A DNA stretch of 64,000 bases from Schoenoplectus triqueter (lineage: Eukaryota; Streptophyta; Magnoliopsida; Poales; Cyperaceae). The notes under the pieces were generated by a model. The model saw nothing but the letters and a program-made list of their open reading frames with translations. It searched no databases and was not told where the DNA came from. Position numbers and translations under genes: made by a program. Shown piece after piece: positions 1-64,000 of the stretch. The stretch covers positions 62,001 through 126,000 of the forward strand of contig CAXKVV010000276.1 of assembly GCA_964058805.1 (NCBI GenBank), in the 5' to 3' direction. The first letter of the stretch is position 1. Each line of letters begins with the position of its first letter.

Positions 1-414
1 TCGTCTAACGTTGTCCGTAACTGACGACCATAAGGGCTTTATCTCGGTGTACGTCTTTTGTATGAAGGGGATGCATGAGTCAAAAACACCGATGTCTCTC
101 TCATTTTGTCAACGGGAGTGATGATATCCAACTAGGTGCACATAATATACGAATGCATTAATGATGACATGATATTGCCTTGCAACATTCGGGATATCGT
201 AGGACATAGAATAGGTATGAGGCAATTGTTGTTGCCTAGGACCGGGATATAAGTACCGCACTCATATCTGAATTATTTAGGGGTTGCGATGCATATTGCT
301 GGGTGCCGCTCACAATCTATGAGATCAAGGGGTTTTCATTGTTAAATAATTTGGGTCCCAAAGGGTCACACCGCAAAATGATTATTCCTCTATTCGTTCC
401 TTGATCATTTAATA
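1..414. other. Unassigned sequence before a putative LTR
   Basis: No reading frame, RNA gene or repeat structure that I can support. No polypurine tract precedes position 415, so this is unlikely to be the internal region of an element whose 3' LTR starts there. Confidence 0.4.
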
Positions 415-1281
415 TGTTGGACATATTAAATTGAGTCTTAAATATGAGATATGTAGTCGTAGAAAATGACTAATTAATTATATTTATCAAATAATTTGAT
501 AAATTGGTTGAAAACATGAAAGCGATGCAAAGACAGCCCGGCTTAGCCCCATTCGAATTCCATTCGGCCTAAATATCCATAGTGCAAGACACCTCACTAT
601 TCTGGACGTATGAAGCCCAACTAGGGCCCTTCTAATGACTGCACATGGCCTAAAGTAGTGGATGATTATGTCAAAACGTGGGTAGAAGGCAAGGCTGAAG
701 TTGGGAGCTGTTTTGCCATGTTTTCAGTAGTTTTTTGCAGTTTTGGGCTGTTCACCACTCTAGAACATAGGAAAAACTATCTAGGGACATAGAAAGAGGA
801 GTCTCCTGCCTTGGGGCTCTATAAAAGAAGGCACAGGCTGCCAAGAAACTCATCCATCTTTCACATACGCGCGCGGAAGCTCTGCTGAATTTCTGCCGCG
901 TATCTCATGTGTTGAGATCCATCTTCCACCAGATTCTTCACATAGATTAAAAGAGTTTAATCACAGTGGTGTGGAGGAGATCAAGGAGAGTCTCTCTAGC
1001 ATCCTAGCAAGTGCGAAGGATATCGGATAGTGAGCTGCCTTAGTGGATACCTTGGAGGGCGCCTACACTTGGTGTCTTTGCAGGTACCGGTGCGAATCAA
1101 GCAAGAAGGAGACTACCCCGAGCCTCCCCGAAGACTCACGCATCAAAGATACAATAATTTAGTCTAGATATATGATTTTGGTTCAACTTTATCACATGCA
1201 AGATCCTTGTTTGAATTGTGCACCGAAAAATAAAAAAATTCGCATGTTCATGTACTTGTTTGTTCCAACTAAATTCCAACA
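415..1281 (+). repeat. Putative Ty1/copia-type LTR (5' or solo)
   Basis: The segment begins TGTTGG and ends CCAACA, the inverted termini typical of plant copia LTRs. A TATA box (CTATAAAAG, about 819-827) lies inside where an LTR promoter would be, followed by a less AT-rich stretch resembling R/U5. Just after the end, TTTATCA resembles a decayed initiator-Met tRNA primer-binding site (usually TGGTATCAGAGC). No gag-pol coding is visible downstream and I found no matching second LTR or target duplication, so this may be a solo or truncated LTR. This is an inference from termini and promoter only. Confidence 0.45.
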
Positions 1282-1861
1282 ATTTTATCAAACACGACCT
1301 CCTTATCATGAATTATGCTTGATCTCTTTTAACCTCCTTAATTGTCCCAATCTTAATCATGTGTGGTTCCTTAAGAAACTTATACTCATGAATTAAGATT
1401 TTCGCCTCCTTAAGAATTTTAGTAGCTTGTCTTAATCTGTAATATCAAACCCCGTTAGCATGGACGTTAAGTTTTATTCTCAAATGTGGCTTGATTAATA
1501 GGTGGTCACTCTAATTAGGTTTTAATCACATAGTTAGTGTAAAATTTAATAGTTTAATTTTTGTTAATAATTAGTTATTAGATTTAATTAAAACCTAATG
1601 ATAGATTATACACATGATCTAATTTAGGAACTATTCTCTCATGTGCTTGTTTCGATAGATTCTTATGTACTTTAGCTTGCAAAAGAGAAATTTCTTTTAG
1701 TTTGAATAAATTCCTATTAAGATACCAATCAGTTCATAACCCAATTTACTTATCACTAACACACATAACCCCAATAACAGTAACACATTAATAAGATGGG
1801 ATAAAAATTGGATATATCAAAAAGGGTTTAATGATTTATTAATATCTTGGTGAAACTCTCA
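1282..1861. other. Decayed AT-rich sequence between LTR and LINE
   Basis: No coding similarity recognised. It may be remnant internal sequence of the LTR element. Its last nine bases (AAACTCTCA, 1853-1861) match the sequence just beyond the poly(A) of the following LINE. Confidence 0.3.
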
Positions 1862-4800
1862 GAAGTTAGAAGTTAGATGTTAATAATATAGGACTTTGTT
1901 GGAAAATAAAATTTAAATATTTAGAGAAAAAACTTAGAGATGATGGAATAATAATTTCAGAGGTCAATCAAGAAAGAAAAAAATAGATTTGTTATAAATA
2001 ATTAATGATATAGGATTAATACAAGATGATAGAGAATTTAATTATGATGAATTTAGAATTTGGGAAGATAGTAGAGGAAGATAACTATTGGCAACAAAGA
2101 GTCATTGGAATGCAATGGTTACTTGAAGGTGATTTGAACATAAAACTTTTTCATATAATTATTAATAATAGGAAAAAAATTATATCTTCTCTCTAGAAAT
2201 TAATCATCAAGTTGTATATGACCCACCTATCATCAATAGATATATAGTAGAATATTATAAGAATCTCTTAGGTACAGTGGACACTTTAGATCCACACCTA
2301 TGGGATGTATCTGAAAACTTAACAAAAGAAACTAGTCTAAAATTAGAAATAACATTTACAATTGAAAAAAATAAAAATTTATTTTTGAGTCCAACAACAG
2401 TAAATCTCTAAGATCAGTGGTCTCTCCTTTCATTTTTATTAATATTTTTGGAATACCGTAAAAGAAGATATAGTACAAATAGTTAATGTATTTTATAATC
2501 ATACACTCAATCTAATAAAACTTAACTTAGCCACTATAATTTTTATACCTAAAGTTTCAGAATGTTCATCAATTGAATAATGTAGACCTATTATTTTAAT
2601 AAACTGGAGATTAAAAATAATATATAAATTATTAGTTAACATAATAGCTAAAGTGATGGACTTTCTAGATAATTCATAGATATCATATATATAAGGTAGG
2701 AGTATTTATGATAACAAATTTGTACACAAGAAATACTTTTTCATACCAACAAAACTAAGACCAAAGATATATTACTTAAATTAGTTTTTTGCTAAAGCAT
2801 TTGATAGAATCAATTGGGATTATATATAGGAAGTACTATTATTTAGAGAATTTGGACTTAAATGGACACAATGGATAAAAAATTATTAACAAGTGGCAGG
2901 CCACTGTTATAATTAATAGTCAATTAACATCATATTTTAAATGTAAAAAAGACTCAAACAAAGAGATCATCTCTCCCCCCTTTTTTTTAATTTAGCAGCT
3001 AATACACTCTCATAAATACTAAATAGAGCTAAGATAGAAGGGTATTTACAAGGACTATGAAAATTTAATGATAAAAATATAATTAATTTTAACTTTACTG
3101 ATGATACATTGGTATTTTTAAAAGCAGACAGTAAAATGATTGAAGCATTAAAATTGCTACTAGTAGGTTTTGAAAACTTATCAAGGCTAAAGATTAATTA
3201 TACAAACAGTTAATTAATTCCACATAAAAGTACATGTTTAGCTCAAATATTTGGTTGTAAAGTTAGTAAACTTCCCACAACTTATCTTGGAGTTTCTTTG
3301 CATTGAAAAAAAGAAACAGTGATTAAAAATTTCTACTATCTAAAGTAAAAAAAAAAGATTAGACAGTTGGAAAGAAAAATATTTATTATTAGAAGGTAGA
3401 TTAACTTTAGTGAAATCTGTACTTAGTGCATTTTTATATATTGCATGGCTATTTTTAGATTACCAATATATGTAAAAAAAAAATGATATGACGTTATGTA
3501 CGAGATTTCTATGGTTTGGTGATAGTTCTATTAGAAAAAAACTTACTACTTAGTATCATGGAAAAATATCTGCACCTCAATTGAACAAGGAGGGTTAGGT
3601 ATTATAAATTTAAAATTAACGAATAAAGCTCTATTATGCAAATGGCTATGAAAATATTACAACTCTGAGCATAAGGGTCTATGGAAAGAAATAATAACAT
3701 CTTGATATCATCATAGAAGATTCTTAATAATTGCATCACACTTTTGGAAAGAAGTTAATAAAGAATTATCAATGCTTAACAAAAGCATTAATAAAAAAAA
3801 TTGAAAATGGTCAAACAATTAAAATATGAAAAAATAGATGGTTTACTGATTGTAACTTACAAACACTTTTCCCACTACTTTATGATTTAGCTAGTAATAA
3901 AAAAGCAATAGTTTCCATATCATAGGTTACAATATATTTTATCTATCATTTACTAAAACACTTAATAATATTTTAAGTCAACAATTACATTTCGATACAC
4001 CTTACTATCATCAATTACATTAAATCATAATATAAATATAATAATTCGAGGATAGTCCACATTAGGTTTATTTAGTATTAGGTCATGCTATAATTGATTA
4101 GATTTTGAGGTGTTAAATCTTATAAATTTTAGATTTTAAATTACATGGTCTGCCACTATTCCACTAAAATTAAAAAATTTCTTTGGTTACTTCAACATAA
4201 TAAAATCTTAACAAAAGATATTTTTTGAAAAAAAGGATGGCTAGGAGATGAAAAATGTATCTTTTGCCAGTAAGATGAAACCGTCAATCATTTGTTCTTA
4301 AACTGTTCCATTACTATTTGTTTATGGTCATGACTTACAAGATAGAATAATTTTAACTTTCACATTAGCTCAATTGGTGAATTATGAAAATTAGATTATA
4401 GCATACCCTATAAGGATATTAATCTATGTGAAATAATAAGGGGGCCTTTCTTTGGATAATATGAAATTAAAGGAATAAAATAATATTCCAACAGACTAAT
4501 TGTAGAAGCATTAGATCACTTGATAGTTCAATAATCGTACTTGCTAGATATTGGTGTCAATTAAAAGGGGAGAAATATTTACAAAATCTGCATATCATTT
4601 TACCATTTAATATTAGCTTGTTACCAGTGTAGATAACAACATAAAATTTAAGTATCTTTCCCCCGGAGGAAAGGGTCTTGTTTGGAGGAGAGAATAAAAT
4701 GATAATTGTGGCACCAGATTAGTATCACTCTTAAAAATTACTACATGTAGGTAGTCCAATTATGCAAATTTTAGATCATGGCATGGTTAATTGGAAGGAT

Positions 4801-5134
4801 GTGTGTTTGTTCTTGTTGATTTTTTTTTGTGACTATATTTTCAGCTGATATTGACAAAATCATTATCAAAACGAGATGCCGAAAGGGATTAAATAGAAGA
4901 TTAGAGATCCCATGTGATAACATTACCTTCAAGATTAACAAACATCGAACTGTTCCTTTATTGTGTTGTGATTTATTTTCTTAATGTTTGAATAGTTTAA
5001 AATAGTCGAATTGTGGCAAAAGTACTTTAAACTTCTATTTTTTAGTTTAAATATTTAGATATCGGGTTGTGGTATCATGAACAACATGTTTCTTAATGAA
5101 ACAAATGGTAACCCCACTATTTCAAAAAAAAAAA
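1862..5134 (+). mobile_element. Decayed 5'-truncated L1-type LINE (reverse transcriptase pseudogene)
   Basis: Reading frames are broken throughout, but the L1 ORF2 landmarks appear in order on the plus strand. WLLEGDLNIKLFH (around 2118-2155) matches the plant LINE WLKEGDxNTKFFH block. FAKAFDRINWD (around 2787-2820) is the conserved RT block. NFTDDTLVFLKAD (around 3090-3130) is the catalytic FADD block, with A replaced by T. LPTTYLGVSL follows near 3270. CxFC..ETVNHLFLNC near 4255-4310 is the zf-RVT zinc-binding domain. The unit ends in an A-run at 5124-5134. AAACTCTCA occurs at 1853-1861 and again at 5132-5140 and is a candidate target duplication. The endonuclease domain is absent, as expected for 5' truncation. 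The element is non-functional. Confidence 0.85.
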
Positions 5135-5140
5135 CTCTCA

Positions 5141-7000
5141 AGTCTTGTCGAACAACCACATTGATTATATATTTTTTTCCATTAGATAGATAATAAGAAA
5201 AAGGGCACAAAGCTCTTAGCTATAGTCAACTTCATGAAGATGGAGTGATCTTTCACGCACTTATGATAATTAAAATTTAATCCGCATTAAGGAGTACATG
5301 CTTGGTCACCTTAATCATTGAGAAAAAGAACTAAGAAAATTTGATTCAAAGGTAGAGATGCCTTAAGATGTTGGGTGGGGATTAAAATTCGGGTAAAAGG
5401 AGGCTAAATGAGAGATATTTAATCTGTACTAAGGAGCATATATATAGTATTGAATGGATTAAATTCCTAAAAGAGTCTAAAAGAGGGTTAAATTAAAGAG
5501 ACGTTGCCGAAAGGCACAGAGTTTAAATTAGAATCGACTAGACACCTCCTAATTGCGTACTAAAGCTTTACTAAACCTCAAAAATGCACAATAAAGCTTG
5601 TTTAAACTTTCATCTTATAACTGAATTACATCAGAAACAACAAATGAAACGTGCAAAAAGTTTTAAGCGAATCAATTAGTTCAAGCATTAAATTAACATG
5701 TTATGCATTATTGCAGAAACACTATTCGTATTAATTAATCTCTCTAGCTAGTTGGTTTATGGTTTGTCGATTCCGGTGTAACATAACATATCTTTCACGC
5801 CACTGCAGCTGATGGCATGAATCTATATGTTGTGTACTCGTGTTACATGTGCCTCATATAACAAAAAACAAAATCTAATAATTATTATATCCAAGTTCAC
5901 AAAAGATAATGATGTGCTTACGGAGGTTTAACAATTATTATCGACCTCAGCGAACCATTTATCATGATTTTTTTTTGTAATAATCATTATTTAATTCTTA
6001 ATTTTAATAATAATTTATTTAATTGGGTTTTGAATAATAAAAATGACAGCATATCAGTAATAAGAATGCTTTATAAACGTGTCAGCCTCAGTTATATTTT
6101 TTTTATTTTTAGTTACTTTATCAAAAAAATAAAAGTCAGTGAGAATGACGTTCTTTCTCTGGCAGACAAAAAACACAATTGCAATGTTTATAAACTTTGA
6201 ATGATGGTGTGAACTTAAAAAAAAAGTTGATATACCTATTAGTATCTTTCCAAAAAAAAAGATAGTAAAACTGATGCGTTTGATTAACTAAATATATTAT
6301 TAAATTAAAAATTAATTAATTATTGTTATAAAAAATCAAGGAAACATGTACGATCTGTTGTGGGTGAGGGGGGGAGGAATCAAAAAAAGTCTATCCATTG
6401 ATGTGGGAGTGACGGGCCCGAGCAAGATCCAATAGAAATGCAATGCAGCCAGAGAACCCAAAACGCCAATCTTCGTTAACCTCTCTTGTGGATCATGTAA
6501 GGACGAACAATATAGAGGAGCTCCTGGGCTCCTCCCGGCGCTAGAACTTAGAAGCCTGTGTGTCTGTGTGGACCGGGCTCCGACTCCTCACCGTGTAATA
6601 TAAACCGAGTGGATATTCTTTTATGTTACTAATTTATATAAAAAGAACCGTAGGTAGATTTAGTACATGTAGTATTGAATCTCATCTCCTTATCTCCTTA
6701 TGGAATGACTCAGATTCAAATTCTAAAAGATACATATAAAAATAATATATATATCGAAATTAATTAGAGCCCTAATTAAAAAAACAATTTATATAAAAAT
6801 TAAAGTCATAAAATCTATGATTTCTGATGTACATGAAAGAATATAATATAAATAAAACACATGAAACGATTTTATTTCACTATTTAAGTTGCAAAACATT
6901 TTTTAGAATAATGGAGACGTTCGAACCCTTTTCATCAATCAACTATAATTCAAATGTCATGGTCAGCTTTAGTAGACCTAATGGGTCAAGCACTGAGAAG
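5141..7000. other. AT-rich intergenic sequence
   Basis: No gene or clear repeat seen. A slightly GC-richer patch at 6400-6600 has no frame I recognise. The end of the ARF 3'UTR probably lies between about 6900 and 7215, but no strong AATAAA signal fixes it. Confidence 0.4.
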
Positions 7001-7215
7001 TTTATCATTACAAATCATATTACAAGATGTATCAGATTTTCATGATGCACAAAAAAGTATAAGAACCAAGTCCCATATGAACCTGAGAAGAACAATCCGG
7101 CAGCCCAAGGATTGCACGGTCTACAAACACCCAAAAAGGGAAAAACCGATTTTATATATACCTACGAATTAAGTATTCATTTCCCAAAGCTCTCTTTTCC
7201 ATCTGAAGACCGCTC

Positions 7216-10040
<2,825 letters not shown>

Positions 10041-10178
10041 CTTCTTCGCCTCGGTGTTTTTTTCTTTTTTTTTTTCTTTTGCCTTTACTTTTGGTTAGTC
10101 TTTGAATGGAATGAAAACTGTATGAAAGAAAGAGGGAACAAACTAATCGATAAATACTGCTGATGCGAAGATCGGGGG

Positions 10179-10188
10179 TTTTATAAAT
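10179..10188 (-). promoter_or_regulatory. ARF1 TATA box
   Basis: TTTATAAAAC on the minus strand, about 140 bp upstream of the 5'UTR donor at 10041. It would place transcription start near 10150, giving a pyrimidine- and purine-rich leader of about 110 nt in the first exon. Confidence 0.6.
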
Positions 10189-10199
10189 GAGAATGGAGA

Positions 10200-11526
10200 A
10201 TAATGGTTTTCCAGTTTCGCCTCCTGTGTGATACAAATGGAGAAAACAATAATCATGCAAAAAGAAAAATGTTGAATTCTTGATTTTCACATAATAGAAA
10301 ATATTTCATCATTTTGTTTAATAGAACATGAAAATACAAAAATTATCTCTATAAAATTGTAATGAGATGGCTGTACCCAAAGCTATTCCTCAGCGAAGTA
10401 TTTTTATGAATAAGAATAACATATTTTGTGCATCAATTAATTAAATATTACAATTCATCATCATGTAAATATCATTTAGGTTTCTTGATATTTCTTTTAT
10501 AAGAATCAAAAAATAGTACGTATCCAAACGTTTCAATTAAGGCAACCTATTGATTTCATGACAGTCATCCTATACTAATTGGTTGTAATTATAAAAAAAA
10601 AGAATGAAAGAAAATATCCAAACAAAATAAGACACTATGGAATGGAGGTTCCAGTTTATAAAAACCGGAGAGGATAAAACCAGGGATAAGTATGGCGGAA
10701 TGAGATGCGATGGCCCACTCCACTTCTCTGCGTCGATCTCACGCAGATGCGAGCGGCTCGTGCCGACCCAGCACGAATCCTAAAGCATGGGACCGTGGGC
10801 TATGGCTTTGAGACGATTCCAAAGCCCTCCGCGGTTTCCACCCAGAGAAACAAAAGAAGGAAACCCTCCGCGCTGTGTAAATATGGACGGAGTCATTTAT
10901 GTGGCGAGTCACTGACCACTCTACAGGGTTACTGCGCTTTGCCGAATATGGATGGATTATGGGACATTCATCATGTTTCACCGCAGGTTCGGTGAATATA
11001 TTCTCGACACGGAGAATCTAGCTTACATGGCTGACCTTGACTGTCGATTTGACAGTTCGGTCAAAGTACGGAATATGAGTCTATGACTGTCTAGAAGAAC
11101 AATTCGAGGAAAACCAAGACATTTTTTTTTTTATTTTCTGGTCTTTTTTAAATAAATTAAAAAGATCGAAACATTAATCAAACAACAAAAGAAAAATATT
11201 CGTGGAAAACGTGACGATGTTCTTGTGTTTTATTAATCGCTCATTTACCCGTTCAGAACTTATTTTTTTGTTCTGCTATTAAGTGGTTTTCGTTTTTAGT
11301 CCTTTTCAAGCCACAGCTACATGTAGAAAATTTTAAATAGAATTCACATGTCATGCCAAATGTCGATATTAATATGATAATTAATCAGTTAAAATCATTA
11401 GATTATTCATATTTATTACTTTCAACTTTTCTAGCCTTTCAGACTCTCCGCTATTGATTTTGCTTCGTTTCATTTATTTTAATTAAATGACTTATATAGA
11501 GATGTCAACGGATACATTGCAGTCAG
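10200..11526. other. Intergenic region with a GC-rich island (about 10640-11040)
   Basis: The island stands out from its AT-rich surroundings. Overlapping frames of 80-96 codons are open on both strands, which suggests base composition rather than coding. A plus-strand TATA-like TTTATAAAAACC lies near 10657. I recognise no protein. It could be a decayed promoter or exon, or part of an unrecognised element. Confidence 0.3.
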
Positions 11527-12592
11527 GGAATGGTATCCTCTGCGGAGAAATTTGGTGCGGAGTTTTGCGGAGCTTTTAATCTGATTCGTTTATTTTGATC
11601 GGATGGATTAGATGAGATCTGACTACAAGTTATTAAAAAAATGATTTATTGGATTCGCTCCCTCCATCGCTCGCGAGCTCAGCTCGTTTCTCTGCTTGCT
11701 CTCACGCTCACCTCATCTCTCTGCTTGCTCTCTCGCTCACCTTGTAGCATCTTTTTTTGTAAAATGATTCGGACGATTCACTCGGTAAGAAGCTAAGCTT
11801 CATCTGGTACCCAAGTTAAATCTGAAACTTTTTAATAGTTTAGTTTGAATCTTTTGATAGATTAGAGGAGTTCATCCACTGAACTTCTCCAGAGGTTCAT
11901 TTACTCAACAATTTTAAAAATCGAACTTGTTACTAATCTGGCAAGAGACACCCATTAAACTCACCTGAAGATCTCAATTTTCCATAATTTTGATGATTGC
12001 AACTTAAATTTTGCGATCAAGCTTTAATGAGAGAAATATTAATACATCCCAATCAAGCATAGTGATATTTGTTTAGTTCCACTCCGATAGTGTCTCTGAA
12101 TTCTCTAACAACTCCGACAAAGATAAATCCACCCAATTAACTACGGCAAGACCTTTCAATGATTACAACTCCATTTTGTCCTTAGCTTACAGTTCCCCTA
12201 ATTGTGTAATTAAGCACAGATAAATATATGGTTTGGTTCCATTATGATGGTGACATCGAATCTACTTATCAAGCCCAGCAAAGATCAATCGATGGTTGGG
12301 TCGTAGGGACGAAAGACAACAAAGAGAGCAGCGAGGAGGAGGAGAAAAGCAGCGGCGGCGCAGGAGGCGAGGTTGGATCGGCGGTGGTGGTACTGGTAAT
12401 GCCGGTTCTTGGAGTGTGAGGGAGAAATCTGCTCGGCATCGATACAGGGGTTGTCGAAAATTTTCAGATTAAAAGCTTTGTCGAGTTCTATTTTAGTCAG
12501 ATCTGATATGGTCCGTCCGATTAAAACGAACGGATCAGATTAAAAGTTCCGCATAACTCCGCACCAAATTTCTCCGCAGAGGATATCATTCC
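11527..12592. mobile_element. Non-autonomous Mutator-like element (MULE), 1,066 bp
   Basis: The termini are inverted repeats of about 105 bp (11527-11631 and 12488-12592), both starting GGAATG.TATCCTCTGCGG. They are flanked by a perfect 10-bp direct repeat TTGCAGTCAG (11517-11526 and 12593-12602). Long terminal inverted repeats with a 9-11 bp target duplication are the hallmark of MULEs. The interior lacks transposase motifs. It holds a CT-rich repeat block (11650-11750, GCTTGCTCTC..CGCTCACCT) and a GC-richer 63-codon open frame at 12228-12419 (Glu/Ser then Gly/Val-rich) with no recognisable domain. Confidence 0.85.
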
Positions 12593-12639
12593 TTGCAGTC
12601 AGATGTGCTGATTTTGTTTCCTATAAGACAATGGGTACA

Positions 12640-14200
12640 AAAATTAATTTTTACATGTATCCTTATCATATATGTTAATGAATTTTTTCTTATCCATACA
12701 CATACTTACTAAGCTAACGAAAAAAATATTATTTATATTTATCTTATCAAATATGATACAAAATAAGATAAATAAATTAAAGAATTTAATTAACAGCCCT
12801 AAGTTCATATCATTTTTCTATTTCCTCTCATTTGAATAGATGATATAATATATTAAAGATATATTTTTTTTAGTTTCAATCCTTTGATTTCCATTAACAA
12901 ACTTTTTTCTATCTTATGTTAACAAAAAATATTTTTCTTATTCATGTCTACATCCATTAAACTATTGAAATACAAATCTTACATATATTCATTTTATTGA
13001 ATATATACGAAAACAAATGCAAAAAAGTTTAATAACAACTCTAGATTAATATTATCTTTCTCTTTCCTTATTTGATAAGAGAGAACATTTCGATGTATTA
13101 CTATTAGGGGTTTGCTAAAACCCGTCGGTATAATCCGTATCTGTGCCCGGTACCCGCGGTATCCGTATTCATGCCCGGGTATAGGTGGGTAAACGAGTAC
13201 ATGGGTACGGGTTTGAGAAGGACCGGTCAGTTTTTTTTTTTGGAAAAAACCCGTTGTACCCGTACCCGTTTACCCACGTACCCGCGCTCGTGTACCTGCC
13301 GCCCGTACCCGCATAAATATAACATCGAAATAGAACTCTGCTATCAAATTTATTAAATGGTACCCACACACGCCACTTCAATCTTCATCAGATTTGTTTA
13401 GTAATTGATTTGATAAATTTTTATTTATATTTTACTTTTTAAATTAATTGATTTAACATATTTTTTATTTATATTTTAAATGTTCATTTTTAATTTTTTT
13501 ATCTATTTTTTTATTTAATCTATTATTTTAAAATAATTATAAAAAATGAACGTTTAGAAAATATATTATTTTTTAAAATGAACGTTTAGATTTGTACTTA
13601 GCTGAAATGATATATTCAGATTTTACGACATTCCAAAATAAAAAATATATATTTATAAAACAAAAATGGCAAAAAAAAATCCCGTACCCGTCTACCCGTG
13701 CCTATTGTATTAAAAAAACCCGCCCTGGAAAAACGGTTTTAACGGTTCAGAAACCGTTATAACGGTTTGCTAAACGTTATAACGTTTCATAAATCGTTGC
13801 AATGATTTATTGAACCGTTACAACGATTTACTGAACCGTTATAACGTTTGACCCACCGACCCGTCCCGTTCCCGAGCCGACCCGCCCTACCCTTGGACAC
13901 GCCCCGTGTGCCCGAGTACCCCTGTACCTGTGGTACCCGTGTACCCGCGACGGGCACGGGTATGAGATGGATAAGGTACGGTTATGAAAAAAAAACCCGT
14001 CTATCCATGCCCGTCGTACCCGTCTACCTGCCGTATCCGTGCCCGTCCTACCCGCCGCACGCCGCGAGTGTACCTGGCCCGTACTCACGGTACCCGCCGG
14101 CAAATCACTAGTTATAGTTTGTTCCTATTACAATCCGTCGATTTCCATTAACAACTTTTTTCCTATTAGATTTTAGTATCTGGAAAAGGAATAAGTTAAA
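12640..14200. repeat. Diverged tandem repeat (about 240-290 bp unit), interrupted by a transposon
   Basis: Blocks ending in GATTTCCATTAACAAACTTTT (12888-12907) and GATTTCCATTAACAACTTTTTT (14140-14160) are copies of the same sequence. Their upstream parts also align: 12780-12885 with 13020-13104 plus 14111-14140. The second copy is split by the element at 13105-14110, so the first copy represents the uninterrupted site. Confidence 0.55.
13105..14110. mobile_element. hAT-like non-autonomous element with ACCCG and AACGG arrays
   Basis: Short imperfect terminal inverted repeats are visible: TAGGGGTTTGC at the left and, on the other strand, TAGTGATTTGC at the right. Both terminal regions are dense in ACCCGTACCCG-type repeats, with GGGTA on the other strand. 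This composition is often seen in plant hAT elements. The middle (about 13730-13850) is a run of AACGGTTT/AACCGTTA motifs. The eight-base flanks (ATTACTAT and GTTATAGT) do not match well, so the superfamily call is tentative. The insertion itself is supported by the interrupted tandem repeat around it. No transposase seen. Confidence 0.55.
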
Positions 14201-15139
14201 TTTCATATAAACCTTCGATTATCTTTCAAAAATGTATATTATAGGTCCGCACTCAACAATTAATAGAAATAAATATTCAAAATTTATAATCTTAATAATA
14301 GCTAGAAGTACAAGCAAATAAAATAAGAGAAAATATTTTAATCCCTGAGATTTTATTCTCAAATCTGTCATCCAACTGCTTTTTTTTTAACTGAGTTTTC
14401 TATTTTATTCCAAAAAACTATTAAATTATTATGTGATTGTTTTGTAAGGATTGTTTATAACAACAAATCAGTTCAATGCTTTTTATATAGTGAGCATCGA
14501 TCAACATGTGAAAATTTGAAATTAATAACATTATACTTATATTTAGGTCAATTTTAGTCATATATATTATGTCAAGCAAATGATGTTTAATTTGCAAACA
14601 ACATCCGGTAACAATATGAAGGTGGACAGCTAGACAGTAAGACAAGTTATTTTCTGTGACTATTTTCTGGAATGGGAAGAGAAGTTACAATATTTTACGT
14701 TCTCTTGGTTGATTTTGTTAACATCCGTTACACTCCAATTTGGGTAGTAACAAAATATAAGAGGTTAAATGAATAACCTCTGTTAATATTAACATCCTAT
14801 TAAATTTCCGGCCAAACAAAAATAATAATAGACAGTAGTAAATTTTACAAAATTATAAGGATAGTTGTATAAAATTTTGAGATGAATTAATATTTTCAGG
14901 TTGGCTGTTGTTTCCATGGCTGGGCTAGCAATGCAACTGTCAGCGATGACTAACAATGAGGCTCTCCTGTCAGCGATGACTAACAATGCAACTGTTTTAG
15001 AATACATTCAAGTCATAGAGACAGCTGCTTAATTAAGATAAATTATTTCTCTTTCGATGAAATGTATAGATTATCCCTCTGTTGCGTTCATTATGAAGAG
15101 TGATGCTTTATGAAGAGAGAAATGGAACATAAAGAATTT
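14111..15139. other. AT-rich intergenic DNA with a small tandem duplication
   Basis: No gene seen. GTCAGCGATGACTAACAATG occurs twice about 31 bp apart (around 14939 and 14970), a local tandem duplication. Confidence 0.4.
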
Positions 15140-15583
15140 GTGCTTATTAAATATTATTTGCTAATTGTTTTTTATTTTTCTCATGTATATCTTTAATGAA
15201 TGTAATAAAAAAATATATCATCATATTAGCAGATGCAAGCAAAGAAATATATCATCATATTAACGGATGTAATAATGAAAGACATCATCTGTTATTAGAT
15301 GAAAATAAAAGAAAAAATCATCATATTAACATATGCTAATATCAATAATTACATCAGTATTATGCTTGTAAAAAACTAATATTTGCATCTGTCTTTCCTG
15401 ATGTAATAAAATGGTGATGCAAATGAAAAATCGGATGCAATTGATTATCACCATCAAGCGTATTTACATCTGCATTTTGCATCAGCTTTCGGATGCTCAA
15501 GATTTTTAGCATAAACCTACTGATGTAAATAGTGTTTATTGCATCTGATCTGTCAGATGTTAGTGCGATACTTTCCTGTAGTG
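15140..15583 (-). mobile_element. CACTA (En/Spm-like) element terminus with subterminal repeats
   Basis: On the minus strand the sequence starts CACTACAGGAAAG at 15583, a canonical CACTA terminus. Inward from it lie many copies of a GATGTAAAT/GATGCAAAT-type motif in both orientations, matching CACTA subterminal repeats. I could not find the opposite terminus, so this is a truncated end or solo terminal region. Confidence 0.65.
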
Positions 15584-15827
15584 AATATCCTCTTCTCATG
15601 ATGATTGGAAATCCTTTTTGGTGTTTGTCATTGTTTGTGACCTTTTGTTTTCCTTTGCCTTTGTCTGTTTTATTGCGTGAGTACTCTTTAATCTTTGTAC
15701 AATACTCATCAATTTTTCTTTGTATTTCCTCGAGAGTAAGATCTCTTACAGGTGAGGATGGAGAGGGTGATACTGTGTTGTGGTCTCCCAATGTGCCCTG
15801 TCTTAGGTCTGAGCTGCTTGTGCTCAT
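15584..15827 (-). pseudogene. Reading frame fragment cut by the CACTA terminus
   Basis: A minus-strand frame starts at 15827 (MSTSSSDLRQG). It runs through a Ser/Pro-rich stretch, a short helical segment (LEEIQRKIDEYCTKIKEY) and a Lys-rich tail, then passes directly into the CACTA end at 15583 and continues as transposon-derived residues to 15360. The codon pattern up to the junction looks protein-like. I do not recognise the family. A decayed coding-like stretch on the same strand at about 16175-16025 (KFDDKLLALFKHVPVN, then an in-frame stop) may belong to the same dead gene. It could instead be a transposon-carried frame. Confidence 0.4.
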
Positions 15828-15859
15828 TGTTTCTTGTTTCTGTAAATTTTTTAATTAAG

Positions 15860-18087
15860 TGAGATGCATTATTTATGGCAATTAAAACTTGTGCAAACTA
15901 TAATTTTGATTGTGTTTGTCTATAAGGTTTATCCTAGTTTGGTATATAAAACAATTTGTTATATATATGTGTGTTTAGCATAATACAAATTTAAGGTAGA
16001 ATTTTTGCTTAACGCAATACTATATATTCAGTTCTATAAAGATTTTCAAGGGCATCTGATAACCAAGAAAATTCACTATGTACACTCTCTGACCATCTCT
16101 AATGCTCTTCTCTATTAACCGGAACATGTTTAAACAATGCAAGAAGTTTATCATCAAACTTCAAACTATTTTCTATTAAAGAATCTAAATATCACTTTTT
16201 GTCTCAACTCTTGTGTATATGAATGTGTTGTTTACAAATGTTTGGGGTTCAGTTTCTGACTTTCTGGTCCAAAGGCACCGCTGAAAAAAATGTTACACTT
16301 GAAGTTGAAGTATCATTTAAACTGTGCACTTCTAAATTTGCTGGGTATAATCATACAATATATGTAATTTGGCAAGCATATCTTGATCATTTTTTTGTTC
16401 ATAGGAATTTGTACTATTTATTGCCATCTGAAGTTGTTGGTTCACTGCCTGTTAATATTCTCCTGGACCCATTTCAGGTGATGAGATATTAAAAGCTCAT
16501 CAGATGCTCTAAATATATGACAAACATATATAATAATATTGAGATGAAAACTTCTAAAAGAGACTTTTCTCAAAACAAAAAATAAAAGAAACTGCTAAAA
16601 GAGACAGAGATGAAACCTTTTGAGGTATAAAACTCGGTGCTTGAAGTACACGGAACTTGCGAAGGTTTCTCCACGGTGCTCGTAATACAGGCAACATGTA
16701 AACTTTTAGTTGCTAAGGACTAATGCTTGTAAACGATTTGCTTTTCTGATGAAATAGATTGCAGGACCACGATACTGTTTAAATAGGAAGAGTCTGAGAA
16801 TACATACATGCATTAATCAAATGCCAGTTGGCTAATTAGGATGCACAGAGCCACAGAGGGAGAAAAATGAGTTTATCTCATTAAAAAGGCGTCAACAAAT
16901 TCTTACTGGATTTGAGTTTTGTGCATTGTATTCCTTCCCCATATCTAAATATTAAGACTTTTGTCATCACTTTCCTTCTGGTTATGTTGCAATTTTGATT
17001 TTTCTTATTGTTTATTTTTCTTTTACCATATCTGTGTGTCTTAATCCATTTATTGTCAATCTAATATTGTTGCCACATTAAACAATAACATTCCCATAAC
17101 AATCTTCAATGTATTTCAATATCAGCTTTCTGCTATAAACCAAGCAAGCACCCCTCCGTCCTGTTTTACCATTTTTGTTTGTTTCTCTTTAGGCAAACAT
17201 GATGCAATTTAGTAGCAAGGTTTCAAAAGCCCATATTTTGCATATTACATAATCCAAATAGATAGACTAGCCCAACAACATAATTTACTGTCGCCCACAT
17301 ACCCGGCCTCAGGTGCATTGCATTACTTTATGATATTTTTAGACTAAGTTAGAAGATTTCTAATTTACAAAAATGACGGCAAGATGAACCCAATACCAGA
17401 GCTAACTTAGTCTCGTCTCCAGGAGCCCAATAAGGTTTTCGGTTATAGGCATATATATCTTATCATTTTGGTTATTGGTTTTAATAAAGATTAATAATGT
17501 TTTCCACGAGGCACATTACAAAGTTTTGTCTCACTTATATTCCAGTCGAATACATCTTTAAGGCAAACAAAAACTTTTCTTTAATCTAGCACCAAAGATA
17601 TTGCTAGCTTTTTATAGGAAATCTCCGGTTGGAAATTCGAATGTAATTCATCTATAGACAAAGTTATATTGTTTAGACTCTCATTTTCATCTAAAAGGAA
17701 AAAAAAAATAAAAAGAAGGTTGTTCCAGACTTCATCCTTAACCTTATGATATGACATTCCTTCAGGGAGGAACTAAAAATTATTGTCCATTTTCACTTAG
17801 CGGATCCTCCCATGAAACATTTTTTCTTGTGTTCCTTCAATTAAAAATATTTCAATTGAAACTTTCTTTGCTCATTTTCAGTTCGACAATAAAATTAAGA
17901 AGGCATACTATTTATGTAAAGCTATGTAATCATAAGATTTTTTATTTGGTTAAAGAAATGAGAGAATAAGAAGAATATTTATGTCATATATATTAAATAA
18001 AATATATAATGTTTATAATGATCCAACAATAATAATTATTGTTTTGATGATGATAATGAATATGATGTTGTCAATTATTATTACTAT
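15860..18087. other. Intergenic DNA, no confident gene
   Basis: An 89-codon plus-strand frame at 16223-16492 has no recognisable motif or splice context. Otherwise the region is AT-rich and featureless to me, apart from the coding-like remnant near 16025-16175 noted with the preceding entry. Confidence 0.35.
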
Positions 18088-18096
18088 ATAATAAAA

Positions 18097-18479
18097 GAGT
18101 TGGGATACAGAGCTAAGCATATCACAAATGGTCTTGTGCTACGGATTATTTTTCATTTTAAAATTTTAAATGGTTGATCTGACTGCTCAAAATAATATTC
18201 ATATGAAAATCTAATTGTAGAAAAAAAAAATTGTATTTTTTAGATAGCTAAAAAGTCACTATATTTTAAGTACTATGAGTCATTTAACAGAAATGATTTT
18301 CTAACTATCTAAAAAAATAAAAAATTCTAAAAAAACATAAATTTGGTCTATAGTTAGATTTTTTTATAGAAATTATTTTGGACCGTCAGATTAAGTATTT
18401 AAACTTCAAAAATGAAGAAATATCTTATTTTTATAGCACACAAGCCATCTGTACTACGCGTAGTATTGTAACCCGACTC
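18097..18479. mobile_element. MULE-type MITE, 383 bp
   Basis: Imperfect terminal inverted repeats extend more than 100 bp: GAGTTGGGATACA at the left, GAGTCGGGTTACA at the right on the opposite strand. The element is flanked by a perfect 9-bp direct repeat ATAATAAAA (18088-18096 and 18480-18488). Long inverted repeats plus a 9-bp duplication indicate a MULE derivative. No coding capacity. Confidence 0.8.
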
Positions 18480-18488
18480 ATAATAAAA

Positions 18489-19467
18489 TTATTATAATAA
18501 TAAATCATTATGATAATAAATAGTTCATGCTAATTATCATACAGTATCTGTTAATAGATTATAACAGTAAACAAAATGGTAGTAATAATTATATGATAAT
18601 ATAAAAGTAATCATAATATTAACGTAAAATAATTAATTATTATGATATCAATATTTATAATTGTATAAAATAATAGAATATATTTGAGGGTATAACCCTC
18701 ATCTTTTTTTCTCAAAAAAATAAATAATAGAATATAATAACATGATCGAATAGTTACGATATAAAATTAATTATGAAGAAGACGAATAATTACAATACAT
18801 GCGTAACTCGCAATACATAAAGTCGAAACACATACATGGCAAATAATGAGGAGTGAAAAGAACAAAGCATGTGTTCGATACGCATACGAGAAAAGAGTTT
18901 AGATGCTACAGGACAGAAATATCATTAGACGCACGACAAAAGTATAGATATGAAAATGAGGATTCCGTCTATGGCATAGACATTTTTAACATGGTTTTGA
19001 AATCGGGATCAGAAACGAATAGGTAAATTGGTTGTGAAATTGGAATCGGATGAGTCTGGTCAGAATGGACTGAATCGGATCACAAACTCAGATTTAAAAA
19101 AAAATACTATATTTACTCATTTAAAAATAAAAAATATATAAAATAACTAATTCGTTTATATTTTTTTGACAAAAAGTATTATACTATTATAAGTCACTAA
19201 CATAATATATTGAAGCATTGAAAATTAATAAGAATATCAAATAATAAATAACTATAAAATGCGATGTCAAATCAAAAAAAATAATTACATAGTATAGGAA
19301 TGAAACATATAATATTAATAACAAATATAAGAATAATAAAATAATGATAATTATAATATATTTTGCATGGATAATGTGATGTAAGAAATAAATTTTTAGA
19401 ATTGTTTATATAACTTAAAATCTGATTCTTTAATTTTGTTAAACATTGTAATCTGATTCTTATGAAA
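18489..19467. other. AT-rich intergenic DNA
   Basis: Long runs of A/T and ATA-type low complexity. No gene or bounded repeat could be supported. Confidence 0.4.
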
Positions 19468-19690
19468 AACCCGTTGTAAAACACTATTTACAGCGGTTTT
19501 TAACTATAAAACCGCTGTAAATAGAGTTTTGCGGCGGTTTTTATATAAGAACCGCTGTTAACAGGGTTTTGCAGCGGTTTTTTTCCACAAGAACCGCCGT
19601 AAACGATTTGCAGCGCTCCCAATAACAGCAGTTGTACAATCACTGTTAACTGGAGAAAATAACCGTTGTAAAAACTCTTTTGTGGTGTAG
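19468..19690 (-). mobile_element. Second CACTA terminus with AACCGCTGTAAA subterminal repeats
   Basis: On the minus strand the end reads CACTACACCACAAAAG from about 19690. Inward are repeated AACCGCTGTAAA / TTTGCAGCGGTT units in both orientations over about 200 bp, as expected for a CACTA subterminal region. No partner terminus was found to the left, so the element is probably truncated. Confidence 0.65.
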
Positions 19691-19857
19691 TGTATAGTGG
19701 GATTAGACTTAAAATTTCTAAAACTATTTGGGATCTTTTAATACCACTTAAGATTAAAATTTTCTTCTAATTTGTAATTCATAATAAAATTTTCACTAAA
19801 TTAAATTTGTACACATGCATTTTATATCCTGAGATAATATTCTAAACTATGCATGGG

Positions 19858-19990
19858 GATTAAGCTTGGTTAGGTGATTATAGTGCAAGTCACAACCTTA
19901 AGTTTTGCTGAGGGTTCAAGTTCTAATGCTGCATCGGGCTCCAGCCCAATGCAACGGTTTGTAGCCTTTTTATTTTACATTCGTGATTAT
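19858..19990 (+). repeat. Possible tRNA-derived SINE fragment
   Basis: An A-box-like stretch (GCTTGGTTAGGTGATT) is followed about 45 bases later by a B-box-like GAGGGTTCAAGTTCT, the spacing of a Pol III internal promoter. It has no cloverleaf. Weak evidence: no target duplication or poly(A) tail was identified. Confidence 0.35.
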
Positions 19991-20305
19991 CATCGCAAAT
20001 AATGTAGTTTTGCTTAGCTTTATGTTTCTCACAATTAAATGAAGTTGTACTGCTTTATTGTTAGTTGTTAAATATCTAGAGATGATTTAACGCTTATGTA
20101 CTGTATATATGAGTGGCTGTTTATTAACACATGCAGCAAAAAAGTAACAAATGATATTACGAAAATTTTATCAGTATGGACAGGACGTGCTAATAATTTG
20201 CCATGTGCTCTTTTGATAGACTATATATGGCTGTGGATTGGTTATGTGCGTGCTAGGGCCCCAGATTAGTAATTTGTATATTAAAATTTACACACAAATA
20301 TCAAT

Positions 20306-20377
20306 GCCGTCCTAGCTCAGTGGTAGAGCGCGTGGCTTTTAACCACGTGGTCGTGGGTTCGATCCCCACGGACGGCG
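20306..20377 (+). tRNA. tRNA-Lys (anticodon UUU)
   Basis: A complete 72-nt cloverleaf: acceptor stem GCCGTCC/GGACGGC fully paired, D-arm GCTC/GAGC, anticodon stem CGTGG/CCACG around loop CTTTTAA (anticodon TTT), T-arm GTGGG/CCCAC with TTCGATC, and discriminator G. No intron. CAA lies just upstream (20302-20304), as usual for plant Pol III genes, and downstream T-runs can terminate Pol III. It matches neither the chloroplast nor the mitochondrial trnK pattern I know, so it is a nuclear gene and appears functional. Confidence 0.95.
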
Positions 20378-20768
20378 AACAAATTTTGCTTTTTCCCTTA
20401 TAATTTTTATTAATATCTTGATTGCAGTGGGGAAATTTACTTAATTACTTTCAATAAAATATTCTGCTCAAATGTGATAGAGAAAATATTTGTTAATTCT
20501 TTGATTGGGTTGCTTGGTATGTAATAAATTTACTTTCATTAGAATATTCTCCACAAATGTTATTAGGAGTCAAAGAGTGAATGAAATATATATATAATCT
20601 AGTGGAAAAGGGAAATCGCAGATTAAAATTTGAATAAAAATTTTCTTATAGATATTTAAAAGCTGGAATTTAGACTCTCCATCTAGAAGAGAATTTTTAG
20701 GTAGTCAAAGAGTTTGTTGATGGGTATAATAAGTAGCTAGAAAAAAAAAATTATACATTCCGTCTTAT

Positions 20769-21780
20769 TACTACAACAGAAATGACCTTTGAACATTTTG
20801 GTAACGATTATAAATAAAAATCATCACTGAAAAGTGTGTTTTTTAGATATTTTTTCGGCATAACTTTTAGTTACTTTTTTTAAATCATTATTAAATATAA
20901 AAGATCAATAACGATTATTGTTTAACAACCGTTACTGATTATTTCTAGGTTGTCTTTGTTGTTTGTTCTATTTTCTACTAATGACATTTGTTCTCACGGA
21001 TTGTGAGATATTTTTATCTCACCGTTCGTTCATCCTAATCCAACGATCTAAAAATTAAAATTTAAAAACTAAATTCCACATATTACCAACCTATTTTCAT
21101 CTATTTTCATATATAAAAGGAGATATGAGAGAGATCAGATAGAAGAAATAAAAATCGAAATCCGACCATCTCAACTTCAAACGGTCATAACTTTTGATAG
21201 AAAACTCCGATTAAGGTATGCTATTTGGCAACAAAAAGCTCACAACGATTTCTACAGAGTTTTCATATTATTGCATGAGCAAGATAAGTATTATTGAGTA
21301 AATATTTTTTTCATTTGATGAATAATTATATATTTTTATATTAATTATTGAATGAATAAATAATATGTTATATTGTTGTTCTTTTGTTATTCAATCTCTT
21401 TTCTTTCAATATTTTAGTTTAAGAACGTTAATAAAAAAATTTAGTTTTATTTAAAAAAATAGTAATAGTTATTTAATAATGACAGTTAGCAAAAGTGTTT
21501 AAAAAATAAAAATAATAAAAAATTAGTTTCAGTAACGATTATTTTGAATAAACTGTTAGAAAAGTGTTTAAAAAAATCAGTTTCAGTAACGATTTTTGTT
21601 AACAACCGTTACTTATTCCAATAGTTTCAGTAATGGTTTTTTATTAAACTGTTACTGAATGTTAACAATGCGCAACACAATTTAATAACGGTTCTTATAA
21701 GTTTTAGTAACCCCCATTCAATAACGGCTCATGAACCGTTATTAAACGATAAAAACTGAATGTTTTTTTTTGCTGTAGTG
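20769..21780. mobile_element. Non-autonomous CACTA element, 1,012 bp
   Basis: The left end reads TACTACAACAGAAA (first base C mutated to T). The right end, read on the other strand, is CACTACAGCAAAAA. The 3-bp duplication TAT flanks it (20766-20768 and 21781-21783), the CACTA signature. Subterminal repeats of the type GTAACGATT/AACCGTTACTG recur near both ends in both orientations. No transposase coding visible. Confidence 0.8.
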
Positions 21781-21783
21781 TAT

Positions 21784-22322
21784 TTAACAAGAATAAATTA
21801 ATAAACATGTAAAGAGCACAAGTTTGAAGTGATCATCAGCAATTTCTAGTGATTTTTTTGTAATGTAGTTCAAATTGATTAATTAAAAACAAAACAGGCG
21901 TGCAAAAAATACATGATTTTTGTGCCATTTTAGTAATCGATAATGATAATATGGTAAATGCAATCAAATTGATTAAAAATATAAACAAATGCGTCATCAA
22001 TGAATTTTTGAAGATGTTATGTAAAGTATTGAATATAACTATTTATTTTTTGCATTAATAAATTATGATAGTTTAATAGAACAATTAGTTACACAGTATA
22101 TGCTCGCCAGAAACATAAACACGTCTTTTTTTCTTTTCTTTTCGTTAACCTTTGTAGATAATGCACCTCCAAATTAAAACTCTAGTTCGGTCCTTATTGA
22201 TATATATATTTTTGTTTGACCTCTCTTTATCAAACATTTTGAAATCTAAAGATTTATTGCATGTTTTATGGAGGGCAATTGTGTCAATTTATACATGAAT
22301 TCTGAAGGGGAGGAGACATTTA
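21784..22322. other. Unassigned AT-rich DNA
   Basis: No gene or repeat boundary that I can support. Confidence 0.4.
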
Positions 22323-22463
22323 GTGCATGTTCGGCCGACGAGTTGGAATGGGAATGGGAATGGGTAGAGATTTTGAACTAAATTTTATTGTGCATGTGGG
22401 AAAAAATTCACTTAAACTCAATTTTTTTTCCAACACGCACAATAACGGCGCAGAACGGGCTCT
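22323..22463. mobile_element. Small Tourist/Harbinger-like MITE
   Basis: The ends are inverted (GTGCATGTTCGGCCGACG at the left; opposite strand at the right AGAGCCCGTTCTGCGCCG) with TTA at both borders. The interior has GGGAAT repeats (22346-22368). This fits PIF/Harbinger-type MITEs. The inverted repeats are imperfect. Confidence 0.5.
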
Positions 22464-23106
22464 TAAAGGTTAATTTCTATGTCTGCAATCAGATTTCAGA
22501 ACTACAATTTACAAAGGCAGGGTACTTGATGTATAAAGCTAAACTGTGTTCGTATTGACTAACAATATTGTTAGATTGTTTAAGCCAAACATAATAAAAG
22601 ATAAGATTGAGCTAATTTATAAATCTGGAACAAATCCGCTAGCCACTTCCCAATTTCATTAGTTGTTTTGAACGAAGGGCGGGACGAAATGAAACTGTAC
22701 TAAGGTTAGGATCGATGCAAATATAAAAAATGAAAATCAACTTGAATCAGACCGAAGCAAGAAAAAACGAAGGAACTAAAACTTTTTTTTATCATTTGTG
22801 GAAGCAAATATTTGTTATACATGAATTCATTAATTCTTCCGGAATTCAAAATGTAACTCTAATTATAGTAATTTTCCATGATTATATTATAACTTATAAA
22901 GTAAAAATTAGATGCAAAAAAAAAAAACAGTCTGAAGGATGCACATTTTCATCTTTAATTTTTAGAGCCTCATTCCATACTCTTGTCATGTCCTCATGCA
23001 ACACTCATAACCTAACTCAGCAAATAGCGATTAGGTGAATCACACCTCCATTAAACCTGATTTAGGTTACTCATGCAATTTTCATGTTCTCCTCCTCAAA
23101 CTACAA

Positions 23107-23115
23107 CTATAAATT
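23107..23115 (+). promoter_or_regulatory. LTP TATA box
   Basis: CTATAAATT about 100 bp upstream of the LTP start codon, predicting a leader of about 70 nt. Confidence 0.6.
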
Positions 23116-23210
23116 GTTCATATCACCAAGCCATCTCACAAACACATTTCATACATACACATATATATACCTTCAATTGAAAGTATTGCCATTCACTAAC
23201 ACCAAAGAAA

Positions 23211-23709
23211 ATGGCTGCCACCAAGCTCGGTGCTCTTGCCTTGGTCGTTCTTTTCCTCTGCCTGTCAGGCCAATACCAGACTGCCTCAGCTGCTGACACT
23301 TGCTCGACCCAACTTGCCAGCCTAGTCGCATGTGCTGCATCCGTTGTGCCGGGATCTTCCGTGGGTCCACCAACCAAGCAATGCTGCACTGCTCTGCAAG
23401 GTGTCAGCCATGAGTGTGCATGCAACACCCTCAAGATCATCAACAGCCTCCCGACTAAGTGCGGCCAAAACGCCGTCACATGCTGTAAGCCTATTGTTTC
23501 TCCGTTCCTGTTATTTATTCCATTTTGTTTTTGTAAAAAAAAGGAGAATATTTCAAGTTATACATGATGAGCATAATTAATAGGCTGTCATAAAAAAGTG
23601 ACTTGCTAGATAATCATTATTGATCAATGATTTTTGGGTTGATTTAATTTCCATTGATTTTAGGAATTTCTGACTTATTTACTATTTCTTCACATCTTTA
23701 GCAGCTTAA
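23211..23709 (+). CDS. Type III non-specific lipid-transfer protein (secreted)
   Basis: Exons 23211-23484 and 23702-23709 give 93 codons. Donor GTAAGC is at 23485; the acceptor is TTTAG ending at 23701. Using the CAG three bases later would give 92 codons. Residues 1-27 are a signal peptide ending TASA, then the mature domain starts ADTC. Cysteines at 31, 41, 58, 59, 69, 71, 84 and 91 have spacing C-X9-C-X16-CC-X9-C-X-C-X12-C-X6-C, exactly the published type III nsLTP pattern. Known family members are short, expressed mainly in the anther tapetum, secreted to the locule and incorporated in pollen exine; that role here is inferred. The last cysteine falls one codon before the intron, so the second exon adds only Ser-Ala (or Ser). 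Reading through the intron would add a ninth cysteine and a spurious tail. The gene looks intact. Confidence 0.93.
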
Positions 23710-23837
23710 GAGAAGAACCCAGCCTCCAAAGAGTCTTCTATAAGGATACTGTTTTTCTTTGTTGAGTTATGTTTTCATTGACGCAATATACATGGAGTTG
23801 AACTCAATTGTTCTTTGAACTCAATTGAATCAAATTA

Positions 23838-23843
23838 ATAAAA
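23838..23843 (+). terminator. LTP polyadenylation signal
   Basis: AATAAA about 130 bp after the stop codon, followed by a T/G-rich stretch. Confidence 0.55.
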
Positions 23844-24369
23844 TTTGTTACTGACTTCAATGTCTTGCGCTTTGTGTTGTTGTTTTTTGCTCTATTTTGA
23901 ACTAGTCATTTGTAACGAAATGTTATCCACAATAAATAGTTTGGAAAAACATTAGCGATGTATATAGCGCAGCTGACCTGGACATTGGGTTGCTAAAAGA
24001 TTATAGTAAAAAAGAGTTGCACAGTTTATGGGTCAGTAAATGGTCACATTTCTAAGAAATATTGAATGATACAGTCATTAACACCACATGAATACATAAT
24101 AAATGGGGAAACTTGGTTATTTATCACTATAAATTTTCAAATTTAGAAAAATACCACTGCAAAATTTCAATTAAAAAGTCATTACAAATCTGATTTATTT
24201 TTAAAATAGTCATTATACCTATTTAAACATAATTGAAGAATTAGAAAATTTAAAAATATCAACAATACCCTTTTGCATAATTGTTTTGTTTTATTTATGA
24301 GACTCGGTTGATTCTGACCCTTTACTTCTCTTCGATGAAGATCTGTAAGAGATCCATTCTATTCATTTA

Positions 24370-24715
24370 GGGAAGGGATCGGTGGTTGATAATGGGTTAT
24401 TTTGACGATGGTTTCTAAATAAATATGAAAAATAGAAAAAAAAAGATATATGTGTTATTCTATTTATAAATTAATTGTCATTCAAATTTTATGTAATCTT
24501 ATTATTTTTTGATAGTCCATTAAAGATCATCAAACTTTCGTATAATTTATAACGATTTCAATTTAACGGTATTTAATAGAATATCAAATGATAATGAAAT
24601 TGAATGAAATTTAAATAATCATCTATCTATAAATATTTTTAAATTTTTAAATTTATTTCATACTTATTTGGAAGCCCATTCTCAAAATAACCCGTTGTCA
24701 ACCGATCTCAGCCTT
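24370..24715. mobile_element. Tourist-like MITE family A, copy 1 (346 bp)
   Basis: The left end reads GGGAAGGGATCGG..TTGATAATGGGTTATTTTGA. The right end, on the other strand, has GAGATCGGTTGACAACGGG then TTATTTTGAGAATGG. TTA borders both ends (24367-24369 and 24716-24718). It shares termini and internal sequence with copies at 30513, 42945, 45328 and 53337. The TTA duplication points to PIF/Harbinger (Tourist). Confidence 0.75.
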
Positions 24716-24718
24716 TTA

Positions 24719-25724
24719 TTTATCAGAATCGTCTTCTTCTTCTTTTGTTTCACTTTAACATTCAAAACCGTTTTGATTCGAACCTCACAGATCCATTCTA
24801 TTCATTGCTTTTCATTCGCTCGAACCAGTTGCGTCCATGGGATTGGCAGCCGATCAGAGGCTCGGAGTCGGAGCTAGCCATGGCGTGGCTTCAATGGCTC
24901 TGCTAGGCTAGGACGCAGCAGCTCAATATCTGAGAACTAGGGAACAACAATCATCTTCTTCCTTCATGCTGATGTTGGTGTGGTTACCTGCAGGCCTCTC
25001 CTCCTCCCTTAACATTTCTCTCCGCATCTGCCGTCTATGCACCGCCTCTCTTCTCTTAGCTCCGCCATTACCACATATATCGTCGCTTCTCAGTTCTGTT
25101 GTCGATGCCAAATACACTCGCCTCACACAACCAGAAGCTCTCCCTCTGCACAAACCTGATTTGTTCCTGCCTTCCGTGAACATTCCTGCCTGCCTCAAGT
25201 TTTAATTAAGGAATTTGATAAACAGTTTCAAATCAGAGGAGAGATGGTAAACTATTTGTCGAAGAGGAACTCTTAAGTTTTATGTCAAACCCCTCTCTTC
25301 TGTATCTCGTCAGATCTTTGTCGAAGTCGAGAAGTAGAGATCTGAATCCATCAGACAAATAGAAATGCATAGAGTATTGTTGGTATTTTTCAGAAATTTT
25401 AATTATTTAATTCTGATGAAATAGATATAATGATAATTTTATAAATAAATCAGATTTTTAATGATAAATTTCTAATTGATGTTTTTTTTCCAAATTTGAA
25501 ACTTTATAATTAATTTTCCCTAATAAATGTACATTATTAAATTGGACCCCATAAAATTAAATAATCTGGAAGTAGCCTGAAAAAGTTGTAAATCCTCTTT
25601 TACGGAATTTGAATGACGCAGGTGCTTCTCGGAAAGATCAGGAATTCAATCTCACTCTAAACATGGATCAATTCAGTTTTCTTTTATGCGAACAGCCAAA
25701 TTGCTCCCCATTTGCTCATATCTA
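24719..25724. other. Intergenic DNA with a CT-rich, GC-richer block (24730-25340)
   Basis: Open frames on both strands (plus 24966-25205, minus 25198-24923) shadow each other and show no domain. The block could be a decayed exon or leader, but I cannot assign it. AGATCCATTCTATTCATT occurs at 24351-24368 and about 24790-24807, flanking the MITE. Confidence 0.35.
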
Positions 25725-25892
25725 TTTTTTTGTAATTAATTATTAAAATAATTAGATTATTAAAAATAAGAGTGATAAAATATTATCTTTAAATTTACTG
25801 ACAATACATCACTGACAGTGACGCGGATGAAACATTTCACTGTCAGTGGCGTATTTGAGGAAACACGCTAATACTAGCGGCGTCTTTTGACA

Positions 25893-25900
25893 TTATAAAT
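25893..25900 (+). promoter_or_regulatory. TATA box of the MULE transposase
   Basis: TTATAAAT, followed by a CT-rich leader with repeated CTCATCTCAC, about 105 bp before the ATG at 26004. The palindromic repeats lie immediately upstream. Confidence 0.6.
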
Positions 25901-26003
25901 ACTAACCCTCCCGTCGCTCTCTTCATCTCACAAACAATCAAACTCTCTCACTCATCTCACGAAATATTTATTCAAATATCCAAAATTTTCATATTTCTTC
26001 AAA

Positions 26004-27560
26004 ATGAGATCTGATTTAAATTTTCATCCTACCGATGAAGAAAATTACACTGCAGAGGAACCGAGCAGTATTAGCTTTTCTGCCAAACCATGGTCAAACT
26101 GATTCATATTCAAATTAGGTTCAAAATATAATATCAAATTTTAGTCAAGGCGAATATTATTCGAACTATCCATATGATAGTAGCATTTATTGAAATCCAT
26201 ATTCATCTATTTACAATAATACTATAATTTACTAATAACTGAACACAACAGTTTAACCATGTCATATCTATAATTTTTTTTAGCGATAGTAATAATACTT
26301 ATTAAGAATAATTTTTTTAAAGATAACTATGATAATTTAGGTGATAATCTTAACTTAAATATTTTTTATGGTAATTTGAGTCTTGGTAGAACCGAAGAGA
26401 AAAGTACTATTGGTGGATGTGGTAATATTGATTTGACAGTATCAAAAGTCATTTTAATACCTGTAATGGAATATATTGATGATCAGGAGGAGAAAGATGA
26501 TCATGGTCCACAATATTAGAGTGAAGTAGAAACATGAGAGGATTACACTGAGCAATCTAATATTTCAAATGATGAATCTAAAAATGAGAAAATCCGAATA
26601 AGTGATACCACATAGTTTGAACAATTTTGAGATGTTTGACTGTTTAGCTGAAAATAAAATATTTACTTCTAAATCGGCTCTAAATTGGATAATTTATGAT
26701 TGGAGTGTTAGAAAAAATATTCAATGTTTGATACAAAAAAGTTATAAAACACGACTTGTTATGAAATACAAAGAAAAAAGTTGTCCTTAGAGACTATACA
26801 CTAGACCTGAAGAGGGCTTCACCATATGGAGGATCATTACAAATAAAAACCCCCACAACTATAGAAAATCACTAGAAGACCGCAAACACTTACAACTCAC
26901 ATTCAGTTTGATTTGCAAGATATGTTTGATAACATTTAAAGAAATGATCTCTCTTTAACAGTGTAACAAATCAATATGCTTATAGAAATGAGATATTTCG
27001 GTATTGCGCCAACGCATAATAAATTTTGGTGTGGTCGAGAAGGAGCAATCAAATAATTATTTGGCACTTGAGAATAATCATATGCATTGCTCTCATAAAT
27101 ATTATGGGCGATTGTTCAGACTACTCTAGGTACAAAATATAAAATATTGACGTGTAATATTTCAGATGACAATGTAAAAATGTTTAAATCCATAGTTTGA
27201 GCTTATAGACTGTGTATTGTAGCGTTCAAACATCTAAGATCCGTTATAATCATTGATGTTGGTGTCTTATCAGGCCATTATAAAGATAGATTATATATGG
27301 CGTTATTTCATAAAGAGATGACGAATGTTGAGGAAATAAAAAAAAAATGGCTGAATTTTTTTTTTAAAAGGTCGGAAGAAGATTAGAAAATGACGATAAA
27401 AAATCTCCTAATTTCGCTTCGTGGACACAAATTTATGATGGAGGACACCGATGAGGTATAATGACTAGCAATAGTTCGAAAACTCTGAATAATTTATTTA
27501 GAGTTAAGCGAATTTTATCGGCTGCGGCAATCTATTGTATTCAAAATATTAAAATATAAG
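26004..27560 (+). pseudogene. Decayed MuDR-like (MULE) transposase
   Basis: A first short frame at 26004-26102 (MRSDLNFHPTDEENY) ends at a stop. Further fragments follow with several stops. 26650-26950 has IFTSKSALNWIIYDWSVRKN, YKEKSCP, then RLYTRPEEGFTIWRI, matching the plant MuDR N-terminal domain (FxxKxxLxxAIxxY, CPWRLxA, GxWxI). 27225-27310 has AFKHLRSVIIIDVGVLSGHY, matching the MULE catalytic block (xFxxxRPVIxIDGxHLxGxY) with DG changed to DV. 27440-27540 has MTSNSSKTLNNLFRVKR, matching MTTNxAExxNxxxxxxR. The parts are collinear on the plus strand but not in one frame, so the gene is dead. Confidence 0.75.
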
Positions 27561-28863
27561 AAATACCTAATCACACGACATTAATATAAAAAAAGAAAGA
27601 GAGAAAGAAATTCTCCATGAAACAAAGACATGAAAGGGACTACCGGTTGGAAGGTGTCACTGGTGAGAAAAATCGGGTATGAAGTTCCATTAGTCCCGTA
27701 TGAAAATTTGAAGAAGAGATATTAAATAGTAATTAAATAATAATTAGGATTATTTGAAGGGTTTTTGTAACCCTAGATATAGATATAAATGTAATACACA
27801 TGGTTAATCCTCTTGTTTACTCATTTATGACCTAGGTACTATATTTGATCCTTTTGTTAGAACTTGTGTTTGTTGGTAAACCTAGTTTGCTGATAAATAT
27901 AATCATGTAGGGGATAATTCTGTCACAACATTAACTTGTGAATCCGTCAGCTATAATATAGATCATAGATCTAAGAATAATCAATGGATGAGGCTACCCA
28001 AGCTTATATATATTCAATTTAATAGAAAATAAGATCAATGAGGCCTCTGGTGAGAAGTACCGGTACTAGTCAAAACTGCAAAATACAAAAGCGGTTTAGA
28101 TCTATTAGTGTCATATAATACTCTAACAAAATTCATAATTAGTTGTTGAGGCTTTATGTTAAAAAGATGATAATAATAATAGTAATAAACAAAGCTATCC
28201 TATAGACTATTTTTGCTTATTTCTGTTTGAATGCACATTTCCCTTTCTTTTTCTTTTCTGATTTTTCATAATCTTTTCTTTTGTTCTTCCTCTTTAGATG
28301 CATATTATATTTATAAGGCTAACTGATGAAATAAAGAGATTAATATAAGAGTTAGTTGAAAGATTTTTATAACCCTCATAACTTTCAATTAAATAAAAGA
28401 ATAAAATAATATAATTAAACTCAAAGATAGTTGAAGTTTTTTTGTAACTCTTCTGATTCTTCTAGAAAGTTGATTGATTAGGCTTAATTCATTGAGAAAT
28501 AGAACAAAATTGGATCTATTTTTCAATGAAAAGTCAGTCCAAATAAGTGATAGCTTGGTCAAGCCAAGATCAGTTTAATGGCCATAAAAAAGTTATGCAT
28601 ATGTTTGGACTGTATACATAAAGAATATGCGGGAAAATCACTAAATTGAGCTTGAATGATCAAATTTATAGGGAACTATGACCAGAATCAGGGCTGGTAG
28701 TGTCTAAAATAAGCCTTAATGCAAACTAAACATTAAAATCAGTCACCGGCATCATTAGAGATACAAGAGTACTATTTTTACTGAAAATTATTTGGCTCAG
28801 TTCAGCTCCATCAGAAACCGAACTGAATGAGAGACCTTTAACACCATTATTTCTATACTGTAG
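27561..28863. other. Unassigned AT-rich DNA
   Basis: No confident gene. Open frames on both strands at 28726-28952 overlap each other and cannot be ranked from sequence alone. Confidence 0.35.
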
Positions 28864-29403
28864 CTTGTCCAAATTTTCTCCTCCTACAAGGATTTCAAGG
28901 TTATACAGTTTTCGTCGATGCTTGATGTATTTCAAGGTTTTTCAGATAAGGTAATCTACTGATTACTTCTTGCAGCAATTGTATGTACCCTCTTACAGTG
29001 CTTCAAAATAATCTTTTTCTAAATGAGGGTATCTCAAATTGCGTTCTTCCTGAAAAGTTGTGAGAAAAGTGCGTCGAATTCCCATTTTTGGAATGGAAAA
29101 TATCACATAATTGTATTCTTTTTTGTTTTTAATATATCTTGAATCTACCCCTAATTTATTACCCCCGTATTGAGATGGATAATGAAGAAAAAGGCTGTTT
29201 GGGTGTCTGTCTGAAGTATATAATTGTACAGTATTCTGCTGTTCTGGGGTTAGATGCAATACAATATTCTATTCAAGGATCTTTCTAGAAAAAAAATGAA
29301 GATGATGCTTTTTTACCTTTCACTTAGATTATGTTCCTCAAAATTATCATTTTTGAGTAATTACATGTTTCAAGTGAACCCTTAGATTCTATTCATAATG
29401 CAG

Positions 29404-29574
29404 GAAATGGAGGCCAAATTTAAGAACAGAGTACAGAGATATGTGGGGATATGGTGTTATGTAATGTTGCGGGACCCAGTTCACATTTACTACGACATGT
29501 ATTGGGATGAGAAATCAGGTTGGAAACCTGAACCACCACGCTCTAGGCAAGATGACCACCCCCCTTGGGCTTAA
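29404..29574 (+). CDS. Candidate terminal exon of an unidentified gene (or gene fragment)
   Basis: After a good acceptor (ATTCATAATGCAG ending at 29403) the frame is open for 56 codons to a TAA. It begins EMEAKFKNRVQRYVGIWC, contains DPVHIYYDMYWDEKSGWKPE and ends DHPPWA. The rich, non-repetitive amino acid mix (Trp, Tyr, Met, charged) looks coding, and the opposite strand is closed. A possible upstream exon at 28864-28950 (acceptor CTGTAG, donor GTAATC; frame starting LVQIFSSYKDFKVIQF) has the same strand and phase 0, but I could not link the two. I do not recognise the family. It may be the 3' end of a host gene, or a captured fragment. Confidence 0.4.
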   Translation, partial: EMEAKFKNRVQRYVGIWCYVMLRDPVHIYYDMYWDEKSGWKPEPPRSRQDDHPPWA

Positions 29575-29875
29575 CTCATGTATGCCTCTGCCTTCACGCA
29601 TATCTGACACAATTAGATGTAGGTTTTCTGATTTAGGGTTACAGAGAAATTCCTTCTCGTTTTCATTGAATATATATACCTGTTCTGAATGTAATCACAA
29701 ATCTGGAGGTCTAGGATTACAGTGCGTACTTATCTTTCTTGCCTCGAGCTCTTTGAATACATGGAGATGTTCAAGTAAAATCAGTCAGTAATTGCAACTG
29801 AACAGATCCAAGGTTTTCAATTAATGGAGCTAGGTCCCTCTTTATTGCTGTCAGAATAGAGATATCCATAATGAA

Positions 29876-30198
29876 TAGAGGTGGCAATCGGGTGGGTCAG
29901 GTCGGGTTCGGGTTCGAGTCTGGCTGGTCGGGTCAGTTTGACTTTCTGGAAGAAATCGGGTTGGGTCAGGGTCGGGTCGGGTCGGGTCAATTTACATGTT
30001 GTGTTTTTTCAGATCGTTGATAAATTTCGATTGGATTGAAGGTCATTTGATCTCGGATCGGGTCAGGTCAGGTCGGATTCGGGTCGGGTCGAGTCAGTTT
30101 GACTTTCTTAAAAATTTCTAAAAAATCGGATCGGATCGAGTTCGAATTCGGACGGGTCGGACGAGTTTATCAGGTCGGGTCGAATTCTGCCACCTCTA
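29876..30198. mobile_element. hAT-type MITE with GGGTC repeats (323 bp)
   Basis: The left end is TAGAGGTGGCAATCGGG; the right end, on the opposite strand, is TAGAGGTGGCAGAATTCG (11-bp perfect inverted repeat). Flanks ATAATGAA (29868-29875) and ATAATGAC (30199-30206) are an 8-bp duplication with one mismatch, as for hAT. The interior is dense in GGTCGGGTCGGG repeats. A more decayed relative ends near 54353 (CTGCCAACTCTA). Confidence 0.75.
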
Positions 30199-30512
30199 AT
30201 AATGACTGATGTTCTTGAGGCACTGGTGATGGAGTGCTTCATCCATTGATAATAAAAGGATACACAAATGTACCTTTTTACGACTTCTCATTCTTTCTTT
30301 TCTTGTTAATTTCTAAAATTATGGATTTGCAGAAAATTAGTTTTTTTCTTTTCTGAAAGTAGATATATATTAAAATAACTTCACCGTCAATACTCAATAG
30401 CATGAATTTGTGATCGATGTAGTATGTACATTGCTTAAGAAACTGATTAAAATTAAAGTCTTGCCAAGGAGTTGGAAATAGAAGATTAACACCAAAGAAG
30501 AAGTGTGAATTA

Positions 30513-30859
30513 AAAAAGGAGAAGGGATCGGCTGACAAATGGTTTATTTTTATAACCTTGACAATGACATCTAAATAAATATTAAAAAAATCTTAAAAAT
30601 GAAAAAAAAATGTATAGCTGTGTTTTTTTTAATAGTTCATTAAAGACCGTTAAATTGAAACCGTTATAAATTATATAAAAATTTGATGGTCTTTAATGGA
30701 CTATCAAACAATAATGAAATTACATGAAATTTGAATGACCATCAATCTAAATGTAGAAGAACACATCTATAAATATTTTTAAGTTTTTAAGTTTTTTTTT
30801 GTATTTATTTAGAGATCTATTGTTTGTCAAAAATACTCATTGTCAATGGATCCCCACTC
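30513..30859. mobile_element. Tourist-like MITE family A, copy 2 (347 bp)
   Basis: Same termini and internal landmarks as the copy at 24370 (TTCATTAAAGACCGTTAAAT, ATGAAATTTGAATGACCATC). TTA is present at both borders (30510-30512 and 30860-30862). Almost identical length to copy 1. Confidence 0.7.
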
Positions 30860-31030
30860 TTAAAAAAATTGTCATATGAAGTGAGAAGAGTATAAGACCA
30901 AAGTACCCTTGTTAGGTTGTTATGTGATACGCATTACCCATTCGGGTTGTTTTCTTACAACATATTACTCATCTGGAAATATACTCAATTGTGTCGCTGA
31001 ATCAATGAGTTCAGGACTTGGGAACGTTCG

Positions 31031-31213
31031 CAGCCTTTCGAATCAAAAAATTGGTTCGAAGGATTTTCGAGCTGTCAATTTTACATTGAGATTCGTAACA
31101 ATCATTAAAAGTGAATCTACTCTGAATCTATGAGATATGTTAAAAATATGAATCTCGATGCAAAATCAATGGTTTGAGAATCTTTCGAACTAATTTTTTG
31201 GTTTGAAAGGCTG
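31031..31213. repeat. Inverted repeat with about 70-bp arms
   Basis: CAGCCTTTCGAATCAAAAAA (31031) on the left pairs with CAGCCTTTCAAACCAAAAAA on the opposite strand at 31213. The arms continue to about 31100 and 31146. Weaker symmetry extends to about 30995 and 31250. Probably a MITE; the superfamily cannot be told. Confidence 0.6.
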
Positions 31214-31960
31214 TGAATCTACTCCGAATCTACAAGTTCATCGTTGACGAGAGCGCGACGGAGGCCAGAGAAGTGGAAGTTATTTTTCACGTCCTAGGGG
31301 AAGCGTTCATACAGGGAACATGAGAAACAATAGAAAAATGATATGAAAAATGGAGGCAGGCGTGAGAGAGTGAATGCATATCTCCTGTGCTAGACCAAGA
31401 TGCTCAAACCAGAGAATATCATCGTATTATAAATTCTGCCTTGTAAAAAAATTGTATATATTAATATCAAATCCATGGAAGTGAATAAAGTCGTTAGTTC
31501 ACAGCTTGAGATTTAAGATCACTCAGTGGGGCAAAACTTCACAAGTATATTGTTTTGGCACACAACATTCCTTTGCTTCACACTGGGATTTTCCAAAGGA
31601 AAAAGAAAGAAATTTTTCAACAAAAAGAAAAGTAAATGGAACCAAGCAAATGCACAACGATTAACGACACATTATATTTCTACTGCTCTACATCACAACA
31701 GAGCATCAGGCGCTCCACTGTTTTTTTTAACCAACTTCCACATCCCATTGAGTCAGTTAACAAAAAGAGGCTCACAACATTTTCTATAGCTGGAATATTA
31801 TAGGCATCACCAGTGTCACCAAAAAAAACAGCAGGAGATATCTCTAGAATCTAGATACTGCTCACCTATTTCAACAAACAAAAAAGCAGGAGGTATCTCT
31901 GCTCTTGATGCTTTTTTTTCTCAGGATGAATATTCTGTCTGCCTTGAATTTCAGTGATGC

Positions 31961-34900
31961 TCAAGCAGCACAGTCATTCGGCCTATTAGAAGAGCCATTT
32001 AATCGCCTCTCTTGTTCCAGGTACCATTTATTTAACCGCTCCTTAGAAATTATGACCTGTTGATCATCACAACATTCAACATCAACTATGCGGTTTTCTT
32101 TTCTTTCAAGAAATAAGAAGACTACGACAAAAGAAGTGTGCATGCTAACTAGGTCATACTAACGCAAAAAGTGACAATATTCAATGTTATGTTGGACCAA
32201 TTGTAAGTTTTAGCTTATAATATGTTGAGCATTGGTACGAAGGAAAGTTGTCTATGTACCTGTTTATTCCAGTCTGTTCGCATAGTTATTACCAATAGCA
32301 CAATAGTTTGTACAAGTGTTCCAAGCAACATGCCTACCCAAATACCCTGCAAGCATGAACATATTGTTAAAAAAATTGGTAAAAGCTTATGATCAGGGTT
32401 AATGTCACCGTAAACTATATACTTTTCAGCTTAAAGCTATTGTTAAAGACTATATTGTGCATGTGGTATGTAGAATAGTCCAATTCTTTTTGCTCTCAAA
32501 CTCGAAGTTCTTGATCTGGTACCTTGAGATTGATACAAGTGAGATTGATACAAGCACTATCTTTCACTCAAACAAATGATAGAGATCCCATCAGTTATGA
32601 TATTAAATGTCTCATTTGAATGATATCTCACCAAAAAACAACTAACTTCAAGTTAGATTTTGACTCTGAGATTTGTCCAATTTACAATAGAGACTAATAT
32701 TTGGCATGAGTACCATAGAATGCAAAGAGCAAATGGGAGAAATTTCAAGGACCAGAATTACTGTATGGACAACTAATAGAAGGTTGCAACCGTATGTCTA
32801 CACACAAATACTGGCGCATAGTTAATGTTGATCCTAGACCCATATATTAAGAAAAAGAAAAAGAAAAAGAAGAAAGGGAAATCCATAACATGATGGTTTT
32901 CTTTTAGGCTAAATAACTTACATCCACATGATATTTGAATCCATAACCAAGGAGCGCTCCAAGGGGAATGCCAACTAAGTAGTAGCATGTTATGTTGACA
33001 TACGCCACTGCACTTTGCCATCCAGCACCAACAGCAACTCCTGAAGTGCAAAAATTCATACAAATTTAGAATAGTACTTATTCCACTAGTCAAGTAATTA
33101 TTTTATGAAATCTCCAATCAAATTGATCGCTGGGTACCTGTGTTCTTTAAATATTATTATTCGAGTAAGAAAAAAAACTATCATTTTTAGTTACACAAAC
33201 CTGACAGCACTGGTTGCACACTATTAAGCAAAATCGAGAAGGCAAGGAGGGGCGAGAGATGTGAAACAGCCTTTGCCACATTGATATCCTCTGTGAATAT
33301 GTATGCAAGATTTCCTCTAAATACCAAGAAAACTACAAAAAGAACGGAGCCGATTGCCAAGGAATTAAGCACAACATTTTTTATAGCGTATTTCGCTCTC
33401 CTTGCACTCCCTGCACCGAGTTCATTTGCCACACGCACCCTATAATCAGAAAAAGGATCGATGTTAGGTATGAGATGCAGGGTTTGTGATGTTGTTTTTC
33501 AATTAATTTCAAAATAATGAATTTGGCAGCCAAGGGGGGAGATCAAACTGTGCAGTACGTGCAATATTTGGGAGGATTAATACATAAATTATATCAGAAT
33601 TCTGATCCAATATAGCCTTTTCTTTTGTTCATTGTGTTCGGATGGAGTTGTCAACTACAAGAAATCTATATGCTGGCTGTTGTTAAAAATAGTCAAAACA
33701 TCTTGCTATAAAATAGAAGTTTTGTGTAATGACATTTGAAACAGCAAGCAGGCTATAATTGGACTTGGTAGTTGGTGATGAATTTGCAGATAATTTTACA
33801 GATGCAGTTTGATTATACTGGTTTTCTAACAGAAACTTATAATAAGGTTAATTAACAAATTTAGTTCTAGATGAAAAGCAAGCAAAACAGTAAGAGAAAT
33901 ACCCAGCAGCTGCCAAGAAGCCAACAGAGATCATCATCTCCCACCCATTAATGTTCAGGCTACATCACACAAAAAAAAATGCAATTCAGATGAATTATTA
34001 TTCCTTAAAATTACAAGAACATTTTCTTCAATTACGATGGATCAAAGTTGAATATATTCATACCAGATCGAAAGAGCATCTATTGCAACCTCAGCATTCT
34101 TCATGTAACCGGTGAGAAGAATCAAGATGGTGTTGTACCAGAGCTCCAAACTACAGGGAGAAGCCAAGAACCAATCAATTTATCAGGGCTAAGGATCCAT
34201 ATTGTCGTTACAACTAATGAGAGATATATCCTGTTTCTACGGAAACTTCTTTGAGTTTAAGATGACAGTTCTATAAATTAGACAAATGATGTTGTCCAAT
34301 CAATTGGTATAGGTGGTTACTGTATTTTTTGCCTGCATAGAAAGGCATCATCATCATTATTTGCAACTAGTATCATTATTATTACTGTTGTTATTATTAT
34401 TATCATCGTCATCGTCATCATCGTTGTCATTATCCTCATCATCATTACTATCATTATCATTATCACTATTACTATTACTATTACTGATTTTTGATATTTG
34501 AGATCTCTTATCTCTATGATTTTGGATTGTGTTTCATTTCTCGCCTACCCCAATTTATTTGGGATTAAGGCTTGTTGTTGTTATTGGTGGTGTTGTTGTA
34601 TAGAAAGGCATCATCAGTTACTTCAAACTAATAAGTAGCAAGTGCAGTACCATAGCATCACACCAGAAGAAATTGAAAGCTTCACAATTGCTGTGAGATC
34701 GGAGAATGCTTTCCATGAAAACCCAGTCCAGGTCTCAGGGCACCCACCACAAAACACAAATGCAAGCTGTCCAAAAACCGGGACCCACATGGCCAGAATC
34801 ATCGACCCCATGACCCCCGCCATTCCTAAATTCAGCTTAATTGTCATGAACCATGACAGAAACAAATGTAACCCCAGATTTAACATGGCAAGATAGGTTA

Positions 34901-37900
34901 TGACGATGTTTCTACTTTGTGCCTGGAGGTACATTTGAAGGGTGAAGGTGTAAACATAAGAGAACAAGACGGGGATAAACCACATGGAGATGACACCAGC
35001 CACTTTAGCAATCTCGGCATCCTGGCCGAGAAGTCTTAGAAGTGGGTCTGTGAAGACGAACATAGGGAGGAGGCATATAGCAGCTACTGTAAGGATTATC
35101 CAGGAGCGCTGGAGATAGATACCAAGCATGTGGTACTGTTTTGCACCATAAGACTGGCCACACAAGGTCTCCAGGGCACTTGCCATTCCTAGCTGAAAGG
35201 ATAAAAAAGTATAAATGTTAAGAGCTGTTTAATTAGATGGAGAATACATTTGCCATGGATTTTGCAAGCACAGCTGTTTCATGAAATGGAGAATAAATTT
35301 GTCATGGATTTTTGCAAGCACAAGCAAAAAATAAGCTAGCTAAATGATCCATGATAGATTAAAAAAAAACTAATGCTGAAAACAAACTAAATACTAATAA
35401 AATTTTCTGAGATAAGATAAATGAAAAAACGCAAACCCATGTAAGCAAATGCAATACAGTTTCGATGGAACAAAAGAAATGCATAAAGGCACATTATATA
35501 GCTACATAGACAATACCAATGCATTTGACTCGTAGATATGTGCTAGAAATCATGAATCATTATCAGGTAACAATCATGTAAATTATTTTCTGATAACACT
35601 GACTAAAAATTCATTTCAGTGGAAATACTGGTGAGATGTTCAATATATTAAAGAGAACTCCATGGGTAGCATAATTTCTATCAACTTTCTTCCATCAGAT
35701 TTGGGACTGCAATAGTTTTTGCATCAGAAGATTGATGATTTTTTTTCCTATTCTTTTAATAAAATATTTTTCATTTCACTTTATTATGTTTATCTGGTTA
35801 TTTATGTAGTTGTTCAGTGTTAAAAAAGATGTCACCAAATGGTTTAACATTCACAAAGATTTCTGTAGTAAATCCATCACACTGTACAAAAAGCAACATC
35901 CCAACTTCAAAGAGCAATTAATTAGCAAACTTTCCACATCAGCTAATTAAAGGCACACAATAAACCACTATGAAACTGGAATGAGCCTGGAAATAAGGAG
36001 AAAATCAACGTTCACCTTGCTAAACAGAAGCAAAAGAACAAATACAACTGAAAATGAAGTTCTATTGGTCATTTTCTTTAAAAAAAAGAAGAAAAGTACC
36101 AGAAACAAATATGGAATAAAGAAAATATGAAAATGACATACACCAACTACTGGGCCAGGTTCAATCTGACAAATTTGTTTACTTTCAAATTAGTGAAACT
36201 TGTGATGTATCTTGGATGCAGTCCGAAAATATAAAGTTTAAATAACTAAAAATTGCACTACTTGTCTTACCAAAGCCATGTTATGAAGTAAGAGGCTAAC
36301 AGCACTTTACTAGTATTTTGGGTTATGGCGCTTCGTGGTATCTAACTTATCAAAATAACAGAACAAATTTTCACTTGAGAAAAAATGCACCTGATAAGGA
36401 CGTGGCATAAAAAAAAGGACATCCAATATCCCCCAATAATTGTCCTTCAATAGTTCAATTACCCTTATAAACAAGGGCCATCACAGTTCTAAAGGCAGGC
36501 CCTGAAATATTAGTTTTAAGAAGGTGAAGGCTCTTTCCTAGTGTCGACATAATTACATTAAGACAACTTTAGTGGATACTTTGTACAGGCATCATGCAGT
36601 TTTAAAGGTATGTTCTTGACATAGAAAGGGGTTGTATAAATCGATTGATTTTGAAAGCTTATGTAATGAGTGGTTTATTTGAAATGCTAACAAAGTCCTT
36701 TTATCCTTTGACTAATTAATATGTAGGTTTAATTATGAACATTGGAGAACAATAATACATTACTCACTTCAGATACTATTTCAGTCTCCTCAAACTTCTA
36801 TTGGCGTCACTAATTTTTTCAGAAAAAATGACTTAGCAACCTCGGCAACACATATAAAAAGAATTATGGTATTTTTAGCCGTGTTACATTGTTTTAATTA
36901 ATTACGTGCTTGCCAAAAGGAGATACGATCTTCTAATTTTAGAACTTTTCAGTTTAAAATCCCATTCTCATTGCTTTCATTTACATTGGTATCCCATATC
37001 CCAATCAGTGTAGTCTGTTTACAGTGCAGAAGAAAGAAACGGTGTTTGAAAGTGTGGGTTTTTGGAACTGCATCTGTGATTTATTCTCCTTGGAAGAAAA
37101 TTAAATTCATCTCGATGGAAATAAAAGAAGCACATGGAGATGGAAAAATTTGTCGGATTTCCTCTTTCCTTTTTGTAATGATCGAACACAAGTACACAAC
37201 GCAATTCGAATCAAGACTAGTAAAAGATAAATAATTCGCGATCCAATGAGAGATTACGTATAAATTCACCATAGTTAACCAGCGATACGAGTTCATACCT
37301 TCACGTGGTGGGTATATCTTTATTATTTATTCATTTGATCGGATCATGGCAATGCCGTGGTTGGTGTGAACGTGCATGCTTCTATTCCTCACTCTCACTG
37401 AGCGACTGAGATATGGATGAAAGCAGAGATACAAATGGTTGTAAAAAAATACAAAAAAATGTGCCAAGTCAAACGCCAATGTGCAACGTTCGGAAGCATA
37501 AAAATGCTAAAAGTAATATGCATGTCCATGTGAGGTTCCAAAAAAATCTATACGTCTATGTGAGTTAGATGAACAGAAAGTTGCTCATTTTTTTAACATA
37601 AAAATATATTGCTATTATTTTTTGTATGATGTAGAATATTACTTAAAAATTTTAAGATATAAAATATATAAAAATATTAATATTGATACGGATAGTTTTC
37701 GATCATCGAGATAAGAGTTCGATGAGCTTTTACTCTTCTTTATATACTGTCTTGTGTGTATATAAATCTGTATTTAAAAAAAAGTTCCCAACATATCGGG
37801 ATATGTCTTATATAGGCTCCATTTCGTGCCATATGATCGTTGAACCGTTTCAGCCGCCGTCTTAAGTATGATAGTCATGACACTTAATGTCGTGCATGTG

Positions 37901-39785
37901 TATTCATGGCACGTCGTGTATGGACAGTGGCGGATCCAGTATTGTCCGGGGGGACGTGCCCCCCTAGATTTTGAAAATTAGTATTTTTCGGTAATTTGTC
38001 TCCTTGAAAATTTTTTTTGCACCCCTCTGGATTGTCTGATTATTTTTATTGAGAAAAAATATTTAATATCGTGTATAATGAAATAATTATGCAAAGATAT
38101 CAAAATATAAAGTTACGTAAACGAATACTTTTTTCATTATCTATTACTTTGAGATTTATTTTGTTGTTATTTTTAATATATAAAATATTATTATTTTAAT
38201 ATTTTTTTATTAGATAAGAATATATTATTAAATTATTAATTTTTTATTTAGTATCCGATCAGTTAATGGGTTTGAATCCAAAAAACTATTACAATCCGAT
38301 AATTCCCCCCCCCCAGAAAAAAAAAATCCTGCATCCGTCACTGTACAATAACATTCATGGCGCTTAATGTCGTGTCTGAGCATTCAAAACATCTTATTTC
38401 GAGGTTAGACCCTCGTGACGGGTAAGAGAAATTATGGACTTATAGAAGCCCCCGAATTCATTCTGTGGACCTACTCGAGCCCATTAGACAATAGCACGGT
38501 ATCAAGTAGGAGTCCCTATCTAATATAAATACTCCATAACAATAATTATCAGCCATTATTAAGATATATCCTTATTAAGACCAACTCGCAGCTTATCAGT
38601 CATGAGATGAAAAATAGAAGAAAAACGGACAACTCCATTTAACAAAAAGTAACGGAGAGAATATAATTCAATGTATGAACAAAAGACAAGTGGGTTCGGA
38701 TCACGTGGGTGGACCTGAAATATAAAGGCCGGAGACCAGGACTTGCAGCGGTAGATGAGAAGCGAGAGACCGAAAAAAAGAAATACGCTATAAAAGAGCA
38801 AGGGCTTTTAATTCACGTGCCTGCTCACACTCACAGAGAACGTGGCCGTATCTTCATAGGCTGGTCCCTCGCGCTGGTTGTTACATCGATATGGGAAGCT
38901 GGCTACGGTGGTCCCCACCAATCTGAGTGGGGCCAGCTTATCCTGATTTTGAGCCCGTTGTCAGCGTTGTTTCCTGGTCTTTTTCTTTGGAAATGACCTC
39001 TGCCTGATCATTTCGATCTTGGATTCTCAACCCCACAAGTTTCCAAGTATGTGTTTTTTATTATTTTACTAAATTTTAAGTAATATATATATATTGGACG
39101 AAATTTATGATGATAGTTGAGTTATTATTAGAGTAAGCTCAGATATTATTTTTTATTTTCATTTATAATTTTTCATTCGTTATTATATTAACCTATTTGA
39201 ATCTTTATACTTATATTTTCTCAGACTCATTCTTTTGGCTGAAAAAAATACTTTTATTAAAAGTGCCTATTTGATAATTCAATTTACTCATCATTTTTAA
39301 GAACTAAGCAGAATGACTGTTAGATCTATTAAGTTCTAGAAATATATAATTAAATTTCAACCAAAATTTTGTCAAAGATCCTTTAAATTATCAATATTTT
39401 TGGCTAATGATACACTTGTTAATCAATTATTTTACATTTTTTTTCATTCATAAAATTGTTTCTATTTTGAATTTTTAGATTTAATACAATTGATATAATA
39501 ATTAATATGCTACAAAATTATGATGGAAGTGTAATATCTTATTGCATTCAGTTGCACGCGCAACAAATTTTCATGATGCATGAAAATTTTAAAAATATAA
39601 TTGAAATTATAAAAATAAAACTAAAAAATATTAATAATATTGTCGCTATAACTAACAACAAATTTTCAATTTAAAATTTATGTTGTATTATATATTTTAT
39701 ATAATTTTTTCATTATGGATCAATCTCTATTCGAAAATCTTGACCCGCTCTGCTGGGATCAACATCCAACCCCAAGGCCGAAACC

Positions 39786-39819
<34 letters not shown>

Positions 39820-42800
39820 TGTCAAAAAATTTCCGATGGGAAGGGAGAAGTCACGCAAAAATACAAAAGCGCTAATAATGAGGCACCTCAGACTGGAGGG
39901 AACGTGGAACTGGGGAAGGAAAGGATTAAAAAACGAATCACGAATATCCTAGAAACAACCCGAGATATACCAACAATGCAAATAAGTTTGCTGAGTATAC
40001 TGACTACGATTGTTTTCATTTCTTAGATTTATGAATTTGAAATCAATTTTTGTTACTTTTGTATGTAGTATTATTCAATTGTCTGCCGAAAATTTAAGTT
40101 TGAATAAACCTCATACTTATCAAGTCTGTAAATTTGTGGATAACTCGCATTTAATGTGGCAGAAAGTTGGCACATGCACCGGATAACATGGACCTCGGGA
40201 GTTTGGTCAGTTTTTATTATTAATAAGTATTATTAAATTAATATTATTAAAAATAAGACTGAAAACCGTAAAATTTCAAATATACGAATGGCAGCGCGCC
40301 ACTGGCAGTGGCGCGGACGAAACGCGCCACTGCCAGTGGCGCGCTTCAAAAAAAAAATGAAACACCGCGCAACGCAAGTGGCCTGCGTGCATTTTGTATA
40401 TATAAGAAGGAAACGCGCCACTGGCAGTGGCGCGTTTTGTAAAAAAAAAAAAACCGAAATGCGACACCTCCAGTGGCGCGTTTCGTAAAAAAAAAAAAAA
40501 AACCGGAAACGCGCCACTGCCAGTGGCGCGTTTCGTAAAAAAAATATAAAAAATGAAACGCGCCACTGGCAGTGGCGCGTTTCGTAAATTCAAACAGCGC
40601 GCCACTGGCAGTGGCGCGCTGCCATTCGTATATTTGAAATTTTACGTTTCTCACTCTTATTTTTAATAATATTAATTTAATAAATCATATTATTACTAAA
40701 AGGCCGAGTTTGGTAGACAGTTCGCCTCTTCAGATTAAAACAAATTATGAAATTATTCCTGACAAAGCAAATAATTGTCCTTATTTTATTTCGTTTAAAT
40801 AAGAAAGTAGCATATGTACGAATCATTAATTTACTCGGCCGAGATTCCGGAGTTCAAAACAAATCCAGTTTGGTAGACAGTACTATATCTGTGTATAATA
40901 CTCCTATGACAAAGAATATAATAATAACCATCGATTTTGGACATAATATACCCGAACGGATTATTTGATTATCTCAAATTCTCAATTCATGTACATTACA
41001 ATTCTAAGCTTCTTTATTGTTTAACAAAATTGAAGGAGCTGATCAGATTACCCCATAAAAACCAAGTGACAAGTGACAACCTGGACTAACAAGCAGCCAA
41101 GAAAAGCATTAAAATCAATTTCCTCATCGGAGTATATCTTGGGGAAATGATGCAAAAAAATTTATATCGCTAAACATGAAAAGAAAGAATAATGCAAGTT
41201 GATTAAAAACCTGCACGAATAACAACAAGTGCTCGACTAGGACTGTAAATGAACTGAGTTCAAGTGAATCAGATTTAGCTCAAACTCAACTCATAAAAAT
41301 ATAAATTAAGTCGAGCTAAGCTTGTAAAACATTTTGAACTGAAAATCTAACTCAAAATCAGCTCAGCTCGTTAATATTCAAGCTGACTCACGATCTAATA
41401 CATGTGTTTTGACATAATTTTGTCATTTAAAGTTGGTACATCTATAAAACTGATACGAAATTGATACATCAATAAATTATGTTTTCAATGATATCTTTGT
41501 TGTACTAATTTGAACGAGTGGACTGACAAAAAAATATCGAATTAAATATATAAATTAAGTCATTAGCGAGTAAAAGGCATCGCTACATCGCTGAGATAAT
41601 GGGAGAAAATGAGACGGATTATCGAGTTAGAGTTCGAATGAAAAAAATATAAACTATGATAATTCAAGCTGAATTGAGTAACTAGTTGAATCAATTTCAA
41701 TTTAAACTCAACTCATATAACTACGCGACTAAATTAATTTGAACCGGAATTAATTCTGAGATGAACCACCAACTCTAGCTTTTTTACACAATCCTATATT
41801 CAACATATAAGTGGGGCAGGCCAGATACCGATTTTAAGTCAAATATTTGTATTTACGTAATTCAGCTGACAGAAGAAAACGAGTTATTTATCAGTTGGTG
41901 GAACGGTTGAAATGAAAATAAGTTATTTATCACGGGAACGGTTGCTTCAACTGTTCAAAATGAGAAGCACGAGTGTTCGGCACCCTGGAAAATAAAGGGA
42001 ATAATTCGTAACGCTAGAATTTACTGTCCAATCAAACAACATTCTCGTGTGAGTGATTGATTTAAGGCTAATGAGAGAGATCCTAGTGGGTTATTTTCAC
42101 TATCTCGACAATGATAATTAAAAAAATGTAATAAAATAAAATTTTATTGATATATTTTTAACTTATAGATTATAGTTAGTGTCAAATCAAGTGCAAATGC
42201 ATAATTTTAATTAGCGGGATCAATAATCGAATTATAATAATTTATCGGATTCAAATCTATTAATTAATCGGATACTAAATAAAAAAATAATAATTTAATA
42301 TATATTTTTATCTAATAAAAAATTATTAAAATAATAAAATATAAAACTCAAAATAATAAATGAGAGTTTACAACATTGCTATATGACCAGACTTAGCCCC
42401 AGAAAAAAAAAGGCACACAAAATAGAGAAATCCACTGCTCACAGTCAACAGTCTGAAAGTCTAGTATTTAACCTACGACCTAAGCTAGAAATGGATCTCA
42501 ATCAACATGGACGGAGGAGCTATGGTCAGCCCCACCTTCCACTTTTTTTTTCTTTGGGGCTACCATTTTCTTTTTCTTTTCTTTTGATTCTTTTCTTTTC
42601 TTTTAGAAAAGGAAGAACAAAAAGAAGAGTATTTCAAAAATCGACCTTTGGAGGGGCACTCCTCGGAAAAGCGAGTCAATATAAACCCGACTAATATAAT
42701 GATGATTTTTTTCCTTTAATGACTTTATATTTTAGAGATTTTGAATAATTTTTTTATTATTTACAGTACTAAATATTTTTTTCTCAATAAAAATTAATTA

Positions 42801-44572
42801 GATAATATAAAAAAGATCAGAAATTAATTTTAAGGAGGTCAGATTCGCTAAATCTTAACCTAAAAATATTATTTTTTTAAAATCCAGAGGGGGTCAGTTG
42901 ACCCTCCTAGACCAACATAGATCTCCCCAATTGTCAAAAAATAACTAAATTGTATAAAAACTGAAACACTATCGATCTATAAATTCAAAAATATATTTAT
43001 AAATTTATTTTTATTTCAAATATTTTTTATTTATTTTGTTTACAATTTCAATATCAAAATTATCAAAATAACCCATTGTCAAGGAATCTCTCCACTTAAT
43101 TTAAATGGGAATGAATTTGTTTTCTCAAATTATTGCACCAAAATGTTGATTCAATGAGAAAAAATTAATTAATTTGAACTTTTTTCCATGAGCGTTGAAA
43201 ATGTGATAGTTGGTGAAACCAATCTCTTACCCATGTCATTTGATTTCCAAAAGATTTTGTTAAATACTTCAATGTATAGTTAATTTTGATCTTTAGAAGA
43301 GCTTAATAAAGTCCGAACAGTCTCATTGAATTTTTATTTTCTCAATGGATAGTCCGAACAACTCTAAGCCGAAGGTAAAGGCTAAAGAGGATAAATTTTA
43401 AACGTAAAATCTGTCAAAAGCACAACACCACCGAATGGATCGATGGAATCCTCTATTCACCAACGACAACTGTAACAAATATTTTTATCCAACGACAACT
43501 GTAACAAATATTTTTATTACGATAATTGTGTTATATAATGCCACCTAGGATCAAGCGTCCGACTGGAGTCCTAAAAAAATTAACAAATTGATAAACATCT
43601 AAATATCTTCGTGAGTCCTCAAAAACTTAGTATGTTTTCCTCTTCAACTGTATTTGATGTCGGCATAGTTTCATGGAATGTTAGAGAAACAAAAAAAAAC
43701 GAACTTAAAGTCTGCATATCAAGACAAACTAACTTTTAAAGATTTTTCAAGTTCTTTTACTTTTACGCCGGTAATTTATTTACACAAAAATACTGGAAGA
43801 AGTCGCTGGGAGAAGGCCGTACAAAGACCTTTCTACGAACAATTCAAAAGCCTGCTTACTTTTTACATTTTATTTGGAAATTCTCTCGGAGGTTGGGAGC
43901 ACGTTCCTTTGACGGAGCAACAATGGCGTACTCTTCGGTCAACTCAACTCCATGCTAGACCAAACAAGATACAGCACAAAAGGCGGAAATACCTTGAAAT
44001 GACTAGCGTTCTAATAACTTCTACTGTTTCATCCTGGAGCTGGAGCCAGTTCATTGCAAAATGCAAACTGGACCCACTCGTCAGAATTATTTTCCACGGA
44101 TCGAGTTATCAAATGAAATCTAACTGAGCGCATTTCTAAACAAAATGATATGAACAAAAAGGGCTTGTACTATACCAATGCCACAATGGCTCACCGAAGC
44201 AACTGAAATCAGTTGAATTCGAACTCTGAGACTGGGAGGAAGAAAAGCACGTACCAGGATGCCATTGGCGAAGCGCATGAACACAGTGGAGACTATCGCA
44301 TAGGCCGCGAGCTCAGTGGATCCGATGTGGCCGATGAATGCCTGACTGATCACTGTTACGCCAAATGTCGAGAAACGAGTGAAGATGGAGGGGCCCGCCA
44401 CGATCCACAGCTTCTTGTTCTCCTCTAGGATCTTCCTCCCCACACTTAGAGTCTCCTCTTCTTCCTCCTCGCCTCTATCGATCGCCTTAGTCGCCAGCAA
44501 AGGCGCCTCAACTCCATTTCCCTCCAACAGCTTCTTCGTCAGCTGATTTCTCTCCTCGGTGCCACTCTTCAT
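31961..44572 (-). CDS. MATE / DETOXIFICATION (DTX) multidrug and toxin efflux transporter
   Basis: Eight coding exons on the minus strand: 44572-44255, 35192-34651, 34150-34064, 33959-33903, 33439-33201, 33040-32922, 32346-32260 and 32056-31961. They sum to 1,545 nt: 514 codons plus stop, the normal plant MATE size. All junctions are GT-AG and in frame. The N-terminus is acidic (GEEEEEE). Family motifs include the first MatE domain ([43 protein letters not shown]), [39 protein letters not shown] (spanning exons 2-3) and, in the second domain, [45 protein letters not shown] and [10 protein letters not shown]. About twelve hydrophobic segments fit the family. Known role: proton- or sodium-coupled export of secondary metabolites or toxins at tonoplast or plasma membrane; the substrate cannot be told from sequence. 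Intron 1 is 9,062 bp and full of transposons; intron 2 contains a retroposon. No frameshift or stop, so it is likely functional. Confidence 0.95.
34337..34617 (+). mobile_element. Retroposed element with microsatellite core, inserted in MATE intron 2
   Basis: A perfect 17-bp direct repeat ATAGAAAGGCATCATCA (34337-34353 and 34601-34617) flanks 247 bp. Inside, a long ATT/ATC microsatellite (34361-34487) leads to a unique tail ending CTACCCCAATTTATTTGGG, ATTAAGGC, (TTG)n. That tail resembles the 3' end of Au-type SINEs or RTE-type LINEs of plants. No Pol III A/B box is visible, so this is a 5'-altered or truncated copy. A second copy, on the minus strand, occupies 63757-64000. Confidence 0.7.
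37925..38343. mobile_element. hAT-type non-autonomous element family B, copy 1 (419 bp)
   Basis: Terminal inverted repeats CAGTGGCGGATCCAG (left) and CAGTGACGGATGCAG (right, other strand). The interior matches, in reverse orientation, the element at 62410 (TTATTGAGAAAAAATATTTA, TTACGTAAACGAA, GTATCCGATCAGTTAATGGG). Eight-base flanks no longer match. It lies in MATE intron 1. Confidence 0.7.
38700..38820 (+). promoter_or_regulatory. Promoter-like block with two G-boxes and a TATA box inside MATE intron 1
   Basis: CACGTG occurs at 38702-38707 and 38814-38819 and TATAAAAG at 38789-38796, in a locally GC-richer segment (38690-39050) unlike its surroundings. The strand is set by the TATA box. A 95-codon frame (38709-38996) overlaps but has no recognisable domain and begins upstream of the TATA. 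It could be an enhancer-like intronic element, a relic promoter, or chance. Confidence 0.35.
39788..39816. repeat. (GA)n microsatellite
   Basis: About 14 GA units, in MATE intron 1. Confidence 0.9.
40208..40705. mobile_element. Palindrome-array MULE, near-intact non-autonomous copy (498 bp) in MATE intron 1
   Basis: Terminal inverted repeats of about 100 bp share TTATTAAATTAATATTATTA, then AAATTTCAAATATACGAATG, at both ends. A 9-bp direct repeat GAGTTTGGT flanks it (40199-40207 and 40706-40714), as for MULEs. The core is an array of 21-bp palindromes: CGCGCCACTG, one base, CAGTGGCGCG. Six perfect copies start at 40295, 40323, 40414, 40510, 40559 and 40598, with two decayed ones near 40365 and 40460. 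The central base is G or C. Linkers often read TTTCGTAAAAAAA. It has no coding capacity of its own; reading frames in all phases are artefacts of the array. Confidence 0.8.
41238..41779. repeat. Possible decayed hAT-like repeat (AGCTCAACTC-rich)
   Basis: TAGGACTGTAAATGAACTGAG at the left and, on the other strand, TAGAGTTGGTGGTTCATC at the right, enclosing GAGTT/AGCTC-rich sequence. Composition is typical of plant hAT remnants, and a similar tract lies at 60400-60620. The flanks do not match; low confidence. Confidence 0.3.
42188..42928. mobile_element. hAT family B, copy 2, split by a ~340-bp foreign segment
   Basis: 42188-42365 matches the left part of the element at 62410 (AATCGAATTATAATAATTTA, TTAATTAATCGGATACTAAA). 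42705-42928 matches its right part (GACTTTATATTTTAGAG, TTTTTTTCTCAATAAAAATT, TAGATCTCCCC). Between them, about 42366-42704 is unrelated, contains a CT/TTTC-rich stretch and is probably an insertion. Termini are decayed. Confidence 0.6.
42945..43095. mobile_element. Tourist-like MITE family A, copy 3 (right half only)
   Basis: The right end is intact: CAAAATAACCCATTGTCAAG then GAATCTCTCCAC and TTA at 43096-43098. The left half is missing; it abuts the hAT copy ending at 42928. Confidence 0.55.
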
Positions 44573-44741
44573 CGAACCTCTCTCTCTTGATTAGGATCAC
44601 TTTCGATTAGAGATTGCTTCGGCGATCTGATCTGAGATTTCTAGAAGTTTCTCTCTCCCCCCACTGCCGCAGCGGTAACTTGCAAGGTCCAATGGAATGG
44701 GAGGGTCCGATCGAGTGGAGAAATGGAAGTGCGCTCGAGAA

Positions 44742-44753
44742 TTTTATATATAG
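44742..44753 (-). promoter_or_regulatory. MATE gene TATA box
   Basis: CTATATATAAAA on the minus strand, 170 bp upstream of the MATE start codon. It is followed by a CT-rich leader with CTCTCTC-type stretches. Confidence 0.65.
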
Positions 44754-45046
44754 AAGGGAAGGAGCAAAATGACGAGAATTTCCCACAATATCAATTTAAC
44801 GAAACTTAGGTCGGAGGGTAAAATTGGAATACGGAGTGGTATGTATACAGTATACTTACGATCTTGGTGCCGTGGTGCGGTTGACGACCACGATTTCCAT
44901 TGTCAACGAAACGAGGCGAATAATAATATACGGAGACTGATAGTGTATTATGATAACTTATCAGAGAAGAGAAGAGGGATGCGACTCTAATTCAAAGAAA
45001 CTGATGGACTAACGATTTCACTGTACGCAATTCGATACGCGGATTG

Positions 45047-45231
45047 ATACGGAATTCTGATGCACATTAGTAATTATGCAATTAATGATTTTATTATATC
45101 ATTTATTTTGTATAGTATTTAGTCGATACAGCTAATAAACACAATAACTCATTTAATATGCATAATAATAATAATAGTACTATATAAAATAAATGATATA
45201 ATAAATATATAATGTGCATCATAACTTTGTA
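45047..45231. repeat. Inverted-repeat MITE, about 185 bp
   Basis: GATACGGAATTCTGATGCAC at the left mirrors GATACAAAGTTATGATGCAC on the opposite strand at the right. The arms extend about 75 bp (TTATTATATCATTTATTTT in both). Superfamily not determined. Confidence 0.6.
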
Positions 45232-45327
45232 TCGTTGATGATATCAACAAGTGCATATCTGTATATCAACTCTCATAAAAAAAGCGAGAATTTCAGAACA
45301 CCACAAATGATGTGTCTTCAATATTTA

Positions 45328-45687
45328 GGAAAGGATTGGAATTCCTTGACAATTATTTATTTTGACAATCTTAACAATTAAATTTATATAAATATATATA
45401 AAAACTTAAGAACAAAAAACTTTATAAACATTTCTTAAACTTTATAAATTGGATATCATTTAATATTTCATCAAAAATCATAAAATTTAAATTGATAAAA
45501 CTGTTATATAATATTGATGTTATAACATTAAATGACATTCACATTGTGTGAAATTTAAAACATAATTAATCCATCAATTAAAGAATATGTTCATAATATA
45601 TTTTTTATTTGTAAGATTATTTTATAAATTCATATGAAATTGATTGTCAAATTATCAAAATAAATAATTGTCAAGGGATCCCATTCT
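45328..45687. mobile_element. Tourist-like MITE family A, copy 4 (360 bp)
   Basis: The ends read GGAATTCCTTGACAATTATT, then TATTTTGACAAT (left) and, on the other strand, GGGATCCCTTGACAATTATT (right). TTA borders both sides (45325-45327 and 45688-45690). It lies upstream of the MATE promoter. Confidence 0.65.
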
Positions 45688-45754
45688 TTAAGAAAAATAA
45701 ACTTAAACTTTTTAAGAGCACCCATTAGTCCCTACTCCCTACATATATTATTTT

Positions 45755-45845
45755 AAAATTTCTTTTTGCGGGATTTGAATCTACATTTCTCTGTACAATT
45801 AGAAAAATGTAACATATAATAGATTGATTCAATTGTTTCGAATTT
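45755..45845 (-). repeat. Possible tRNA-derived SINE-like sequence
   Basis: On the minus strand a B-box-like TAGATTCAAATCCCGC (45768-45783) is preceded by TTGAATCAATCTATTATATG, like a tRNA-related A-box region. No target duplication or tail boundary was found. Confidence 0.3.
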
Positions 45846-46770
45846 AATACAGAAATCTAATTAAGTATTACTGTGAATATGAATAAAATATTTTTTGTTA
45901 TATCCGATTTATTGATTAATTGTTAACTCGATTTGTCAAATGGCCTACCAACCTTCAAGTACTTTGATATGAATAATTATATTTTTAATAATAAAAATAA
46001 AATTTTAAATGAATGAACGAATGACCACCCATGCACTCTTAAATATACAGACGTTCCTATGTTGGTGTGGATCACTACAATATTGCTGCATTTGTAGAAT
46101 ATGGTATTGCCGTATTGGGCTATTGGCCGCCGGACACGCGGTTTGAAAATGTGTTTGGGCTACGTGGAGACTGCAGAGAGAAGGAGAAATGAAAGGCCAT
46201 ACGACTGACACGCACGACCTTAAACACGGGGCAACCCTATATGGTGGGGTCACGGGTTAGGTACGTATTAGTCATGAGAGTAGTAAGTAACTTTCTACAC
46301 AATAAACACGTACACAATATATATATTTAATTTTTTATTTTTTTAATTAACAGAATAAAGCAACTTAAAATTCAGCTACAACTTATTAATCTTATATTAA
46401 TGCATATTATAAAAATTCATGAGAGATATATGTGTATTTTGCCATTTTGGTAGGTCCGCAACTACAGCTATAAATTATCAGGACTTGTCGGACCTACAAC
46501 AGTAGTTAACCTATTTGTCTATTTTGTGATCATCATCACATTGAGGAGTCGGTTACGTTCATATCTTTTTTAATTAAAAAATTGATTTAAAGGATATGCA
46601 AACTATTGATTTCACATTCATCGGTATTTGGAAAATACTTTGTTCTTGAGTCTTGACCCCTACATGATCTCGCTGCTTCTCCTACGTCCAAAAGTTTTCG
46701 AAATTTGTTAACAGAGAACCATTTGATTTATACAAAATAATGACCGACATGACTTTGCTTTTTTAGAAAA

Positions 46771-47241
46771 ACTAGTTATATACCCGCGCGTTGCAGCAGA
46801 ATTTTTTATTTAAACATTAAAATATTATAAGATAAAAAAATTCACATTTATCTAATATTAAATTATAAATTCACCAAATTATAGAGAAAGTATATAATAA
46901 AGACTATATTTAATCTTGGATGAGATTTTTGCACAATATGAGTTAATAATTCATGATTTTTATGGAAAGAAAAGTAAATTATTCTAACATATATTATCAC
47001 CATTAATTTCTTACCAAATATACATAAAGTTGCTAAATAAAAAACAAAAATTATGGAAATAATAGTATATAAGGGAAAGAAATGGAGAGAAAGAGAGGAT
47101 CAATGGACGCGATCGCATACGTTCGATCAACCAACAATAAATATTATCCGTCTAATTGAGGGATAAAATGGGTATAATAAAAATTTACAATGACAAAAAA
47201 TGGACCCTCCAATTCTTAGATGTTTTATATAATAGTATAGA
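46771..47241 (-). mobile_element. Non-autonomous Helitron, 471 bp
   Basis: On the minus strand it starts TCTATACTATTATATAAAAC (5' TC end) and ends GCAACGCGCGGGTATATAAC followed by the terminal CTAGT. A GC-rich potential hairpin lies just before CTAGT. The base before the 5' end is A and the base after the 3' end is T, the Helitron A^T insertion rule, and there is no target duplication. The hairpin arms are decayed. No Rep/helicase coding. Confidence 0.75.
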
Positions 47242-50200
47242 TAACAATTAAATATGTCAAGCCATTTATATAAAATAAAACAGTGTATGTTACTAATATC
47301 GAATATGTCACTATAAGCTATCATAATAATTATCTAATAAGGAAGCAAAAGAGAGCATCAGAGACGCTCCTTTTAGTAAGGTTATTGATGACACTGTTAC
47401 TATATTTTTCAAATATTAACGAAATATGTTTTTTTTAAAAGCTCCATCAACGAATAAGATGGGCACAACCAAGGCATTTTTTGGTGTTGGGATGCAATTT
47501 GAAACGTGAATCCCTCTAGATAGATCCCAAATGAGATTTTTTTTTTTCCTAATCGTTTGGCATTAATAAAGAAAAAGAAATATGTGTAATGCCTACAAAT
47601 TAATGTAAAGAAATATATGGACGTTGACTTCTGTGATTTGGCTATTATCCATAAAGGGACAAACATTATTGATTTGAAAGAAACTGATTGGTCGGTATTA
47701 CACATGTAAGTATAATAAGAAGATGATTTTAATTTTATTGAATTTTTTATGTGGCTCAAATAATTGCAAACGTCTATATGTGCGTACAAAATATGACATA
47801 AATTGGTAAACAAAAAACAATTGAGAATATGCAACCAAGAGGATAATACCACAGAGAGTAACACTGATAATATAATTCATTATGCAACCATGATGTTGTA
47901 GAAGAGTTGAAATAGCGATAGTAAAATCGAACCTATTCTGCATATAACAACCGTTTGTGTTGTGGTCCTTATTATCTAGGAAAATTAAACCAATGAGAAT
48001 TATAAACGTAAGAGTTACTTGGTTAGGCCTCCATGTATTTGGAATTTTTTTTTTCTTTCGCAAATTGGGTAGTCTCCGTTTCTAAAAAGAAATACCCCTC
48101 CCTCAAAAAGGGAAAAAAATGTGATAAATATAGAAATACTAGTTGATGTAATTTAAATTTGCATGAGTTTTGAAAATATGTATGCAATTGGAATTTCTCT
48201 ATCTATAGATTTTCAAAAAGATATTCATATGGAATGACAAAAATAATTTTGTGATAAATCTATAAGTAAAAATTTGAATGTCTATACAAACTTAATAAAT
48301 ACTATTTAATCTCACATACATATATTTACAATTCAAATTATACCATATATTTCGATTCTTCTAGGATATAAAATATTTTCAGAAAAATAAATATGTTTGG
48401 ATGAAAATAAAAGATATAAATAAAGAAAGTAAAAGTAATTTCAAAAGAAAAGAAAATTGATTTCCTGTCGATTTGCATGGCAATACTTCTTGCAAAACTT
48501 GAGCCTGCATTTTTAGTAGAAAGATGATTTTCTTTTCTAAGTAGAACTGTTTTAGTGGGTAATTTTTTTTACAACAGAAATAAATAAAAAACTAAAACTA
48601 AAAGTAATTTCGAGAAAAAATAAAAAATGATTTCCTCTAGACAATTCGCGTGGCAAGACTTCTTGCAAAAAAAAAAATGAGCCTATATTTTTTTAGTAGA
48701 AAGATGATTTCCTCATCTGAGTAAAATTATGTAGTAGATAATTTCTTTTTTTGCAGCAAAAAAATGAAAGTAAATGTAATTTCAAAAGAAAATAACAATG
48801 ATTTTAATTATGTCAATTGCAAGCTTTTAAAATAACTTCATTTTAAACGTTTAAATTTTATTTTAACTTCATCAAAATATTTAATGTTAAGTAAAAAAAA
48901 TCTTCATTTAAATCATTAAAACTATTAAATATCATTAAAAAACTCTGTTTAAAGCATTTTAGCTCGAAACTTTTGCTTTACAGTTAAGAGTGTTAAAATA
49001 TTTTAAAAGCTTGGTCAATTGGGATGGCAAGAAGTACATTTTTTTCAGTAGGAAGATGAATCTATCATTTCTCTTTATATAGGAGCGCAAGAAAAAATTA
49101 TAATTCATAATTCGTTGAGTGTTCGATACAGTATTATTGTTTAAGCTCACATATCAGTTTAGCAGTAAAGAGAAGGATAAAGAGTCTCAATTAGAACATC
49201 AATCAACAAGAATACTATAATTTTCATTGACTTAATTCTAATTTTGAGTAAATCAACGAAAACTGAGTTATGTCCAGAATCAATGATTCTCCTTAAGCTG
49301 TGCTTCAGAGATGATGAACGGGGATGAGAGAATGAAAAGAGAAGAGAAAGAATGTAAACACCTTGCCTTAAATTTTTTTTATTCTAGCGAGTTAAAGAAG
49401 ATTCGAAGGGGTGAATGAGGAAACTCATTCTATATAATTTGGACAAAATCTTTTACCTTCAATTTAATGGTTCAAAATATTAACCTTCCATTTCATTCCT
49501 TCTTTTATCTTTTTATTTCATCCTTTTCTTTCAAACTGGGGAGCACGGCCTTAAAAGACCACCCATGCACTCTTAGATTACCACCCATTTTATAGTTTTA
49601 ATTCTTAATTAAAAGCTCATGGTGTTGTTCAGCTTTTAAGATGAATATACATAATACATTTCCATTGATTGCCTTTAATCTAGTGTCCCTCTCATTTGAA
49701 TCTGGACTCCAAATCTGCTATTATTTTGTAGAAGAAGAGGATCTTGTTATTTATTTCAAAAAAGTATAATTTTTTTTAATCTAAAAAAGGTTATTGATAC
49801 ATATTTGTTTAGAATTTACAAACTAAAACATATTAAATTAAAAAGAGTAATGATTTCATTCGTCCGAGGGATGTTGCACAGGTCCATCCGATATAGAACC
49901 CATTTTGTTTTGTAAACCCTGTAAATTTAAAGATTGAATAAAACTTTAAATAGAGTTTAGAGCAAAGAAACAAAAAACAAATCAATCGTGATGTATTCAT
50001 CGAACAGATATATTAAAATTTTTGAAACATTGCAGAGAATAAAAATGATATCACGAGATAATTTCATAATTTGGCCTCGAGGGCATACAGACTTAATTAC
50101 AATATAGAATGTTTGACCGCTAAGAAAATATACAACTACGACTTGCCGATTAAAGAATCAACTCCAATCAATAATAATGTAATGCATTTAATATGATAGG

Positions 50201-50439
50201 GAAAGATAATTTAGTGCTACTTGCAAAGGTCCAAACAAAAAAGAAAAAGAAAAAATAGTAGCATTTATTGTAAACAGATACCAGATCTACCATTTGCATA
50301 TAAAATGATATGCTTTGCCTAGCTCAAAATATTTGGCACCCCTTTTTCAAAAGCAACATCTAAATATAGAAATACCAATTTTTATTTCAGAGGAAAAAAA
50401 AATTTCTCCGACAGAAAAAGTACTGTTGGACGGGAGCTT
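47242..50439. other. Intergenic DNA with one tandem repeat
   Basis: No gene. Overlapping minus-strand frames at 47409-48063 are Phe/Ile/Tyr-rich products of AT-rich DNA. The tandem repeat at 48426-48800 is listed separately. GACCACCCATGCACTCTTA occurs at 46023-46041 and again at about 49557-49575. Confidence 0.4.
48426..48800. repeat. Tandem repeat, ~171-bp unit, about 2.2 copies
   Basis: AAAGTAATTTC..AAAAGAAAA followed by GATTTCCT, CTTCTTGCAAAA, TGAGCCT and TAGTAGAAAGATGATTT recurs at about 48430, 48600 and (partial) 48770. Confidence 0.65.
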
Positions 50440-50870
50440 TTAGTCTTTTTACCCCTGCGGGCTCTCTCTGATCTAGAGTTTTGAAAAAACTCTAGCGGAT
50501 AAATCCGTCCAGTATAAACTCGCACCCGTCATCCTTTTCGGACCGTTCCAGGGTAGAGTTGGACCCGTTAATGGTCCGGTCCTAGTAAATATCGGGTATA
50601 AAAAAATTAGAAATGAAACTGTCAAATCCGTCTTGCTCTCACCCGTTACCCGCTCTCACCCATGACCCACGTTCACCCGCCCCGCTCTCACCCATCCAAA
50701 CCCACAACCCGGACCCAACCAGGTACACCCGTGAAACCTGAACGAGTGACCCATTAGACCCGGACTGGTGACCCGTCAGACCCAAACCCGATACCCGTGC
50801 TACTTGGACCTGATACCCAGGAAACCTAGACCCGACCCGTAGTACCCGGATGGGTCATCTCTACTAGACC
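50440..50870. repeat. ACCCG-rich repeat remnant
   Basis: Dense ACCCG/CACCC motifs in AT-rich surroundings, ending GGGTCATCTCTACTAGACC, plus a short palindrome CTAGAGTTTTGAAAAAACTC(TAG) near 50480. A related tract (GACCCGCGTTCACTC, GCTCACCCATGACCC) is at 51890-52105. Probably degraded hAT-type elements. Confidence 0.4.
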
Positions 50871-51889
50871 AATCAATTAATTTCATCCATAATTAAATGA
50901 ATTTGAATGAAAAATGGTCTAACTACTCATAAACATTGATTATTTTAAAAATTAATATTATCTAACTTAAAAAATGAAATATTTTTTCAATATAAAAAAT
51001 ATTTTCAAGTACACTATTTAAATATTAATTTATAATTAATTCAAGAAATTTATTTAAAAAATGTTTTCTAAAACATTTGATTTTTTTTTAAATATTCGCT
51101 CTTTACATTTTTTAACATTTTAACTTTCTATGCTTGAATTTATTTCATAAAAAAATTATTTCCTGAGAAACTAAAAATCAAGAATGAATTGTAAATTTAT
51201 AAATAAGAACAAAAAATAATATTTACTAAATATTTATTCTTCATTGAAATTTTAATTTAAAAAAATGTATAATAGTTAAACCGATGCAAAAGTATTGTCA
51301 TATAGTTAAATGACATTTATAAGTTTTCTTGAGATTTTTTGTTATTTTTACATTATCGATAAATTTCATCTTTTTTTTACCAATATCTTATTGTATTGTA
51401 TCGTTAAATCAATTACTTATCTAAGTTCATTGTTATTAGTTAACGCATGATAATTCTCCTATTGTTTTGTCTTTAAAATCTAATAAAAAAATTTACATTT
51501 TAATGTGGCATATAAGTCACTAAAATTTATATTTTACAGTTTATTAATATTGACGTGACACTGAGAATTAACAATATGATAATAACATATTGTATTAATT
51601 AGGGGAAAATACTTTTTAATAACATTTTGTATTCATCGGGTAATGATCTTTTTTAAAAATTTACATGCATGATGTTGAAGTGATTTATAATGTATCTGTA
51701 TAGTACTATTTATCATAAATAATTAACATTATCCATCATAATGAAATAGGTTACTAACTCATTATACTTGAACAAGTAATATAAGAGAACATTGAGCATT
51801 AAAATACAATGATTATTAGGAATTATTAAAACTTGCTTGATCCATTCCATTGAAACTATAGAACATTGAGTGCATGACAGCGCTGCATA

Positions 51890-52105
51890 GTTGCGCTTCA
51901 GGGTGACGTTGCATGGGGGCGCTGCATGGGGTCGCTGCCCCTAGGCCCACCTGTTCCGACCCGTGAGGGTTGTATCCGTAGGGGTCCAAACCCGTCCTGT
52001 CCCATCCGTGACCCGCGTTCACTCTTGCCCTGCGCTCACCCATGACCCTGAGGGGTTTCACCCGGACCGTCTCGTCTCGACCCATTTTCAAAACTCTCTC
52101 TCTCC
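51890..52105. repeat. ACCC/GGGGTC-rich repeat remnant related to 50440-50870
   Basis: Shares the CACGTTCACCC / CGCGTTCACTC and GCTCACCCATGACC blocks with the tract 1.3 kb upstream, in the same orientation. It contains a short tandem (GGGCGCTGCATGGGGTCGCT). The 91-codon frame here is compositional. Confidence 0.4.
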
Positions 52106-53123
52106 TAGGGATACAATAGAATAGTAATTAAAAATATATTCGTATTCATTTTATTTTTTCAATATGAATACGGATATGAATATAAATACGAATATGAATA
52201 ATTTCATATATGAATACGGATAATATATCTAAATTATCAAAGATAAACATAAAATTCACTGAAATTTTTTAACATTTATTAAAATATACTAGTATCTTGC
52301 TCATGTATTGCTACGTTGATGTCTTTTAAAATATGAAATTTTTATCTTCATGTGAAAAGAAAAAAATGAAAATAAAAATAATTTAGTAATAAATATAAAT
52401 TTCAATGATGAATAATAATTAATATAAAATAAATATAGAATTTAAGAAAAGTTGAAATTCATAATTGATGGTAATATAAGAAAAAAGGAAACAAAGTAGA
52501 GCAATATTACTTCCAAATATGCAACATTTTGTGTTACAATCAAAATTGAGAAAAAAAATTATAACTTCAACACAAATAGCCATAGAGATAGTAACATTAT
52601 TTGATGAATAACTCAATCCGATAACTAATATGAGCTCTTAAAAATCAATAAAAAATCTAGACCGTTGCAGAGTCAGAACACTTATGTGCTTAATAAGGAG
52701 TAAAAATAATAAAACAAAATTTTCAATACTCTTTTTTAGTTAAATTTATTTTTTTTTAATTTTAAAATATTAAATTTTCAATATATATTCAATTATAGTG
52801 ATGAGTGATATTTATATTTGTATAATATATATTAAATTATATTATATATTTAGTATTTGAATACAAATAATGAAGATTGAAAATTATTTTCATATTATTT
52901 TTCATTCGGATATTCAAATACAGAATATAATATTTAATTTTCTGAATACAAATTAAATATGACCAAAATATTATCCTCTTAAATTTACGCCCTACTCTTT
53001 CTTCTCTCTGATTTTTTTAATAAAGCTTAACAAGAATATTTCTCTTCTCTCTCCACTTTCTGGATGTGACTAGACTCATACTGGAGGACGATGTTGAAGA
53101 ACGATTCACAAATTGAGTAATTT

Positions 53124-53272
53124 ATTAATAGGTCAGAGGATCAATCTTTAGTTTTTTTTTTAATGAAAATATGAAAACAAAAATCTTTAGTTGGGCTATT
53201 AATAGGTCAGAGGATCAATCTTTAGTTTTTTTTAATGAAAATATGAAAACAAAAATCTTTAGTTTGCCCAAC
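53124..53272. repeat. Perfect tandem duplication, ~74-bp unit
   Basis: TTAATAGGTCAGAGGATCAA through AAAACAAAAATCTTTAGTT occurs twice in direct tandem. The copies differ only in the length of a T-run, which suggests a recent duplication. Confidence 0.85.
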
Positions 53273-53336
53273 GCTATTATATAATAGTATTTTGTTCGAT
53301 GCAGCAGGAAAATGAGGAAATTTAGATATTTATTTA

Positions 53337-53612
53337 GGGAAGGGATTCGGGTTATTTTGATATCGTTGATAAATAATGGATTTTAAAAAAATATTAAAAA
53401 AAGTAAAAAAATAAAAAATATTTATAGATATGTTTTGTAGATAGTTCATCAAATACTGCTAAATTGAAATAGTTATAAATTATATAAAATTTTATATTTT
53501 TTGATGGAGTATCAATTGATAATGTACATAAATTTTGAAACACTATCTATCTAAGCAAAGAAAATATTTTAATTTTTTTATTCAAAATAACCCATTGTTA
53601 AGTATCCCTCCC
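53337..53612. mobile_element. Tourist-like MITE family A, copy 5 (276 bp)
   Basis: Left GGGAAGGGATTCGGGTTATT; right, other strand, GGGAGGGATACTTAACAATG(GG). TTA at both borders (53334-53336 and 53613-53615). The left end is slightly shortened; internal landmarks match the family (TCATCAAATACTGCTAAATT, GAAACACTATCTATCTAAG). Confidence 0.75.
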
Positions 53613-54049
53613 TTATTGATAAAAAAAATTATCCCTACCTTATTGATAAAAAAATTATCCTTCCCTTATTACTGGTCTTGTTGTATTTTCTTATTTTCTT
53701 TTCACCTGGCTGATTATGAGCTGGCTTGTACGAACGCCATAATTATATTAAGTTATACCCTACATTTACATTGCAATAGCCTTTAATTTGTCAATCTGAT
53801 CATTGCTAATAATATTTAATAGTTTTTTTTGCAGCAGATCCATGTACGGATGTACTGGAGTCCAGATGGACCATATCCTCTTATGCATCATGTAGCGTGC
53901 AACAAATTTGATCCGGACCGTCAGATTTTTATTATGGACGTGATAAATAAGATGATGCATGGTTTAGATCCTCGAGGCCAACTGCTAGTCTGCTACAATG
54001 AAGATATATTTTTTATTTGAAATATATCTTATTGATTGAATTCAGATGT

Positions 54050-54353
54050 TTACAAGAATAAAATTTGGTTCAGACGGTTTGGGTTCGGATAGATTGGGTA
54101 ATTTTGATTTTTTTTTGAAAGAAATCGGTTTGGATAGAATTATGTTAGGGTCAGATCGAGTTAAGTTATAGGTTTTTTTTTCAAATTTTAAATTGATTTG
54201 ATTGAATTATAAGTTATTTGATTTCAAATCTAATTAGATGGGTTCATATCATATCGAGTTAATTTTATTTATTTTTAAATATATAAGTCCAAAATAAAAT
54301 AAATCAGATGAATTTCTAAAATCAGGTGATCGGATTAAATTCTGCCAACTCTA
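54050..54353. repeat. Decayed relative of the 29876 hAT MITE
   Basis: GGTTTGGGTTCGGATAG, then GGGTCAGATCGAG, and an end AAATTCTGCCAACTCTA similar to the right end of the 29876 element. No target duplication visible. Confidence 0.4.
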
Positions 54354-56430
54354 TTTGTTTGCATACAATAAAAAACAGATAAACACATAATCACATGCAT
54401 TTTCTCTCCTTTTTTGGATCTGTTCGTACACCCCTGTCACACCTCTGAATAAATTTATTATATTCTAGTAGTAGCCAATAGACAAGTTAAAAATGAGCTG
54501 CTCCAACCATAATCACTCTCATCTTTCCCACAAAGTAACAAGGAACAAATCTCCCGTCCTATGAAAATGCTGTACGTACATCTTGAAAAAAGAAAATACT
54601 ACCCAAATATATACACACTATGCCACTATGGTTCACTACTTCAAAATCAATATTATTCATGCTCAATTGAGTTTTATGGTTTTACTAGTTAAGTTGAACT
54701 CACCTAACTTAATAACAAAAATATTTTATTGTGTAAATTTAGTAATTTCTTAAATTCCTTAGAGATCGAATGTGAAATAAATTTTTATCCTTTTGAGTAT
54801 TACAAAATTAATAAATAGACAATTCAATTCCTGTGACTTCTTTTCAGAAGAAATATTTTATAAAATCATTTCTCTGTCCAAATTTCTTCTTAAGAAGATA
54901 GTTATATTATTATTTTAAATTTATATTCAAATTGATTGTGCTTTCAAAATTTTGACCTATGAAAAGAAATAACATTATGGAGCAATAATTTTAGTGTAAT
55001 ATTTTTTTGGCTTTCTAAATAATTTAGTAAAATGATTTTTTAGAAATTTTAATTTTTAAACTTATTTTAACCATAAAAGTGTAATGTTATAAAAATAAAT
55101 GAATATATCTATATGCCATCTCCTGACCATTATCAAAATGTCACGTAGTTTTTAATTAAACGTGCGGTCCCTTATGCGGCGTGTATATACGGTCATGAGG
55201 ATGCAAAATATAATTCTAGTCCGGTGCTTTCTTCGTTGATGTCCACTTAATTTGATAGGCATATTTTTCGGACGTCAAAATGCACCTCGCTTTGCCACGC
55301 TTGTATATTTAGCTTTTCATCTTCCTAAAAGATAAACCATTTTTTGATTATTTTGTCTACTTGATTTTGACTGAAAGAAATAATAGCTTAAATTTTTTTG
55401 AAAGAAATAATAATTTCTTCTTATTTTTTTTTCTTTTTTTTTTTTGGAAAAATTGACACTGTCCTCCCAAATTTGTACTTAATTGAGGCTAAATTGAATC
55501 GTTTTCTATTCGTAGGCCCTTTAATTGAAGATTGATACTTGTAACAACCTTTTAATGGTGAGCAATTAATATTTTTTTCTTTTTAGCTGGCCTGAGTGGT
55601 TCAAAAGTGGTTGGTTAGACACTTGCGCTGCATTGGCTGGGAAGTCTTGTGAGATTTCTGGAGCTTTAACTTTAGCTGTGGAAAACAAATTCATTAGTTA
55701 GGTCCCCTCCAAGATAAAGGATTCATTTGTAAGCTTATACTTTTATAATTATTTAAGGGCCAAAAGAAATAAAAAAAAAGCAGCAGTAAATATATTTTGT
55801 TTTCTGACCTATACTTGTATAATTTGCTTGCTAACACAAAAGAGTAATTTTGTTAATTTACTAGTACAAAATAGTACTTTTTTTCTTGCTGACACTAGAG
55901 AGTAATAAAATAAATAGCATTTTGTTTGCATATGCAGTATGGATGGAATTAATTTGATGACATGATGAATGCTTTGGATGACGATGCATGCTGAATCATG
56001 GGTTTTAATAAATACTGTACTTCCTAATACCTCTTTTACTAATTCAGAAAATGTTTTTATGATTTATTATCGAATATGTCTGATTTTTATCTTGATTTAA
56101 TTATCTACAAATTTGTGTCAATGTTGGATTTTGGTTATTGGGACATTATGGTAAATGATGATTACTTTTTTATGTCATTTTGAGGGTGAGTGGTTCAGCT
56201 CTCGGTTGCGGGAAGAATCTAATATTTTGTTTCAGTTTTTCTACCTATGATAATGGGTGTATTTTGTATTTTTAAGGTGGATGTAAATTTGCATATAACG
56301 GGTGTAATTACATTCAACATAGTTAATTATATCTAATTATATTGGGAAGCAATGAGACAGGACAAAAGACAATATTAGTATGAGGGATAAATAGGTCTTT
56401 ATACATAACAATATATATATATATATATAT
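54354..56430. other. AT-rich intergenic DNA
   Basis: No gene. Near 55588 the sequence GGCCTGAGTGGTTCAAAAG is weakly tRNA-like but no cloverleaf forms. Confidence 0.4.
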
Positions 56431-56840
56431 AGTAAATCTACTATGAGCTTAAGCTCACGAAAGACCTCCGTGAGTTTAGCCCAAAAAATATATCAAATGA
56501 TCTCTAAATTTTGATTTTTCAATCTCATTAAATTCTTCATATTGAAATCTTACGGGGTACAAAAATTTAGGATGTTTCGAATTTTTTAAGTCATTCTTTT
56601 TAATTTTTAAAAATAATTTATAAATATTGAATATATTATTATTATTTTTGGAGCTGATTTTCAAAAATTGAAAAGAGCGATTTAGAAAAGTCAAAACATT
56701 CTAAATTTTTGTACCCCATAAGATTTTAATATGAAGAATTTAATGAGATTGAAAAATTAAAATTTGGAGATCATTTGATATATTTTTGAGCTAAGCTCAC
56801 GGAGGTCTTCCGTGAGTTTAAGCTCACGGTAGATTTACTA
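56431..56840. mobile_element. Long inverted-repeat element C1 (about 410 bp)
   Basis: The two arms of about 200 bp are highly similar. AGTAAATCTACTATGAGCTT at the left mirrors AGTAAATCTACCGTGAGCTT on the other strand at the right, with TTGGGGTACAAAAATTTAG-like blocks inside both arms. The loop is at about 56626-56650. It lies between (TA)n tracts, suggesting insertion into TA. Transcription would give one long hairpin RNA. Confidence 0.8.
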
Positions 56841-56855
56841 TATATATATATATAT

Positions 56856-57263
56856 AGTAATATATTGTGAGCTTAAGCTCACGGAGGCCTTCCGTGAGCT
56901 TAACTCAAAAAGTAAATTAAATTATCTATAAATTTTAATTTATCATGCTCATTAAATTCTTTATATGAAAATCTTGTGGGATGCAAAAATTTGGAGTGTT
57001 TTGAGTTTTAACCCACCGTTTTTAATTTTCTAAAATGATGTTCAAATATTAAATATTTTATTATTATTTTTAGAGTTAATTTTCAAAAATTAAAAAACCA
57101 TGACTTAAAAATCTCAAAATGCTTCAATTTTTTGCATCCCATGAGATTTTTTTATAAAGAATTTAGTGAGAATGAAAAATTAAAATTTGGAGATAATTTG
57201 ATATGTTTTTTGAGTTAACCTCACGGAAGACCTCCGTAAACTTAAACTCACGATATCTTCACT
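56856..57263. mobile_element. Long inverted-repeat element C2 (about 408 bp), tandem to C1
   Basis: Same family as C1, more diverged: AGTAATATATTGTGAGCTTA at the left mirrors AGTGAAGATATCGTGAGTTT on the other strand at the right. It is separated from C1 by only a (TA)n tract (about 56839-56855). Shared landmarks are GTGAGCTTAAGCTCAC and CACGGAGGCCTTCCGTGAG. Confidence 0.75.
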
Positions 57264-57556
57264 GTATATATATTTCTCATTTTTCTTGTCGAAAAACAAT
57301 ATTATTTTTTATTCATACCAAGTCTTTGTGTTTTAAATCCAACTAGTCCGCCGAACAAATGCTCCTCAGTGAAGATTAATTTCTTAAGCCCCCGACCCTT
57401 AATTCATGCGTCGAACAAGACCGATAAGATTAACGGGCAACAAACCAATAAGAGATAATTAAAGAATAATTTATAATTTAATAATATATAATTTTTATAA
57501 TGATCAATCTCATTATTTATAGAAGAATATAAATTAATTTTTTTTATAAATAAACA

Positions 57557-57578
57557 TAATAATAATAATAACAATAAG

Positions 57579-57620
<42 letters not shown>

Positions 57621-57662
57621 AATAATAATAATAACAATAATAATAATAATGATAATAATAAT
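57557..57662. repeat. (AAT/AAC)n microsatellite
   Basis: About 35 trinucleotide units, mainly AAC in the middle and AAT at both sides. It accounts for a spurious poly-Leu frame on the minus strand. Confidence 0.95.
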
Positions 57663-58877
57663 ATCTAGTCTTTGTTCGGGAAGAGAATAATTAAGGGATA
57701 AATTATCACAAATTGATCCTCCTCGCAAACAAAACTCTAACGTACAATTTCATATTTAAAATAATCTATTGAGGGATTTAAGTTGGATGGACGATAATAA
57801 AATAAGAGGATCTTACAGTGTTAATTTGTAAATCTCGTTGAACTTAGACTCTATAATAATTTCATTGGCCTTCATAGTTCATTGGGCCTTTTTCTATCAA
57901 CAACAGTTCGGAATTTACCAAACTAACAAGACCTACTTTAACAAATTCATCCCCTCCCCTTTTAACAGAAAAATGATTTTCATCCGGTCCCACAAAAAAA
58001 TAATGCTAACTAATAATTCATTGTCATGGCCCATTGCTTTAATGATTAATTATATTAATCCCATCCTTGCTATTAAAAATTTAATCATAAAGTGCCCAGC
58101 ATATTGCACCAGTTCTTTATCCCCTGCAAGTAGTACAGTTAATTAAATTATCTTAATTGATCATATGTTCCTTGTCAAAATAAAATAAAATAAAATATGA
58201 CATGTCAATGATTACTAGTTACAATCTCTACAATTAGCCCACTAGTGTTTGAGGTAAAATTTTCCTTAACAGTGAGGTTGAGTGCCGATTGAATGAGCGG
58301 GACAGGAGTGAGACAACCGCCGATTGAGTGAATGAACAACCCCCCTCTTCTTTCTTTGCCTTGTTCGTTCATTTCCTCCGATCAATTGCTTTGTTTTGTT
58401 TGACAGTCATATTATATTTATCTAGGCATTATGGGTTATGTATTATTGAAAATCAAACAAACCAAACAAAAAGAACCAAAAAAAGAAAGAATTGTTTTGG
58501 ACTGGGTTTTGTTAGAGGCTGAGCGGTGGAGAATCTTGTTCATGAAATTCCTTAGAAGACAAATATCTTTTGTCAATGAAAAGAAAATTATTTTTTTATA
58601 CGAACTAATATTTTCAAAAAATATTTTTTAAGTTCATATATTATAAATGTCTTTTAATATTTCAAGATGCGTCTGACAAATGCACCATTCAATTAAAATT
58701 ACCTTTTCATATTCAATTCATAAATGCTTGCTCAAGAGTAATGTGATTTGTAACTTTTTCTTATAAAATCAAATGATTAGCATACAAAAACCTGCTACAT
58801 CAAAAATAATGAATTTTTTTTTAAAGTAGCATTTTGGATAAATTAAAAAATAATATCAGAATACACCCCACGAATAA
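57663..58877. other. AT-rich intergenic DNA
   Basis: No gene or repeat boundary that I can support; open frames here are short and without motifs. Confidence 0.4.
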
Positions 58878-59010
58878 ATTTTTGATCATTTTTTTATTGA
58901 AAAAATGAGAGTCAAGCTCTTAAAATTTATAATTGTCCATATAAATCTTTCATTCGGGTTTCGAACTCACGATATCTCATACAGAGGATGTTGCATTTTG
59001 CTAGTAAATC
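58878..59010 (-). mobile_element. tRNA-derived SINE, copy 1
   Basis: On the minus strand: A-box region TTTACTAGCAAAATGCAAC, B-box GAGTTCGAAACCC (58957-58969), a body ending AAGAGCTTGACTCTCATTTT and an A-rich tail. Same family as the better-preserved copy at 61376. Confidence 0.65.
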
Positions 59011-59423
59011 ATAGACTGATTCTCAATTTTTATTTTTTAATCAGAAAAAAATACACAAATACAAGTAAAAACCGAGTTGTCCATTGATTCTCAATATTTT
59101 GCAAGCATTCATCGGACCTCATCGCAGAAAAACGGACGTATCCGTTCCTTCCAAATGGAGAGAAGTATCGAACTTTGCAAAGCCAATATACAGTGTGTGG
59201 CAAATTCAAATTCTCTAGAGTGATTTACGTGTACAAATAACTGTTCAAACTATTTTCGTAAATTTAAACGGCGTTATTGTGACGGCATTGTTTGAGATAT
59301 AAATTCGACGGCTGTTGTGATTTCAGAAAATTACTGTACAAATATAATATTATAGAGCATACATACTCGTGTGTGGTGCTAATTTCGAAGAGGAATCAAC
59401 ACCATTCACGAGATTTTTTTAAA

Positions 59424-59832
59424 TATAATAATTACAAAAAACATATTATTAATAATAAGAGTGATAAAAATAAAATTTTAAATCTATAAATGACAGGTGA
59501 CATTTTTACTGAAACGTGCAACTGGCAGTGGCGTGTTTATTTCCTACAAATACCAATCGCGTATGTATCTATCTATATATGTATTTATAAAATACGTTTT
59601 TAGGCAAACGCGCCACTGATAGTGGTGCGTTTCAGTAAAGACGCCACTGACAGTGACGCGTTTCAGTAAGGACGCCACTGACAGTAGCGTGTTTCAGTAA
59701 AGACGCCATTGACAATGGCTCATTTACACAAAGATACCACTAGCAGTGGCGCATTGTCATTCGTAGATTTACAATTTTTCTTTTATCACTATTTTATTAA
59801 TAATATGATTTTTATAATTATTATATATAACA
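59424..59832. mobile_element. Palindrome-array MULE, decayed copy (about 409 bp)
   Basis: Terminal inverted repeats of about 80-90 bp (TATAATAATTACAAAAAACA at the left; TATAATAATTATAAAAATCA on the other strand at the right) continue into the AGTGATAAAA block of the 25725 element. Six decayed palindromes of the CGCCACTGNCAGTGGCG type lie between 59513 and 59758, in TTTCAGTAAAGACGCCACTG units. No clear target duplication. Confidence 0.7.
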
Positions 59833-61360
59833 AAATCCGGACCATTCACATATACGGACAGGAAAAAGAAAAGAAAGAAAATACCTGCGGGACCTAAATG
59901 GAAATGAAAAAAAGGCAGGGGACAGATTTGTCAAAGTAAACTTTGTTAATTTGATAAATTCTGAACGGTTGTTTTTAGCCCGTGATTTTATTTTTTTATT
60001 AATAAAAGAATCGGTCCATTGGATGTAAGAGTATGAATAAATGTACTGAGTAATAATAGTTCATACTTAAAATTACAAAATTACATTTGGTCTTACCAAG
60101 CCACGTGGATAATGAATTGCTTTTGCTGGTTATATTTATATATGCAAGCGTAAGTACAGGAAGATGTGGAAGTAACGTAGCTTGTTCTGGCAGATTTTTA
60201 TTTTTATTTTTAGTAAATAAAATAAATTAAAATAAGAAAATAGCATGATTGTACGTTTGTTTGGGAATCTCTAGTTAGATGTAAGTTTAAAACACAGTCT
60301 CAATTATTTATGCTGAACTTCAAATTCGGTCCCAACATCAACTCGATGCACACATATTTTTTTTTTAAATTTGGTATCTCGCTCTGGGCCTATGTGACTA
60401 TGATTAGGTCTATAAACAAATCAAACCGAGTTGAGTTGGGTCAACATCATACTCAGCTCATTAGCTTAACGAGTTGAGTTAGACCGACTCATTAACTATT
60501 TTGAGCCAAAAATTTTGGCTCAAGATTAGAGGTCCAAAAATTTTGGCTTAAGATTAGAGGTCCCAAAAATTTATTCGAGTTCGATTCAATTTTAGCTCGA
60601 GTTTGATTCATTCAATTAGACTTTTTCATTAGTTTGATTTATAGTTATTTTTATATATTTTAACTATTTAATCAATAATATATATAATAATATAATTATT
60701 TTATTATAACATTAATAAGATATTATTAATTTATTATTAAATTAATAAATATTAGTTTTTCTAATTTTAATATAGAATTAATAAAATATTAATTATTTTA
60801 GGTCCAATTGTTTATGATAATATAAAAAAAATGAAAAATTAAAATAATTGAAAACGATTGCATTTTTTTATCCATTTTTTAAAAAAATTGTAAAAGTATT
60901 TTGATATTTTGATATAAAGTTGTACAAATTATATTACTTCATCTTGATTATTAATATTTCACTTGAATGACTACAAAAATGTGAAATTTTCCGAATGAAT
61001 AGCTAAATATTTTGTTAAATTTGACCATAAGGAAAACTTAAGACGGCATTTTTTTTTAAAAAACAAATATAAATATACTTCAGGATGTCAATTCCAAAAT
61101 GTAGCTTCATTTATGAACTAATGTATAAAAATACAAAGTTAAAAATTGAACAATAATTTATCGTGTAAAATATACTGTAAAAAATTAGTACAGTACAATA
61201 TTATTTAATTATTTGATATTCTTTTAGTAATGCGGAATTCAGCATATTGTTTTGGTAATAAATTGGACTATACGTGTCTGCCTTCAATTGAAATGCATTT
61301 ATCACATTTTTTTTTGGTAAACATACGCACAAATGCAGATTTCGTTTATAATTTAATTTT
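59833..61360. other. AT-rich intergenic DNA
   Basis: No gene. 60400-60620 has GAGTTGAGTT / AGCTCA motifs of hAT-remnant type, including a short local duplication (CAAAAATTTTGGCT..AAGATTAGAGGTCC, around 60515-60565). Confidence 0.4.
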
Positions 61361-61375
61361 TTAATATGAATATTT

Positions 61376-61509
61376 TTTTTTGATTGAAAAAGTAAGACAA
61401 GCTCTCAAATTTTATAATCGTCCATAAATATCTCCCATACGGATTTTGAATCCATGACCTCCCATAGAGAGGGTGTTACCTTTTGCCACTAGATCAAAAA
61501 CTTATTATC
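61376..61509 (-). mobile_element. tRNA-derived SINE, copy 2, with 15-bp target duplication
   Basis: A perfect 15-bp repeat TTAATATGAATATTT flanks it (61361-61375 and 61510-61524). On the minus strand: A-box region GATCTAGTGGCAAAAGG, then CACCCTCTCTATGGGAGG, B-box GGATTCAAAATCC, and a tail GAGAGCTTGTCTTAC followed by TTTTTCAATC and A-run. This is a classic plant tRNA-type SINE layout. Confidence 0.85.
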
Positions 61510-61987
61510 TTAATATGAATATTTCATTATAATATATGCACAAATACATACTCCATTTATAATAAAAGTATTTATTTTTTAATTTATCAAAATTATATTA
61601 AAAGAATGCGCTATAATAAAAATAATAACTTTTGTATGTGCATATGGGTGTAGATTTGGTACAAATAATAATATCATATATATAAAATGAGTGAGTTCGT
61701 GCGATCATTCTTTCTTTGCTGGTGTACGCCCACCGATTAAAAGGGAAATGCGACCAATTTTTTTAATGTGGTCTGGGCCCCACTAATACGCAGCAAATTT
61801 CTTTTTGTTTTGTGGAGTGAGATATATGAGAGGTGCTATCAAGTTTGAAACTCAAGTTTGAGACTGATTCAGATGGTTGAGATCGAATTTTAAATTTGGG
61901 TCTCACTAGAAGTGCATAAGCAATGTATAATCAGGCTATCTTTTTATTTTAATTTATTTTATTTATAAAAAATAAAAGAATCATTAT

Positions 61988-62012
61988 GCTTGTGCTTGTG
62001 CTTGTGCTTGTG
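61988..62012. repeat. (CTTGTG)4 microsatellite
   Basis: Four perfect hexamer units. Confidence 0.9.
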
Positions 62013-62409
62013 ACATAGATTGGGACACAGTGTACTGATTTTTTTTTTAAGAAGTACATTTGAGTTCCTCTTTCTGGTGCATTTGCTTGATATCCAACCA
62101 CTCAAAATTAGACATCAAACCACTAGTACATCATAATTCTTCTTCTTCTTCCAAAAAAAAACTATCTTGCTAATGCTTATTTTCAAGAAACAAGGCCGGG
62201 CAAAGGATTAGGCTTACCTCTAACTGAGATGGCACATAAACTGATTGTAATAGTTGGTGTTACTTTTTGAAAAATATTAATTAATTAATGCTAGTTGTAT
62301 AGTTAGTTTAATATGTTGACATTATGCTATCATTTTGGTACCAGGTACAATTTACTGGTTTCGTAATGAAACTGACGATTATACAAGTATAAATAAACAC
62401 ACCCACACG

Positions 62410-62825
62410 TAGGGGCGGATGCAGAATTTTGATCGGTGGGGCAATTATCAAATTATAATAGCTTATCGGGTTCAATTTCATTAGCTAATCGGTACTAAAT
62501 AAAATATTAATAATTTAATATATATATACTTACCCAATAAAAAATTATAAAAATAATAACATTTTATATATTAAAAATAACAACAAAATAAAACTGAAAG
62601 TAATTAATAATCATGTTGATGAAGGAAGTTTTCGTCTACGTAACTTTATATTTTAACATCATTGCATAATTATTTTATTATGTACGATATTAAATATTTT
62701 TTTCTCAATAAAAATAATCAAATAATTCAGGGGAGGAGGGAGAAATTATCGAAAGTATTATCGAAAAACACTATTTTTCAAAATCTAGAATAGACGTTTG
62801 ACAATAATGTTTAGATCTGCCCCTG
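62410..62825. mobile_element. hAT family B, copy 3 (416 bp), with perfect 8-bp target duplication
   Basis: TAGGGGCGGATGCAG at the left and CAGGGGCAGATCTAA on the other strand at the right. CCCACACG flanks both sides (62402-62409 and 62826-62833), the hAT signature. The interior is AT-rich without transposase. Same family as 37925 (opposite orientation) and 42188. Confidence 0.85.
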
Positions 62826-62833
62826 CCCACACG

Positions 62834-63756
62834 CTACATTTGGCAATAACGTCTCCCTTTATTCTTAATTTTTTTAATATGTAATTTATAATAATAAGTT
62901 GAACATAATAGCTCTATATTTATCGCGCAATTTAAAAAAAATAAAAAATTGCATATATTAATATGATTGAGGATTTTTTTTTTGACAAACAAGCAAGATC
63001 GAGTTTTTTTTTTCAGCCAGAGGTGGTGATCCGGGGGAAAAAAATACTCGGGCGAGAAAGAAAAAAGAAAAAAGAAAAAAGAAAATAGTAGACCAGATAA
63101 CTGTAGAATGTGCAGCAGCAGCTCAGAACCTCCATAGCGTGATCGGAGAGCAATTTATATTTTATAGCGTGATTAAAATTCATGTGAAGGTGTTTGATTG
63201 TCTGCAGTACTGTCATGTGTTGTTGTGTCCTGGATCGTTTCCTCTATATTATTTTTGATATAAAGTACATTAATACATAAGTGATATTATTTTTGGAATC
63301 CAAAGCATAGTTTTTTATTAATTCAGTGATGATGGGTGGTAGGTTGATGTTAGGTTGACGTTGGTACTTTTTCCAAGTTGAGGCATGTCCACATGTGTCA
63401 ATGGAGGGACCTATACAATTAACAATATAGCTGAGATTGTAAGGTTTTGGTAAGATGCTTTTTAGGATGCAAATATATTTTTTGATGACTGTACAAATTG
63501 GTGAACGAAAAACAAAATGTATGAAAATCTCTTATTATTATTTGTTTAAATGGAAAGAAAGCATATATGTTCCTGCTTTCAGTTCATACACTTCTTCAGT
63601 AAATAGCTCGGTAATAATTTGGCAATGATTAATTTCAACTTAGTCTATCTTCTGGCGTCACATTTCAAATTAAGCAATCAGATTTTCCCTGATAAATTGT
63701 TTGAATTCGATTTTATAAATGAAATCTCTTGAATATTATTATTTTTATTGGATAAA
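62834..63756. other. AT-rich intergenic DNA
   Basis: A (GAAAAAA)n-type purine tract lies at 63056-63085. No gene supported. Confidence 0.4.
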
Positions 63757-64000
63757 AACTTTATCTATATAACAATAACTAAGCCTTTAATTGAGATAGG
63801 CTAGAAATGAAATTCAATCCGAAAGCATAGGGATTACAAATCTCAAATAACTAAGTCTTTAATTTTTTTAGAATGATGATAATGATTATAAATCTCAAAT
63901 ATAATTGTACAATGGTGATGATGACGATGACAATGATGATGATGATAATAATAATAATATATACATCAATAATAATAATAGTAATGTTAATAATAATAAT
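63757..64000 (-). mobile_element. Second copy of the microsatellite-core retroposon (cut by window end)
   Basis: On the minus strand it has ATC/ATT repeats, then TTATTTGAGATTTGTAATCC, GGATTGAATTTCATTTCTAG and CAATTAAAGGCTTAGTTATT. These match in order the element inserted in MATE intron 2 (TGAGATCTCTTATC, GGATTGTGTTTCATTTCTCG, GGGATTAAGGCTTGTTG). Its 5' part lies beyond the window. Confidence 0.6.

Follow-up and report, generated by a model that had tools for sequence, protein, structure and literature searches.

What kind of element carries the tandem palindromes that recur at three places in this stretch of the Schoenoplectus triqueter genome, and what purpose might they serve? A sequence-only reading of the window, meaning the whole 64,000-nucleotide stretch analyzed, had reported repeats at loci near 25.7, 40.2 and 59.4 kb, and these repeats are real, as the palindrome counts, the termini and the 9-bp target duplications attest. 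The 21-bp palindrome occurs six times exactly, always within the 40.2-kb locus, and nine times when up to three mismatches are allowed, where 100 shuffled versions gave 0.00 on average; the 59.4-kb locus holds four copies at two to four mismatches, and the 25.7-kb locus decayed copies only. Across the 82-Mb assembly there are 562 exact occurrences, while a control search with the letters of the palindrome reversed returned none. The AATAAGAGTGATAAAA block, exact at 25765 and 59454 and present on the minus strand with two mismatches at 40646, is by itself close to chance level (shuffle mean 0.31; three reached in one of 100 shuffles).

The three loci belong to one MULE family and comprise two complete non-autonomous copies and one decayed, truncated autonomous copy. 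The two complete copies were delimited by their termini and 9-bp target duplications, the latter found by comparing flanks, and their arrays by scanning:
40199–40207, unstranded, left target duplication GAGTTTGGT
40208–40705, unstranded, complete non-autonomous family-1 element of 498 bp
40295–40618, unstranded, array of seven palindromes at 40295, 40323, 40414, 40460 (four mismatches), 40510, 40559 and 40598
40706–40714, unstranded, right target duplication GAGTTTGGT
59401–59409, unstranded, left target duplication ACCATTCAC
59410–59840, unstranded, complete, older non-autonomous family-1 element of 431 bp
59515–59753, unstranded, decayed palindrome array at 59515 (three mismatches), 59609 (two), 59640 (three), 59671 (four) and 59733 (six)
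59841–59849, unstranded, right target duplication ACCATTCAC

Each copy has a feature of poorer fit: the right terminus of the first reads GGCC rather than CAG, and the first recognizable palindrome of the second lies 105 bp, not 87 bp, from its left end.

The third locus retains the following parts:
25724–27532, plus strand, decayed, right-truncated autonomous family-1 copy with terminal repeat, promoter and broken transposase (alignment to L029; tblastn)
25805–25825, unstranded, decayed palindrome with five mismatches (palindrome scan)
25833–25853, unstranded, decayed palindrome CACTGTCAGTGGCG (by eye in the alignment)
25864–25884, unstranded, decayed TATA-proximal palindrome with eight mismatches, 30 bp before the TATA box (scan)
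25894–25901, plus strand, TATA box TATAAATA (sequence)
26004–27532, plus strand, remains of the MULE transposase gene, frames broken, with an ATG at 26004 (tblastn)

From 25724 to 26079 an alignment to L029, an old copy of the autonomous type, takes in the terminal repeat, the palindromes, the TATA box and the beginning of the coding sequence; it scores 176, whereas random segments of the window, up to 300 of them, scored no higher than 53. Transposase residues 120–664 are matched by tblastn in several frames as far as about 27532. No right terminus was found at this copy, where the best score was 35 against 39–53 at ten control places.

A full-length family-1 copy lies on another contig. It carries two convergent genes, one for a MULE transposase and one for a plant mobile domain (PMD) protein, and at either end tandem palindromes separate the terminal repeat from the TATA box. 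Terminal inverted repeats (TIRs) of about 87 bp stand outside the first palindrome. The MULE transposase domain PF10551 is encoded in family 1 (E 1.6e-13) and in a sister family 2 (E 3.3e-17); the transposase of a further sister, family 3, was assigned through its homology with that of family 1 (42.4% across 370 residues). Target duplications with at least eight of nine bases matching flank 19 of 20 family-1 copies, the single family-3 copy, and five of nine in family 2, where some termini are uncertain; mismatched flank pairs reach this level in only 3 of 870 cases. In 20 sampled stretches there are 21 arrays; every one adjoins a terminus of the family type, and 18 do so on both sides. The earlier proposal is borne out in part: in this sample the elements form a MULE family whose copies share their ends and 9-bp duplications, place their arrays from terminus to TATA box, and in full length encode a MULE transposase. 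Neither outcome named beforehand as refuting it, arrays mostly away from MULE-type ends or a different transposase class, turned up in the sample. What escaped the earlier interpretation is the PMD gene, convergent with the first and preceded by palindromes as well, the existence of two sister families whose palindromes differ, and a predicted fold match between PMD and VANC21, the protein that counters silencing sequence-specifically in Arabidopsis VANDAL MULEs. The nearest named proteins come from sedges: the transposase is 51% to Rhynchospora tenuis, and one PPR gene has its top identity among the matches listed, 56%, with Carex rostrata, in an alignment that covers 55% of the query and does not have the best E-value. 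A MatK_N profile matched nothing here, but it also matched no control genome and so carries no weight.

The palindromes are placed with precision. The first begins 87 bp from the terminus in 46 of 53 recognized termini, a position shared by families 1 and 2, and the last begins 30 bp before the TATA box in all 18 promoters measured. The former distance suits a reading in which the palindromes are subterminal transposase-binding sites for end pairing and cutting, with any promoter role secondary, as in the TIRs of MuDR or the subterminal repeats of Spm, which are transposase-binding sites. Gene-less copies keep arrays at both ends, as this reading would have it, and a MuDR-type DNA-binding domain, PF03108, is present in the family-2 transposase (E 1.8e-8) and scores below the cut-off in family 1 (E 0.0024). 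Divergence among the transposases of the families is also large enough to accommodate the differing palindromes, and maize MURA binds a motif of about 32 bp within the TIR (PMC3310237). Against this, transposition needs neither the exact TATA distance nor the palindromes that a family-2 copy also bears downstream of a gene, and the protein crystallized on array DNA is matched, in predicted structures, by PMD and not by the transposase. We regard transposase binding as the main rival, a possible but rather improbable explanation.

Exact TATA spacing would be expected of ordinary promoter elements for a host transcription factor, and the GC-rich family-1 sites, with a CACGCGC-like core, offer a weak lead in resembling FHY3/FAR1 sites. 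The sister families speak otherwise. Three related MULE families in one genome each have their own palindrome of 17–23 bp at the same place, different in sequence and alike in a one-base center, and three unrelated sequences in one position, retained even by gene-less copies, are not accounted for by any one host factor. We judge the host-factor reading very unlikely. The family-1 palindrome was found in none of six other MULEs, and two MULEs without it proved to be the sister families themselves (L041, family 2; L038, family 3). The TIRs of families 1 and 2 resemble each other only weakly, 2 and 10 of 1000 shuffles doing as well.

Might the arrays instead be by-products of slippage or hairpin-driven duplication, bound by no protein and at most a source of small RNA? 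Tandem perfect inverted repeats are what such processes could leave, and silencing of the arrays is suggested by C>T changes, which occur in every context. These changes make up 128 of 153 palindrome changes in family-1 non-autonomous copies, a clear signature, and 35 of 54 in family 2; in family-1 autonomous copies they number 61 of 119, where the signature is not clear and variants are fixed at outer positions. Passive expansion, however, would not be expected to yield exact distances to terminus and TATA box, nor three sequences sharing a one-base center, and none of 219 control pieces contained the same odd palindrome twice. We judge this account very unlikely. Selection for palindrome symmetry was also considered, through mirrored double changes, whose observed and expected numbers (11 and 8.07, 7 and 15.63, 5 and 1.73) gave no clear proof. 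Conservation values from a stack of copies chosen in advance for a recognizable palindrome and terminus are biased and play no part here.

Attention falls instead on the second gene. Its C42 protein, spliced by eye, contains PF10536 at 211.2 bits against a cut-off of 34.9, and a search at E 0.001 detected no further domain in it. By sequence, PMD has no meaningful relative among PDB chains, whereas predicted structures of the domain match the VANC21 fold. We lean towards a mechanism in which a protein encoded by the element binds the palindromes as a dimer. The PMD protein is the first candidate, and would act in VANC-like fashion to keep the terminal promoters unmethylated. The second gene, read from the opposite end, encodes a PMD protein with a predicted VANC21-like fold; this protein, most probably as a dimer, would bind the tandem palindromes, and binding would protect the promoters at both ends from methylation by the host and keep them active. 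Non-autonomous copies would inherit the sites. Since each sister family has its own palindrome, the protein would have changed in step with its site, such that each family may protect only itself. Such sites do not accompany all PMD genes or stretches, as the three palindromes are absent upstream of seven other PMD hits (L070–L073, L076, L077 and L079). A GTGGGTCCCAC palindrome ahead of the intronless PMD gene at L079 was set aside.

The closest described kin of these elements are the VANDAL/VANC, PMD-C MULE, MuDR and MAIN/MAIL1 systems. Maize MuDR shares the 9-bp target duplication; its second gene is mudrB, not a PMD, and we know of no palindrome arrays in it. Like the elements here, it has two convergent genes whose promoters lie in the terminal repeats, and its TIR contains a transposase-binding motif (PMC3310237). 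In VANDAL21 and VANDAL6 of Arabidopsis, VANC is described as binding arrays of a family-specific motif in the non-coding DNA of its own family, with motifs differing between related families and array units gained and lost (PMC5735166, PMC10398659). The likeness extends to a MULE with an extra gene, to family-specific non-coding arrays that change between related families, and to the VANC21 fold predicted for PMD. The earlier suggestion that no described MULE has such arrays must accordingly be narrowed: VANDAL arrays of short protein-binding motifs exist (PMC5735166), but those motifs (YAGTATTAY; AGTTGTCC/AGTTGTAC) all face the same way and lie within introns or upstream DNA, rather than forming 17–23-bp palindromes beside terminal repeats. 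VANDAL TIRs are degenerate, whereas good TIRs adjoin the palindromes here, and the VANDAL extra gene is VANC (DUF1985/DUF287), not PMD (PF10536). Owing to the good TIRs, and to PF10536 being alone in the second protein, we have not filed these elements as VANDAL.

PMD-C genes of grasses and Amborella show that MULEs can carry PMDs, for which an anti-silencing use has been speculated (PMC5418596); they are described there, in the part accessible, as transposase fusions and not as a separate convergent gene, and that part mentions no palindromes. The Arabidopsis host PMDs MAIN and MAIL1 share with these elements the pairing of a PMD with a promoter motif, being linked to the DOWN motif in sources, available in part, that do not show direct binding (PMC7156037, PMC9899485). 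The motif printed for MORC1, CATGCAGTTT, differs from all of these palindromes. The literature searched, thin in subscription journals and lacking the paper behind 9lnj, yielded no MULE palindrome arrays and no PMD–VANC fold link, and the latter may already be published.

Arabidopsis PMD proteins affect silencing and expression, and use of PMDs by transposable elements against silencing has been speculated (PMC5418596, PMC8616336). The families described here provide concrete candidate DNA targets for PMD in three related families of one genome, and the predicted fold links PMD to a protein already crystallized on its DNA. We consider the chances evenly balanced that PMD is a VANC-fold, sequence-specific DNA-binding domain, that MULE-borne PMDs form another lineage, this one with TIRs, of anti-silencing proteins that target their own elements, with the palindromes as their sites, and that, by extension, host MAIN and MAIL1 would bind promoter motifs directly. 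The function of PMD, and whether MULE-borne PMDs counter silencing, thereby become directly testable.

The three palindrome loci that the sequence-only reading proposed are real, as judged by a match scan with shuffles, by their termini and by alignments. In the window, which spans positions 62001-126000 of contig C271 (G000), matches to the CGCGCCACTGNCAGTGGCGCG palindrome at up to three mismatches number nine; 100 shuffles gave none. The loci are as follows:

25724 to ~27532: decayed, truncated autonomous copy with a terminal repeat, three decayed palindromes, TATAAATA, a coding start and a broken transposase; its right end was sought and not found
40208-40705: complete element of 498 bp; six of its seven palindromes are exact, and its 9-bp duplication is perfect
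59410-59840: older complete element with a perfect 9-bp duplication

Elsewhere the window holds a tRNA-Lys (anticodon TTT; 20305-20378, plus strand), GGGTCGGGTC-type short repeats within a G-rich stretch (~29886-30200, read by eye), and open frames at 34623-35186 and 44120-44572 (both minus strand) recognised by eye as resembling MATE/DETOXIFICATION transporter exons.

Across the assembly searched (82.1 Mb, 2086 contigs), the exact palindrome of this family, family 1, occurs 562 times, and its letters read backwards not once. Judged by nearest proteins, the host is probably a sedge or relative. Twenty stretches sampled around the first clusters among the matches listed contain 21 arrays, 18 with both termini and three with one, the usual terminus being CAG(A/T)TTTT. 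Duplications matching at no fewer than eight of nine bases flank 19 of 20 elements tested (the 18 two-terminus arrays and two window elements), compared with three of 870 mismatched flank pairs.

Between the terminus and TATA anchors lie two to five palindromes. In 46 of 53 recognised family-1 termini, the first palindrome begins 87 bp from the terminus. Genome-wide, an exact palindrome comes 17-47 bp after AATAAGAGTGA at 149 places; of the 100 listed, 97 have a gap of exactly 32. The reverse order was found at no place. Such a fixed terminus-to-palindrome distance fits binding by the transposase, which could be the palindrome-binding protein, and so does the fact that gene-less copies have kept their arrays. 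At the other anchor, the last palindrome starts 30 bp before TATAAA(T/C)A in every one of 18 promoters (17 of transposase genes, one of a PMD gene) selected for having palindromes, and this exact distance needs no transposase binding.

The gene layout is illustrated by a full-length copy of 7.6 kb on contig C42, with a 10-bp duplication read by eye. From one end runs a two-exon MULE transposase gene (PF10551, E 1.6e-13; SWIM, E 1.4e-7), and from the opposite end a multi-exon PMD (plant mobile domain) gene (PF10536, E 3.1e-62), the exons of both having been joined by eye. Palindromes lie between the terminal inverted repeat and the TATA box on both sides, four by the transposase and two by the PMD gene at up to six mismatches. 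Among same-contig MULE and PMD neighbours within 15 kb, 21 of 23 are convergent with a spacing of 2.4-3.0 kb. This count draws on 37 of the PMD places listed and on 106 of the 149 for MULEs; most members of an intronless PMD group and many weaker MULE hits were excluded.

That intronless group, outside the MULE-PMD families, is large: its open frames are mostly 658 or 680 aa, some interrupted, with one example on the window's contig but outside the window (G000:C271:187501-188295) and many further places. The group possibly corresponds to the Gypsy-borne PMDs, a label taken from PMC5418596. Upstream of an intronless PMD gene, a GTGGGTCCCAC palindrome, which resembles a TCP factor site, occurs twice, 246 bp apart (L079:448-464 and 694-710).

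A survey of 28 stretches 5' of MULE hits found family-1 arrays in 14, family-2 arrays in three (L041, L048, L050) and a family-3 array in one (L038), families 2 and 3 being sister families with palindromes of their own. Ten stretches carry none of the three palindromes (L040, L042-L046, L053, L055-L057). Because an element boundary is visible only in L042 and L043, the other eight may miss the promoter. L042 and L043 (contigs C643 and C652) represent a MULE family without a palindrome array; the two copies are identical over 475 bp, and both begin beside a TA microsatellite.

The palindromes also bear possible marks of silencing. C>T or G>A makes up 128 of the 153 changes in 103 family-1 palindromes from non-autonomous stretches. 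CpG positions change at 8.4%, similarly to the remaining C/G positions at 7.2%, and A/T positions at 0.5%. This pattern is compatible with dense methylation in all contexts, like that of RdDM, but is alone no proof of anti-silencing. C>T or G>A accounts for 61 of 119 changes in family-1 autonomous promoters, mostly at outer bases, and 35 of 54 in family-2 palindromes.

Family 2 (contigs C1323, C1629 and C1241) carries the palindrome GCGTGAGTTNAACTCACGC on both the transposase and PMD sides, with 81 exact copies and none for the backwards control; its C1323 copy is among the 21 convergent pairs. Family-2 non-autonomous copies have termini close in sequence to GGA(T/G)TTTTTACTT; 12 of 14 recognised termini have their first palindrome 87 bp away, and five of nine copies tested show the duplication. 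The MuDR-type DNA-binding domain PF03108, over the cut-off in family 2 and below it in family 1, again fits transposase binding. In the C1241 copy, five further palindromes, each differing by one base, lie 3' of the transposase gene (L075:2589-2876), the last four spaced 73 bp, and palindromes 3' of a gene need no transposase binding. We rank the PMD ahead of the transposase as candidate binder, though not as the sole one; both could bind. For the predicted fold link between PMD and VANC21, a literature search of incomplete coverage found no publication.

Family 3 has yet another palindrome, CCGAGTTTNAAACTCGG (295 exact copies; backwards control 0), at both ends of MULE-bearing copies on C56 and C26, whose 9-bp duplications were recognised by eye, and also 5' of PMD exons on C818 and C2081. 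Its gap from ATTTTAGTAAAT is 61 at 58 of the 80 places, with nine others at 60. Between families, transposase identity is 38.6-42.4%, and the PMDs of families 1 and 2 are 31.7% identical. Of 219 control pieces selected to lack the three families' motifs, two contain any exact odd palindrome of this type, and in no piece does the same one occur twice. The three families have thus kept layout and symmetry, with the letters replaced.
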